38,775 bases of DNA from Microbacteriaceae bacterium (GTDB lineage: Bacteria > Actinomycetota > Actinomycetes > Actinomycetales > Microbacteriaceae). The position numbers and the translations under genes were made by a program. Of the stretch, positions 1-38,775 are shown in pieces; position 1 is the stretch's first letter, and every line of letters begins with the position of its first letter. The notes below the pieces were generated by a model. The model saw nothing but the letters and a program-made list of their open reading frames with translations, searched no databases and was not told the DNA's origin. The stretch is taken from positions 1-38,775 of the forward strand of contig CANGDL010000014.1 in NCBI GenBank assembly GCA_947452675.1. The letters run 5' to 3'.

Positions 1-83
1 CAGCTTCGTTCTTGCTGGTCTTTGCACTGCCTAAGCGCATTCAGTTGCACGGTGCTCCAAGTGCTGTGCCGGTCGCTGAATAA
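1..83 (+). CDS. C-terminal end of a membrane protein (partial)
   Basis: An open frame enters from the left edge (first whole codon at base 3) and stops with TAA at 81-83. It encodes about 26 residues: a hydrophobic stretch (SFLLVFALP) followed by a short tail with basic residues. That pattern fits the last membrane segment and cytoplasmic tail of an integral membrane protein such as a transporter. The family cannot be named from so little sequence. It converges on the potassium-channel gene. Confidence 0.5.
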   Translation, partial: ASFLLVFALPKRIQLHGAPSAVPVAE

Positions 84-107
84 TCGGGTTCGGCTGGCGG
101 CCAACCG

Positions 108-791
108 CTAGTTATCAGAAGAGGGCTTCCGCGATGCGGGGGCCTTCTTTTTTGTCAGGTCATATTCGAGGCGGTTCAAGAACAGTGAGGCCACCGAAAC
201 GGCAATCACCGAAACAAAGGCAAGGCCGGCGATCATCAAGAACACCGCGATCATGCGTCCTTCGAAAGTCACCGGATAATAGTCGCCATAGCCAACGGTC
301 GCGATGGTCACAAACGCCCACCAAACGGCGTCACCAAATTGCTTGATGTTTGCGCCCGGGGCCAGGTGCTCGGCTTCGTAAACTCCCAGTGAACAGACAT
401 ACAGCAGCAAAGGCAAAATGAGCCCCACATAGATGTTGATGCGTGCACTTAGGGTCTTGCCAACGCGTGACAAGAAGCCAAGTGCGATGACCACGCGAAA
501 CATTCTGAAAGCTCTAAAGAACGGCAGCACAAGCGAAACGAGCTCGATGGCGTTCGACTTTAGAAACTTGATCTTATTTTGGCTAAGGATGAATCGGCCC
601 AAGAAGTCGACAACAAAGATGCCCCAGATGACATCCGAGATTGCCACAAAGTCGAACAGGATCACACTGTTGAAGTGACCCAAAACCTCGATTGAATAAA
701 GCACCAAATAGACCAGAGCCAGGATGGCCAACGGGATGGTCGACCAACGCTCCCAGGCGTGAACGGTTTGTTCGGCTTTGGTTTCAGGCAT
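108..791 (-). CDS. Voltage-gated-type potassium channel
   Basis: This 227-residue protein should be an inner-membrane ion channel that conducts K+ as a tetramer. The selectivity filter TVGYGD is intact at residues 165-170, inside a pore loop (WWAFVTIATVGYGD). There are about six hydrophobic segments: near residues 18-37, 43-65, 81-92, 94-108, 120-137 and 180-205. Segment four carries arginines at every third position (R93, R96, R99), which looks like a short S4 voltage sensor. No RCK/TrkA-N domain follows the pore, so ligand gating through such a domain is absent. It stands alone; the next gene leftward converges and the gene to the right lies upstream on the same strand. The family call is firm; voltage dependence is inferred. 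Confidence 0.9.
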   Translation of the reverse strand: MPETKAEQTVHAWERWSTIPLAILALVYLVLYSIEVLGHFNSVILFDFVAISDVIWGIFVVDFLGRFILSQNKIKFLKSNAIELVSLVLPFFRAFRMFRVVIALGFLSRVGKTLSARINIYVGLILPLLLYVCSLGVYEAEHLAPGANIKQFGDAVWWAFVTIATVGYGDYYPVTFEGRMIAVFLMIAGLAFVSVIAVSVASLFLNRLEYDLTKKKAPASRKPSSDN

Positions 792-829
792 AGAACTAAT
801 CTAGCGTGGACAGGTTTCAGGTTGATTTT

Positions 830-2023
830 CTATTTCATGATTTTGAAGCCAGCCGGGCATTTGGGCGATGTGCCGGTCACTTTTTTGACGGTTTTCCCCT
901 TTAGGCAGTTGATGGTGAGATTTCTCGATTTGATTGGCAATGGTAACTTAGGTGATTCCTGAGTCGGTGTCGAGTCCGTCGCCGGTATTAGCTGGATGGT
1001 GGGCTTCGAATAGTGGAACCCAGAAGCAGACACAAATATTTTGCCATCCTTATGCAACACTTCGTTCACGGAAGTTTGGGTCTCACCGTCGTCACTGATG
1101 ATTCTGACCTCAAGACGTGGAGCCGACGAAAGGGTGTTTCCCGGCCATTTGCAGTTGATGAAAGCATCCGATGTCCAAAGTTTGAAGAAGCCAGTATTTG
1201 GAGATCCATCGGCCTTTGTGTGAGGTGACACGATAGCAAAATCTAATGACTGAGTCTGTGAATTCCAGCTTGGAGACCCGGCGCCGTTCGAGTTGAAAGC
1301 CTGGACGGTATACCCCTTATCGCCACACTCGGCTGGCCAGTAGCCTCTTGTGAGGTCCTTGTCTCCGTGGTGGATAATGAAGTGCAAAGTGCTGGTGTCT
1401 ACATCAGCCTTGGCTGAGAAATTATTCTTGTCCGGCGAGTCAAAATTCGACGTGTAATTCGAGACCGGCGTTCCACGGCCTTCGAACATCCAGGCGTTGC
1501 CTCCAGGGATACTGGTTTGGGAAAAATCGGAGTCCTGTGCAACCAACTGCACGTTCTGGGGGATCAAGAAACTGGTTCTTATCTTGAAGCGAACATGCGT
1601 GTTTAGAAGATCGGACGAATCCACCCACGGTCTGAGAGATGCACCATAATGCGCTGTACCGTCGGGGTTCCTAAAGATTACAAACTTCGGAGACTGCAGT
1701 GGAACGTCCAGGATGGCAGTCTTAGTCTTACCGTCAACAGTTGCGGACCAGTTCGTAGTTTGGCCGTGAATCTGATTTCCGTTTTGCCCAGAAAAAGTTC
1801 CGCCCGATTTCCTGGTGCCGGTAGCAGCGACGTACTTGCCGGAACTGTCGATGAACCCAAAGGACTCTACGCAATCAAGTTCAGATGCGGTTTCGCACTG
1901 AACCAAATGGTATTCATCCGAGCCCGAGAAATCATATTTTGATGGATCGGCGAACGCCGGCACCCCGCCCGAGAGAGAAGCCGCAAAACCGAGAATCGCC
2001 AGAAAAGAAAGAGATTTCTTCAT
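830..2023 (-). CDS. Secreted protein, paralogous family with CPAGFK tail
   Basis: This 397-residue protein is exported: it starts MKKSLSFLAIL with a hydrophobic core and a likely signal-peptidase site after PAFA (about residue 25). The start is taken at 2023 rather than an upstream ATG because the signal peptide begins there and lies only 4 bases after the stop of the preceding gene, implying co-transcription. Near the N-terminus it has a Cys-x7-Cys segment (CETASELDC) followed by VESFGFIDSSGKY. A late domain contains INCKWPGN and GFHYSKPTI, and the protein ends in a basic tail with CLKGK and KCPAGFK. The same blocks recur in the neighbouring genes, most closely in the one at 3404-4633. Function is unknown; a cell-surface or matrix role is a guess. 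Confidence 0.85.
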   Translation of the reverse strand: MKKSLSFLAILGFAASLSGGVPAFADPSKYDFSGSDEYHLVQCETASELDCVESFGFIDSSGKYVAATGTRKSGGTFSGQNGNQIHGQTTNWSATVDGKTKTAILDVPLQSPKFVIFRNPDGTAHYGASLRPWVDSSDLLNTHVRFKIRTSFLIPQNVQLVAQDSDFSQTSIPGGNAWMFEGRGTPVSNYTSNFDSPDKNNFSAKADVDTSTLHFIIHHGDKDLTRGYWPAECGDKGYTVQAFNSNGAGSPSWNSQTQSLDFAIVSPHTKADGSPNTGFFKLWTSDAFINCKWPGNTLSSAPRLEVRIISDDGETQTSVNEVLHKDGKIFVSASGFHYSKPTIQLIPATDSTPTQESPKLPLPIKSRNLTINCLKGKTVKKVTGTSPKCPAGFKIMK

Positions 2024-2027
2024 GCAA

Positions 2028-3275
2028 TTACTTCTGCTTCTTGCCTTCACCGCAGGCAAATCCAGTGACCTTTGAAACCTTCTTAGTCTTTAGGTCAACG
2101 CAGGTCAACTTCTTCGCCACTGCCCACTTTTTGTATGAAGCGTTGCGGACGATTTTGAAGGTCGGCTTTGAATAGCTGAAGCCCGATGAGTCAATGATGA
2201 TCTTGTTGTTCTTAACTGCAATCTTGGTTAGAGCAGCTGAGCTGCCGCCTTCCTCAGTCGAGATCTGAACGGTTAGAGCAGTTGCTGCATCCTTAGGGTT
2301 GGAAAGACCCCAAAGAAGAAGGGCGTCATTCACTGGGATCGAAGCCTTGTAGAAACCCTTGTTTACGGTGACGCCATCCTTGGCGAAGTGAGGTGCCGAA
2401 GCTGTCCAAGAGAGTGACTTAGATGCTTCATCCCAAACTGGGGTCGAGGTGCCACATGAACCGTTGGTTGCCACAGCCATGTTGCCTGAAACACCGTCGA
2501 CACCGAAGCCCATGTCATCGTTGGCAACGATGATGGTTGCCTGAAGCTGCGAAACGTTTGCAATTGCAACACCAGCTTCACCCGAACAGTCCGAGGTCTT
2601 GCTGGCCACTCCAACTGGCACTGCTGAACCTGTGATGGTCAACGTATTGCCTTGAGCGTCGGTGCCCTTGGTTACCGAGATCGAGTTGCCGATTCCTACG
2701 GTCACATCTGTGATTGCTGCGCCAACACGAACCTTGATTGTCACGATGTCGTCGGGGCTTAGTCCGACCGCGAACTTAGGGTTGTCCGTCTGGTTTGCCT
2801 GCGTGGTTGCGTTTGATGTTGGGTCGACCTTAACTGGTCGAACATCAAAGAACAGGTGGTTAGTGAATGCGTTGGCCGCCTTAACATCAACAAACAAGCC
2901 ATCATAGCCAAGAGCGTTGCGGCCATCAGTTGACCAAGTTGGAGTAGACCAGCGACCCGCGACCGCGGCGCCTGCAACTGAAGTCGCTGCCACTAGAGAA
3001 TTAGGGTCTGCTGTTACGGAAGGTGCAGGTGTCACCTGCGCGGTTACAGTGCCAAGGGCGGTTCCCGATGGAGCCCAAGTTAAAGCTTGAGGCTGAGCCA
3101 TGCCTAGTGACTGAACAGAAACCGATTCAACACAAAAGGTGACCCAGGTTGAGTCGCAGGTGTGGAATGGAGTCTTGGGCACCGCGAAGGCAGGCGCTGC
3201 GTTTGCCGCAGGAGCTGGAGTAAGTGCAGCGAAGACAAGAATTGCCGCTGCCAAGATTGCTTTGATTCGGTTCAT
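2028..3275 (-). CDS. Secreted protein, paralogous family with divergent tail
   Basis: This 415-residue protein has a clear signal peptide (MNRIKAILAAAILVFAA..., cleavage after about ANA). A GGGGG stretch upstream of the ATG serves as Shine-Dalgarno. It shares with its neighbours the early paired cysteines (CDSTWVTFC followed by VES), a GFYK block, and the GFSYSKPTFKI strand near the C-terminus. Its tail keeps LTCV and the lysine-rich KTKKVSKVTGF but ends CGEGKKQK instead of KCPAGYK, so the tail motif has diverged. It is the first gene of a two-gene minus-strand unit with the gene ending at 830. The family is unnamed to me; secretion is well supported, function unknown. Confidence 0.85.
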   Translation of the reverse strand: MNRIKAILAAAILVFAALTPAPAANAAPAFAVPKTPFHTCDSTWVTFCVESVSVQSLGMAQPQALTWAPSGTALGTVTAQVTPAPSVTADPNSLVAATSVAGAAVAGRWSTPTWSTDGRNALGYDGLFVDVKAANAFTNHLFFDVRPVKVDPTSNATTQANQTDNPKFAVGLSPDDIVTIKVRVGAAITDVTVGIGNSISVTKGTDAQGNTLTITGSAVPVGVASKTSDCSGEAGVAIANVSQLQATIIVANDDMGFGVDGVSGNMAVATNGSCGTSTPVWDEASKSLSWTASAPHFAKDGVTVNKGFYKASIPVNDALLLWGLSNPKDAATALTVQISTEEGGSSAALTKIAVKNNKIIIDSSGFSYSKPTFKIVRNASYKKWAVAKKLTCVDLKTKKVSKVTGFACGEGKKQK

Positions 3276-3403
3276 AGTGAAGCCCCCATATTTCTCAAGG
3301 TTGCACTTCGCTGGTCGAAAGCACCCCCCCGCGTGCCAAGCACTGACACTTAACTAAATGATAGTCACATAGATTGCTTCTCGCTAAGTGGATTTCGAGT
3401 CGT

Positions 3404-4633
3404 TCAACCCTTTGCCTTGAAACCAGCAGGACACTTCAAAGACGTGGAACGTAGCGTTCGTGTCAGACGCGAGTTTTTTAGGCTCACACAAACTCTTGTT
3501 TTGGCTTTCCTTGGTGCAGCTGTCGGCGATGGTGTCGGAGTCGCTGTCGGTTCAGGAGTGCTTGCGGTGGAATCTGAACCAGCGGTCACCTTGATGGTCG
3601 GAGATGAGTAATGAAATCCCGTAGCAGATACGAACAGCTTCCCATCCTTGTGATTAACAGATGTGACCGCGACTTGAGCTGTGCCATCTTCATTGAAGAC
3701 CTGTACGGTGACGCTACTTGACTTTGAAATTGAGTTTCCCGGCCATTTGCAGTCGAGGTAAGCGTCCGTAGCCCAAAAATTAAAGAAGCCGATGTTAGCC
3801 GCACCTGACGAAGAAGCGTGAGGAGCAGCGATAGCAAAATCTAGAGACTGAGATTTTTCGTCCCAAAACGGCATACCGGCGGAAGAGGCATTCGAAGATT
3901 CACCCGTGTAACCGACCTCCGAACATGTCTTGGGGAACGGAGATAGCGCATCCGTTTCGCCCGCATGGTCGATGGTGAAGTAAAAAACAGTGTTATCCCA
4001 ATCGGCGTTTTTGTTCGCTGCGAGTTTTCCCGCAAAGTCACTGTAATAACCGTGTGTCTCAGTGCCTTTGCCTTCGAAAGTCCATAATCTACCTCCCGCG
4101 ATTTTCGATTCGCTAAAAGATGCCTGGGAGGCGTACAACGGTACGTTCAGTGGTTTAATCCAACTGGTGCGAAGAGTGAAGCGGACTTTCGTCGTGAGCG
4201 GGTTATCCACGTTAATGAAAGTTCGAATAGCGCCAAACCGCTTCAGTGTGCCGTCGCCGAGGCTACAGCAGGCATGGGTTGGAGTTTCGGCATTCGGGCT
4301 TACGCCAACTGTTATGTTTTTGTCACCGACCTTCACTGTCCATTGGCTCGAGCCAACACTTTGTTTATTGCCGTTTTGATCATTTGGTGAGTCATTGAAC
4401 GACTCGGAGCTGAAGTTGCCTGGCCAATACTTCCCTGATTCATCCACGATGCCCACTGACCCCACGCAGTCCAGGTCGCTTTGTGAAACACAGTGGCCAA
4501 GAGTGTATAGAGCAGGAATCGACCAGTCGAGTTGGCTCGACCTTGGTGTTTCGGTCGCGGAAACACTGATTGGTAGCGCGCTCGTCAGGATCAAAGCGGC
4601 TGACATCGAAATTGCCGCGTAGCGAAGTTTCAT
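3404..4633 (-). CDS. Secreted protein with Pro/Thr linker and CPAGFK tail
   Basis: This 409-residue exported protein starts at the ATG at 4633 (MKLRYAAISMSAALILT...), preceded by GGGGGTAAAA. An in-frame ATG at 4645 lacks a ribosome site and delays the signal peptide. Its body is closely similar to the protein at 830-2023: CVSQSDLDC near the N-terminus, then DCKWPGN, HKDGKLFVSATGFHYSSPTI. A Pro/Thr/Ser-rich linker (about residues 360-382) then joins a basic tail with VCVSLKN and KCPAGFKAKG. The linker suggests a body domain tethered to a separate short C-terminal module. It is transcribed divergently from the paralogue at 4690, with only 56 bases between starts. Confidence 0.85.
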   Translation of the reverse strand: MKLRYAAISMSAALILTSALPISVSATETPRSSQLDWSIPALYTLGHCVSQSDLDCVGSVGIVDESGKYWPGNFSSESFNDSPNDQNGNKQSVGSSQWTVKVGDKNITVGVSPNAETPTHACCSLGDGTLKRFGAIRTFINVDNPLTTKVRFTLRTSWIKPLNVPLYASQASFSESKIAGGRLWTFEGKGTETHGYYSDFAGKLAANKNADWDNTVFYFTIDHAGETDALSPFPKTCSEVGYTGESSNASSAGMPFWDEKSQSLDFAIAAPHASSSGAANIGFFNFWATDAYLDCKWPGNSISKSSSVTVQVFNEDGTAQVAVTSVNHKDGKLFVSATGFHYSSPTIKVTAGSDSTASTPEPTATPTPSPTAAPRKAKTRVCVSLKNSRLTRTLRSTSLKCPAGFKAKG

Positions 4634-4677
4634 TTTTACCCCCATGAACAATAGCCTAGGCTGGGTATCAGAATCTA

Positions 4678-4686
4678 GGGGGGGGG
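4678..4686 (+). repeat. Nine-base poly-G tract before a start codon
   Basis: Nine consecutive G residues end three bases before the ATG at 4690, so the tract is also the only possible Shine-Dalgarno of the gene. Such tracts are prone to slippage; a change in length would shift or weaken the ribosome site. Other genes here have five or six G in this place, so this one is simply the longest. Confidence 0.6.
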
Positions 4687-4689
4687 TAG

Positions 4690-6264
4690 ATGAAGCACTT
4701 TTCTCGTTTGGCGACTGCCACGTTAGCAATTCTTCTAAGCGCGATCGTCCTCAATTCGGCGGGTATCGCTTCCGCTGCCAATGGCGATGCTTATCAAATT
4801 GAGTACGCCTCCGTCAACGGCGGTTCACAAATAATGGCGGTTATCAGCGACAAGGCTGGTAACGACTTTACTGGTGTTGGACGGATCATCCCGCTAGATC
4901 AACAGGGCCCAACCCATGAAGGAATTCACTGGTGCTCCAGCAGCACCGACTCGGCCTGTGATTTTGCAAGAGATGGCGAAGATTTCGTTGGAAGCGTGAT
5001 TTTAGAAGACTGCTCTGAGACCGCTTCAGATTTTTGTGTCGAGAATCTCAGTTTGGCCGTCGGGGACACTTCTTTTGAAAGCGCCAAGTTTGTAAGGGCT
5101 ACCAACCAGACTAAGTTCGCCGCTAGAAAAGACATCAACTTTCCAGGCGGTGGTTCAACTGGTCTATACACTGCAACTCACGCGCCAACGGCTGGCGGGT
5201 TGGACACGTATGCTGTGACTGTCTCGCTTCGACTCAATTGGAATAGGGCTACAAAGAGTTTTTCACCGCAAGCCTTGATGGCAAACGTGTATCCCTATCG
5301 CACAAATGCAGACTCTCGATTGCGTGGAATCGCAGGCTCAGGAGATTCCCTAGGTGCTGGTTGCATCTATGTCGAACCTGGTAGTTGTGGAATTCTGCAG
5401 GACTGGGCGCCAAACACAAAGGCAAAGTTATCGGTAAAGGTTCCGACATCAATCGGAGGGTGGCTAAAAGGGCGACTCAAAACTCCTGAGGTCACGGTTG
5501 AGCCCGTAAACGCTGTGACCAACCGAATCGTTGTTGCCGCAGAACCCGTTTCAGTGCCGCAACTGGGTGTCGTGATGCCTAACACGGAGAAGAATGATCT
5601 TCTGTCATCGGGGTTGAATCTTGGATGGTGGGGTGGTCCTGGTTTCATCGAGGTTGGTACTGAGGCCGGAGGTTCCACTGTTGGGCCATTTATTGAGCGT
5701 TACCGTAGCACCACAAAAGACTCGGCAAGCGGCCTAACCTCGATGTGGAACTTTGCCACAATCAACCCTGGCGGCGGTAGCAATTGCCTATCGGATAACT
5801 CAAAAGTTCAAGGCATCGTGACCACTAATGCAATGGGATACGACGGTGCTGCTCCAAGCTATCTCGGCGGCACTCTCTCATACAAGGTATCTGGAATGCA
5901 CTTTCTGCCAGATGGAACAACCCCGGCTGAAGGTACCTATGACCTCGTGATGCGCGGTGACACCGCACGGTGTCTGTATGGGTTCAGTAAGGCCCCGATC
6001 TCGGCGACGATTTCCGTCACGTCATCAACCGGCGAGAACAAGGTCGCGACGACGGTGGTTAAAGAAACCAAGGATGGCTGGCTCAAGCTGGCCGCCTATG
6101 GCTTTACCTTCAGCTCCCCGACCATATCGGTGAAGCTGTCTCAGGCCGAAGCTGCAGCAAGCACGACCACGATCACCTGTGTGAGCGTCAAGAACAAGAA
6201 ACTAACGAAGAAGGCAACTGGGGTTTCTCCAAAGTGCCCTGCCGGATACAAGAAGAAAGCATAA
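4690..6264 (+). CDS. Large secreted protein with CPAGYK tail
   Basis: This 524-residue protein starts with a signal peptide (MKHFSRLATATLAILLSAIVL..., cleavage near ASA-ANG). It has cysteines in CSSSTDSAC and CSETASDFC followed by VENLS, echoing the C-x7-C block of the three minus-strand paralogues. It has a YGFTFSSPTISV strand near the end and the tail ITCVSVKNKKL...KCPAGYKKK. It is longer than its relatives because of an extra middle region (about residues 90-330). The ATG at 4690 is chosen because the signal peptide begins there. The next gene follows its stop by 2 bases, so the two are probably co-transcribed. The substrate or partner is unknown. Confidence 0.85.
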   Translation: MKHFSRLATATLAILLSAIVLNSAGIASAANGDAYQIEYASVNGGSQIMAVISDKAGNDFTGVGRIIPLDQQGPTHEGIHWCSSSTDSACDFARDGEDFVGSVILEDCSETASDFCVENLSLAVGDTSFESAKFVRATNQTKFAARKDINFPGGGSTGLYTATHAPTAGGLDTYAVTVSLRLNWNRATKSFSPQALMANVYPYRTNADSRLRGIAGSGDSLGAGCIYVEPGSCGILQDWAPNTKAKLSVKVPTSIGGWLKGRLKTPEVTVEPVNAVTNRIVVAAEPVSVPQLGVVMPNTEKNDLLSSGLNLGWWGGPGFIEVGTEAGGSTVGPFIERYRSTTKDSASGLTSMWNFATINPGGGSNCLSDNSKVQGIVTTNAMGYDGAAPSYLGGTLSYKVSGMHFLPDGTTPAEGTYDLVMRGDTARCLYGFSKAPISATISVTSSTGENKVATTVVKETKDGWLKLAAYGFTFSSPTISVKLSQAEAAASTTTITCVSVKNKKLTKKATGVSPKCPAGYKKKA

Positions 6265-6266
6265 AT

Positions 6267-6683
6267 ATGTCAACAATCTTTTGCACCGGCTGCGGCGAGG
6301 TTATGCCTGCCGACGCTCAGTTCTGCGCCAAGTGCGGCAAGCGCAACGCGACACTGGCCACCGAGACCGCGTCAACGGCGGCAACAAGCTCAGCCGCGGC
6401 TGCACCGGTTGGCCCTGACGTGATTCCTGCACCTACCGAACGCGATTACACCCCGGGTGCCAAGTCACGCATTACTGCTGGCATCCTTGGCATTTTGCTG
6501 GGCGGCATCGGCGTGCACAAGTTCTACCTAAACAAGATTGGGCTGGGCATCTTGTATGTGGTGTTCTGCTGGACGGCCATCCCGGCGATTATCGGCCTTG
6601 TTGAGGGCATCATTTACCTGACCCAGGATGACGTGACCTTCGGACGTCAGCAAATGGTTGCGGTTCGGCGTTCCAGCTATTAG
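6267..6683 (+). CDS. Zinc-ribbon and TM2-domain membrane protein
   Basis: This 138-residue protein begins with a four-cysteine zinc ribbon (C6, C9, C20, C23; pattern CTGC...CAKC), then an Ala/Thr/Pro-rich linker. A TM2 domain covers about residues 75-135: two hydrophobic segments around GGIGVHKFYL with a glycine-rich turn, then GLVEGIIYL. TM2 proteins are small two-pass membrane proteins of mostly unknown role. The start at 6267 is chosen over an in-frame upstream codon because it begins directly at the zinc ribbon and lies 2 bases after the preceding stop. Confidence 0.85.
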   Translation: MSTIFCTGCGEVMPADAQFCAKCGKRNATLATETASTAATSSAAAAPVGPDVIPAPTERDYTPGAKSRITAGILGILLGGIGVHKFYLNKIGLGILYVVFCWTAIPAIIGLVEGIIYLTQDDVTFGRQQMVAVRRSSY

Positions 6684-6706
6684 CACTTGCCTTGCGGGTG
6701 GATAAA

Positions 6707-6728
6707 TGTCTCAGGTTGCTAATAGTTT
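6707..6728 (+). promoter_or_regulatory. PafBC-type DNA-damage promoter
   Basis: The element reads AAA-TGTCTCAG, 8 bases, then TAGTTT. It matches the actinobacterial RecA-independent (PafBC) promoter pattern TGTCRGTG-N8-TAnnnT in the TGTC core, the spacing and the hexamer, but not in the RGTG half. It lies about 55 bases before the gene at 6785. It is one of seven sites in the window with the same layout. Confidence 0.6.
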
Positions 6729-6784
6729 GAAACTGTAGGCGGGCGCCTCAAAAGGGCAAGAAATCCGCTTGCAGATTGGCTCGC

Positions 6785-7156
6785 ATGGCAACCTATAAGT
6801 TCTCATTCGTCATAAAACCTCCGGTGGGAATCTCGACTACCAAACACATCGAGTTTGTTGAACGCGAAACCTGCATCGCGATCACTTGCGACTCAAGCGA
6901 TAGCGAGTGCACCCACCTTCTTGAACCCGAAAACAACGCGCGGTTTGTGAAGGCGCTAGGTGCGAAGGCAGAGACCTCCGTCTTGGATGCGGTTCGAGTG
7001 GCGGTCTCTCTAGGTCTCGAAGCTCTAGTTGACGCCCAGGTTCACGCAATCGTGAAGCCAGACTTCGTTTGGTATGACTATGACTCTCCTTTCTATGGCG
7101 ACGTTTATGTTGAAAGCATCAGCCAGCCCGATGGAACCTGGAAGCGGTTGAACTAA
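6785..7156 (+). CDS. Uncharacterised 123-residue protein
   Basis: I do not recognise the family. The ATG at 6785 is used; an in-frame TTG nine bases upstream is an alternative, and neither has a strong ribosome site. The protein is soluble, with no signal peptide or membrane segment. It has a cysteine cluster near residues 30-42 (ETCIAITCDSSDSEC) and an aromatic stretch near the end (DFVWYDYDSPFYGDVYVESI). A PafBC-type promoter lies just upstream, so it may be induced by DNA damage. It converges on the small zinc-finger gene; a short CTCTTT/AAAGAG hairpin at 7175-7190 sits between the two stops. Confidence 0.7.
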   Translation: MATYKFSFVIKPPVGISTTKHIEFVERETCIAITCDSSDSECTHLLEPENNARFVKALGAKAETSVLDAVRVAVSLGLEALVDAQVHAIVKPDFVWYDYDSPFYGDVYVESISQPDGTWKRLN

Positions 7157-7180
7157 CCCAGCGGTTCAAGCTACCTCTTT

Positions 7181-7372
7181 TTAGAAAGAGACCTCATCAA
7201 GCCCGAGTTCGCGATTGCAGTTGCGGCAGAAATACTTTGCGTCCTCGCCGATCTCAACGAGGCAACCACCGCTGTAGAAGCCAGGATCGTTGGATGCCTC
7301 TTCGGTTGGCAAACCATAGGTAACCGGCACAGCCGGGCCGAAGCATGTTTTGCAATGAATCATTGACTGCAT
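7181..7372 (-). CDS. Small zinc-ribbon-like protein, 63 residues
   Basis: The protein has two CxxC knuckles (C7/C10 and C49/C52) about 39 residues apart, the layout of a treble-clef or rubredoxin-like zinc site, so it probably binds zinc. The start at 7372 is supported by AAGGAAGG six bases upstream; an in-frame ATG three codons later is possible. No enzymatic motif is visible. It is a single gene on the minus strand, convergent with the 123-residue gene. Its own promoter region overlaps the palindrome at 7416-7432. Confidence 0.65.
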   Translation of the reverse strand: MQSMIHCKTCFGPAVPVTYGLPTEEASNDPGFYSGGCLVEIGEDAKYFCRNCNRELGLDEVSF

Positions 7373-7415
7373 TTAACTGCCTTCCTTAGATGTAATGAGA
7401 CTTTAGAACACCCCT

Positions 7416-7432
7416 CAGACATTAAATGTCTG
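7416..7432. promoter_or_regulatory. Perfect 8-bp palindrome, candidate operator
   Basis: CAGACATT and AATGTCTG are perfect inverted repeats around a single A. The right half is the upstream part of the PafBC-type promoter at 7427-7448. The left half would place an inverted AATGTCTG toward the divergent small zinc-ribbon gene. The site could bind a dimeric regulator or serve both directions. Confidence 0.5.
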
Positions 7433-7448
7433 GCCCTATCCGTAAGTT
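7427..7448 (+). promoter_or_regulatory. PafBC-type DNA-damage promoter of the nuclease operon
   Basis: AAA-TGTCTGGC, 8 bases, then TAAGTT. The spacing and the TAnnnT hexamer fit the PafBC pattern. Transcription would begin near 7455, directly at the first stem of the structured leader, and run into the genes at 7609, 7738 and 9385. Confidence 0.65.
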
Positions 7449-7455
7449 ATTTCTC

Positions 7456-7591
7456 GAGTCAGTTTTCTTCGTCGTTTACTGACTCATCCGCCATCGATGG
7501 CAAGCCTGCATGTCCCGCAGGCCCGGCACGGGGGATGCCGAAGGGTGGCCCTGGTTCTTTGTCCTTTGAACCAGGGTCATTCCTCCCCACC
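7456..7591 (+). promoter_or_regulatory. Highly structured 5' leader (possible new RNA element)
   Basis: Five consecutive inverted repeats fill the leader. GAGTCAGT/ACTGACTC is at 7456-7463 and 7478-7485. The palindrome GCCATCGATGGC is at 7490-7501. GCCTGC/GCAGGC is at 7504-7509 and 7517-7522. CGGCA/TGCCG is at 7524-7540. CCCTGGTTC/GAACCAGGG is at 7549-7557 and 7568-7576; this last hairpin is enclosed by GGTGG/CCACC (7544-7548, 7587-7591). There is no T-tract, so this is not a plain terminator. I could not match it to a known riboswitch. It lies between a PafBC-type promoter and a ribosome site (GAGAGG) for a 36-residue ORF. Confidence 0.55.
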
Positions 7592-7608
7592 AACTTCGAG
7601 AGGCCCAG

Positions 7609-7719
7609 ATGCACGAGCTAGATTTTGCAATCAAGGATGGCGACTTAGTCGCCTTCAATGAGTGGGTTGATGCGGTTCTAAACATCCCATCGGTCGCCAA
7701 GCGCCCGTCTGTAGACTGA
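7609..7719 (+). CDS. Small 36-residue protein or leader peptide
   Basis: The ATG at 7609 is preceded by GAGAGG with five bases of spacing, a proper ribosome site. The frame runs 36 codons to TGA at 7717-7719 and ends 18 bases before the nuclease start. The product is acidic and soluble (MHELDFAIKDGDLVAFNEW...), with no membrane segment. It may be a genuine microprotein, a coupling leader for the nuclease gene, or chance. The strong ribosome site and position in the same transcript favour translation. Confidence 0.5.
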   Translation: MHELDFAIKDGDLVAFNEWVDAVLNIPSVAKRPSVD

Positions 7720-7737
7720 GGCTCTTAGGGGGAACAG

Positions 7738-9378
7738 ATGCGCGTCGACAAAACTGGAAACTGGGCGATAGCCAGCCGAGACCTGTTCAAGGCAACCGGC
7801 TGTGAGCAGTGTGTTCGTTTGTCGATGGCGATCAAGGCGAATGTGCCTGAGGTAGTCGCAAAGGTCAAGCCTTACGAGGATGATCTCAACACGAAACTTC
7901 CGATCATCCAAGGTAATCAGCGTGAGCGGATGGTCTTTGACCAGATAAAATCGAGCCTGCCCGCTGGTGATTTTGTCGAATTCGAACGAGCGACTGCCGA
8001 TGAAACTGTCTCGGCTCTGAAAAACTCGACGCCTGTAGTTGCCCAGGGCTACTTCGAACGAGAGCTTGGAGGGTACTTCTGGTCAGGCTACGCCGACTTG
8101 TTGGTGCTCGAAGGTTTTGAGATTCGCCAACGAGATGATGGAAAAGTGGCCGCGTTGCAGGTCGGGCAGATTCCAGATCAGCCGAAATACATGGCCTGGG
8201 ATGTCAAAAACTCATCTCAGGGTGATGAGAAGTACCAGGTTCAGCTAGCGACTTACCTAGAGGCACTTCAAGAACTTGGTTTGGCTTCAGAACATGATCT
8301 CGGCATAGTCCTTGGATTCGGTCGCGGAACCGTCCGTTACTCCCCGGATGAATCCCTCGAAGTTTATCGAACGGCTCGGGCAAAACTGGTCTCAATTTTG
8401 AACCAAACTTCTCCAGCCACCATCACCGCCGACTTCGTCAGCAGTTGGGCGTGCGCCAAAGAGTCAGTCTGTGGCAAGGTTTACTGCGACTATCCAAAAC
8501 TTTGCGAGGCCACCTTTGAGGAAAACCACGTCTTAGAGCTATTGCCGAGCGTGCATTACAAGCACAGCCCGAAGCTACTCGAAGCCGGCTTCACCGATGT
8601 TACCAAGCTGGCAAGTTGCGAGTCGGCTCCTGAGGTGCCGGGCCTCAAGGCCGAGTATTCGGATCGTTACTGGAAAGCCGCCAAGGTCATGCAGCTTGAG
8701 TTCGACGGCCACCTGGCCCTGATCTCGAAGATCGATGGAACCCCAGACCTGCCTGAGCCGACCGACCAAGATGTGTTCTTCGATGTCGAGTGGACTAATC
8801 CAGTTGATGCAATCGGTGAGTTCATCTTCATGTTTGGTGTCGTTGGTGCGGATGAGAAGTTCGAAGTTTTCATCGCTGATTCCCCTGATGATGAACTGCG
8901 TGCCTTTGACGAGTTTCTCGACTTTGGAATCGCTCGGCTAAACGCCAACCCCGAGATGCATATCTACCACTTTCACAATCCCGAGCCACTGAAAGTCAAT
9001 AAGCTGGTCGAGCGCTACAACGGCCACCGAAAGGCAGACGCCGATGCCCTCATTGCGCGCATGTTTGACCTGAAGCCGGTCGCAAATGACTCATTCATTC
9101 CAGGCTCTGGCAGCTACAGCATCAAAGACCTCGAGCGCTATTACGATGCCGACACCAAGCTAAACCGAGGTGGCCTAGTTGCTGGTGGTGCTGATGCCAT
9201 GCTTCAGTTCGAGCTGTTCCGCCAAGCCATGGTGGCCGGTGATGTAACCGAAGCCGCAACAATCATGCAGGTAATCGCCGATTACAACAAGGATGATTGC
9301 CTCTCAACCAAACTGCTTCGAGACTGGCTCCTCAGCCTCCATTTCGAACACATCGATCAGATTATTCAGTGGGGATAA
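7738..9378 (+). CDS. TM0106-type RecB-like nuclease with RNase H-like domain
   Basis: This 546-residue protein resembles the TM0106 family of putative RecB-like nucleases. The N-terminal half is a PD-(D/E)XK domain: GYADLLV (D120), WDVK (D155, K157) and QVQLATY. The cysteines C22, C25 and C239/C245/C250/C256 could hold an iron-sulfur cluster as in Cas4/AddB-type enzymes. The C-terminal half looks like an RNase H-like exonuclease, with FFDVEW (D349, E351) and a terminal YNKDDC (about 516-521). Many family members continue into a superfamily 1 helicase; this one stops after the nuclease part. ATG 7738 follows AGGGGGA. A PafBC-type promoter and structured leader precede it, and the next gene follows by 6 bases. 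A role in DNA repair or end processing is inferred. Confidence 0.8.
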   Translation: MRVDKTGNWAIASRDLFKATGCEQCVRLSMAIKANVPEVVAKVKPYEDDLNTKLPIIQGNQRERMVFDQIKSSLPAGDFVEFERATADETVSALKNSTPVVAQGYFERELGGYFWSGYADLLVLEGFEIRQRDDGKVAALQVGQIPDQPKYMAWDVKNSSQGDEKYQVQLATYLEALQELGLASEHDLGIVLGFGRGTVRYSPDESLEVYRTARAKLVSILNQTSPATITADFVSSWACAKESVCGKVYCDYPKLCEATFEENHVLELLPSVHYKHSPKLLEAGFTDVTKLASCESAPEVPGLKAEYSDRYWKAAKVMQLEFDGHLALISKIDGTPDLPEPTDQDVFFDVEWTNPVDAIGEFIFMFGVVGADEKFEVFIADSPDDELRAFDEFLDFGIARLNANPEMHIYHFHNPEPLKVNKLVERYNGHRKADADALIARMFDLKPVANDSFIPGSGSYSIKDLERYYDADTKLNRGGLVAGGADAMLQFELFRQAMVAGDVTEAATIMQVIADYNKDDCLSTKLLRDWLLSLHFEHIDQIIQWG

Positions 9379-9384
9379 GTCACT

Positions 9385-10164
9385 ATGCAACCAACCGGCA
9401 AGCTCGAAGAAGTGAAGCAAAACAGAGCCACGTTAATTGAAGACATCGAAACGTTCTTCGAGGCCGATCATTTCTTGCGCGAGCCAAAGCTACTGCAGAT
9501 GATTGACGAATGCGTTCCCTACGAGGCAATCATGAGATACCTGTGGGTCACACATGAAGATGAGCCTGACCGAGGTGTCGAAATGGTGGAAGACGAGGGT
9601 CAAGATTTCGAGAATCTTGATTCCAATGAAATTACATATCATCTCGAACTCGCCATTGAAATAAGCAGGCACCCAGACGATGCACCTCAGCCTGGTGATG
9701 ACGTTTTTCAATGGATGCAGCGCGAATTCAATTCGATGCTTGATCTTGAAGACCCAACTCCAGAGCAACTTGACGTCTGGCAAGACTTAAAGGATGAAAT
9801 TGAGGAACTCGACGACGCAAGGCATGAGCCAACCGATGCCTTTCTGGCCCGCGAGTGGGGTTTCCACATCGGTAGGTCGATGGTTATTTACTGGTCGCCA
9901 GTCGCTCCCCACATTGCAACGCATCCCAGAGATAAAAAATCAGAAAAGTGGGCAGACGAGGTTCTAGAGGCCATGGAGAAGCTCGGCGGCTTACAACTCG
10001 GGATGGCGAGCTTCATACTTACTTCGAGCGACCCGAACGGCGTCTACTACCATGTTCGAAAGGCCTACCCCGAGGCAGTCCCGTTTGGCACCGAAAATGG
10101 CCGTGCACCAAGCGATCAAGACATCAGTTACAAAACACCCGAGGGCGACTACTTCATCAACTAA
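9385..10164 (+). CDS. Uncharacterised acidic protein
   Basis: This 259-residue protein is strongly acidic in its middle (EDEGQDFENLD, DLKDEIEELDD) and soluble. I recognise no domain or catalytic motif. It follows the TM0106-type nuclease by 6 bases and probably shares its DNA-damage promoter, so it could be a partner or inhibitor of that nuclease. It converges on the NYN gene with a 20-base gap. Confidence 0.7.
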   Translation: MQPTGKLEEVKQNRATLIEDIETFFEADHFLREPKLLQMIDECVPYEAIMRYLWVTHEDEPDRGVEMVEDEGQDFENLDSNEITYHLELAIEISRHPDDAPQPGDDVFQWMQREFNSMLDLEDPTPEQLDVWQDLKDEIEELDDARHEPTDAFLAREWGFHIGRSMVIYWSPVAPHIATHPRDKKSEKWADEVLEAMEKLGGLQLGMASFILTSSDPNGVYYHVRKAYPEAVPFGTENGRAPSDQDISYKTPEGDYFIN

Positions 10165-10184
10165 CGTGCGAAGTCGCCCAGCGG

Positions 10185-10658
10185 CTAGGCGGCCAAAGCG
10201 TGGCTGACCTGCAAGTAATGCATGGCGTCGGTCGCTAGTCGCATCGCGTATGAGACCGATTCAAGTCGCGAAACCGCGACCACGTGAGCGCCCTTTGAAG
10301 TCAGTGAGCTAGCGAAAGGTGCGAGACCTGCATCACCCGACGCAAGGTAGACATTTTCAAAACGATCAGACAAATCATCTTCGACCATCATCTTCGCCAG
10401 CACTATGTCAGCACCATCCTTACCCGAGCGGAAGCCGTGAAAACCGCCAGGCCATCCAAATGAGACAGCCTCGATGTTGTGGTGTGAAGAGGCGATAACG
10501 AAAAGGTCTTCGTCACTAGGTTGAATCTGGTCGAGATAGGCAGCTCGAACTTCAGCGACTAATTCGAAAGTCAGGTCACCGGTTCGGCAAAGATTCTCGA
10601 TGTCAATTAGGTGAATGCTGCGCTTAGTTTTGATGCCCTTGATGGTTTTCTTGTTCAT
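10185..10658 (-). CDS. NYN-domain (PIN-like) putative ribonuclease
   Basis: This 157-residue protein is a single NYN/PIN-like domain. Acidic positions expected of the metal site are present: D19 in HLIDIENL (with N22), D81 and D84 in GKDGADIVLAKMM, and D109 in YLASGDAG. The order (DxEN, then DGADIVL, then SGD with a following hydrophobic strand HVVAVSR) is typical. NYN proteins cleave RNA; the target here is unknown. A short basic N-terminal extension (KKTIKGIKTKR) may bind nucleic acid. It has its own PafBC-type promoter at 10698-10719, so it is probably DNA-damage inducible and transcribed apart from the genes upstream. Confidence 0.8.
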   Translation of the reverse strand: MNKKTIKGIKTKRSIHLIDIENLCRTGDLTFELVAEVRAAYLDQIQPSDEDLFVIASSHHNIEAVSFGWPGGFHGFRSGKDGADIVLAKMMVEDDLSDRFENVYLASGDAGLAPFASSLTSKGAHVVAVSRLESVSYAMRLATDAMHYLQVSHALAA

Positions 10659-10697
10659 TTGGTGCCCTTTCTGTCGACTCGAAACTGTTGTGGACTA

Positions 10698-10719
10698 AAG
10701 GTAAGACTGAGGTCAGACA
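10698..10719 (-). promoter_or_regulatory. PafBC-type DNA-damage promoter of the NYN gene
   Basis: On the minus strand: AAA-TGTCTGAC, 8 bases, then TACCTT, a good fit to TGTCRGTG-N8-TAnnnT. It begins directly after the stop of the upstream gene (10721) and lies about 40 bases before the NYN start. Confidence 0.65.
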
Positions 10720-10720
10720 T

Positions 10721-11281
10721 TTATTGAGCTTCTAAGCACTTGTGCGACTTGCGAATGGCCTTCAAGCCGATGAGCGACACCTTGCCATCGGCAGTTGGAA
10801 TCGTCGCTCCGATGTCGCCGCAGTTCTCGCACCAATAATGTAGGCGCAAACCCTCAGCCTTAGATCTATAAACCTTGACTACGAAAACGTTTACCCGTGT
10901 CCGCGTAGCGGTTTGAATGTGACCTTTTGATTGCAGAAGAATCGCATCTACATCAGATTGCCCTTTTGGTTTAGTCGCGACTAATGCGCACGAGCAAACA
11001 ACCGCATCCAGCGTGAGAAATGCGGTCGAGTGTATCTCTTGTTTCTGTTGCACGAGGTAGTCACTAAAACTCCCTGACCTGCGGATTCTCATGTAGTTGC
11101 TCCAAGCAACCGCGAAACCTTTATTGGTCACTTGCTCGTCTGTGATGTCATCCAGGGTTAGACGTTTTCGGTAGGCCTGTGCCGTTTCGTAAGCGTTCAA
11201 AACCGTTTCGTCGTATTCGAAATCTTCAGATGTGTTCGACACGATGGTCCTTTCTGTGACCGCGCTCAGCTCAATGCTCAT
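10721..11281 (-). CDS. Uncharacterised 186-residue protein
   Basis: I do not recognise the family. The C-terminal part contains a CxxC knuckle (WCENCGD, about residue 155) and a late cysteine (SHKC), which could form a zinc site. The N-terminal third is helical and charged. The gene starts 3 bases after the stop of the N-formylglutamate amidohydrolase-like gene, so the two are probably translated from one mRNA under the SAM-type riboswitch. Confidence 0.7.
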   Translation of the reverse strand: MSIELSAVTERTIVSNTSEDFEYDETVLNAYETAQAYRKRLTLDDITDEQVTNKGFAVAWSNYMRIRRSGSFSDYLVQQKQEIHSTAFLTLDAVVCSCALVATKPKGQSDVDAILLQSKGHIQTATRTRVNVFVVKVYRSKAEGLRLHYWCENCGDIGATIPTADGKVSLIGLKAIRKSHKCLEAQ

Positions 11282-11284
11282 GAG

Positions 11285-12304
11285 CTAGATAGAAATTCGC
11301 TGAGGGATAACTTCTGGTTCGATGTCTTCGTATTTGCCAGCCTCGACCGCCGCACGGTATTTTTCCAGCAGGATGTCGAAGTAATCGTAGAGTTCGCTTT
11401 CCATGTCGCTCGAAATGGCTCGCCACTGGTCATTGCGAAAGTCACGATCACACTCGACCTCGAATTGGTCTCGATCAAAGTAAAGATCAATCGTGGGCTG
11501 GGGAGACAGGCGGTCGACAAGGTTGGTTATGGCGGCCGTTGTTTGAACGAATCCTTCAGATGTCGGGTCACCAAATCCGTAGGTGTCTTTCCTTAGCTCC
11601 AACATGATCGACTCAATGTTGGAGTTTTGCTCATAGAAAGGCAACGGCACATAACTTCCGCTGAATGGAGTGTTCTTTGCTACCGAGGTAAAGTCTTCGA
11701 ATTGCGACTCAACCTCAATAATCAGGTTGCTCGAAGTGTGACTACGATCAGTGCCAACACATAGCCCCGGGCGGCTGGACTCTTGATGCAATTCATAAGG
11801 CAAGGCATCAACCGCGTAAGAGTGAAGGTCGATGATGGTCACCGACTTGTTTCGAATAAAAATTTCGCTGGTTAGGGCGGCAAACGCATCTGAGTACGGC
11901 TGGTGGTAGCTCTCAAGGAGGCGATTAGATAGCTCTTCGTCCACGGTGCGCAATAGGCGCTGGTCGGATGTCTTCTCGTAGGCGAAGCCCATACCAACCG
12001 CATTCATCTCCTCGCTCGCATCGGTGAACCTTTCTGGGTCAACCACCAGGCGCGAAAGGTTATTTATGAACACCCATGGCTTCATCTCTGCGTCTTCGTA
12101 AACTTTGCGGGCCAACTCATCAGTGCTGACGTCTGCCATGAGTACCGCTTCGGCTTCGAGCTCGGCCCCTTGCAGAGTGAAGGTCGGCATCTCTTTTTCT
12201 GGGATGTGCAGGCCGGCATGAGGAACGTGAATAATCACGCGTGATTGCCAGTCGCCTTCTAGAACAGTGAACTGCTCAGTTGAGCGGGTTAATTTTTTAG
12301 GCAT
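11285..12304 (-). CDS. N-formylglutamate amidohydrolase-like protein
   Basis: This 339-residue protein resembles the FGase family (N-formylglutamate deformylases and relatives, zinc-dependent amidohydrolases with a carboxypeptidase-like fold). Visible blocks are IIHVPHAG (residues 24-31, metal-binding His), LMADVSTDEL, NNLSRLVVDPERF, TIIDLHSY, and NTPFSGSYVP...IMLELRK. ATG 12304 is preceded by GAGAGGGG at proper distance; the frame is open further upstream, but that part lies inside the riboswitch and terminator. No other histidine-degradation genes are nearby, so hydrolysis of N-formylglutamate is uncertain. The related gene set also includes unknown amidohydrolases. Control by a SAM-sensing leader is unusual for this family. 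Confidence 0.75.
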   Translation of the reverse strand: MPKKLTRSTEQFTVLEGDWQSRVIIHVPHAGLHIPEKEMPTFTLQGAELEAEAVLMADVSTDELARKVYEDAEMKPWVFINNLSRLVVDPERFTDASEEMNAVGMGFAYEKTSDQRLLRTVDEELSNRLLESYHQPYSDAFAALTSEIFIRNKSVTIIDLHSYAVDALPYELHQESSRPGLCVGTDRSHTSSNLIIEVESQFEDFTSVAKNTPFSGSYVPLPFYEQNSNIESIMLELRKDTYGFGDPTSEGFVQTTAAITNLVDRLSPQPTIDLYFDRDQFEVECDRDFRNDQWRAISSDMESELYDYFDILLEKYRAAVEAGKYEDIEPEVIPQRISI

Positions 12305-12321
12305 GTTGCCCCTCTCCGGGG

Positions 12322-12352
12322 CAAAGAAAAAGCCCCGATAAGTCGGGGCTTT
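12322..12352 (-). terminator. Rho-independent terminator of the riboswitch leader
   Basis: On the minus strand AGCCCCGA and TCGGGGCT pair around a short loop, extended by AAA/TTT, and are followed by TTTTTCTTT. It sits between the aptamer and the start of the amidohydrolase-like gene. Immediately downstream a second small hairpin (GCCCC/GGGGC) would cover the ribosome site. Confidence 0.75.
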
Positions 12353-12469
12353 GTGCCCCATCTTGCCTTTGACTTTTGTCAAAGGCCACATCTTCTTCCG
12401 GGGGCACCCACCGATGGGAGGGTTGCCGTTCAGCTAGCCGGAAGGCTTAGTGCTGAACTCTTGATGCAC
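12353..12469 (-). promoter_or_regulatory. SAM-I/IV-type riboswitch
   Basis: Read on the minus strand, the aptamer has a P1 helix (GTGCATC at 12463-12469 with GATGTGG at 12386-12392), then AAGAG. The P2 stem GTTCAGC/GCTGAAC carries an inner AGCC/GGCT hairpin. GGCAACCC and GGGTGCC form P3, followed by CCCGGAAGA. This order of AAGAG, GGCAACC and GGTGCC is the SAM-I family core, and the CGGCAACCCTCC...GGTGGGTGCCCC wording is that of actinobacterial SAM-IV and SAM-I/IV RNAs. A 9-bp hairpin (12365-12386) and GTGCCCC/GGGGCAC pairing (12400-12407 with 12353-12359) could act as anti-terminator. SAM binding would then favour the terminator downstream. Confidence 0.75.
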
Positions 12470-12510
12470 TTGAAACTCTACACCTCAAAATTTTCGCGAT
12501 GCAAGCTTTT

Positions 12511-12708
12511 TTACTTATCTTCTTCTGTTTCCTCTAAACCAAGCCAGTGAGCTATTTTCTCAAGACGTGTTGCGTCCGGGTCTAATGGTCTCTGAACGTA
12601 GGTCACTCGCTCCTCTTTCGGCTTGGCCTCAGGCAGGGTACCATTCTTCTTTGCCGTTCGGTATGCCAAAACCCCAATCAGAATCTCACCTAGAAGAATT
12701 AGTAGCAT
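12511..12708 (-). CDS. Small single-pass membrane protein
   Basis: The 65-residue product starts MLLILLGEILIGVLAYRTAKK: one N-terminal membrane segment, then a charged cytoplasmic tail ending EETEEDK. The ATG at 12708 is preferred to an ATG two codons upstream because AAGGGG then sits six bases before it. The function is unknown. A weak PafBC-type promoter candidate lies at 12741-12762. It is upstream of the riboswitch-controlled gene but separated from it by the leader and terminator. Confidence 0.6.
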   Translation of the reverse strand: MLLILLGEILIGVLAYRTAKKNGTLPEAKPKEERVTYVQRPLDPDATRLEKIAHWLGLEETEEDK

Positions 12709-12740
12709 TTCCATCCCCTTGCACTTTCCTTGATTTTGAA

Positions 12741-12762
12741 AGTATGTGGGAGACCTGGGACA
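12741..12762 (-). promoter_or_regulatory. Weak PafBC-type promoter candidate
   Basis: On the minus strand TGTCCCAG, 8 bases, then CATACT. Spacing and the A2/T6 positions fit, but the AAA before TGTC and the first T of the hexamer are missing. It would drive the small membrane protein. Confidence 0.3.
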
Positions 12763-12788
12763 TCTTGAGTTGGTTAGCAGGTAAATGA

Positions 12789-14126
12789 CTAAAGGCTCAA
12801 GCACCAAGGATGCGAACCCGTAATTAGTTTCTCTCTATCATCGAAGGAAATGCTCGTTGGCAAAGGATCGTCTGGTCCATTTCGGAAATAACTGGAGATG
12901 TCCGCCAGCTGCTGCTCGTTGCACCAAATCTCGGACGCCAAACCGCAAAGTTTGCAGTCACCAACTTCAATGCATTTAAGTTCTCGGAGGGTGCTGTTGT
13001 CATTTATTTCGTATGGAGCCGACGCGTCAATTGACCCCAGTGATGGGCCGTCTTTGGCAAAAGGTCGGCCAAGGATTTCAACGTTTGCTGTCCAGCGAAA
13101 GCAAATAAGTGAGGTGCGGCCAGGCAAATTCGATCCGGGATTTGGTTCGAAATCGGCTACCCAGCCCTCGACAGGGTACTTTCGAAAGGTACAGTAGAAA
13201 GTCGCGAAAAATTCGACGAATGCGTCGGTTAGAGCAAATCCTGGAGTCACGTCGCACAGAATAAACGACGCAAATGGCCCTTGGTCATCTATGAAAATCC
13301 GGTGCGGACTGAGAGATGAGCCTTCGAATAGTTCTTTGTCGAAAATTGTCTGGAATTTGTCCCAGCCGTCCAGAACCATCGCTGACATCGGGTCATACAA
13401 GTCGCCTTCACTCATTTGGCGGCGTTTACTCAAAGCGTTAGAGGGTGACCAGCCAAATCTGGAGCCAGGCAATTCAGCAACCGCGAACGCGTCATTGTAT
13501 GTTGGCACAATGTAGCCGCGTTGTTCCAGTGCTCTGTCCCAGTCGTCGGAGTGGATTAAGTTCTTCCAGTTCCCGAAACCGCCATCAGGTCGCCAGGGAC
13601 TTCCGTGTAAGTAAGGTCGAACTTGATCCGCAGTCGCGTAGGCCGGACGGATAGATTCGGGAAGTCCATTCAAGATGACTTCGTAACCTTGAGGGAAATC
13701 AGGCATGGTCAAGGTGAAACCCGTAAAAGCGCTTTGCTCTAGGTCTAGATAATAGCCAGAGACCGCTTTGCGTGATCGCCGAGGGTGATACATGTCGAGG
13801 AAGAGTTCAAGCTCGACTTGGCCATCAAAGCTGACTGCTTGGTAAATGTCTATGCGCCCCAGAGATCCAAGGCGGTGGAAAAAGAAACCAACACCAGCGG
13901 CCGTCCTGAGCTTGGAGAGGTAGGTTTGTTGGCCCAAAGGTCCATTCACTGGGATGGGATTGTCGGGAGTTAGGCCGAAAGTGTCATCGTCGATGAGTGC
14001 ATCGATGGAACTGCCGCTGAGAATGGATTCTTTTAGAAAGGGCACAAGAGTTTGATTCTGAAGTTCCTCATCGTAGATTAGGGCCTCAATGAACTCCGAG
14101 CGGTCTGAATCGAAGACTAATTTCAT
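12789..14126 (-). CDS. Uncharacterised 445-residue protein with Cys cluster
   Basis: I do not recognise this protein. It is soluble, with no signal peptide, and rich in aromatic residues (GVGFFFHRLGSLGRIDIYQAV; FVEFFATFYCTFRKYP). Near the C-terminus four cysteines (CIEVGDCKLCGLASEIWC) make a likely zinc site. Its ATG overlaps the stop of the gene before it by 4 bases (ATGA), so the two are translationally coupled and their products probably act together. Confidence 0.7.
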   Translation of the reverse strand: MKLVFDSDRSEFIEALIYDEELQNQTLVPFLKESILSGSSIDALIDDDTFGLTPDNPIPVNGPLGQQTYLSKLRTAAGVGFFFHRLGSLGRIDIYQAVSFDGQVELELFLDMYHPRRSRKAVSGYYLDLEQSAFTGFTLTMPDFPQGYEVILNGLPESIRPAYATADQVRPYLHGSPWRPDGGFGNWKNLIHSDDWDRALEQRGYIVPTYNDAFAVAELPGSRFGWSPSNALSKRRQMSEGDLYDPMSAMVLDGWDKFQTIFDKELFEGSSLSPHRIFIDDQGPFASFILCDVTPGFALTDAFVEFFATFYCTFRKYPVEGWVADFEPNPGSNLPGRTSLICFRWTANVEILGRPFAKDGPSLGSIDASAPYEINDNSTLRELKCIEVGDCKLCGLASEIWCNEQQLADISSYFRNGPDDPLPTSISFDDREKLITGSHPWCLSL

Positions 14127-15022
14127 TTGTTCGCTCCCCAGCGATGAATATTTATTTGTCTGGTGAAATCGGCAGTTATGTAATCCGATGAATAGCGGAA
14201 CCAGCGGGAGGTTTGCGGGTCGAAGACAAAAGTGCCGAGCGAACCGATTTGTTGAACTTTAACCTCGACGGATTTATTTGAATAGTTACCGAGCGGGCTC
14301 TCCAAAAGAGTTGCGGTTTGCACGGCTAGACGATATCCCCATCCGTGATATTTGGTAATGGTGATTATCGAATGAGTGCCGAAATCTTGTCTAACCTGTG
14401 TGCGTTCGAAGTCATTGCCACGTTCGAGCAGAGTGGAGTGCATGTGGCCATCTAGATGGAGTCCGTCACCGCTGTTCAGCAGCGCAGAGCCAAGGCCATT
14501 TTGTTGAAGAGGGTGTCGCCTAAGCCAGCTCTGTTTCTTCTCGGCGTAGTCGCCTTGCGAGAAATCCTGGAGCGGTTCGAGGGCTGGCACGCCTGACACA
14601 GCGGCTTGAATTTCCCTGACGGCTTGAATTATTGATCTAGGCGCGACGCCTATGTATATTTCGAGCGCTTCGATGTCATCGCCGACTAGTCGTTTGACCG
14701 AATCAAGAATTGGGTGGAGGCCGAGTGCGTAATTTTCAAGCCGCCACTTTTCGAGGCCGGCACGCAAGTCAGTCCAACCCAAGCCCAGCCCAAGAAGATG
14801 AACAACCGCTCCCCAAGTTGCGATCGCGTGAAAGTGAATGCCATTGCTTTGAACCTGCGCGGCTCTTGGGCGAACAGTGAAGTCTCGCATGTCGACCGTT
14901 GCCCAAGCCAGTGCGAGCATCGATGTCCAGGGTGAGTAATCACCCCAGAACCCCTCTTTCGATTCCTGACTTTGGTCTTTTCTATTTCTAAAAACCCAAT
15001 CGAGTTTGACCTCATTCGACAT
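14123..15022 (-). CDS. Uncharacterised 299-residue protein
   Basis: I do not recognise the family. It has a hydrophobic stretch (HAIATWGAVVHLLGLGLGW, about residues 65-83) that may be buried rather than transmembrane, since it contains His and Trp. It has no signal peptide. The C-terminal half is strand-like (SIITITKYHGWGYRLAVQTATLL, split by a Tyr/Trp cluster). The start at 15022 follows AGGGGGGAG. It is the first gene of a coupled pair with the Cys-cluster protein, divergent from the TPR gene. Confidence 0.65.
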   Translation of the reverse strand: MSNEVKLDWVFRNRKDQSQESKEGFWGDYSPWTSMLALAWATVDMRDFTVRPRAAQVQSNGIHFHAIATWGAVVHLLGLGLGWTDLRAGLEKWRLENYALGLHPILDSVKRLVGDDIEALEIYIGVAPRSIIQAVREIQAAVSGVPALEPLQDFSQGDYAEKKQSWLRRHPLQQNGLGSALLNSGDGLHLDGHMHSTLLERGNDFERTQVRQDFGTHSIITITKYHGWGYRLAVQTATLLESPLGNYSNKSVEVKVQQIGSLGTFVFDPQTSRWFRYSSDYITADFTRQINIHRWGANK

Positions 15023-15063
15023 TGTGACTCCCCCCTAACTTTCAACGATACTCGCAACATAAA

Positions 15064-15085
15064 TGTCCGACCCCTCTGAGATGAT
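15064..15085 (+). promoter_or_regulatory. PafBC-type DNA-damage promoter of the TPR gene
   Basis: AAA-TGTCCGAC, 8 bases, then GATGAT. The core, the spacing and the A2/T6 positions fit; the first hexamer base is G instead of T. The start codon of the TPR gene is 26 bases downstream. The 5' end of the mRNA would contain CTCAG and AGAGGGG repeats able to pair with sequences just upstream. Confidence 0.5.
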
Positions 15086-15111
15086 TTTCTACTCAGCAGA
15101 GAGGGGCGAGG

Positions 15112-16500
15112 ATGTCACACTTAGACGATGAAGACGAAGAACTAAAGGAGCACGAGGAGCGCGACGAGGCTCTAATCGCGGGGTCAGACCTACAGAAGCG
15201 CGGCGAGGCGCTGCACTGCAAGTCTCGCCGAATCGGCAACGACGACGAGCGCCAGCAAGAGGCGCTAACTTACGCCGAAGCTGCGACCGAGATTTTCCGC
15301 AACCTCAAAAGCAAGCCTGACCTAGTCGAGGCTCTTTGGGCCGTGGCCGACCCGCTCTACTCGTTGAAACGCTTCGAAGAGGCGCGCACAATAAGCATCG
15401 AAGCCGCCGAACTCGCCGTCGAAACTCTCAACGACTCAGCCGCCGCCAAGCTTTATTACAACGCCGGTGGCTGCTCGTTCAATCTCGAGGAGTTCCAAAC
15501 TGGCGCCGAATTTTGCCTGAAATCCGTGCAGTTCTTTATGGCCGCCGATGAACGGATCGCGGCTGGCCGGGCCGGAATCTGGGCGGGCAAGAACTTTGCC
15601 GCCATCGACAACTTCGACGAGGCGCTCGGATGCATGCTCGACGCCATCAAGATCTTCGAAGAAGAAGGCTCGATGACTAAGCTGGCCGATGCCTCTCGCC
15701 TTCTGGCCAAGGTTTATCTGGCAATCGGAGACGCGCCGAAGGCTCGCCAAGTTCTCGATCGCGCTGAAGCTTGCCTCGAATTCGTCTTGGATCTTGAAGT
15801 CGCCGAAAAGATCAAATATTCGCGAGCCCGTTTATTGGCTCTAGAAGGTAAACACGCCCTGGCTGTTGAGGCATTCCAAGAACGGTACGAAGCGGCGATG
15901 GCGCTCAACAATCCAGATTTCAGCACCAAGGCAGCTTTTGGCCGAGCCCTTTCGCAACTTGAACTCGGGCAATATGAGCCGGCTGCAAAGACATTCCGCA
16001 ATCTTGCTCTCGCCCTCAAAGGTACTAAGAGCCCGATTACCTCGCTCGACGCCCTGCTGAAACTTCTCAAGTGCTGCGAGAAACAAGAAAACGTGCTCGA
16101 GCAAGAGCAGGTAATCAATCAGATCTTTGAGATTCCTGAAGCACTCGAGAACACCGCGCTGAGCAACCAGCTAAAACTGCATTTGGGCGTCATTCTCACT
16201 GGCACTCATGACACCACTCGAGGGCTGCAGATTCTCGAGGCCTTGCCTCGCTCTGTGTTCGAGGTCGGATCTGATGATTGGATGCAGCACGCGCTCGCTC
16301 TGCTTGACAACTATGAAGACCGTGGCCGTTTCAGCGAGTGTATTTTCTTGGCCAACGAACTGCTAGCGCTAGAAAACCTAGATGATTTCGAAGGCGTCGC
16401 CGAGATCGTTGCCACCATCAAGAACAAGGCTGTTGCGCACCTCAACCCAGCATCCGGCGAGGTTGCGAAGGTGCCGGACGAATCAGTCTTGTTCGTCTAG
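15112..16500 (+). CDS. TPR-repeat protein
   Basis: The 462-residue protein is almost wholly alpha-helical, with tandem tetratricopeptide-like repeats from about residue 45 to 400. Typical A-x3-Y/F helices are visible: AEAATEIFRNL, LVEALWAVADPLYSLKRFEEA, AAKLYYNAGGCSFNLEEF, ASRLLAKVYLAIGDAPKA. The N-terminus is very acidic. TPR proteins are scaffolds, and no enzyme domain is present. ATG 15112 follows GAGGGG. It has its own PafBC-type promoter. Its last 18 bases overlap the 3' end of the convergent NrtR-type gene, which ties the two genes physically and suggests it belongs to the same functional cluster. Confidence 0.8.
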   Translation: MSHLDDEDEELKEHEERDEALIAGSDLQKRGEALHCKSRRIGNDDERQQEALTYAEAATEIFRNLKSKPDLVEALWAVADPLYSLKRFEEARTISIEAAELAVETLNDSAAAKLYYNAGGCSFNLEEFQTGAEFCLKSVQFFMAADERIAAGRAGIWAGKNFAAIDNFDEALGCMLDAIKIFEEEGSMTKLADASRLLAKVYLAIGDAPKARQVLDRAEACLEFVLDLEVAEKIKYSRARLLALEGKHALAVEAFQERYEAAMALNNPDFSTKAAFGRALSQLELGQYEPAAKTFRNLALALKGTKSPITSLDALLKLLKCCEKQENVLEQEQVINQIFEIPEALENTALSNQLKLHLGVILTGTHDTTRGLQILEALPRSVFEVGSDDWMQHALALLDNYEDRGRFSECIFLANELLALENLDDFEGVAEIVATIKNKAVAHLNPASGEVAKVPDESVLFV

Positions 16501-17361
16501 GTTCAGGGTGCTGTTGAGAGTGTAGAGGGCTGCCGGCTTGCCCGGGCGGCTTGAGTCAACCTTGCCAATCGGCTCGAGAAAGCTGTCATCGCCAAGCATT
16601 TCGCGGCGGAAGGCATCGCGAGGCGTAACAGAACCGCGGGCAACATCCTGGAATTCCTGTAGGTCGCTTAGTCGGAACTCTTCACCCAGAGCCTTCACTC
16701 CCAAGAAGCGGAAAGGGTCAAGCTGGCCCTTGAACGCATAGCGAAGCTTGCGCCAGGCATAAAAGACCATGTCATCGTGATCAAGGCCGAGAATGCTGCG
16801 TCCAGAAACCTCGACACTTGAAAGGCGCTTGTGACCTCGGGTTCGATTAGGCATCAAACGGAGGCCGAATCGGGAGATTCCGTCGAACTCCTGCATGCCA
16901 CCATGCTCTTCTGCGTAGGCAGTCATGAAGGCTTTCGAGTTAACCAGTTCAAGCCCAACCTCATCGCGGCCACCCAAGACCTTGCGAAGATCGTTGAAGG
17001 CCACGAAACCCCAATAGCTGAATGAGAGTGCGCGTTCATTCGGGTTGCGGCCCGGCTGGTCATAGAAACCGGCATCGCGCAGGCGAACCCGAGCACGAAT
17101 ACCCAAATCTTCGCGAACGATTCGTTGAGCTGCTTCTTCTACTCGCTCGTTTGGGCCGATTGCCGACCCAGGCAAAGAACGCCCGAATTCGCTTGCTTTG
17201 GTAACAACCAATAGCGAGAGGCCAGTTTCGTCGCTTCGCAGCAAGGATGCCGGCTCAACCAACGAGTCATTCCAGAAACCACTCTTGAGTGTGCGCTCAT
17301 CAACCACAGTGAAGAGCACGACATCGACGTTTAGCGTCGGGCGAATCTCATTGTCTGACAT
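16483..17361 (-). CDS. NrtR-type regulator (Nudix sensor plus winged helix)
   Basis: This 292-residue protein has an N-terminal Nudix-like domain and a C-terminal winged helix. The Nudix box (GPNERVEEAAQRIVREDLG) lacks the full REUxEE catalytic pattern, as in NrtR regulators that sense ADP-ribose or NAD intermediates instead of cleaving them. The C-terminus carries the family's typical order FRLSDLQEFQDVARGS, RDAFRREML, then RPGKPAALYTLN. ATG 17361 is chosen over a TTG six bases upstream. It is divergent from the ARPP-1 operon across a 120-base gap and is the likely local repressor. This gene pairing (NrtR with ARPP-1, vWA and macrodomain) is known from genome-context studies of ADP-ribose metabolism. 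Confidence 0.8.
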   Translation of the reverse strand: MSDNEIRPTLNVDVVLFTVVDERTLKSGFWNDSLVEPASLLRSDETGLSLLVVTKASEFGRSLPGSAIGPNERVEEAAQRIVREDLGIRARVRLRDAGFYDQPGRNPNERALSFSYWGFVAFNDLRKVLGGRDEVGLELVNSKAFMTAYAEEHGGMQEFDGISRFGLRLMPNRTRGHKRLSSVEVSGRSILGLDHDDMVFYAWRKLRYAFKGQLDPFRFLGVKALGEEFRLSDLQEFQDVARGSVTPRDAFRREMLGDDSFLEPIGKVDSSRPGKPAALYTLNSTLNLDEQD

Positions 17362-17420
17362 GGCCAATAACCTCTTTCTAACTTGATTTTAGGACTATTT
17401 CACAAAACATCGGAATAAAA

Positions 17421-17442
17421 TGTCGACGGTTGCCCTTATGCT
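17421..17442 (+). promoter_or_regulatory. PafBC-type promoter of the ADP-ribose operon
   Basis: AAAA-TGTCGACG, 8 bases, then TATGCT. The TGTC core, the spacing and TAnnnT fit. It lies 40 bases before the ARPP-1 start, in the NrtR divergent region, so an NrtR operator may overlap it. The GTCGAC palindrome inside is a possible half-site. Confidence 0.55.
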
Positions 17443-17481
17443 ATTCTAATAAGAGCGAAATCGCACATAAAACAGGGGAGA

Positions 17482-18522
17482 ATGAATATGGACGCAAATA
17501 ACAACCAGGGATGGATCTCCGCCCTAACTAGTAACCTGCCACTGGCCGATGTTGTCACCGGCACTCCTGCCGTCACCCGAGCCACCACCTCAGCGGTACA
17601 CCAAACTGCAACCCAGTCCCCACGCGAAACCTTCGAAATGCCCAACCTTCACGTCGGCCGCGGTTACCGCTATGGAAACCTTGACTGGTATCCAATATGG
17701 AGCGACGCAGAGACCTCGAAGCGTGACTACATCACCGAGGCTGCCGGCGACACCATTCGCATCTCAGAGCTTGCCCAACCAAATGTCGGCTGGCTAGAAG
17801 TAACCAATACTGGAGCGAAAGACCTTGCCATTCTCGAGGGAACCTTCATCGAGGCAGGTTTCCAACACCGAGCACTCATCAAGACCGTGGTCATTGCCGC
17901 AGGCGAAACGCAGCAGGTGGCGGTCGTCTGCATCGAGCGCGGTCGTTGGGGTGGCGCTTATGGGCAGCAACTCGGCAACCGACGAGCTCCAGCAAAGGTA
18001 CGAAGCGCCATCCGTGGTCTTCGAAGCGGCGACCGCGGGGCGACTCAAGGTTCAGTTGATCAAGGGGAGGTTTGGTCACGAGTTGCCGAATACGGCCGCG
18101 ACCTAAACCGTGACAACCGAACCGAGTCGCTGGTCGAGATGCGCAAAGGTCTGGACGCCGAAGTCAAACTTCCGAAGGTTCGAGCTCTTGCCGGGCAGAT
18201 TGGCGTATTGATCGCTATTGGAGGGCACCCGATTGCAATCGAGGTGTTCGACCACCCGAAGACACTCGCCGAGCGCCTCGACTCAATCGTTGCTGGTTAC
18301 CTTCCAGACAGCGCGACCAGCACTTACCAGGCAACGCCCGGGTATCGCGTTCGAGCATTCGTCCAAAAGGCCGTTGCCAAGAAGCTTCAGGTCAATGAGC
18401 AGAGCTCCACGGCGAGCAACCGCCCAGATGCCCTGATCGCAACCCAGGCAAAAGTGCACAAGAACCGTTTGCTGCACATCTCAACGCTGAACGCCATGCA
18501 CGAGTTGGTGTTGGCCGCATAA
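17482..18522 (+). CDS. ARPP-1 family protein (ADP-ribose operon)
   Basis: This 346-residue protein resembles ARPP-1 (ARG and rhodanese-phosphatase-superfamily-associated protein 1). The recognisable core is the run VGWLEVTNTGAKDLAILEG, the segment FQHRALIKTVVIAAG, and VVCIERGRW at 148-156. The first 50 residues are low-complexity Thr/Ala/Gln and probably disordered. Genome-context work places ARPP-1 with macrodomains, NrtR, vWA and ADP-ribosylglycohydrolases in predicted ADP-ribose pathways; its reaction is unknown to me. ATG 17482 follows AGGGGAGA; an ATG two codons later is possible. It is the first gene of a five-gene plus-strand operon. Confidence 0.75.
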   Translation: MNMDANNNQGWISALTSNLPLADVVTGTPAVTRATTSAVHQTATQSPRETFEMPNLHVGRGYRYGNLDWYPIWSDAETSKRDYITEAAGDTIRISELAQPNVGWLEVTNTGAKDLAILEGTFIEAGFQHRALIKTVVIAAGETQQVAVVCIERGRWGGAYGQQLGNRRAPAKVRSAIRGLRSGDRGATQGSVDQGEVWSRVAEYGRDLNRDNRTESLVEMRKGLDAEVKLPKVRALAGQIGVLIAIGGHPIAIEVFDHPKTLAERLDSIVAGYLPDSATSTYQATPGYRVRAFVQKAVAKKLQVNEQSSTASNRPDALIATQAKVHKNRLLHISTLNAMHELVLAA

Positions 18523-18632
18523 TGCCGAAGCCGACGAGGCGCCCCGGTCACAGGAATCGCACCAAAACACACGAGCAACACACCATACGCTCCAGCAACA
18601 CCTAAAACTTCACCGCTCTGTAAGGAGAAACC

Positions 18633-19928
18633 ATGAACGTAAACATCAAGGCCGAACACGGCACAGTGAAGGTCGGTGAGAAAACCTCGCTAGGCCTAAT
18701 GATCGAACTCACCGCCCCAGTTGCTCCAGCAACCCAGGCAACTCAGCGCAGTCCAAAGGGCGTCATCTTTTGCATCGACAAGTCAGGCTCGATGGGAGGT
18801 GGTCGCCTCGACCTCGTCAAGAAGTCGGTGCTCGACCTCCTTGCACGGCTAAACCGCGAAGATTACTTCGGTGTGGTCGGCTTCGATGGCAATGTGACCA
18901 TAGAAGTTCCGGTCGGCAAGCTCGCTGACCTGAACCCGGATGAAACCCGCAAGGCCATCCAGCACATCAGCCTAGGTGGTAACACAAACCTCGAGCGTGG
19001 CTATCGTCACGCAATCGCCGAGGCTGCGAAGTTGCCAGAAGGCATCGAGAGCACTGTCATCTTGCTCTCAGATGGTCAGGCCAATTCGGGAGTTGCCGAC
19101 CCAGAGCAGCTGGCACAACTAGCAGCTGCCGCAACCGAACACCTGATCAGCACGTCAACACTTGGCATCGGTGAGGGTTATGACGAGAAGATTCTCGACG
19201 CACTTTCAATCTCAGGCCAAGGTAACCACTTCGCGGCCGTTCGCTTGGCCGAAGCCGTTGCAGGTCTCGAGGCCGAGTTTGACGGGCTACTTGCTCGCAC
19301 GATGGAAGACGTGAAGCTAGTCATCAAGTGTGGGGCAACGTTTGTCGGTGAAACCAAGATTCGCCCGGCTACCTTTTCCGATCACTTTGAAGCAGGCACT
19401 GGGCAGGCAATTGCCTCACTCGGCAACCTAACTTCAGGTGAAGAGAAGAACTTCGTGTTCGATCTGAACCTTGAAGCTCAGACCGAGGCGGGAGACAAAA
19501 ATCGCCTAGCTTTCACCGCAATCGTTAGCTACCGAGACCTTGTGGCCGGAACAACCGAGCTACTCGAGAAGACCTTCTATGTCGACGTGCTTTCGGCTGC
19601 TGAATACACCGAGCCAGCTCGCGACGAAGACATCCTTGCCGAACTGGTCGCCCTTCGTGCCGAAGATCGCAAAGAAGAGGCAGTCGAGCTCATGCGACGT
19701 GGAGACACAGAAGGTGCTCGCCGAATCATCGAGGCGCTTGGCCGTGACTTTGAAGAGATGATGAGTGACTATCTCAACCTGAGTGAGCGCCAGCGTGCTC
19801 GACTGGGTGGTTCATACGACGAACTCATAGTCATGCAGGCCATGGCACCAGAGGAGTTCGTGAAACGAGGTGTCGAAAGCGTGAACCGCGGCCGACGCTC
19901 AAAGACCGATGGAAGAAAGGGCCGATAA
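18633..19928 (+). CDS. vWA-domain protein with intact MIDAS
   Basis: This 431-residue protein has a von Willebrand A domain at about 43-215. All metal-site residues are present: DKSGS (D49, S51, S53), T118 in GGNTN, and D147 in LLSDGQ. A beta-sandwich-like region (about 225-330) and a charged helical end follow (AELVALRAEDRKEEAVELMRRGD). There is no signal peptide or membrane anchor, so it acts in the cytoplasm, unlike surface vWA proteins. ATG 18633 follows AAGGAG. It is in the ADP-ribose operon behind ARPP-1 and 2 bases before the next gene. vWA proteins of this type probably bring partners together through a metal ion. Confidence 0.85.
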   Translation: MNVNIKAEHGTVKVGEKTSLGLMIELTAPVAPATQATQRSPKGVIFCIDKSGSMGGGRLDLVKKSVLDLLARLNREDYFGVVGFDGNVTIEVPVGKLADLNPDETRKAIQHISLGGNTNLERGYRHAIAEAAKLPEGIESTVILLSDGQANSGVADPEQLAQLAAAATEHLISTSTLGIGEGYDEKILDALSISGQGNHFAAVRLAEAVAGLEAEFDGLLARTMEDVKLVIKCGATFVGETKIRPATFSDHFEAGTGQAIASLGNLTSGEEKNFVFDLNLEAQTEAGDKNRLAFTAIVSYRDLVAGTTELLEKTFYVDVLSAAEYTEPARDEDILAELVALRAEDRKEEAVELMRRGDTEGARRIIEALGRDFEEMMSDYLNLSERQRARLGGSYDELIVMQAMAPEEFVKRGVESVNRGRRSKTDGRKGR

Positions 19929-19930
19929 AT

Positions 19931-20314
19931 ATGTGGATTTTTACAGACACCGGATTCGTAAGTGCAGTGCTAAAACCGGAGCACGAAACCACCCTGACCG
20001 TTCGAGCACGTGACCGTCGCTCACTGGTCGAACTTGCCGAGCTAGCCGGGGCAGAAATTGCCCAGTCTCCTAAGGGTGACTACCCATACCGCATCTTCGT
20101 GGAAGATGCCGTGTTCGCCCAGTGGGTTGCTGCCCAGGCGATGAAGATCACCTACAGCAACTTCAAGTCTCGAGTTCACAAGACCCGCGGCTATGACTAC
20201 ACCCGCAGCCTGCATAACGTGTGGGCGGCAATGCTCGACACCGAGGATGAAGATGCCCGCACCAATCAACCCGTTTGGGTCGACTCATCAATAAATGTCG
20301 GTGGCAATAACTAA
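19931..20314 (+). CDS. Small MWIFT protein of ADP-ribose operons
   Basis: The 127-residue protein starts MWIFTDTGFVSAV and continues with LTVRARDRRSLVEL, DYPYRIFVEDAVFAQW, ITYSNFKSRV and a late LHNVWAAML. I recall similar small proteins beside macrodomain, ADP-ribosylglycohydrolase or NrtR genes in actinobacteria, but cannot name the family with certainty. It has an alpha/beta make-up with no membrane segment. It starts 2 bases after the vWA gene, so the two are coupled. Its final codons contain the internal promoter at 20296-20317. Confidence 0.75.
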   Translation: MWIFTDTGFVSAVLKPEHETTLTVRARDRRSLVELAELAGAEIAQSPKGDYPYRIFVEDAVFAQWVAAQAMKITYSNFKSRVHKTRGYDYTRSLHNVWAAMLDTEDEDARTNQPVWVDSSINVGGNN

Positions 20315-20317
20315 TCT
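20296..20317 (+). promoter_or_regulatory. PafBC-type promoter, full consensus match
   Basis: AAA-TGTCGGTG, 8 bases, then TAATCT. Every defined position after the first T of TTGTCRGTG-N8-TAnnnT is matched. It overlaps the stop codon of the 127-residue gene and lies about 25 bases before the start at 20342. The last two genes of the operon can thus be transcribed on their own. Confidence 0.75.
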
Positions 20318-20341
20318 GAAAGCCTAACGAGAGGGGTCCAC

Positions 20342-20845
20342 ATGTTGTTCTTTTATGAAGGCGAGTTCGTCGAAGTCATTCGCGAAAATGTCTATAAGTC
20401 AGTTCTGACTTTCTGCTCAAACAATGCCGAGCTGTTGGCCTCCATGACCAGCAAGTCTGGAACCATGGCCGAACCGGTTGAGCTGCATAACCAGAACCAC
20501 AAGTGGGCCCTCCACGTGCCAGACGATTGTTCTGTTGACATTCTCGAAGGCATTAGTTGGCGAGACATCGAGAAAGTTGATCGCATCACAGGCGAGCCAG
20601 CTGCCTATGCCTATGACTTCATTCGCGAGAGCGAAGCCAACAAAACAGAGGGAACCCGGTGGGGAGACTATGGCTATTGCTGGCCAGAAGAAATCGAACG
20701 CACCCGAGCGAGTCTATTTGAAGATGATGATCCTGCCGATGGTGAAGTTATCTTTGTTCCAATCTGGACTACCCCGAATGAACTAACCGGCGCCCCGCGC
20801 GAACCAATAAATGTTGAAGTGGAAGATGGAGACGAAGATGAGTAA
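20342..20845 (+). CDS. Uncharacterised acidic protein before the macrodomain gene
   Basis: The 167-residue protein has no motif I recognise. The N-terminus (MLFFYEGEFVEVI) looks like a beta-hairpin; the end is very acidic (VEVEDGDEDE). There is no signal peptide. ATG 20342 follows GAGAGGGG. It has its own PafBC-type promoter and its last 8 bases overlap the start of the macrodomain gene, so the two are translated together. It may be the partner, or the modified substrate, of the macrodomain protein; that is inference from context only. Confidence 0.7.
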   Translation: MLFFYEGEFVEVIRENVYKSVLTFCSNNAELLASMTSKSGTMAEPVELHNQNHKWALHVPDDCSVDILEGISWRDIEKVDRITGEPAAYAYDFIRESEANKTEGTRWGDYGYCWPEEIERTRASLFEDDDPADGEVIFVPIWTTPNELTGAPREPINVEVEDGDEDE

Positions 20846-21377
20846 CCACGTACGTCAGCCGGTAATCGAAGTAGTCGTCGGCGACATCACCAAATTCGCT
20901 GCCGACGTCATCGTCAACTCGGCCCACGAGTCTCTTGCGCCAGGCGGTGGAGTCTCAGGTGCGATTCACAAAGCCGCCGGCCCAGGCCTAGCGGCTGAGT
21001 GTGCCGAAATTGTCGAAACCCGTGGATGGCTAGAAGCCGGCCAGGTTGCAATCACCCAGGCCTATAACCTACATGCCAAGTTCGTCGTTCACGCAGTTGC
21101 GCCTCGATATAAGGAGCTCGGCCCAAGCTGCCACGTGCAACTGTCGATGGCCTACTGGCGAGCAATCGACGAAGCTGCGGAAGTTGGGGCTAGGTCAATC
21201 GTGTTCCCAAGCCTTGGGACAGGCATCTTCGGCTTTCCTGTCGGAGCAGCGCCTGTTTATGCATTGGACGGCATTCGCGCTGGTCTATCGTCCAACCCCT
21301 CGACCGAAAAGCTAACGATTTGCTGCTTCAGCGAGGCGGATGCTCAGTTTTATCGATCCGGATTCGAGGCTACGTAG
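20838..21377 (+). CDS. Macrodomain protein (ADP-ribose binding)
   Basis: This 179-residue protein is a single macrodomain. GDIT (15-18), VNSAHESLAPGGGVSGAIH (26-44) and the phosphate loop SLGTGIFGFP (125-134) are clear, so ADP-ribose binding is very likely. Two positions differ from MacroD/YmdB-type hydrolases: NAAN has become NSAH, and the catalytic Asp of GGVDGAIH is Ser40. It may therefore bind, or hydrolyse by another route as in other macro classes. ATG 20838 (with GGAG upstream) is preferred to a codon 27 bases earlier because it starts at the domain. It is the last gene of the ADP-ribose operon. Confidence 0.9.
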   Translation: MSNHVRQPVIEVVVGDITKFAADVIVNSAHESLAPGGGVSGAIHKAAGPGLAAECAEIVETRGWLEAGQVAITQAYNLHAKFVVHAVAPRYKELGPSCHVQLSMAYWRAIDEAAEVGARSIVFPSLGTGIFGFPVGAAPVYALDGIRAGLSSNPSTEKLTICCFSEADAQFYRSGFEAT

Positions 21378-21435
21378 CCAGCTCATTCGTCAACAAACCT
21401 TAGCCGGTTTCGCCGATTGCGAACGCGAGTCGAAA

Positions 21436-21457
21436 TGTCCGACCGCTGTGTCAAACT
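21436..21457 (+). promoter_or_regulatory. PafBC-type promoter of the coiled-coil nuclease gene
   Basis: AAA-TGTCCGAC, 8 bases, then CAAACT. The core, the spacing and the A2/T6 positions fit; the first hexamer base is C instead of T. It lies 33 bases before the start at 21491. Confidence 0.55.
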
Positions 21458-21490
21458 AATCAACTTTCCAAATTAGAGAAAAGAGAAGTT

Positions 21491-22801
21491 ATGTCAGACA
21501 AGTCCTCAGCCTTCACCGGTGCCATCGACCTGCTCGACCGAGCGGTTTCGTTCACCAAGGTTTCCACGCTAAACCCTCGAATCGTAGCTAGCTTTAATGT
21601 CGCGGTCGAGGCAGGCGTTGATCCGCTCGCCCACCTAGAGCGCTTGCTTGAAGCTGGTATATCAGTTGCGGCGTTCGGCTCGAACAGCGCTGGCGCCGAG
21701 AAGCTTGAGGCTACCGTCGGCCACGCCAAAACCACTATCGAGGACGTGGTGGGAAAAGTCGAAGCGTCCATTAAGAAGCAGGTCGGCGAACTCGCAGCTG
21801 ATGATGGCGCACTAGTCAAGGCAATCGATGCAGTGCTTGACTCAGTGCGTGACGAAGTCGAAGAAATGACCGCCGGTGAAGACTCTCCTTTCCGCCTGGC
21901 GATGCTAAACAGCCTCACAACAGCGCAAAAGTCCATTCGCGAAGACATCCAAGGTCAAGTCGCAAAGCAAAAGAAGGAAATAGCCGAGTTGCTGGACCCT
22001 TCAGATCCAACATCGCCATTGCGCAGCCTGAGCGACAAGATTGATGGGATTACTCGTGTAATCACAGAAGTGCAGCAAGAAGTGACGAACAAGAAGGCTA
22101 TTGAAGAAGTCGTCGCCATCGGCACCTCTAAGGGCTTCGAATACGAAGAGGTTGCCGTGCGCTCAGTTCAAATCCTCGCGGGACTTGCACAGGACGATTG
22201 TGAACACACCGGTAATGTGACCGGGCGCGTGCCGCGCAGCAAGATGGGCGATGGTGTTGTTGACGTCAAGGTTGGCGCGAAGGTATTTAGCCGCATTGTG
22301 GTTGAAGCCAAGAACAAGGCTTTGACGAAGTCCGACTGGGAGAAGGAAGCTTCCGGCAGCAAGGAAAACCGTGCTGCCACTGGCTTCCTGGGCATGTGCA
22401 AGAACCTAAATGACATGCCAAACGGAAGTCGTGTGTTGATTCTCGATGAGCAGTCGATTGTCATTGCTTTCGACCCAGAAATCGACGACCCAAACCTACT
22501 AGGCCTGGTCTATCAAATGGTGCGCATGGCAACGCTAAGCAGTAGTGGCCAGCTTGACGAAGTGAACATCGCTGAGGTAAACCGTGCCCTCGATGACGCA
22601 CTAAAGGCCCTCGACAAGTTTGACTCGATCACCAAGAGTGCCGCTGCCGTGAAGAACTCGGCTGACTCAATCATCAAGGAAGCGAATTCCATTCGCACCA
22701 GCATTGGCAGCAACCTGGGCGTCGCCCAGTCAGCAATCAGTCGAGCACTCGAACCTGAAGCGCTTGAATCAGCCACCAGCCAGCAAGAACTGGAGGCGTA
22801 G
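21491..22801 (+). CDS. Coiled-coil protein with PD-(D/E)XK nuclease core
   Basis: The 436-residue protein has long helices (about 70-205, coiled-coil prone, rich in K/E/Q) leading into a likely restriction-like nuclease core. The core has E219/E220 in GFEYEE, then D254 and D258 in MGDGVVDVKV, then E272-x-K274 in IVVEAKNK. This order fits PD-(D/E)XK folds; the arrangement of coiled coil plus nuclease is like RmuC and DUF2130 proteins. A helical tail follows. ATG 21491 follows GAGAAAAGAGAAG. The preceding PafBC-type promoter supports a role in the DNA-damage response. It is not the usual RmuC, which has an N-terminal membrane anchor that is missing here. Confidence 0.7.
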   Translation: MSDKSSAFTGAIDLLDRAVSFTKVSTLNPRIVASFNVAVEAGVDPLAHLERLLEAGISVAAFGSNSAGAEKLEATVGHAKTTIEDVVGKVEASIKKQVGELAADDGALVKAIDAVLDSVRDEVEEMTAGEDSPFRLAMLNSLTTAQKSIREDIQGQVAKQKKEIAELLDPSDPTSPLRSLSDKIDGITRVITEVQQEVTNKKAIEEVVAIGTSKGFEYEEVAVRSVQILAGLAQDDCEHTGNVTGRVPRSKMGDGVVDVKVGAKVFSRIVVEAKNKALTKSDWEKEASGSKENRAATGFLGMCKNLNDMPNGSRVLILDEQSIVIAFDPEIDDPNLLGLVYQMVRMATLSSSGQLDEVNIAEVNRALDDALKALDKFDSITKSAAAVKNSADSIIKEANSIRTSIGSNLGVAQSAISRALEPEALESATSQQELEA

Positions 22802-22856
22802 GCTCACAAGTCAGGGGCTGGTTAGTAGACTGAAACTAAATTGAGGGGAATTTGAT

Positions 22857-23426
22857 TTGAAGATAAACCGCTGCGAAATCGAGATTCTTGAGGGTCTTGT
22901 CCCGATTGCAGACAAACCCATGAGCCCAGATGGCGGTCATCTCGAGGAGCAAGTTGGCTCCTTGCAGAAATTTCGAGTGACTACCACGGACGACCTGGAT
23001 CATGTTTTCGGCTTAGTAACCTGGCCAAATGCCCGACCAGAAGTCCGCAGTGTCGAATTCGTTGATGGGCTTTCCAAATACAAGCGACTCGAAGGTGCTG
23101 GCCGTTGGTCGTTTATCCCTGTTGGCAACGGCCAATGGCTTGGCGAACTAAACATCATGAAGTATAACGGGAAAGAGCGACCAACCCTCTGTCGGCCAAC
23201 TTCTGATGAGCTGAACCAGCTAGCTGGTGGCGATGCTGAGACCTTGCTTCTGCATGTGGGTGCTCTAAAGGTAGGCACTCGTGAAGAGCTAGTAGGCGAT
23301 CAAACAAGGCAACGAAATTCTCCCTCTCTCTTGGTAAGCGAAGGTGACGTAAAAGCAATCGCGGCAGCCTTTGCCGTCACTCGAGTAATGGCGATTATGT
23401 ATGAGCTGGGGCTGGACGATGCCTAA
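22857..23426 (+). CDS. Uncharacterised 189-residue protein
   Basis: I do not recognise the family. The start is a TTG at 22857 preceded by GAGGGG. The protein is soluble and of alpha/beta make-up, with a WSFIPVGNGQWLGELN strand pair in the middle and a helical end (AIAAAFAVTRVMAIMYEL). Its last 8 bases overlap the start of the HEPN-like gene, so the two are translationally coupled. An approximate promoter (TAGACT at 22826) lies upstream. Confidence 0.65.
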   Translation: MKINRCEIEILEGLVPIADKPMSPDGGHLEEQVGSLQKFRVTTTDDLDHVFGLVTWPNARPEVRSVEFVDGLSKYKRLEGAGRWSFIPVGNGQWLGELNIMKYNGKERPTLCRPTSDELNQLAGGDAETLLLHVGALKVGTREELVGDQTRQRNSPSLLVSEGDVKAIAAAFAVTRVMAIMYELGLDDA

Positions 23427-24510
23427 TCCTGCGCTGTTAGAAGTGCCTGATGAAGTCTTGATCGCCGGAACAATCCACGCTTACTCGCGAATTTTTGGCG
23501 CGCAGCTGGGCGAACAGGTCAATTCAATTTTGAGCGCCAAGGCTTCTCCATCCTGGTTCGCAACTCTCAGGCAAGACCGTAAGGCGGCGAATCTTGTCGC
23601 CTACGATGACTACCGCGACCCTCGCTTTCTGTTGAAGGAAGCCCTCGATGATGAGGGGATTGTTCATTACGGAATCGAAAACTTTGACCAGGAGTGGAAG
23701 GTTGTTGCGGCAACGCTTAGGCGCAAGCTGAACGCATGGTTCCATGGCAGCCTAGAGCCCAATTTGGCTACTTTCATACAACTTGTGGAGGGCCTTCGCT
23801 TCTTGGCGGACCGCTCGAAGCTTCCAATTGCCAACGATTTGATGGCAAATGTGAATCGCGCTAGAGCGATCCAAGCCGGTGATTATGTTGCAGGCAAAGC
23901 CGCTCCTGTGCCCGAAGTCACGCCGGACGATCAAGAATTTGCCGAACGGCTCAAGGCGAAAAAAGAGGAAATCATTAAGCGCCCGCCAATCGGTTCCGAA
24001 TGGTTGGGTTCGAAGGGCACTCGCAAAATAGTGATCTCAAAGGTGCTACGAGATGTCACCGAAAACGGCGTCTCGATAAAGTCTCAGCTAGGCCCAGATC
24101 CAGACGAAGTAGTCACTTCATGGTTGCGCTACTACCCAAAGGGCGGCGAGGCCAAAGTCGCTGATGACGGGGCTGTAATGGGCTACAGCATGGGCCAGGC
24201 TTACCTAATCGGTTGGCTCAACGTCGAGAACAACGAGACTTCTAATGAAGTCAAAGGATTCGCGTTGCCCTACGAGTACATTTTCACTGGCAGTGATGTC
24301 CGAGACATCGTTTCAGGCAAGCTTCTTTCAATCGACGCCACAGAACCAATCACCGCGCTCCTCGAATCGCTGAAATCGGTGCTCTCGGAAGGCGACTTCC
24401 TAGCAATCACTCCTTACGGAGAAATTTTGAAGCAAAACGAATCAGCTCAGGCTGAAATCGTCACTGTCGCACACAAGAATATCTGGTTCAAAGGGCATCT
24501 GCCGGGCTGA
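23419..24510 (+). CDS. HEPN (Swt1-like) domain protein
   Basis: The 363-residue protein has an N-terminal helical region (about 10-135) that resembles the Swt1-type HEPN domain. The helix LRRKLNAWFHGSL carries R102-x6-H109, a form of the HEPN Rx4-6H motif, followed by a helix where Swt1-HEPN proteins have the conserved FIQLVEGLRFL-like segment. HEPN domains are often RNases in conflict systems. The rest (about 185-363) is beta-rich and unknown. ATG 23419 is preferred to one 18 bases upstream because it overlaps the previous stop in the usual coupled manner. It converges on the methylase gene with 13 bases between the stops. The HEPN call is by eye. Confidence 0.6.
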   Translation: MPNPALLEVPDEVLIAGTIHAYSRIFGAQLGEQVNSILSAKASPSWFATLRQDRKAANLVAYDDYRDPRFLLKEALDDEGIVHYGIENFDQEWKVVAATLRRKLNAWFHGSLEPNLATFIQLVEGLRFLADRSKLPIANDLMANVNRARAIQAGDYVAGKAAPVPEVTPDDQEFAERLKAKKEEIIKRPPIGSEWLGSKGTRKIVISKVLRDVTENGVSIKSQLGPDPDEVVTSWLRYYPKGGEAKVADDGAVMGYSMGQAYLIGWLNVENNETSNEVKGFALPYEYIFTGSDVRDIVSGKLLSIDATEPITALLESLKSVLSEGDFLAITPYGEILKQNESAQAEIVTVAHKNIWFKGHLPG

Positions 24511-24523
24511 ATTTTACGGTTTA

Positions 24524-27500
24524 CTAAAGGTCAACCCACAGCTTTCGATTCTCTTTCAGATCTTGATTCATCTGCCTTGACTCGTTAGCCCGCATGATCT
24601 GACGGTACAGAATATTCAAATTCCTCCACTCGTTCCCATAGCCCGCAGCGTCTAGGGCCAGACGGTCGAACACATCTGAAACCTCTCGGATGCCCGCCCA
24701 TCGAATAGAGACGTAGTTCAAGTCCTTGTACATGTTAACCACGGTGTTATCAAGGCCAGCGTTGAGAACAGCGCTCTCTGCTGCCTGAATTGCTTCACCT
24801 GAAATTTCCTTGAATGCGACCCTGAGTTGTGTAAACGAGGACTCGATGGTGTCAAATCCATCTCCCATGGCTTGCCACCAGATGAATCCCACTTTCCCGC
24901 TGAGCAGGGCTAGTAAAGTGCGCTCACTCTCACTCGAGCTAATCTCCAATTCTTTGACTTTCTTGTCGTGAATCTGGGTCACTTGCAGGTCCAAGTCCAG
25001 GATAGGTGGGCGCATAGGATGAACGGGCACCCAGTAGTTGGCAGTGGATTTGAGAGTTAGGAGACCAGTACTGGTTTTCCCGAGTGAACCCTGCACTGCC
25101 CGGATCCTGTTTATGAGGGTATTGCAGACACCTCCTCTTCCGGGTGCCAAGGAACCAGTAACGGTGGTCTCCGAATACACAAGAGACTCAAAGAGCCAGG
25201 TCCTTGTGGCCACAGTGAACACTTGGTGGTGGGAGCTGAACGCGCGCTTCTCACCAAAATTTGAGCCGATATGAATCGTGTTACGCACGGCGGCACCCTC
25301 GAAAAGGCCTTGAGGGAGTTGATCGTATGTTGACCACCATTGTTGAGATGTCGTTCGAAATAGTAGTCCCCTAAGTGGGGCGAAGTCGTCGCTGAATCCA
25401 AGATTGATAGGGACTATGAACGCGTGTCGGCCTTCCTTATGTAGCAAATGTAAGGCACGCTCGTAGCAATAGGCATACAAATCACGGGCGTTTGCAACCT
25501 CATATCCTCTGGTGCCTTCCCTGAACATGGTTTTATGATCTTTTGCAGCAAGCCTGACGTACGGGGGGTTCCCTACAATGACGTCGAAGCCGCCTCTGGC
25601 AATAACTTGAGGAAACTCCACAAACCAATGCAAAGGGTGATTTCTCTGCACCCAACTTTCGGTTTCAGATTCGGATAACAGCAGCATTTGCCCCATGACT
25701 AAGTTGCACTCTGACCTGAGTGAGTTCGTTAACTCTTGAAGCTCGATCTTGGACCGCTCTAGGTTCACCGTCTTGTCAAATGATGACGAAACAAAGTTTC
25801 CATAGCGCGCAACGAAATCCGAAATTCGGGGCGCCAAATTTTCGATCGCCTGAGATGCGAATACATCTCTATCGCTGAGGCGTTCCGCATCGGCTGGGTC
25901 GAGTATGCCCACGATCAAATTTCCAGACTTCAAGTTAAAATCCAGGTCCGGCAGAGGCTCGATGTCCTCAACTTCATCGAGACAGGAGGCGAGCGACAAA
26001 AACACCCTGAGTTTCGCGGTCTCGATTGCATCTGGCATCAAATCAGTACCAAATAAGTTGACTAACGCCGCCTTTTTCCGGATGTAGTATCTACGGTTCG
26101 GGTGGCTAGTTGCATCCTCCAAAATTGACTTTGCAAAAATCGAGTTTCCAGGGAGCTCTTCTGCGGCCTCGAGAGTTCGGGCATATACATCCTCAAGAAT
26201 TTCCAAGGCGGCGAAAAGAAATGCGCCTGAGCCGCACGTCGGGTCTAGAACGGAGAGGTCCGTTAGAGCTGTCCAGAATTTCTGCAGATCTGAATCGTTA
26301 TCTATGGTGAGAATGCAGTCTTCTATGAGCAACTGACTGTTTAGGTTGTATGTAATCAAGTCGTCGATCTCTCGCAAGGCCCCGTTTTCTAGAAGTGCCT
26401 TCAGGGACTCCACGCGTTCGCGTCTATGGAACATCTCTACCCAGCTCTCACCCGCAAGGCAAATGTCAGGATCGGGTAAAGCTTTATCCAGCTCGCTCCA
26501 AAGAGAAGGATCTTGCTTCCATAGGCTCTCAAGTTTCGGCGGAGCTTGGCGCCACGCGGCCGCCTCGGGGTCAAAGCCTTGCAGTAGCGGGCCTTGTATG
26601 TATCTCGTCCCTGAGCCGATCAGGAGCATCGTTGGCTTAAGACCAATATTTACTAGCTCGTCCAACAGCTTTGGAATGAGCGTCTGACTGACCATGTATC
26701 CAGTCACGTCATGTTTAGTGTAGTAAGCCCCATTTTCCTTTTTGCCACTCGCATTAAAGTTGATGTACTGCTCGAAGATGTAACCAATAACTTCCGGGTT
26801 TATTTCATTCGGGTTTCCGCTCGGGCGCGTGTCTAAGTGCCAGGTAAAAGAATCGAAAAAATCGAAAATTTCGATAAAAACCGAATCAGGAATGGAGATT
26901 TCATTGGACTTTTCTAGGTCGGAAGCCCCAAATATCCCTCCGTTTATGTATGGCACCTCGCCTAGGATCTGGGCGATGCGGGCGTCCTTGAAATTGCGGT
27001 CCTGGCTGTTCAGGCCTTCAAAGAACAACTCAAGCAGCAGGTCTCTATAGAAACTGTAGAAGCCGTCATGTACATCAATGGCCTTCAACTTGCCTAGGCA
27101 GGTCTTCAGGTAGTCGGCATCTGCATTGAGAAATTCCTTCTTCTGCAAAAAGTAGATAAACATCAATCTATTGAGCAAGAGCACTGCGTACGAGTGAGCG
27201 TCTTCTTTATCGAGACCACGGATTGCGGTTGCTAGAGCCTGCTGTTGGCGTCTAAAACTCTCATAGAATTTCTTCGTGACAGAGGACGTCTCGAATGCGC
27301 CTTGAAGCCGCTTACGCAATTGGTTGATGTTGATGCCCGAAAGCATGTCTTTTGCGTCGAACAGTAGCCCTGACAGCCGCTGCGCCAAGAATAGGGGAAG
27401 GGTCTCATTGGCAATGACAAGCTTCTCATGCGTAGAGGCGCCACTGGCGGTTTGCTTGGGCCACATCCAGGTAGTTGTTTGCCTAGTCTTGAAAAGAAGA

Positions 27501-27769
27501 ATGCGTTCGGGGTACTTCTGTCCGACAGCCTTTGAAATGTTTCGTTGAAAACTTGGAGTTATCCGTTGTGAACTCGAAAAATCAAACTCGAAAATAGCGG
27601 CACCGTTCAAGAGGCTTGCTAGCTTTTTGCCTCGAGCGGCATCTGCGTAGTACCGAAAGTCTTCAAAATCATCTGACTTCGTATCCCACCCGAGGACATC
27701 TCTAAATACAGACTGAAGGCCTCCTTTTTCAAAAGCCATCTGGACTTGCTTATGGTTAGAGACCTTCAT
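24524..27769 (-). CDS. Eco57I-type N6-adenine DNA methylase (defence operon)
   Basis: This 1081-residue protein is a large adenine methyltransferase: SAM-binding motif I DPTCGSGAFLF (about residue 510) and catalytic NPPY (about 733, in IVGNPPYVRL) are intact. The order is that of Eco57I/PglX-like proteins. The N-terminal 150 residues (FEFDFSSSQRITPS..., ERILLFKTRQTTTWMW) recall the degenerate endonuclease-like domains of such enzymes, but no intact PD-(D/E)XK triad is visible. The C-terminal part would hold target recognition. The ATG follows the helicase stop with no gap, so the two are translationally coupled. Expected role: marking host DNA at a specific sequence so the helicase-nuclease spares it. 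Confidence 0.85.
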   Translation of the reverse strand: MKVSNHKQVQMAFEKGGLQSVFRDVLGWDTKSDDFEDFRYYADAARGKKLASLLNGAAIFEFDFSSSQRITPSFQRNISKAVGQKYPERILLFKTRQTTTWMWPKQTASGASTHEKLVIANETLPLFLAQRLSGLLFDAKDMLSGININQLRKRLQGAFETSSVTKKFYESFRRQQQALATAIRGLDKEDAHSYAVLLLNRLMFIYFLQKKEFLNADADYLKTCLGKLKAIDVHDGFYSFYRDLLLELFFEGLNSQDRNFKDARIAQILGEVPYINGGIFGASDLEKSNEISIPDSVFIEIFDFFDSFTWHLDTRPSGNPNEINPEVIGYIFEQYINFNASGKKENGAYYTKHDVTGYMVSQTLIPKLLDELVNIGLKPTMLLIGSGTRYIQGPLLQGFDPEAAAWRQAPPKLESLWKQDPSLWSELDKALPDPDICLAGESWVEMFHRRERVESLKALLENGALREIDDLITYNLNSQLLIEDCILTIDNDSDLQKFWTALTDLSVLDPTCGSGAFLFAALEILEDVYARTLEAAEELPGNSIFAKSILEDATSHPNRRYYIRKKAALVNLFGTDLMPDAIETAKLRVFLSLASCLDEVEDIEPLPDLDFNLKSGNLIVGILDPADAERLSDRDVFASQAIENLAPRISDFVARYGNFVSSSFDKTVNLERSKIELQELTNSLRSECNLVMGQMLLLSESETESWVQRNHPLHWFVEFPQVIARGGFDVIVGNPPYVRLAAKDHKTMFREGTRGYEVANARDLYAYCYERALHLLHKEGRHAFIVPINLGFSDDFAPLRGLLFRTTSQQWWSTYDQLPQGLFEGAAVRNTIHIGSNFGEKRAFSSHHQVFTVATRTWLFESLVYSETTVTGSLAPGRGGVCNTLINRIRAVQGSLGKTSTGLLTLKSTANYWVPVHPMRPPILDLDLQVTQIHDKKVKELEISSSESERTLLALLSGKVGFIWWQAMGDGFDTIESSFTQLRVAFKEISGEAIQAAESAVLNAGLDNTVVNMYKDLNYVSIRWAGIREVSDVFDRLALDAAGYGNEWRNLNILYRQIMRANESRQMNQDLKENRKLWVDL

Positions 27770-30700
27770 CTAGTTGTCACTCCCGAATCCGAAACTCAGC
27801 ACCGTCTCTAGCTCCATCTGCTCTCCGCCCTGTTGATCCAATAGCTCTCCATTTGCCTGTAGGTCCCGAATGGCTCTGATAGCTAATAGATCACCCGTTT
27901 TCAGGCGGGCGCGGTAAATCTCCCGAGCTTGATCTTCCGCAGTTCTATAGATTGGAAATTTCAAGATGTCAGTGGCGAGCTGATCTATTTCACCACGTTC
28001 ATCCTCGGCCAGGAGCCAATAGTCTTCGCTATCAGTAAGAAGTCGATAAATTTGCTTTCGGATACCGTGGTTGAGTAAAACTCGATTTTTTCCAGCCTGA
28101 GGCGCGATAACGGTTTTGAGCAAAACGTCTGTGAACGAAAAGTGATCGGGGCGCTCCGGTGCGGCAGGTTCTTCAGATTCCGAAGCCGTTAGTTTCAGGG
28201 CCTCCAATTGCGTGAAGGTACTAGTTTGACCGTTGGTAAGCCTGACAGCGATTAAGTCGACTGGTGCACTTCCTCGCTGAATTACTTTTGCATGAACCAA
28301 GGTCGTGTAGCCCGAGTCCGTTACAGCCCTAGTTGTGCTAACTCCGAGCGGGAGCCTTATGACCTTGTCACGCTCCGCTTGGGTAGCGCCATCCCAGATT
28401 CCCAAGGCATAAGAACCGTAGTCAACTTCGCCTTCGTAGGCAGCGAGTTCGTGTTTGCCATCGAACATCCCCTCTAGATCGAAGTCATCATCGCCAAAAT
28501 CTTGGCTGAGAATGTCCTCTCCACCGCCAAAAATATCCTGGTTGGTCTGCAGTCTCTTGGCCAGTCGTTTGATGAGAGTGATCCGATCATCAACGCTCTC
28601 ATGAGGCATGAATGAGAGTGCGCGAATGACATCCGCCTTCTGCCCAATTCGGTCAACTCGACCCGCTCGCTGAATGACTTTGATGATGGTCCAAGGCAAA
28701 TCCCAATTCAGTACCAAGGCGCTGTCTTGGAGGTTTTGACCTTCGGATAGGACGTCGGTGGCCAACAACACCTGAATTTCAGTGGAGTCCTTCGGCAACC
28801 CACCGAGGCTCTTATTGGATTCAGGGGAGAACCGACGTGCGAGGGTAGTTGGGTTGTCAGAGTCGCCTGAGACAGAGCCGATTTCAACGCCAGGGCAACG
28901 TGGTTTCAAATACTTGGTGACGTAGTCGATGGTGTCCTTGTACTCGCTGAATACTAATAGTTTTTCGGATGTTCCGAGGTTGTTGATGCGTTCGGCCAGG
29001 GCGATTAATTTGCTATCGTGAGCGGGATCCCAGTCGCCAAACTCGTCCACGATCGACTGAAGCACTTCGTTATCTTGGGCAACGGCCTTCGAAAACTCTC
29101 TTGAATTGAAAAGTTCATGCCGGGCCCAACGTAAGCCTCTAGGAGTTCCATTCTTTAGCTTCGCGTAGGATTTTTCGGCTAAGTCGGTCCAGGCTTTATC
29201 GTCTAGGCCTTTGACCCAAGATGAAGCAAGATTGCTCGCCGATGTTTCACCTTCGAGTACGATGTCACCTTCGATGCCCTTGTCGCTGTCCGTGAGGGCG
29301 TAGGCGCGATCATCGAGTGTTCCGATCGGCACATCCAGGCCGTTGTCGAGAGCATACTTCAGCACGTGTGAGCGATGCAGCATCTTTTCAACTGTGATGA
29401 AGAAAGCCATCGGCGAAGAGGCAAGGCGCTTAAGAACCGTTGTCTTGATGAAGCCATTGGTCGCATTAGCGCGCAACATGTCGTCTATGAGTGTCTTTTC
29501 AGCCGAGTTCTCATGTTGAATGTCCGAGACAAGATAACGCCCTGGCTGATAGCGTGCGTAGTTCATACCGTCAAGTGCATCAAAATTTTCTAGTGAAGCT
29601 AAACGGTCACCAGGGTCGTTAGGCCCACCTTGGTACTTTAATGGCATTGAAATTCGTTTAGGAAAACTAAACCGGGTACCGTCGTTGAATTTGAAGAATA
29701 TTCTTGAGGTGTCGGGGTCTTTTTCTCCGTAGGTCTCTTCCAGGTAACGGCGCGTTCTTCGTACGAGATATTGCCCTAGGAGTCGTTGCCAATCCTTTGC
29801 AAAGCCAGATTGTTCAAAGGCTTCTAGCGTGGACAAGCGCCCGTTCGTCTTTTGAGCGAGCTGGAATTCTCCGTCTGGGCCGAGGCTGGCGATATGCTCT
29901 TCCGGGCGAATCCCCAGGTCAAGGTCGGTTGGCAGCTTGAGCTTCAGTTGTCCGCTGATGTCGAAATGGTCAGCGTTGAACATTGTCGCGGTCATAAGCA
30001 CCACGTTGGAGTTCCAAGTTTGGATGTAGTCGTGAATTATTTGCCAGTCATTGCGGGTGGTGTGACGAATATTGTGCGATTCGTCAATCAAAACGAGCCT
30101 GTAAGGCGCTAGGTCCGGAAGGTCCTTCTTGACCATGCTCAAGCTCATAACTTTTCCATGCACCTCGTAGGTTTCAAGGTATGTTTCCCACATCTTGACT
30201 AGGTTTTTTGGGCAAATGACAAGTACCCGCTCGCCGTATGTTGCTGCGATAGCGGTGCCGGTAAGGGTCTTACCTAAACCAACCACGTCTCCGATCACCG
30301 CAAGTCCGCGTTGTTTCAACATTCTTGTGGCGACCCGAACCGCTGATTCTTGCCACGGGGTTAGGTCCGCAGCGACGATGGAAGGAATGTCAAGGTTCTT
30401 TCCGGCGCGCGCGTCACGAGACAATTCGTAAGCCATTTTTAAGTGCACGAGCCGCGGACTAGGTTGCTCAATAGCTGCCCAGCTTTCTTCAAGAACCTCA
30501 ATCAGCAGCTCAGTTATGTCAATACTGAAGTTGTCAGCCCACTTATCCGTAAACCACTTGTAGAGCTTTTGTCCTTGTTGGACATCAGACTCCTCGAGGT
30601 TTAGTTCTCCTTGGTGGTGAAGGCCTGAAGCTGTGAAGTTGGAGGAGCCAACAATGGCTCTGAAATTTTGGACAGGACCAGCGAGGTGGCATACGTAAAG

Positions 30701-31144
30701 TTTTGCGTGGAGAGGGCTTCTAGCTGCAAATTTGATCTTAAGGAATCCAGAGCGCAGGTCTTCCAGCAGGTCTCGAATACCGTTGCGATCATTCTCGTTC
30801 GGTGCACCCCAGGTGAGTTGCTGCGAAAATTCTCGGACAGCATCCTTGGCCAGCATGACTGCCTTAGAAAGAACCATCTCATGGGTGTCGTCAGCCGAAA
30901 GAATTGAAAGTTCGGATTTGGTCTGCGAAGCGCCAGAAAGAGCCATACCGACCAATAGGCGAACGCGCTCTTGGGAATCGCCCAGATCTGCGTGGTTTTC
31001 CATCGCGTGTAGCTCGGCGCGCAATCGCTGCCAGCCACGCAAGTTAAAGTAACCAACGGAAGCGTCTAGTTGGCGGCTATTTGGTAGGTGTTCCTTGAGC
31101 ACTTCAAGGAGCTGCAAGTCTTCATTGTCGATGATTCTGGACAT
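27770..31144 (-). CDS. PLD-domain SNF2-type helicase (defence effector)
   Basis: This 1124-residue protein has an N-terminal phospholipase D-like nuclease domain (H146-x-K148 in SPLHAKLYV and GSSN at 166-169). A SNF2/HepA-type helicase follows: Walker A GDVVGLGKT (285-293), DESH (354-357), LMTATMFN, and late motif VI QRAGRVDRIGQ. The PLD half-site lacks the Asp usually five residues after the Lys, and a dimer would be needed for two half-sites. ATG 31144 follows AGGGGGG. It is the middle gene of a three-gene operon. It most likely translocates on and cleaves unmodified DNA. It is not DISARM, since DrmA and DrmB are absent and PLD is fused instead of separate. Confidence 0.85.
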   Translation of the reverse strand: MSRIIDNEDLQLLEVLKEHLPNSRQLDASVGYFNLRGWQRLRAELHAMENHADLGDSQERVRLLVGMALSGASQTKSELSILSADDTHEMVLSKAVMLAKDAVREFSQQLTWGAPNENDRNGIRDLLEDLRSGFLKIKFAARSPLHAKLYVCHLAGPVQNFRAIVGSSNFTASGLHHQGELNLEESDVQQGQKLYKWFTDKWADNFSIDITELLIEVLEESWAAIEQPSPRLVHLKMAYELSRDARAGKNLDIPSIVAADLTPWQESAVRVATRMLKQRGLAVIGDVVGLGKTLTGTAIAATYGERVLVICPKNLVKMWETYLETYEVHGKVMSLSMVKKDLPDLAPYRLVLIDESHNIRHTTRNDWQIIHDYIQTWNSNVVLMTATMFNADHFDISGQLKLKLPTDLDLGIRPEEHIASLGPDGEFQLAQKTNGRLSTLEAFEQSGFAKDWQRLLGQYLVRRTRRYLEETYGEKDPDTSRIFFKFNDGTRFSFPKRISMPLKYQGGPNDPGDRLASLENFDALDGMNYARYQPGRYLVSDIQHENSAEKTLIDDMLRANATNGFIKTTVLKRLASSPMAFFITVEKMLHRSHVLKYALDNGLDVPIGTLDDRAYALTDSDKGIEGDIVLEGETSASNLASSWVKGLDDKAWTDLAEKSYAKLKNGTPRGLRWARHELFNSREFSKAVAQDNEVLQSIVDEFGDWDPAHDSKLIALAERINNLGTSEKLLVFSEYKDTIDYVTKYLKPRCPGVEIGSVSGDSDNPTTLARRFSPESNKSLGGLPKDSTEIQVLLATDVLSEGQNLQDSALVLNWDLPWTIIKVIQRAGRVDRIGQKADVIRALSFMPHESVDDRITLIKRLAKRLQTNQDIFGGGEDILSQDFGDDDFDLEGMFDGKHELAAYEGEVDYGSYALGIWDGATQAERDKVIRLPLGVSTTRAVTDSGYTTLVHAKVIQRGSAPVDLIAVRLTNGQTSTFTQLEALKLTASESEEPAAPERPDHFSFTDVLLKTVIAPQAGKNRVLLNHGIRKQIYRLLTDSEDYWLLAEDERGEIDQLATDILKFPIYRTAEDQAREIYRARLKTGDLLAIRAIRDLQANGELLDQQGGEQMELETVLSFGFGSDN

Positions 31145-31196
31145 CGTTCCCCCCTATTGGTGTCTGGTCTGAGCGTACCAATTTGCAGTGAAATTT

Positions 31197-31222
31197 GTGG
31201 GCGGCGGCCTTCCGCCGCCCAC
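31197..31222 (-). terminator. Strong GC-rich hairpin between defence genes
   Basis: GTGGGCGGCGG and CCGCCGCCCAC pair perfectly over 11 bp around a four-base loop. It begins just after the stop of the AIPR-like gene and ends about 50 bases before the helicase start. There is no U-tract (AAATTT follows), so it is more likely a partial terminator or mRNA-stability element that lowers expression of the helicase and methylase. Confidence 0.55.
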
Positions 31223-31230
31223 AAGTCCAC

Positions 31231-32598
31231 TTACTTGTTGTTAAGATAAACCAGGTCGATGGCGTTGTAAGCGGTCTTGTAGCTTGCGCTAGCCTTGCCG
31301 ACCTTCTGAGGGTCATAGCCAACCATCTCGATCATGCCCTTGTAGTTGTCTACAATCTTGTCGATGTGGTCCTTGACGAACTTCTTTGGGTCGGTCTTCC
31401 AAGAGACCTTGCCCTCGGGGTCAATCTGGATCAGAGCTTCGAGTCCCGCTACGAGAGGGACGATGTAGCCGTCTGGGTACTTCCAGCCGATTCCCTTCTT
31501 ACCGAACTTTGTCTGCTTTACCTTGGATGAATTCATCTTCTTCACAGGGATGATTCGGCCGAACTTGCCATCGTTCTTGTTGTAGGAATCAGGGAACAAC
31601 TCGTATACGAGGTCATAGAGTTCGGGCATTTGTCCAGCCAGTTCTAGGGCTGCCAAAATCTGCGGGTTGCGCAGTTCGCGACGAGCGCCATCTGTGGTGA
31701 CCGCTGGTGAACTCATCAACTTCTCGAAGCGAGACATACATTCGCCCTTCGAGCTGTAAATGGCTGTGGGCGAGATCGCCTCGACCTTCTTGCCGGTCTC
31801 GTCCTCGATCGTGAGACCTTCAAGCGCTTTGCGCAGTGGGATCCAACTCAAGGCAACAACGTCGGTCACCTTTATTTCTCCGCCGTCGTTGGTACGCCAC
31901 TCAACTAGATCCGCGATGCCCTTTGGCAGCTTGTTCTTCAAGTCGTCAAAGAGACCCTGAGCGTTTGCCTTGGTTTCAGCGCGAAGCTGAACGTTGTTGT
32001 TTCGGGCTGAACAAATATCTAAGAGTGACTTGTTGAACTCGTCGAGGATTACCTGGTCGTCAGGGTCACTAGGAACAAGCAGTTCGACAGGCACCAGGAC
32101 ATTCATTTCATTGTCGTCATCGGCAAGTGAAGCGCGGTAGGTCGAAACGACATCCTTAGACGCGTCCCAGAGAGTCTTGAAGTCGTGCCACAGTTTCACC
32201 GGCTTGAGTTTTGCCTCAGCGTCGTCACCATAGGCGAGCTCGAGAATGTGCAAACCAATGGCAAGAGTGTTGTGTCCGCCATCAAGAATTCCTTCGAGTT
32301 CTGGGCTAACAAAGTTCAGTGCGTAGCGCCCACGATCCAGACGCTTGAATTCTGCTGCAGCTAGAAGCAAACCCTTCGACTTAAAGGCAAAGATTTCTGG
32401 GGTGAGTGTAAGTGACTCACGGATGTCGGATGTGACCTGGCCGACTTTCGAGTCGCGAGGGTTTGCATCCAGGTTCATCTCATCGATCAAGGGGATGAGG
32501 TGTTTGATCTTTACGAGACCTGTAATTCGAGTAACGAAGCCTGCCTGCTGCTCAGCGACGTGTTCAAACTTTAGGGCGAGGATGGTGTTGTTTGTCAT
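31231..32598 (-). CDS. AIPR/DGQHR-like protein of the defence operon
   Basis: The 455-residue protein shows a block resembling abortive-infection AIPR and DGQHR/DndB-type proteins: PEIFAFKSKGLLLAAAEF followed by LEGILDGGHNTLAIGLHIL (D106, G107, G108, H109). The ParB-like DGQHR fold carries a similar motif. The C-terminal half is unknown, with a lysine-rich end. ATG 32598 follows AAGGAG. It is the first gene of the operon with the PLD helicase and the methylase, so it probably senses or regulates, or controls target choice. The family name is a best guess based on the single motif. Confidence 0.6.
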   Translation of the reverse strand: MTNNTILALKFEHVAEQQAGFVTRITGLVKIKHLIPLIDEMNLDANPRDSKVGQVTSDIRESLTLTPEIFAFKSKGLLLAAAEFKRLDRGRYALNFVSPELEGILDGGHNTLAIGLHILELAYGDDAEAKLKPVKLWHDFKTLWDASKDVVSTYRASLADDDNEMNVLVPVELLVPSDPDDQVILDEFNKSLLDICSARNNNVQLRAETKANAQGLFDDLKNKLPKGIADLVEWRTNDGGEIKVTDVVALSWIPLRKALEGLTIEDETGKKVEAISPTAIYSSKGECMSRFEKLMSSPAVTTDGARRELRNPQILAALELAGQMPELYDLVYELFPDSYNKNDGKFGRIIPVKKMNSSKVKQTKFGKKGIGWKYPDGYIVPLVAGLEALIQIDPEGKVSWKTDPKKFVKDHIDKIVDNYKGMIEMVGYDPQKVGKASASYKTAYNAIDLVYLNNK

Positions 32599-32666
32599 TG
32601 TTTCTCCTTGTTCAGTTGGCCTTCCGGCCTCTTTCTACCTGCCTCCCGTCCGAAAGGCAGTAGACC

Positions 32667-32695
32667 AGAATCACACATGGGTTTCAGTCTGTCAA
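32667..32695 (-). promoter_or_regulatory. Housekeeping-type promoter of the defence operon
   Basis: On the minus strand TTGACA (32690-32695), 17 bases, then GATTCT (32667-32672). The -35 box is perfect and the -10 weak. It lies about 70 bases before the AIPR-like start. It implies constitutive expression, as needed for a modification system. Confidence 0.45.
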
Positions 32696-32777
32696 GTTAA
32701 TGTGCAATATTCTTTTGAGGTGTGTCCTTACCTTCGTTCTTTATGGGGGCGGATTGACGCAAAGGAAGAGAGTGCTC

Positions 32778-33257
32778 ATGCAAACCGATCTAGCGGATGC
32801 TTATTCAAGCTCAAAAGTTACCGTTTGGGATGGCGAGACCACGATCACTGCGCGTGGGCATCAGGGCTCTCGCTGGGGTAATCAGCCAGACTTGGTTGGT
32901 ACGCTCGGAGTTTCCGAACTTTATGTGATCACTGCCTGGAATCCGAGGAGTGAGCTCTCGTCGGCAGAAGCCAACAATCAGTCAAATGGAAATCTTCTCC
33001 GTGACCTCCAAGCGTTGGGGCTTCAAGTTTGCAGGGCAGAGGGTGCGAGCGTCGACGGTACTTGGGCCGAGGCCTCATTTGCCGTTCCGGTAGGCGACGA
33101 CGAAGACTCGACTGCGATTCAAGAGCAAGTTCACAAACTCGCCATCAAATACCAGCAGAATGCTTATTTCAAGTTGACCAGCGAGACCTTTGAAGTATTC
33201 GGCGCGATCTTTACAGGCCTTCACATATCACTAGATATCGAAATATCGATGCGCTAG
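32778..33257 (+). CDS. DUF3293 family protein
   Basis: The 159-residue protein matches the DUF3293 pattern: an ITAWNPRS block (51-58), then a run with Asn/Gln and LLRDLQALG, WAEASFAV about residue 105, and QNAYFKL near 134. The function of the family is unknown. ATG 32778 is chosen because GGAAGAGAG lies upstream; the frame is open for 26 more codons but those look non-coding. It is divergent from the defence operon and may share its control region, though nothing links the functions. Confidence 0.8.
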   Translation: MQTDLADAYSSSKVTVWDGETTITARGHQGSRWGNQPDLVGTLGVSELYVITAWNPRSELSSAEANNQSNGNLLRDLQALGLQVCRAEGASVDGTWAEASFAVPVGDDEDSTAIQEQVHKLAIKYQQNAYFKLTSETFEVFGAIFTGLHISLDIEISMR

Positions 33258-33318
33258 CTGGGCCAATTTGCGCTTCAACGACGAGGTTTATACTTTTCAC
33301 TAATAGCTAGGGGGAGCT

Positions 33319-34446
33319 TTGGAAACTTGCGATAAATGCGGACGCCTTTACTCGGGTGAGTACTGCGCAAATTGCCACGTAGACACAGATAACTATTCGC
33401 GAGATTTCCCGAATGTCACCTGGGATGAAGTTCGCGACCACCTCGTTAAACGCCTATTGATAGACGACGAATCCATCCTTCATGGCGAAGAGGAGTATTT
33501 TTGGTGGCCGGCGTTCCTATGCCAACACGTATACAAAGAAGACGAAGGTCGTTTCAACGACGAAAGCCCCGACAATTGGATGCAAATCGTTGCAGAGACC
33601 GAAGTAGGGCGAATGAGCGAGGAACTTGGTCTAGCTCTTGCCGACGAAGTGAATAGTGAATTTGTTCATGGTGCGGCAATCTATGACGAGGGTGCGCTGA
33701 CACTCCGAACTTCCTTCGCATTCAACCCACTCAATCGCGCCCTGCTGAAGATTTTTCACGAACAAATACTCGCCCAGGCAACCTTGGCACACGAATTCGC
33801 GATCAAGTGGGTCGAGATTGAAGGTATTGAGTTTTCCCATTCAAACCACCCAGAGAGTGGCCCGAGGGACAACCCTGATGACCTTCTAGGTGTTTTTTGG
33901 GGTGACACATACTCGGGCGGCGAAATTATGCCCGACTTCTCGCAAGCCCTCGCGGAGGCTCGAGCGGTAATTCCCCAACTCATGGCCAATCAGGGCTGGG
34001 CGCCAGGTTTCTCCAACGATGAAGTTAACTTCTTCCTGAAAGGCAACGCCTCCGTTGGCATGGGAGTTCGGCCAAGTGACCCCGAAAATGCAAAATATGG
34101 GCCAGGTATTTTCGTGTATGCCAATGACATGGGCTACCAGATGCCACTTGGCCCCCAAGAGACGAACACACTCAACTTTGTGAGTTCAGAGCTCGGAAGG
34201 GCATCACAATTCGGAGCTTTTTTGAGTAAGAACTACATTGGCGAGCTCGGGCCTCGCATGACTGCATTTATCCCATATGGGCCACTGGCCGAAGATCGAT
34301 TCAATCCGCTAAACATGGCAATCACAATCACAAATTTTGCGGCCCATGTATCCAAATGCTGTATGGGCACGTTCTGGCTCCTAGATGAAAAGGTTTCAAC
34401 CGAACCAACTGAATCCGCGGGCGATCAACTAGGTAATCGGAGTTAG
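33319..34446 (+). CDS. Zinc-ribbon protein coupled to a Pif1-type helicase
   Basis: The 375-residue protein starts at a TTG (33319) behind AGGGGGAG. A four-cysteine zinc ribbon opens it (C4, C7, C16, C19). The rest is acidic and aromatic with no motif I recognise; it has blocks WDEVRDHLVKRLL, SEEL, and a late NPLNMAITITNFAAHV. The Pif1-type helicase gene starts 4 bases after its stop, so the two form an operon. It may guide or load the helicase. Confidence 0.7.
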   Translation: METCDKCGRLYSGEYCANCHVDTDNYSRDFPNVTWDEVRDHLVKRLLIDDESILHGEEEYFWWPAFLCQHVYKEDEGRFNDESPDNWMQIVAETEVGRMSEELGLALADEVNSEFVHGAAIYDEGALTLRTSFAFNPLNRALLKIFHEQILAQATLAHEFAIKWVEIEGIEFSHSNHPESGPRDNPDDLLGVFWGDTYSGGEIMPDFSQALAEARAVIPQLMANQGWAPGFSNDEVNFFLKGNASVGMGVRPSDPENAKYGPGIFVYANDMGYQMPLGPQETNTLNFVSSELGRASQFGAFLSKNYIGELGPRMTAFIPYGPLAEDRFNPLNMAITITNFAAHVSKCCMGTFWLLDEKVSTEPTESAGDQLGNRS

Positions 34447-34450
34447 TAGC

Positions 34451-36514
34451 GTGGCTAAAAAAGGCGGCCCTAAAAAGCATCAAAAGTTGAAGTCGCTTCC
34501 TAAATATCTGACTCGAGATGAGCGCACTGCCCAACAAAGAGCACAGTGGGTCCGCATGAAAAGGCGCGAGGCGAGGCTATCCCTAGATGACATCTCATCG
34601 GGCATCTTTCCCTTCGATAGGAAACCCGAGAATATAAGCATGGAGCAGTACGAAGCCTTTCTCACAATAGAGGCGTCAGATAAACCAACATTCATCACCG
34701 GAAACGCTGGGACGGGCAAATCAACCCTTCTTCGTTTCTTTGTTTCAAACACGCTGCATAAAGGGAAGTTAGTTGTTGGAGCGCCGACCGGACCAGCAGC
34801 ATTAAATGTCGGAGGGAGCACTCTGCACCGAATTGTCGGTTTAACAGTCTCCAAATGGCCACTTCGCCCCAAGGAGGCTGGCTCTCGTCTTGGTGGGTAT
34901 AACCCGACACTTCGAAAGACTTTACTAAAGAATCTAGAGTTGCTTGTAATAGATGAAGTCTCGATGGTTAGAGCCGACGTGATGGATGCAATCGATAGAG
35001 CACTGCGAAATGCCAAGGATAGCGATTCGCCGTTTGGCGGAATCAAGGTAGTCATGTTTGGCGACCCCTACCAGCTTCCTCCAGTAGTGACACAAACCTG
35101 GACTATCTCAGATGCTGGTCGGGACTACGAGTCACCTTTCTTTTTCAGCGCTCATGTGTTTAGTAATATTCAGACGGTAAATTTTCTTCTCGAGGAAACC
35201 CATAGGCAAGCTGAACCAGGTTTCATCAGAGCGTTGAATAACATTCGCAAGGGCGATGAGACTGGGGAGGACTTCAATCTACTCAATAGCCGCGTCGATT
35301 CGAATGCCCCCGAAGATGCCCTCAGGCTTTTCTCTAAGAATGATGCGGTCGACAGGCATAATCAACTCAAATTGAGTCAACTTGCTACCGAAAGTGCAGT
35401 GTTCTTAGCTTCGCGATCTGGCTCTTTTCTGGGTTTTGAAGGGAAGCCGAGACCAGAGGGCCCAACGGCTGACGTGCTCACCTTAAAAGTCGGAGCAAAG
35501 GTGATGTTCATAAAAAACGATGACCAGAATAATGCAGTCGATGCTGACGGATTGCCGGTTCTCCGCTGGGCGAATGGAACTCTAGGGACCGTCGCATCGC
35601 TTAGTCGCTCCGGCGAGGTAAAAGTTACTTATGTGGATTCAGCTGGAAGAGCCCGGACAGATTCCATAGAAAAATCTACTTGGCTAGAGCAAAAACCCGT
35701 TGTGACGTCATACAAGAGCGCCAATGGCGACATTCGAACTCAGATTGAACAAGAGATCGTAGGTAGTTTCACTCAAGTTCCCCTCAAGCTTTCATGGGCG
35801 GCGACGATTCACAAAGCCCAGGGGGCTACTTATGACGCAGTGTCGGTCAATTTTGGTTCGGGCACGTTCGCATCTGGGCAGGCGTATGTTGCTCTGAGCC
35901 GGGTTCGAACACTAGCGGGCCTCTACCTGGAGAAACGCTTTACGCCTGACCAACTGGTTCCAGTTGATTCGAGTGTCAAGGAGTTTATGAACCCCCAACG
36001 CTTTAGAACCTGGCACCAGCAGCAATATCGAGAGAGCATCAGGGCATCGCAGGAGAAGATAGCCCAAAAGGTGCATCTCGAACTGAAATCTCAAGAAAAG
36101 AGCACGAGAATCGAAACGTCGCTGACCCTAGTTGCTAAAGGATATTCGATCCCGGCAGCTGTTCTCGCAAAATTACTGGCAGTAACGAAACCGGATACGT
36201 CGTGGATTGAGGCTGCAGAAAAGGAAGAGATCGAAAGACTATGCGATTTAGCAGAGGAGTCGCGCTTGGCAATTTCCAGAAAACCTTTGACGGGGGCAGC
36301 GGCTCAACAGCGAATGAAAGATGCGATAACGATACTTTCTGCAGGCAGCATGCTGTATTCGGTTTTTATGCCAAAACTAGATCTTTACACTAAAGGTGAT
36401 TTTGAGAAGCGAAACTACGCAGAAAAACTTGCCTTCTTCGACGCGTTGCTGGATGGAGGGCAACTCGAGGATTTGCGAAAATTTTACAAATCCGTGATTA
36501 CATTCGAGAAGTAG
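34451..36514 (+). CDS. Pif1-type SF1 helicase
   Basis: This 687-residue protein has the full Pif1/RecD-like set: Walker A GNAGTGKST (84-92), Walker B LLVIDEVSM (164-172), GDPYQLPPV (204-212), and late TIHKAQGATYD and QAYVALSRVR. The start is a GTG at 34451. Residues 1-60 are basic (KKGGPKKHQKLKS) and may bind nucleic acid. The C-terminal 180 residues are helical and unknown. Pif1 enzymes unwind DNA 5'-3' and resolve G-quadruplex or R-loop structures. Some bacterial Pif1-type genes are accessory and associated with defence islands; the local coupling with an unknown zinc-ribbon protein supports that reading. Confidence 0.9.
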   Translation: MAKKGGPKKHQKLKSLPKYLTRDERTAQQRAQWVRMKRREARLSLDDISSGIFPFDRKPENISMEQYEAFLTIEASDKPTFITGNAGTGKSTLLRFFVSNTLHKGKLVVGAPTGPAALNVGGSTLHRIVGLTVSKWPLRPKEAGSRLGGYNPTLRKTLLKNLELLVIDEVSMVRADVMDAIDRALRNAKDSDSPFGGIKVVMFGDPYQLPPVVTQTWTISDAGRDYESPFFFSAHVFSNIQTVNFLLEETHRQAEPGFIRALNNIRKGDETGEDFNLLNSRVDSNAPEDALRLFSKNDAVDRHNQLKLSQLATESAVFLASRSGSFLGFEGKPRPEGPTADVLTLKVGAKVMFIKNDDQNNAVDADGLPVLRWANGTLGTVASLSRSGEVKVTYVDSAGRARTDSIEKSTWLEQKPVVTSYKSANGDIRTQIEQEIVGSFTQVPLKLSWAATIHKAQGATYDAVSVNFGSGTFASGQAYVALSRVRTLAGLYLEKRFTPDQLVPVDSSVKEFMNPQRFRTWHQQQYRESIRASQEKIAQKVHLELKSQEKSTRIETSLTLVAKGYSIPAAVLAKLLAVTKPDTSWIEAAEKEEIERLCDLAEESRLAISRKPLTGAAAQQRMKDAITILSAGSMLYSVFMPKLDLYTKGDFEKRNYAEKLAFFDALLDGGQLEDLRKFYKSVITFEK

Positions 36515-36603
36515 GCTTCAAGAGGTTGACGTGGTTCTAGAGTCTGCGGGTTTCGAGTAATTATTTTTGATTCGACCCATCTATTCGATCAATTGCGGCA
36601 CCG

Positions 36604-36687
36604 ACGATTCGCCCACCAATCGGGAGCATGCTGCTCTTGTTATGCGTCGCCTAGACCGGGAGCCCGGACAGCGATTGGTTGGAATCG
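36604..36687. repeat. Branched inverted-repeat structure
   Basis: The arms CGATTC/GAATCG (36604-36609, 36682-36687) and ACCAATCG/CGATTGGT (36615-36622, 36672-36679) enclose two small hairpins: GAGCA/TGCTC at 36624-36636 and CCGGG/CCCGG at 36656-36667. The whole can fold as a three-way junction on either strand. It lies in the gap after the Pif1 gene. It may be a small RNA, a bidirectional processing signal or a recombination site; no T-tract makes it a simple terminator. Confidence 0.5.
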
Positions 36688-36708
36688 CCCAGGGTCTGCA
36701 TTTTCAGA

Positions 36709-37260
36709 TCATTCGATCAATCGAATCGTGACAAGTAGATCGGCACCTTCGAGATGAATCCAAGCGCTATCTCCCGTGTGCAGATCACGAAGCGCAGTCC
36801 CAATAGGCCCGTAGATGGGTGTCATGATTACGCCTCTGATCGGGGGTATTTTGCTGGTGCGAAAACCAGGGGTCAAAAAGAACTGTCTTACTTTTTGGTG
36901 TGCATCGACAGTGTGGACGCGTGAACCTTCTTCTACGACCTGTCGTTGGCCTGGGCAGCTTTGGTTTGGCAGGTTATCTCGGATGTAGCCGAGTATTCGG
37001 CTGTCTTTTACTTCTGCAGGGTTTGCAGAGTCCGCCTCTGCGCAAAGCAATCGCAACTCATCCATGTTTCGGGCAAGGTTTCCTATTTTCACGTCACCTG
37101 CTAGCGAAGAAATCACTGGGTCTTGGCCGGCTTCAATGGCTTCGGTGAGGCGAATCAAGACAGTGAGCAAGTCGCTATCAGAAAAGCAGTAATTCTCTTC
37201 CTGAACTCTTGCGAGATGAATTATTCTTCCGGCAGCCCGAAACGGTCTTGAACTTGACAA
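36709..37260 (-). CDS. Uncharacterised 183-residue protein
   Basis: I do not recognise the family. The start is a TTG at 37260 preceded by AGGGGGC. It is soluble, with no catalytic motif; a helical first half (DLLTVLIRLTEAIEAGQDP) leads into a strand-rich end (IPPIRGVIMTPIYGPIG, then WIHLEGADLLVTIRLIE). It lies alone, converging on the branched repeat and the Pif1 gene, and ends close to the repeat. The upstream side faces the truncated purL copy. Confidence 0.55.
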   Translation of the reverse strand: MSSSRPFRAAGRIIHLARVQEENYCFSDSDLLTVLIRLTEAIEAGQDPVISSLAGDVKIGNLARNMDELRLLCAEADSANPAEVKDSRILGYIRDNLPNQSCPGQRQVVEEGSRVHTVDAHQKVRQFFLTPGFRTSKIPPIRGVIMTPIYGPIGTALRDLHTGDSAWIHLEGADLLVTIRLIE

Positions 37261-37389
37261 ACTGCCCCCTAAAATGTTGCCAAGAGTCTACAACTACTTA
37301 GAACCTTATTGCCAGCGTTGATCCTCGACCTATGCAGAAGCCCCCCCAATCATTGAGGCTGAGATGGTTTCTAAGACTCACCGAAGTAC

Positions 37390-37548
37390 TTAGCCAGACA
37401 ACTCAGCCAAAGTTCCCTTGAGCGCAGCACCTCGCTCACCCAGGTTCCAGCTCGCGATGTCTTGAATTTCTAGGTGGTCTGAGTTGTTGGTGACGCCGAT
37501 GCGAAGCACTTGAATTCCGCAGGCTTCGCATAGGCCGACTAACTGCAC
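37390..37548 (-). pseudogene. purL: Truncated second copy of the purL 3' end
   Basis: Read on the minus strand, this segment encodes 52 in-frame residues (VQLVGLCEACGIQVLRIGVT ... GTLAELSG, then TAA). They correspond residue by residue to the last residues of the genuine PurL (VKFVGLCEARGIPVLRIGVT ...). About 18 of roughly 150 compared bases differ (counted by eye), many at third positions, so it is a related strain's purL end or an old duplicate. Similarity stops abruptly at 37548, while about 30 bases beyond the stop still resemble the sequence after purL. There is no start and no upstream domain. Confidence 0.85.
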
Positions 37549-37644
37549 TTATCTTCACTAGAAATGGACCCAATACGGCTGTTATGCTCGTGATTTCGTC
37601 CCTTGCTCTAGTATTAGAAAAACTTTGGAGAATGGTGGGGCAAG

Positions 37645-38049
37645 ATGTTTGACGAAAACGCTTATTTGCTAGGTCTATTTAGGCTCGTGGGCGGGGGATT
37701 GGAAGTTGGCTTCGACTTGCAAAGCGACATGGCCTTTATCGAATGGGGAGGTCTGCGAGCAACATACGGAACTCTTGTTCCATCGGACGAGACAACAATG
37801 GTCTTGTCGCTCGATTTACATGTGGCAAACTTCCCGCAGATGACTGTCGACTTATTAGGAGTGGCTGCAGGTCAAAGGCCCCAAGCGATAGGGGCGTTGC
37901 GCTTGGAGAGCCTAGAAGACGGGTCAGTCGATCTCACACTTTACACCGACCAGGTGCTCACACTAAAGACGGACGAAGACACGCGACTATTGGCTTCGAT
38001 GCTTGGTTTCCTAGAGGATTCGCTCGAGAATCTGGTTCTACCAAAATGA
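37645..38049 (+). CDS. Uncharacterised 134-residue protein between the purL copies
   Basis: I do not recognise the family. The ATG at 37645 follows GGTGGGG. It is a soluble, acidic protein of alternating strands (LEVGFDLQSDMAFIEW; ATYGTLVPS; LRLESLEDGSVDLTLYTDQVLTL), so a beta-sheet fold is likely. It lies alone between the truncated and genuine purL 3' ends, in the region that would be inserted material if the duplication is an att-like repeat. The gene has a bidirectional terminator behind it. Confidence 0.6.
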   Translation: MFDENAYLLGLFRLVGGGLEVGFDLQSDMAFIEWGGLRATYGTLVPSDETTMVLSLDLHVANFPQMTVDLLGVAAGQRPQAIGALRLESLEDGSVDLTLYTDQVLTLKTDEDTRLLASMLGFLEDSLENLVLPK

Positions 38050-38093
38050 TTCGAATGCTTCATGATTGTGCCAGATAAGGCTGAAGTATAACG

Positions 38094-38127
38094 AAAACCA
38101 GCCAAGCCCTAAGGCTTGGCTGGTTTT
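38094..38127. terminator. Bidirectional terminator
   Basis: A perfect 15-bp stem (AAAACCAGCCAAGCC and its complement) has a four-base loop and is flanked by A and T runs on the two sides. It separates the plus-strand 134-residue gene from the minus-strand purL. Confidence 0.85.
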
Positions 38128-38160
38128 ATAAGTTTTGCTACGACTGGCGTGGCGTCACTT

Positions 38161-38212
38161 GGCGCTTCGCCCGAAACTGAGATAACTTCTCAGTCTCTTT
38201 GGGCGCAACGCC
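38161..38212 (-). terminator. Imperfect hairpin directly after purL
   Basis: GGCG/CGCC and CGCCC/GGGCG stack around an inner ACTGAG/CTCAGT hairpin. It starts at the purL stop. A decayed version follows the truncated copy at about 37358-37390. It may be a transcript-end stabiliser; no clear T-tract. Confidence 0.45.
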
Positions 38213-38775
38213 TAGTTTGCAAACAACTCAGCCAAAGTTCCCTTGTGTGCAGCACCTAGGTCGCCAAGGTTCCAGTTTGCGATGTCCTGAATTTCTAGGT
38301 GGCCTGAGTTGTCGGTGACACCGATGCGGAGCACTGGAATTCCGCGGGCTTCGCAGAGGCCGACGAACTTCACGTCATCCTCGCGACCAACAGAAACGAG
38401 TACGCGACCGGTTGACTCTGAGAACAGTGCAGCGGTGCGGTCAACGCCATCGCGTTCGCAGATCTCACCAAGCCAGATGCGGGCACCCATGCCAAAGCGA
38501 AGTGAACACTCGACGACAGCCTGAGCCAAACCGGCCTCAGATAGGTCATGAGCCGAGGCGATTAGACCCTGCTCGCTACCGGCGGCGATTGCCTCGGCAA
38601 GCTGCTTCTCGAACTTCAAGTCAACCACTGGTGGGCGACCACCCAGGTGGCCGTGGATTACCTCTGACCAAACTGAGCCATCGAGTTCATCCTTGGTGAC
38701 ACCAAGAAGGTAGATGTTGTGACCCTCGTCTTGCCAACCCGATGGAATGCGTCGAGCAACGTCGTCGATCACGCC
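38212..38775 (-). CDS. purL: Phosphoribosylformylglycinamidine synthase subunit PurL (3' part)
   Basis: The frame runs from the right edge to TAG at 38212-38214 and gives about 187 C-terminal residues. They match the end of the second AIRS-type catalytic half of PurL, with GVTKDELDGSVW, GGRPPVVD, SAHDLSEAGLAQAVVE and ALFSESTGRVLV. PurL makes FGAM from FGAR, ATP and glutamine-derived ammonia in purine synthesis, with PurQ and PurS. A downstream-truncated second copy of its last 52 residues lies at 37390-37548. Confidence 0.95.
   Translation of the reverse strand, partial: GVIDDVARRIPSGWQDEGHNIYLLGVTKDELDGSVWSEVIHGHLGGRPPVVDLKFEKQLAEAIAAGSEQGLIASAHDLSEAGLAQAVVECSLRFGMGARIWLGEICERDGVDRTAALFSESTGRVLVSVGREDDVKFVGLCEARGIPVLRIGVTDNSGHLEIQDIANWNLGDLGAAHKGTLAELFAN

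Follow-up and report, generated by a model that had tools for sequence, protein, structure and literature searches.

Does the stretch of Microbacteriaceae DNA considered here (the window, 38,775 nucleotides in full) hold a group of genes answering one common signal, and would that signal be DNA damage? A sequence-only reading had proposed seven promoters of the PafBC type in it, all with AAATGTC at one fixed spacing, and a search of both strands for AAATGTC-N13-A-N3-T returned exactly seven matches (6704+, 7424+, 10722-, 15061+, 17418+, 20293+ and 21433+; the earlier figures had marked the T of TGTC, three bases in, for the plus-strand sites and the low end, 10698, of the minus-strand one). 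The expectation from 100 dinucleotide shuffles of the window is 0.35, the richest shuffle holding two matches and none of the 100 attaining seven. The distance from TGTC to the hexamer is 12 bases at every site, and the hexamer begins with T in five of the seven, as had been claimed; A2 and T6, present in all seven, are built into the search pattern. Six sites lie 24–56 nt ahead of a gene, counted from hexamer end to start codon, but the short gap that had been described for all of them does not hold for 7424+, which is followed by a 36-codon ORF after 160 nt and by the start of TM0106 after 289 nt.

The genome-wide scan that the same reading had recommended found 19 matches in 1,395,142 bases (28 contigs, 85% complete) and three for the reversed pattern, and seven of the 19 fall within the 2.8% of the genome that the window represents (Poisson P 1.4e-6). 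The 12 outside matches include sites ahead of recA, rmuC and gyrB; eight of them lie inside ORFs of at least 100 codons, and their number is near the rate obtained from the window shuffles, which speaks for a chance or composition artefact. For the window itself the counts refute that explanation, since they show a large excess over the shuffles, six sites placed just before start codons and a motif conserved before homologues across genomes, and we consider its probability practically nil.

An eighth site (7400–7424, minus; TAATGTC TGAG GGGTGTTC TAAAGT) diverges from 7424+ and overlaps it back to back. When AATGTC is combined with either of two -10 forms, a refined pattern picked after the window and its relatives had been viewed, eight matches are found in the window compared with 0.19 expected, with a maximum of one in 100 shuffles. 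Housekeeping-type -35 boxes are not found at the eight sites beyond chance level: the best match to TTGACA at 16–18 spacing is two to four of six bases, and at least four bases match at two of the eight sites, compared with 12% of random places. The RecA-NDp consensus, as excerpted from PMC5656591, is tTGTCRgtg-8 nt-TannnT, and a motif excerpted from PMC8151990 for Mtb is TGTC[GG/AG/AC]-N10-TA-N3-T. The agreement with the published consensus that had been proposed extends to TGTC, the spacing and, at five of the seven sites, TAnnnT, but not to RGTG, which follows TGTC at 20293 (GGTG) only, one site of the eight.

The motif is shared with recA, which, together with the presence of the regulator genes described below, supports a PafBC-type assignment on sequence grounds. 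The recA site of this genome (AAATGTC TGTG CCTGTTCG TAGTGT; G000:C18:15668) lies 33–34 nt before the ATG. Across 60 genomes of the genus there are 187 matches compared with 37 for the reversed pattern, and in 25 of 29 loci the motif precedes either recA or a gene lying about 900 nt further upstream, which we take, by eye, to be clgR, the remaining four loci having a site of neither kind. Because the box of this genome's recA is followed by TGTG and the recA sites of relatives likewise vary after TGTC, RGTG is not strict in this genus.

A matrix trained solely on 18 recA promoters from other genomes of the genus, scored on the window together with another 400 kb from this genome, ranks 20293 first (29.1), followed by recA itself (25.4), 6704 third (21.6) and 7424+ fifth (14.3); the minus-strand site at 7424 scores 9.7. 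Extended -10 promoters can work alone. One might then suppose that 20293, 6704, 7424 and perhaps 17418 and 10722- are the only PafBC promoters, the remaining sites, chiefly those with TGn, being look-alike ordinary promoters of the extended -10 kind. This weaker version, which overlaps with our preferred reading, draws on the scores of 10722- (10.5), 17418 (7.2) and 15061 (6.0), all within background, and on the absence of 21433 from the window's top 20. However, all eight sites share AATGTC, the spacing of 12 bases and, three bases past TGTC, a GG or CC step, while their other bases vary, and the TGn form recurs ahead of fused TM0106 genes and of ARPP-1 outside the genus. We regard this restriction to a subset of sites as doubtful.

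What would these promoters serve? The leftmost (6704–6728, +; AAATGTC TCAG GTTGCTAA TAGTTT) precedes a protein of about 123–126 aa (6785–7156, +; start at ATG 6785 or TTG 6776) with no match in Pfam or NCBIfam. The divergent minus-strand promoter at 7424 is followed after 27 nt by a 63-aa ORF with two CxxC pairs (7181–7372, minus). Its plus-strand counterpart (7424–7448; AAATGTC TGGC CCTATCCG TAAGTT) is separated from the 36-aa ORF and TM0106 by a structured leader (7455–7612, +; predicted fold -66.3 kcal/mol, z -3.3) that has no Rfam family at gathering score. The TM0106-family RecB-like nuclease (7738–9378, +; 546 aa; TIGR03491 129.6 bits over cut-off; RNase_H_2) is followed after 6 nt by a gene for a 259-aa protein (9385–10164, +; no family match in Pfam or NCBIfam), which by its spacing would belong to the same operon. 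The minus-strand promoter at 10698–10722 (AAATGTC TGAC CTCAGTCT TACCTT) faces an NYN-domain protein of 157 aa (10185–10658, minus; PF01936 27.6 bits, cut-off 24.2), and a promoter of the TGn form (15061–15085, +; AAATGTC CGAC CCCTCTGA GATGAT) precedes a 462-aa TPR protein (15112–16500, +; PF13424).

Further to the right, 17418–17442 (+; AAATGTC GACG GTTGCCCT TATGCT) leads into genes for the 346-aa ARPP-1 protein (17482–18522, +; PF20208 159.8 bits), a 431-aa vWA-domain protein (18633–19928, +; PF00092) and a 127-aa protein (19931–20314, +) that follows vWA in relatives too (identity 61% in G034, 55% in G007, 93% in G027). The window's best match, 20293–20317 (+; AAATGTC GGTG GCAATAAC TAATCT), lies ahead of a 167-aa protein (20342–20845, +; zero matches in Pfam and NCBIfam) and a macrodomain protein (20826–21377, +; PF01661 112.8 bits), the best PDB matches of the latter being the PARP14 macrodomain, an O-acetyl-ADP-ribose deacetylase and MacroD1. 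The last promoter, again of the TGn form (21433–21457, +; AAATGTC CGAC CGCTGTGT CAAACT), is retained in the close relative G027; the closeness of the sites in that genome is not counted as evidence because the inspected flank is identical as well. It precedes a 436-aa protein (21491–22801, +), earlier called a coiled-coil nuclease, a fold unsupported by Pfam (no match above cut-off), NCBIfam or PDB searches, and judging by orientation and spacing two further genes of 189 and 369 aa (22857–24510, +) may be read through from it.

In other genomes the motif also stands before homologues of four of these seven genes, each with exceptions. Of 14 related loci in actinobacteria, 13 have it before ARPP-1, and in a class-wide sample only four of 12 do; the other eight have none within 300 nt, L173 and L175 among them having been scanned at an insecure start. 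Relatives carry the motif before TM0106 in 16 of 22 cases (four of five relatives with the short form do not), before the NYN gene in three of five (no full match in G034 and G015) and before the gene of the 167-aa protein in three of five (none in G479 and G036); for these three genes such a match is expected by chance at 7.6% per 340 nt in the background of this genome. Such counts over related loci are not independent events, because the loci share ancestry. Among viral contigs, 32 stretches fit a pattern and none encodes an ARPP-1 relative.

The relatives also bear on the -10 element. Both window sites that lack T1 have TGn ahead of the hexamer, as do 19 of 23 T1-less sites in a first set from relatives, the other four having no TG. 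In a second set, that of the ARPP-1 loci, TGn stands before three of six T1-less sites, the other three lack it, and two of nine T1 sites have TG as well; with these exceptions we abandoned an absolute rule of T1 or TGn. We suggest that a missing T1 tends to be compensated by TGn before the hexamer or by the hexamer NATAAT.

Which regulator would read these sites? A single WYL pair is encoded in this genome, and by sequence it is PafB and PafC, matching the solved PafBC structure 6sj9 with E values of 1.1e-28 and 8e-24. Exactly two WYL matches are present in each of the 22 good genomes of the genus, and on this ground a second WYL regulator was rejected, the comparison with PafBC covering the pair of this genome. 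The SOS box is CGAAC-N4-GTTCG; the window has 22 matches with two mismatches compared with 20.85 expected and none with fewer, and with the count at chance a LexA regulon was dropped. ClgR or an unnamed activator might instead read the same box, the genes then answering another signal. Recognition of the M. smegmatis P1 promoter by ClgR has been reported (PMC5656591, as excerpted), and the motif lies upstream of the clgR-like gene in six of the 10 recA loci that have no proximal site. Against this, a TGTC box at a fixed 12 bases from the -10 with no -35 corresponds to the sigma adaptation described for PafBC in an excerpt of PMC11804915, and the WYL pair is found in all 22 good genomes, so that we consider control by ClgR or its like quite improbable.

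We therefore return to PafBC, and assign a probability of roughly 0.8 to the reading that the eight window sites are PafBC-activated promoters (RecA-NDp, or recA P1, type) for 12–15 genes. Its basis is the sequence and spacing of the boxes, their enrichment, the regulator genes, the motif shared with recA and the conservation before homologues; from these we infer binding, induction, a joint response, operon limits and gene functions. Single-stranded DNA binding by the PafBC WYL domains has been shown by others in M. smegmatis. Let us assume the same for this genome: upon damage, single-stranded DNA would bind these domains, PafBC would then occupy the TGTC box, centred near -26, and hold sigma-A domain 4, and because of this hold RNA polymerase would start at -10 promoters that have no -35 box. 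These -10 elements would usually be TAnnnT, T1-less sites relying on TGn or NATAAT. The seven promoters and 7424 minus would thereby switch on the family-less protein, the small CxxC protein, the TM0106 nuclease with the 259-aa protein, the NYN protein, the TPR protein, the ARPP-1–vWA–127-aa set, the 167-aa protein with the macrodomain protein, and the 436-aa protein. Since the eight start signals match, nuclease-family, ADP-ribose-related and other genes are probably switched on together by damage.

An ADP-ribose module had also been proposed for this region. The macrodomain, NUDIX/NrtR-like and ARPP-1 genes do stand together, but the 30 ORFs scanned with Pfam (E 0.01), out of 39 in the window with at least 120 aa, include no ADP-ribosyltransferase. 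The protein with NUDIX and NrtR winged-helix domains (16483–17367, minus; PF00293, PF21906) is a possible local regulator, and one could imagine that it controls the island through NAD or ADP-ribose, the TGTC boxes being incidental. Its gene diverges from ARPP-1 in this genome and likewise in G027, G034 and G017, and in L152/L153 inspection by eye shows a palindrome downstream of the TGTC promoter and ahead of ARPP-1. Such control, however, would account for a single operon out of the seven, recA shares the TGTC motif, and both controls could coexist. We find NrtR-like control of the whole island highly unlikely.

The kind of promoter is already known, as is a Streptomyces macrodomain gene under it: the excerpted account in PMC5087735 gives S. 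coelicolor SCO6735, of the ALC1/TARG1 group, a RecA-NDp promoter and five-fold induction by UV. The present macrodomain gene would likewise be under such a promoter, but by sequence its product scores best against MacroD-type and PARP14 macrodomains, the promoter precedes a 167-aa partner gene, and ARPP-1 and vWA genes adjoin. As in the mycobacterial and Streptomyces RecA-NDp/P1 systems, TGTC lies 12 bases from an A2/T6 hexamer with no -35, recA has the promoter, and PafB and PafC are encoded. Unlike that consensus, seven of the eight sites have AAA before TGTC, RGTG is mostly lost, a GG/CC step is present, TGn replaces T1 at some sites, and eight sites are packed in one accessory island. This dense use of PafBC promoters in an accessory island looks unusual and is the new part, although the recA P1 and SCO6735 precedents keep the surprise moderate. 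With it, the main response of actinobacteria to DNA damage would reach beyond chromosomal repair genes and take in such an island, the uncharacterised ARPP-1/vWA/macrodomain genes would gain a likely signal, and the -10 idea could sharpen prediction of the PafBC regulon outside mycobacteria.

Lastly, we consider the position of the island. In 19 purL-side stretches we found five sites in 299 kb compared with one for the reversed pattern and 0.74 predicted from the genus rate (178 matches in about 72–73 Mb, sizes rounded; P 0.001). The sample is 19 of 20 stretches (L140, of four bases, dropped), chosen on length, though after the genus site list was known, and excludes G034, G084 and G031, which had been picked for their sites. 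The hotspot is not site-rich everywhere, 14 of the 19 stretches being without a site. Only tentatively, and as one joint proposal that may well fail, PafBC might serve as a single-stranded DNA alarm for a changing island at the purL 3' end, where arriving nucleases, NYN, ARPP-1/vWA/macrodomain, methylase and TM0106 genes repeatedly bring or acquire PafBC promoters; damage, phage attack and restriction included, would trigger a programme of ADP-ribose and nucleic-acid clean-up or defence, with ARPP-1/vWA an old dedicated member in several actinobacterial families. PADLOC gave weak matches only for eight promoter-linked genes (6776, 9385 and 20342 excluded), namely Cas4 at 14.9 bits and GajA at 16 bits. 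Defence islands may be under WYL repressors of the BrxR/CapW type. The proposed WYL-family control near restriction-modification genes (24524–31144; a type IIG-like enzyme and a PLD-helicase) resembles them, but no WYL gene was found inside the window, the proposed regulator is a distant activator, PafBC, and no PafBC-type site lies ahead of the restriction genes. As a separate observation, the sole Rfam match at gathering score in the window is a SAM-IV riboswitch at 12354–12466 on the minus strand.

We consider it well supported, by comparison across genomes, that the sites described in the sequence-only reading between 6707 and 21457 are promoters of the PafBC type. That reading counted seven sites, each AAATGTC followed by 4 and then 8 bases and a hexamer with A2 and T6, and proposed that they make up one DNA-damage regulon; exactly seven matches were recovered in the window, against 0.35 expected and a maximum of 2 in 100 dinucleotide shuffles. 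The genome-wide scan that it proposed gave 19 matches in the source genome (1.395 Mb, 28 contigs, 85% complete), 7 of them in the window, which is the complete contig C14, and 3 for the reversed pattern. Eight of the 12 matches outside the window fall, by a mechanical test, within ORFs of at least 100 codons; one of these eight, the TGn-form match C5:27859 (contig:position), ends 6 nt upstream of the rmuC start and may be a genuine promoter. Of the other four, one precedes recA (C18:15668), one stands 116 nt before gyrB and one 6 nt before an M50 peptidase gene; the fourth is near a contig end.

The notion that each site stands shortly before a gene holds for six of the seven, at 24–56 nt from hexamer end to start codon: 6704+ (56 nt, unknown protein, ATG 6785), 10722- (39 nt, NYN), 15061+ (26 nt, TPR), 17418+ (39 nt, ARPP-1), 20293+ (24 nt, the 167-aa gene with the macrodomain) and 21433+ (33 nt, the 436-aa gene). 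It does not hold for 7424+, which is 160 nt from a 36-codon ORF and 289 nt from TM0106. An additional minus-strand site, TAATGTC TGAG GGGTGTTC TAAAGT, overlaps 7424+ back-to-back; 27 nt downstream of it begins an ORF of 63 residues that contains two CxxC pairs. This back-to-back arrangement of sites recurs in another genome (G014, locus L094). The candidate promoters would thus total eight and, judged from orientation and spacing, might serve 12–15 genes.

Across 60 genomes of the genus, AAATGTC-N12-TAnnnT occurs 187 times versus 37 for the reversed pattern (178 versus 37 without the source genome). Of 29 loci that include DNA upstream of recA, 19 have TGTC-N12-TAnnnT near the first possible recA start, from 250 nt upstream to 60 nt downstream; six of the remaining ten have AATGTC-N12-TAnnnT before a clgR-like gene ~900 nt upstream of recA, which by eye we take to be clgR, and four have neither. 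The window motif is probably the PafBC motif of the genus. Downstream genes, inspected at 30 loci out of the genus-wide matches, include recA, gyrB, a LysM protein (identified by scan in L031; L032 and L037 similar by eye), UvrD-type helicases (by scan in L055 and L057), a D12 adenine methylase and nucleases. The LysM gene presumably adjoins lexA, as Rv2719c/DivS does. In M. tuberculosis, the rv2719c operon next to lexA is described as being under PafBC control (PMC8151990). Several genomes of the genus have AAATGTC-N12-TAnnAT before gyrB (source genome C2:119257, L002; relatives L044 and L056); gyrB may be a member of the damage response, or the resemblance may stem from something else. At one locus (L039, G004:C13:10092), the motif stands 47 nt upstream of a gene resembling, by eye, a phage-type integrase, which would fit a damage-induced mobile element.

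The regulator itself is represented in the source genome by two WYL-domain matches in adjacent genes encoding 339 and 329 residues; next to them is a gene that we take to be tatC. This pair matches the solved PafBC structure 6sj9 (E 1.1e-28 and 8e-24), and also 7p5x and 9fnd. A hidden second WYL regulator is argued against by the finding that all 22 good genomes of the genus have exactly two WYL matches; such matches are present in 64 of 67 genus genomes, the comparison with PafBC covering the source genome's own pair. For M. smegmatis, sigma adaptation and activation of PafBC by ssDNA have been described (PMC11804915).

The same genes elsewhere often carry the motif. Among 19 ARPP-1 loci, 14 are actinobacterial with at least 300 nt upstream; TGTC-N12-NAnnnT is found in 13 of these, the strict form TAnnnT in seven, and L154 lacks any. 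Chance frequencies are ~3% per 400 nt (strict form, from nine of the ARPP-1 loci) and 7.6% per 340 nt (loose form, own genome). These 14 loci represent about seven lineages, because four (L145, L146, L148, L149) are contigs shared with another contig sample and several pairs look near-identical. Strict sites reach down to 30–31% protein identity (CACTGTC AGAG GCTACCTC TACAGT; TTCTGTC GGAC GGGTGCGC TATTGT); of two non-actinobacterial loci, L162 has a strict match and the other none. Class-wide, ARPP-1 occurs in 14 of 394 genomes, with the motif at 4 and absent at 8 of the 12 loci with 300 nt upstream, two of these eight (L173, L175) being scanned at an insecure start. Compared with 13/14 among relatives, this indicates that the link between motif and ARPP-1 is old, not universal. 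The motif also precedes NYN in 3/5 relatives (the G084 NYN match is split, with a reported in-frame stop), the 167-aa gene in 3/5 (the G036 site, ending TATAAA, narrowly misses the pattern) and TM0106 in 16/22, namely 15/17 long fused forms and 1/5 short forms, the form found in the window. G027 lacks both the 167-aa gene and its promoter but retains the neighbours.

The nearest ARPP-1 records are MAGs titled Microbacteriaceae, Micrococcales or Actinomycetota, for which isolate names let us guess at a freshwater origin. Records titled Bifidobacterium breve (L153, L155, L158, L159, L163) hold ARPP-1 resembling that of other environmental MAGs, and the titles may be mislabelled. By eye, L152 and L153 show a palindrome, TTAGCGCA...TGCGCTAA, downstream of the TGTC promoter and ahead of the ARPP-1 start; a NUDIX/NrtR-like regulator might use it as an operator.

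A matrix built from 18 recA promoters, all belonging to other genomes, was run on the window plus 400 kb from elsewhere in the own genome, and its scores speak against over-confidence in individual sites. It ranks 20293 (29.1) above own recA (25.4), 6704 (21.6), one background site (15.3) and 7424+ (14.3). As background places include 6 scoring at least 12 (own recA among them) and 19 scoring at least 10, sites 10722- (10.5), 7424- (9.7), 17418 (7.2) and 15061 (6.0) are inseparable from background by this matrix; 21433 falls outside the window's top 20.

Where the first T of the hexamer (T1) is missing, a TG one base upstream of the hexamer tends to be present. Sites before recA, ARPP-1, TM0106, NYN and 167-aa relatives comprise 26 with T1 without TG, 19 with TG without T1, 4 with neither and none with both (Fisher 5e-10, inflated by relatedness, fused TM0106 genes being most TG cases); in 400 kb of own-genome background, TG accompanies 7 of 165 T1-less matches. 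The ARPP-1 set is less clean: T1-less sites divide into 3/6 with TG and 3/6 NATAAT without it, and TG also occurs in 2/9 T1 sites. In the window, TG is present at both T1-less sites (15061 GATGAT, 21433 CAAACT) and absent from all six with T1. T1-or-TGn would thus be a tendency rather than a rule. At the sites, matches to a -35 do not exceed chance; a weak -10 may be helped by TGn or by a hexamer that is good in other respects, with PafBC taking the place of the -35.

The promoter kind is ordinary, PafBC/RecA-NDp promoters being already known; unusual are the genes that it would control and the density. Streptomyces SCO6735, a macrodomain gene with such a promoter, is described as 5-fold UV-induced (PMC5087735, PMC9411070). 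Best matches at title/abstract level in the open-licence literature gave no PafBC link to ARPP-1 or to such an island, which is weak evidence as subscription papers mostly lie outside it. ARPP-1, NUDIX/NrtR-like and macrodomain genes point to putative ADP-ribose handling; no ADP-ribosyltransferase was found among 30 scanned window proteins. NYN proteins form an RNase family and those of TM0106 a putative nuclease family; the nuclease label proposed for the 436-aa gene was not confirmed. The island genes may act in clean-up or defence after damage. Two relatives have a histone-deacetylase-family gene (PF00850; L089:11542-12534, L097:11431-12046) inside the ARPP-1/vWA cluster, perhaps an acetyl-ADP-ribose link; none was seen in the window.

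The window runs from an ion-channel gene (108-791) to purL (38212-38775), which is truncated where the contig stops; in G084 this pair encloses a different gene set with five sites in 4.4 kb. Short copies of the purL 3' end, 75–87% identical to the window's purL, lie inside the islands (window 37396-37548, minus; G006:C1:122919-123155; G084:C5:71419-71637; G027:C10:30708-30989), which suggests that elements may have inserted repeatedly at this end of purL, each bringing its own end. Nineteen purL-side stretches hold 5 sites in 299 kb versus 1 reversed; they are enriched for sites, though 14 of the 19 carry none.

After the 7424+ promoter, a leader at 7455-7612 (+) precedes the 36-codon ORF and TM0106, with an unusually stable fold of several hairpins (-66.3 kcal/mol, z -3.3) and no Rfam match; leader control or a small RNA is conceivable here. 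Elsewhere in the window, an N-formylglutamate amidohydrolase-like gene (11285-12391) has a SAM-IV riboswitch (12354-12466, minus, 80 bits) at its start, overlapping the listed ORF start.
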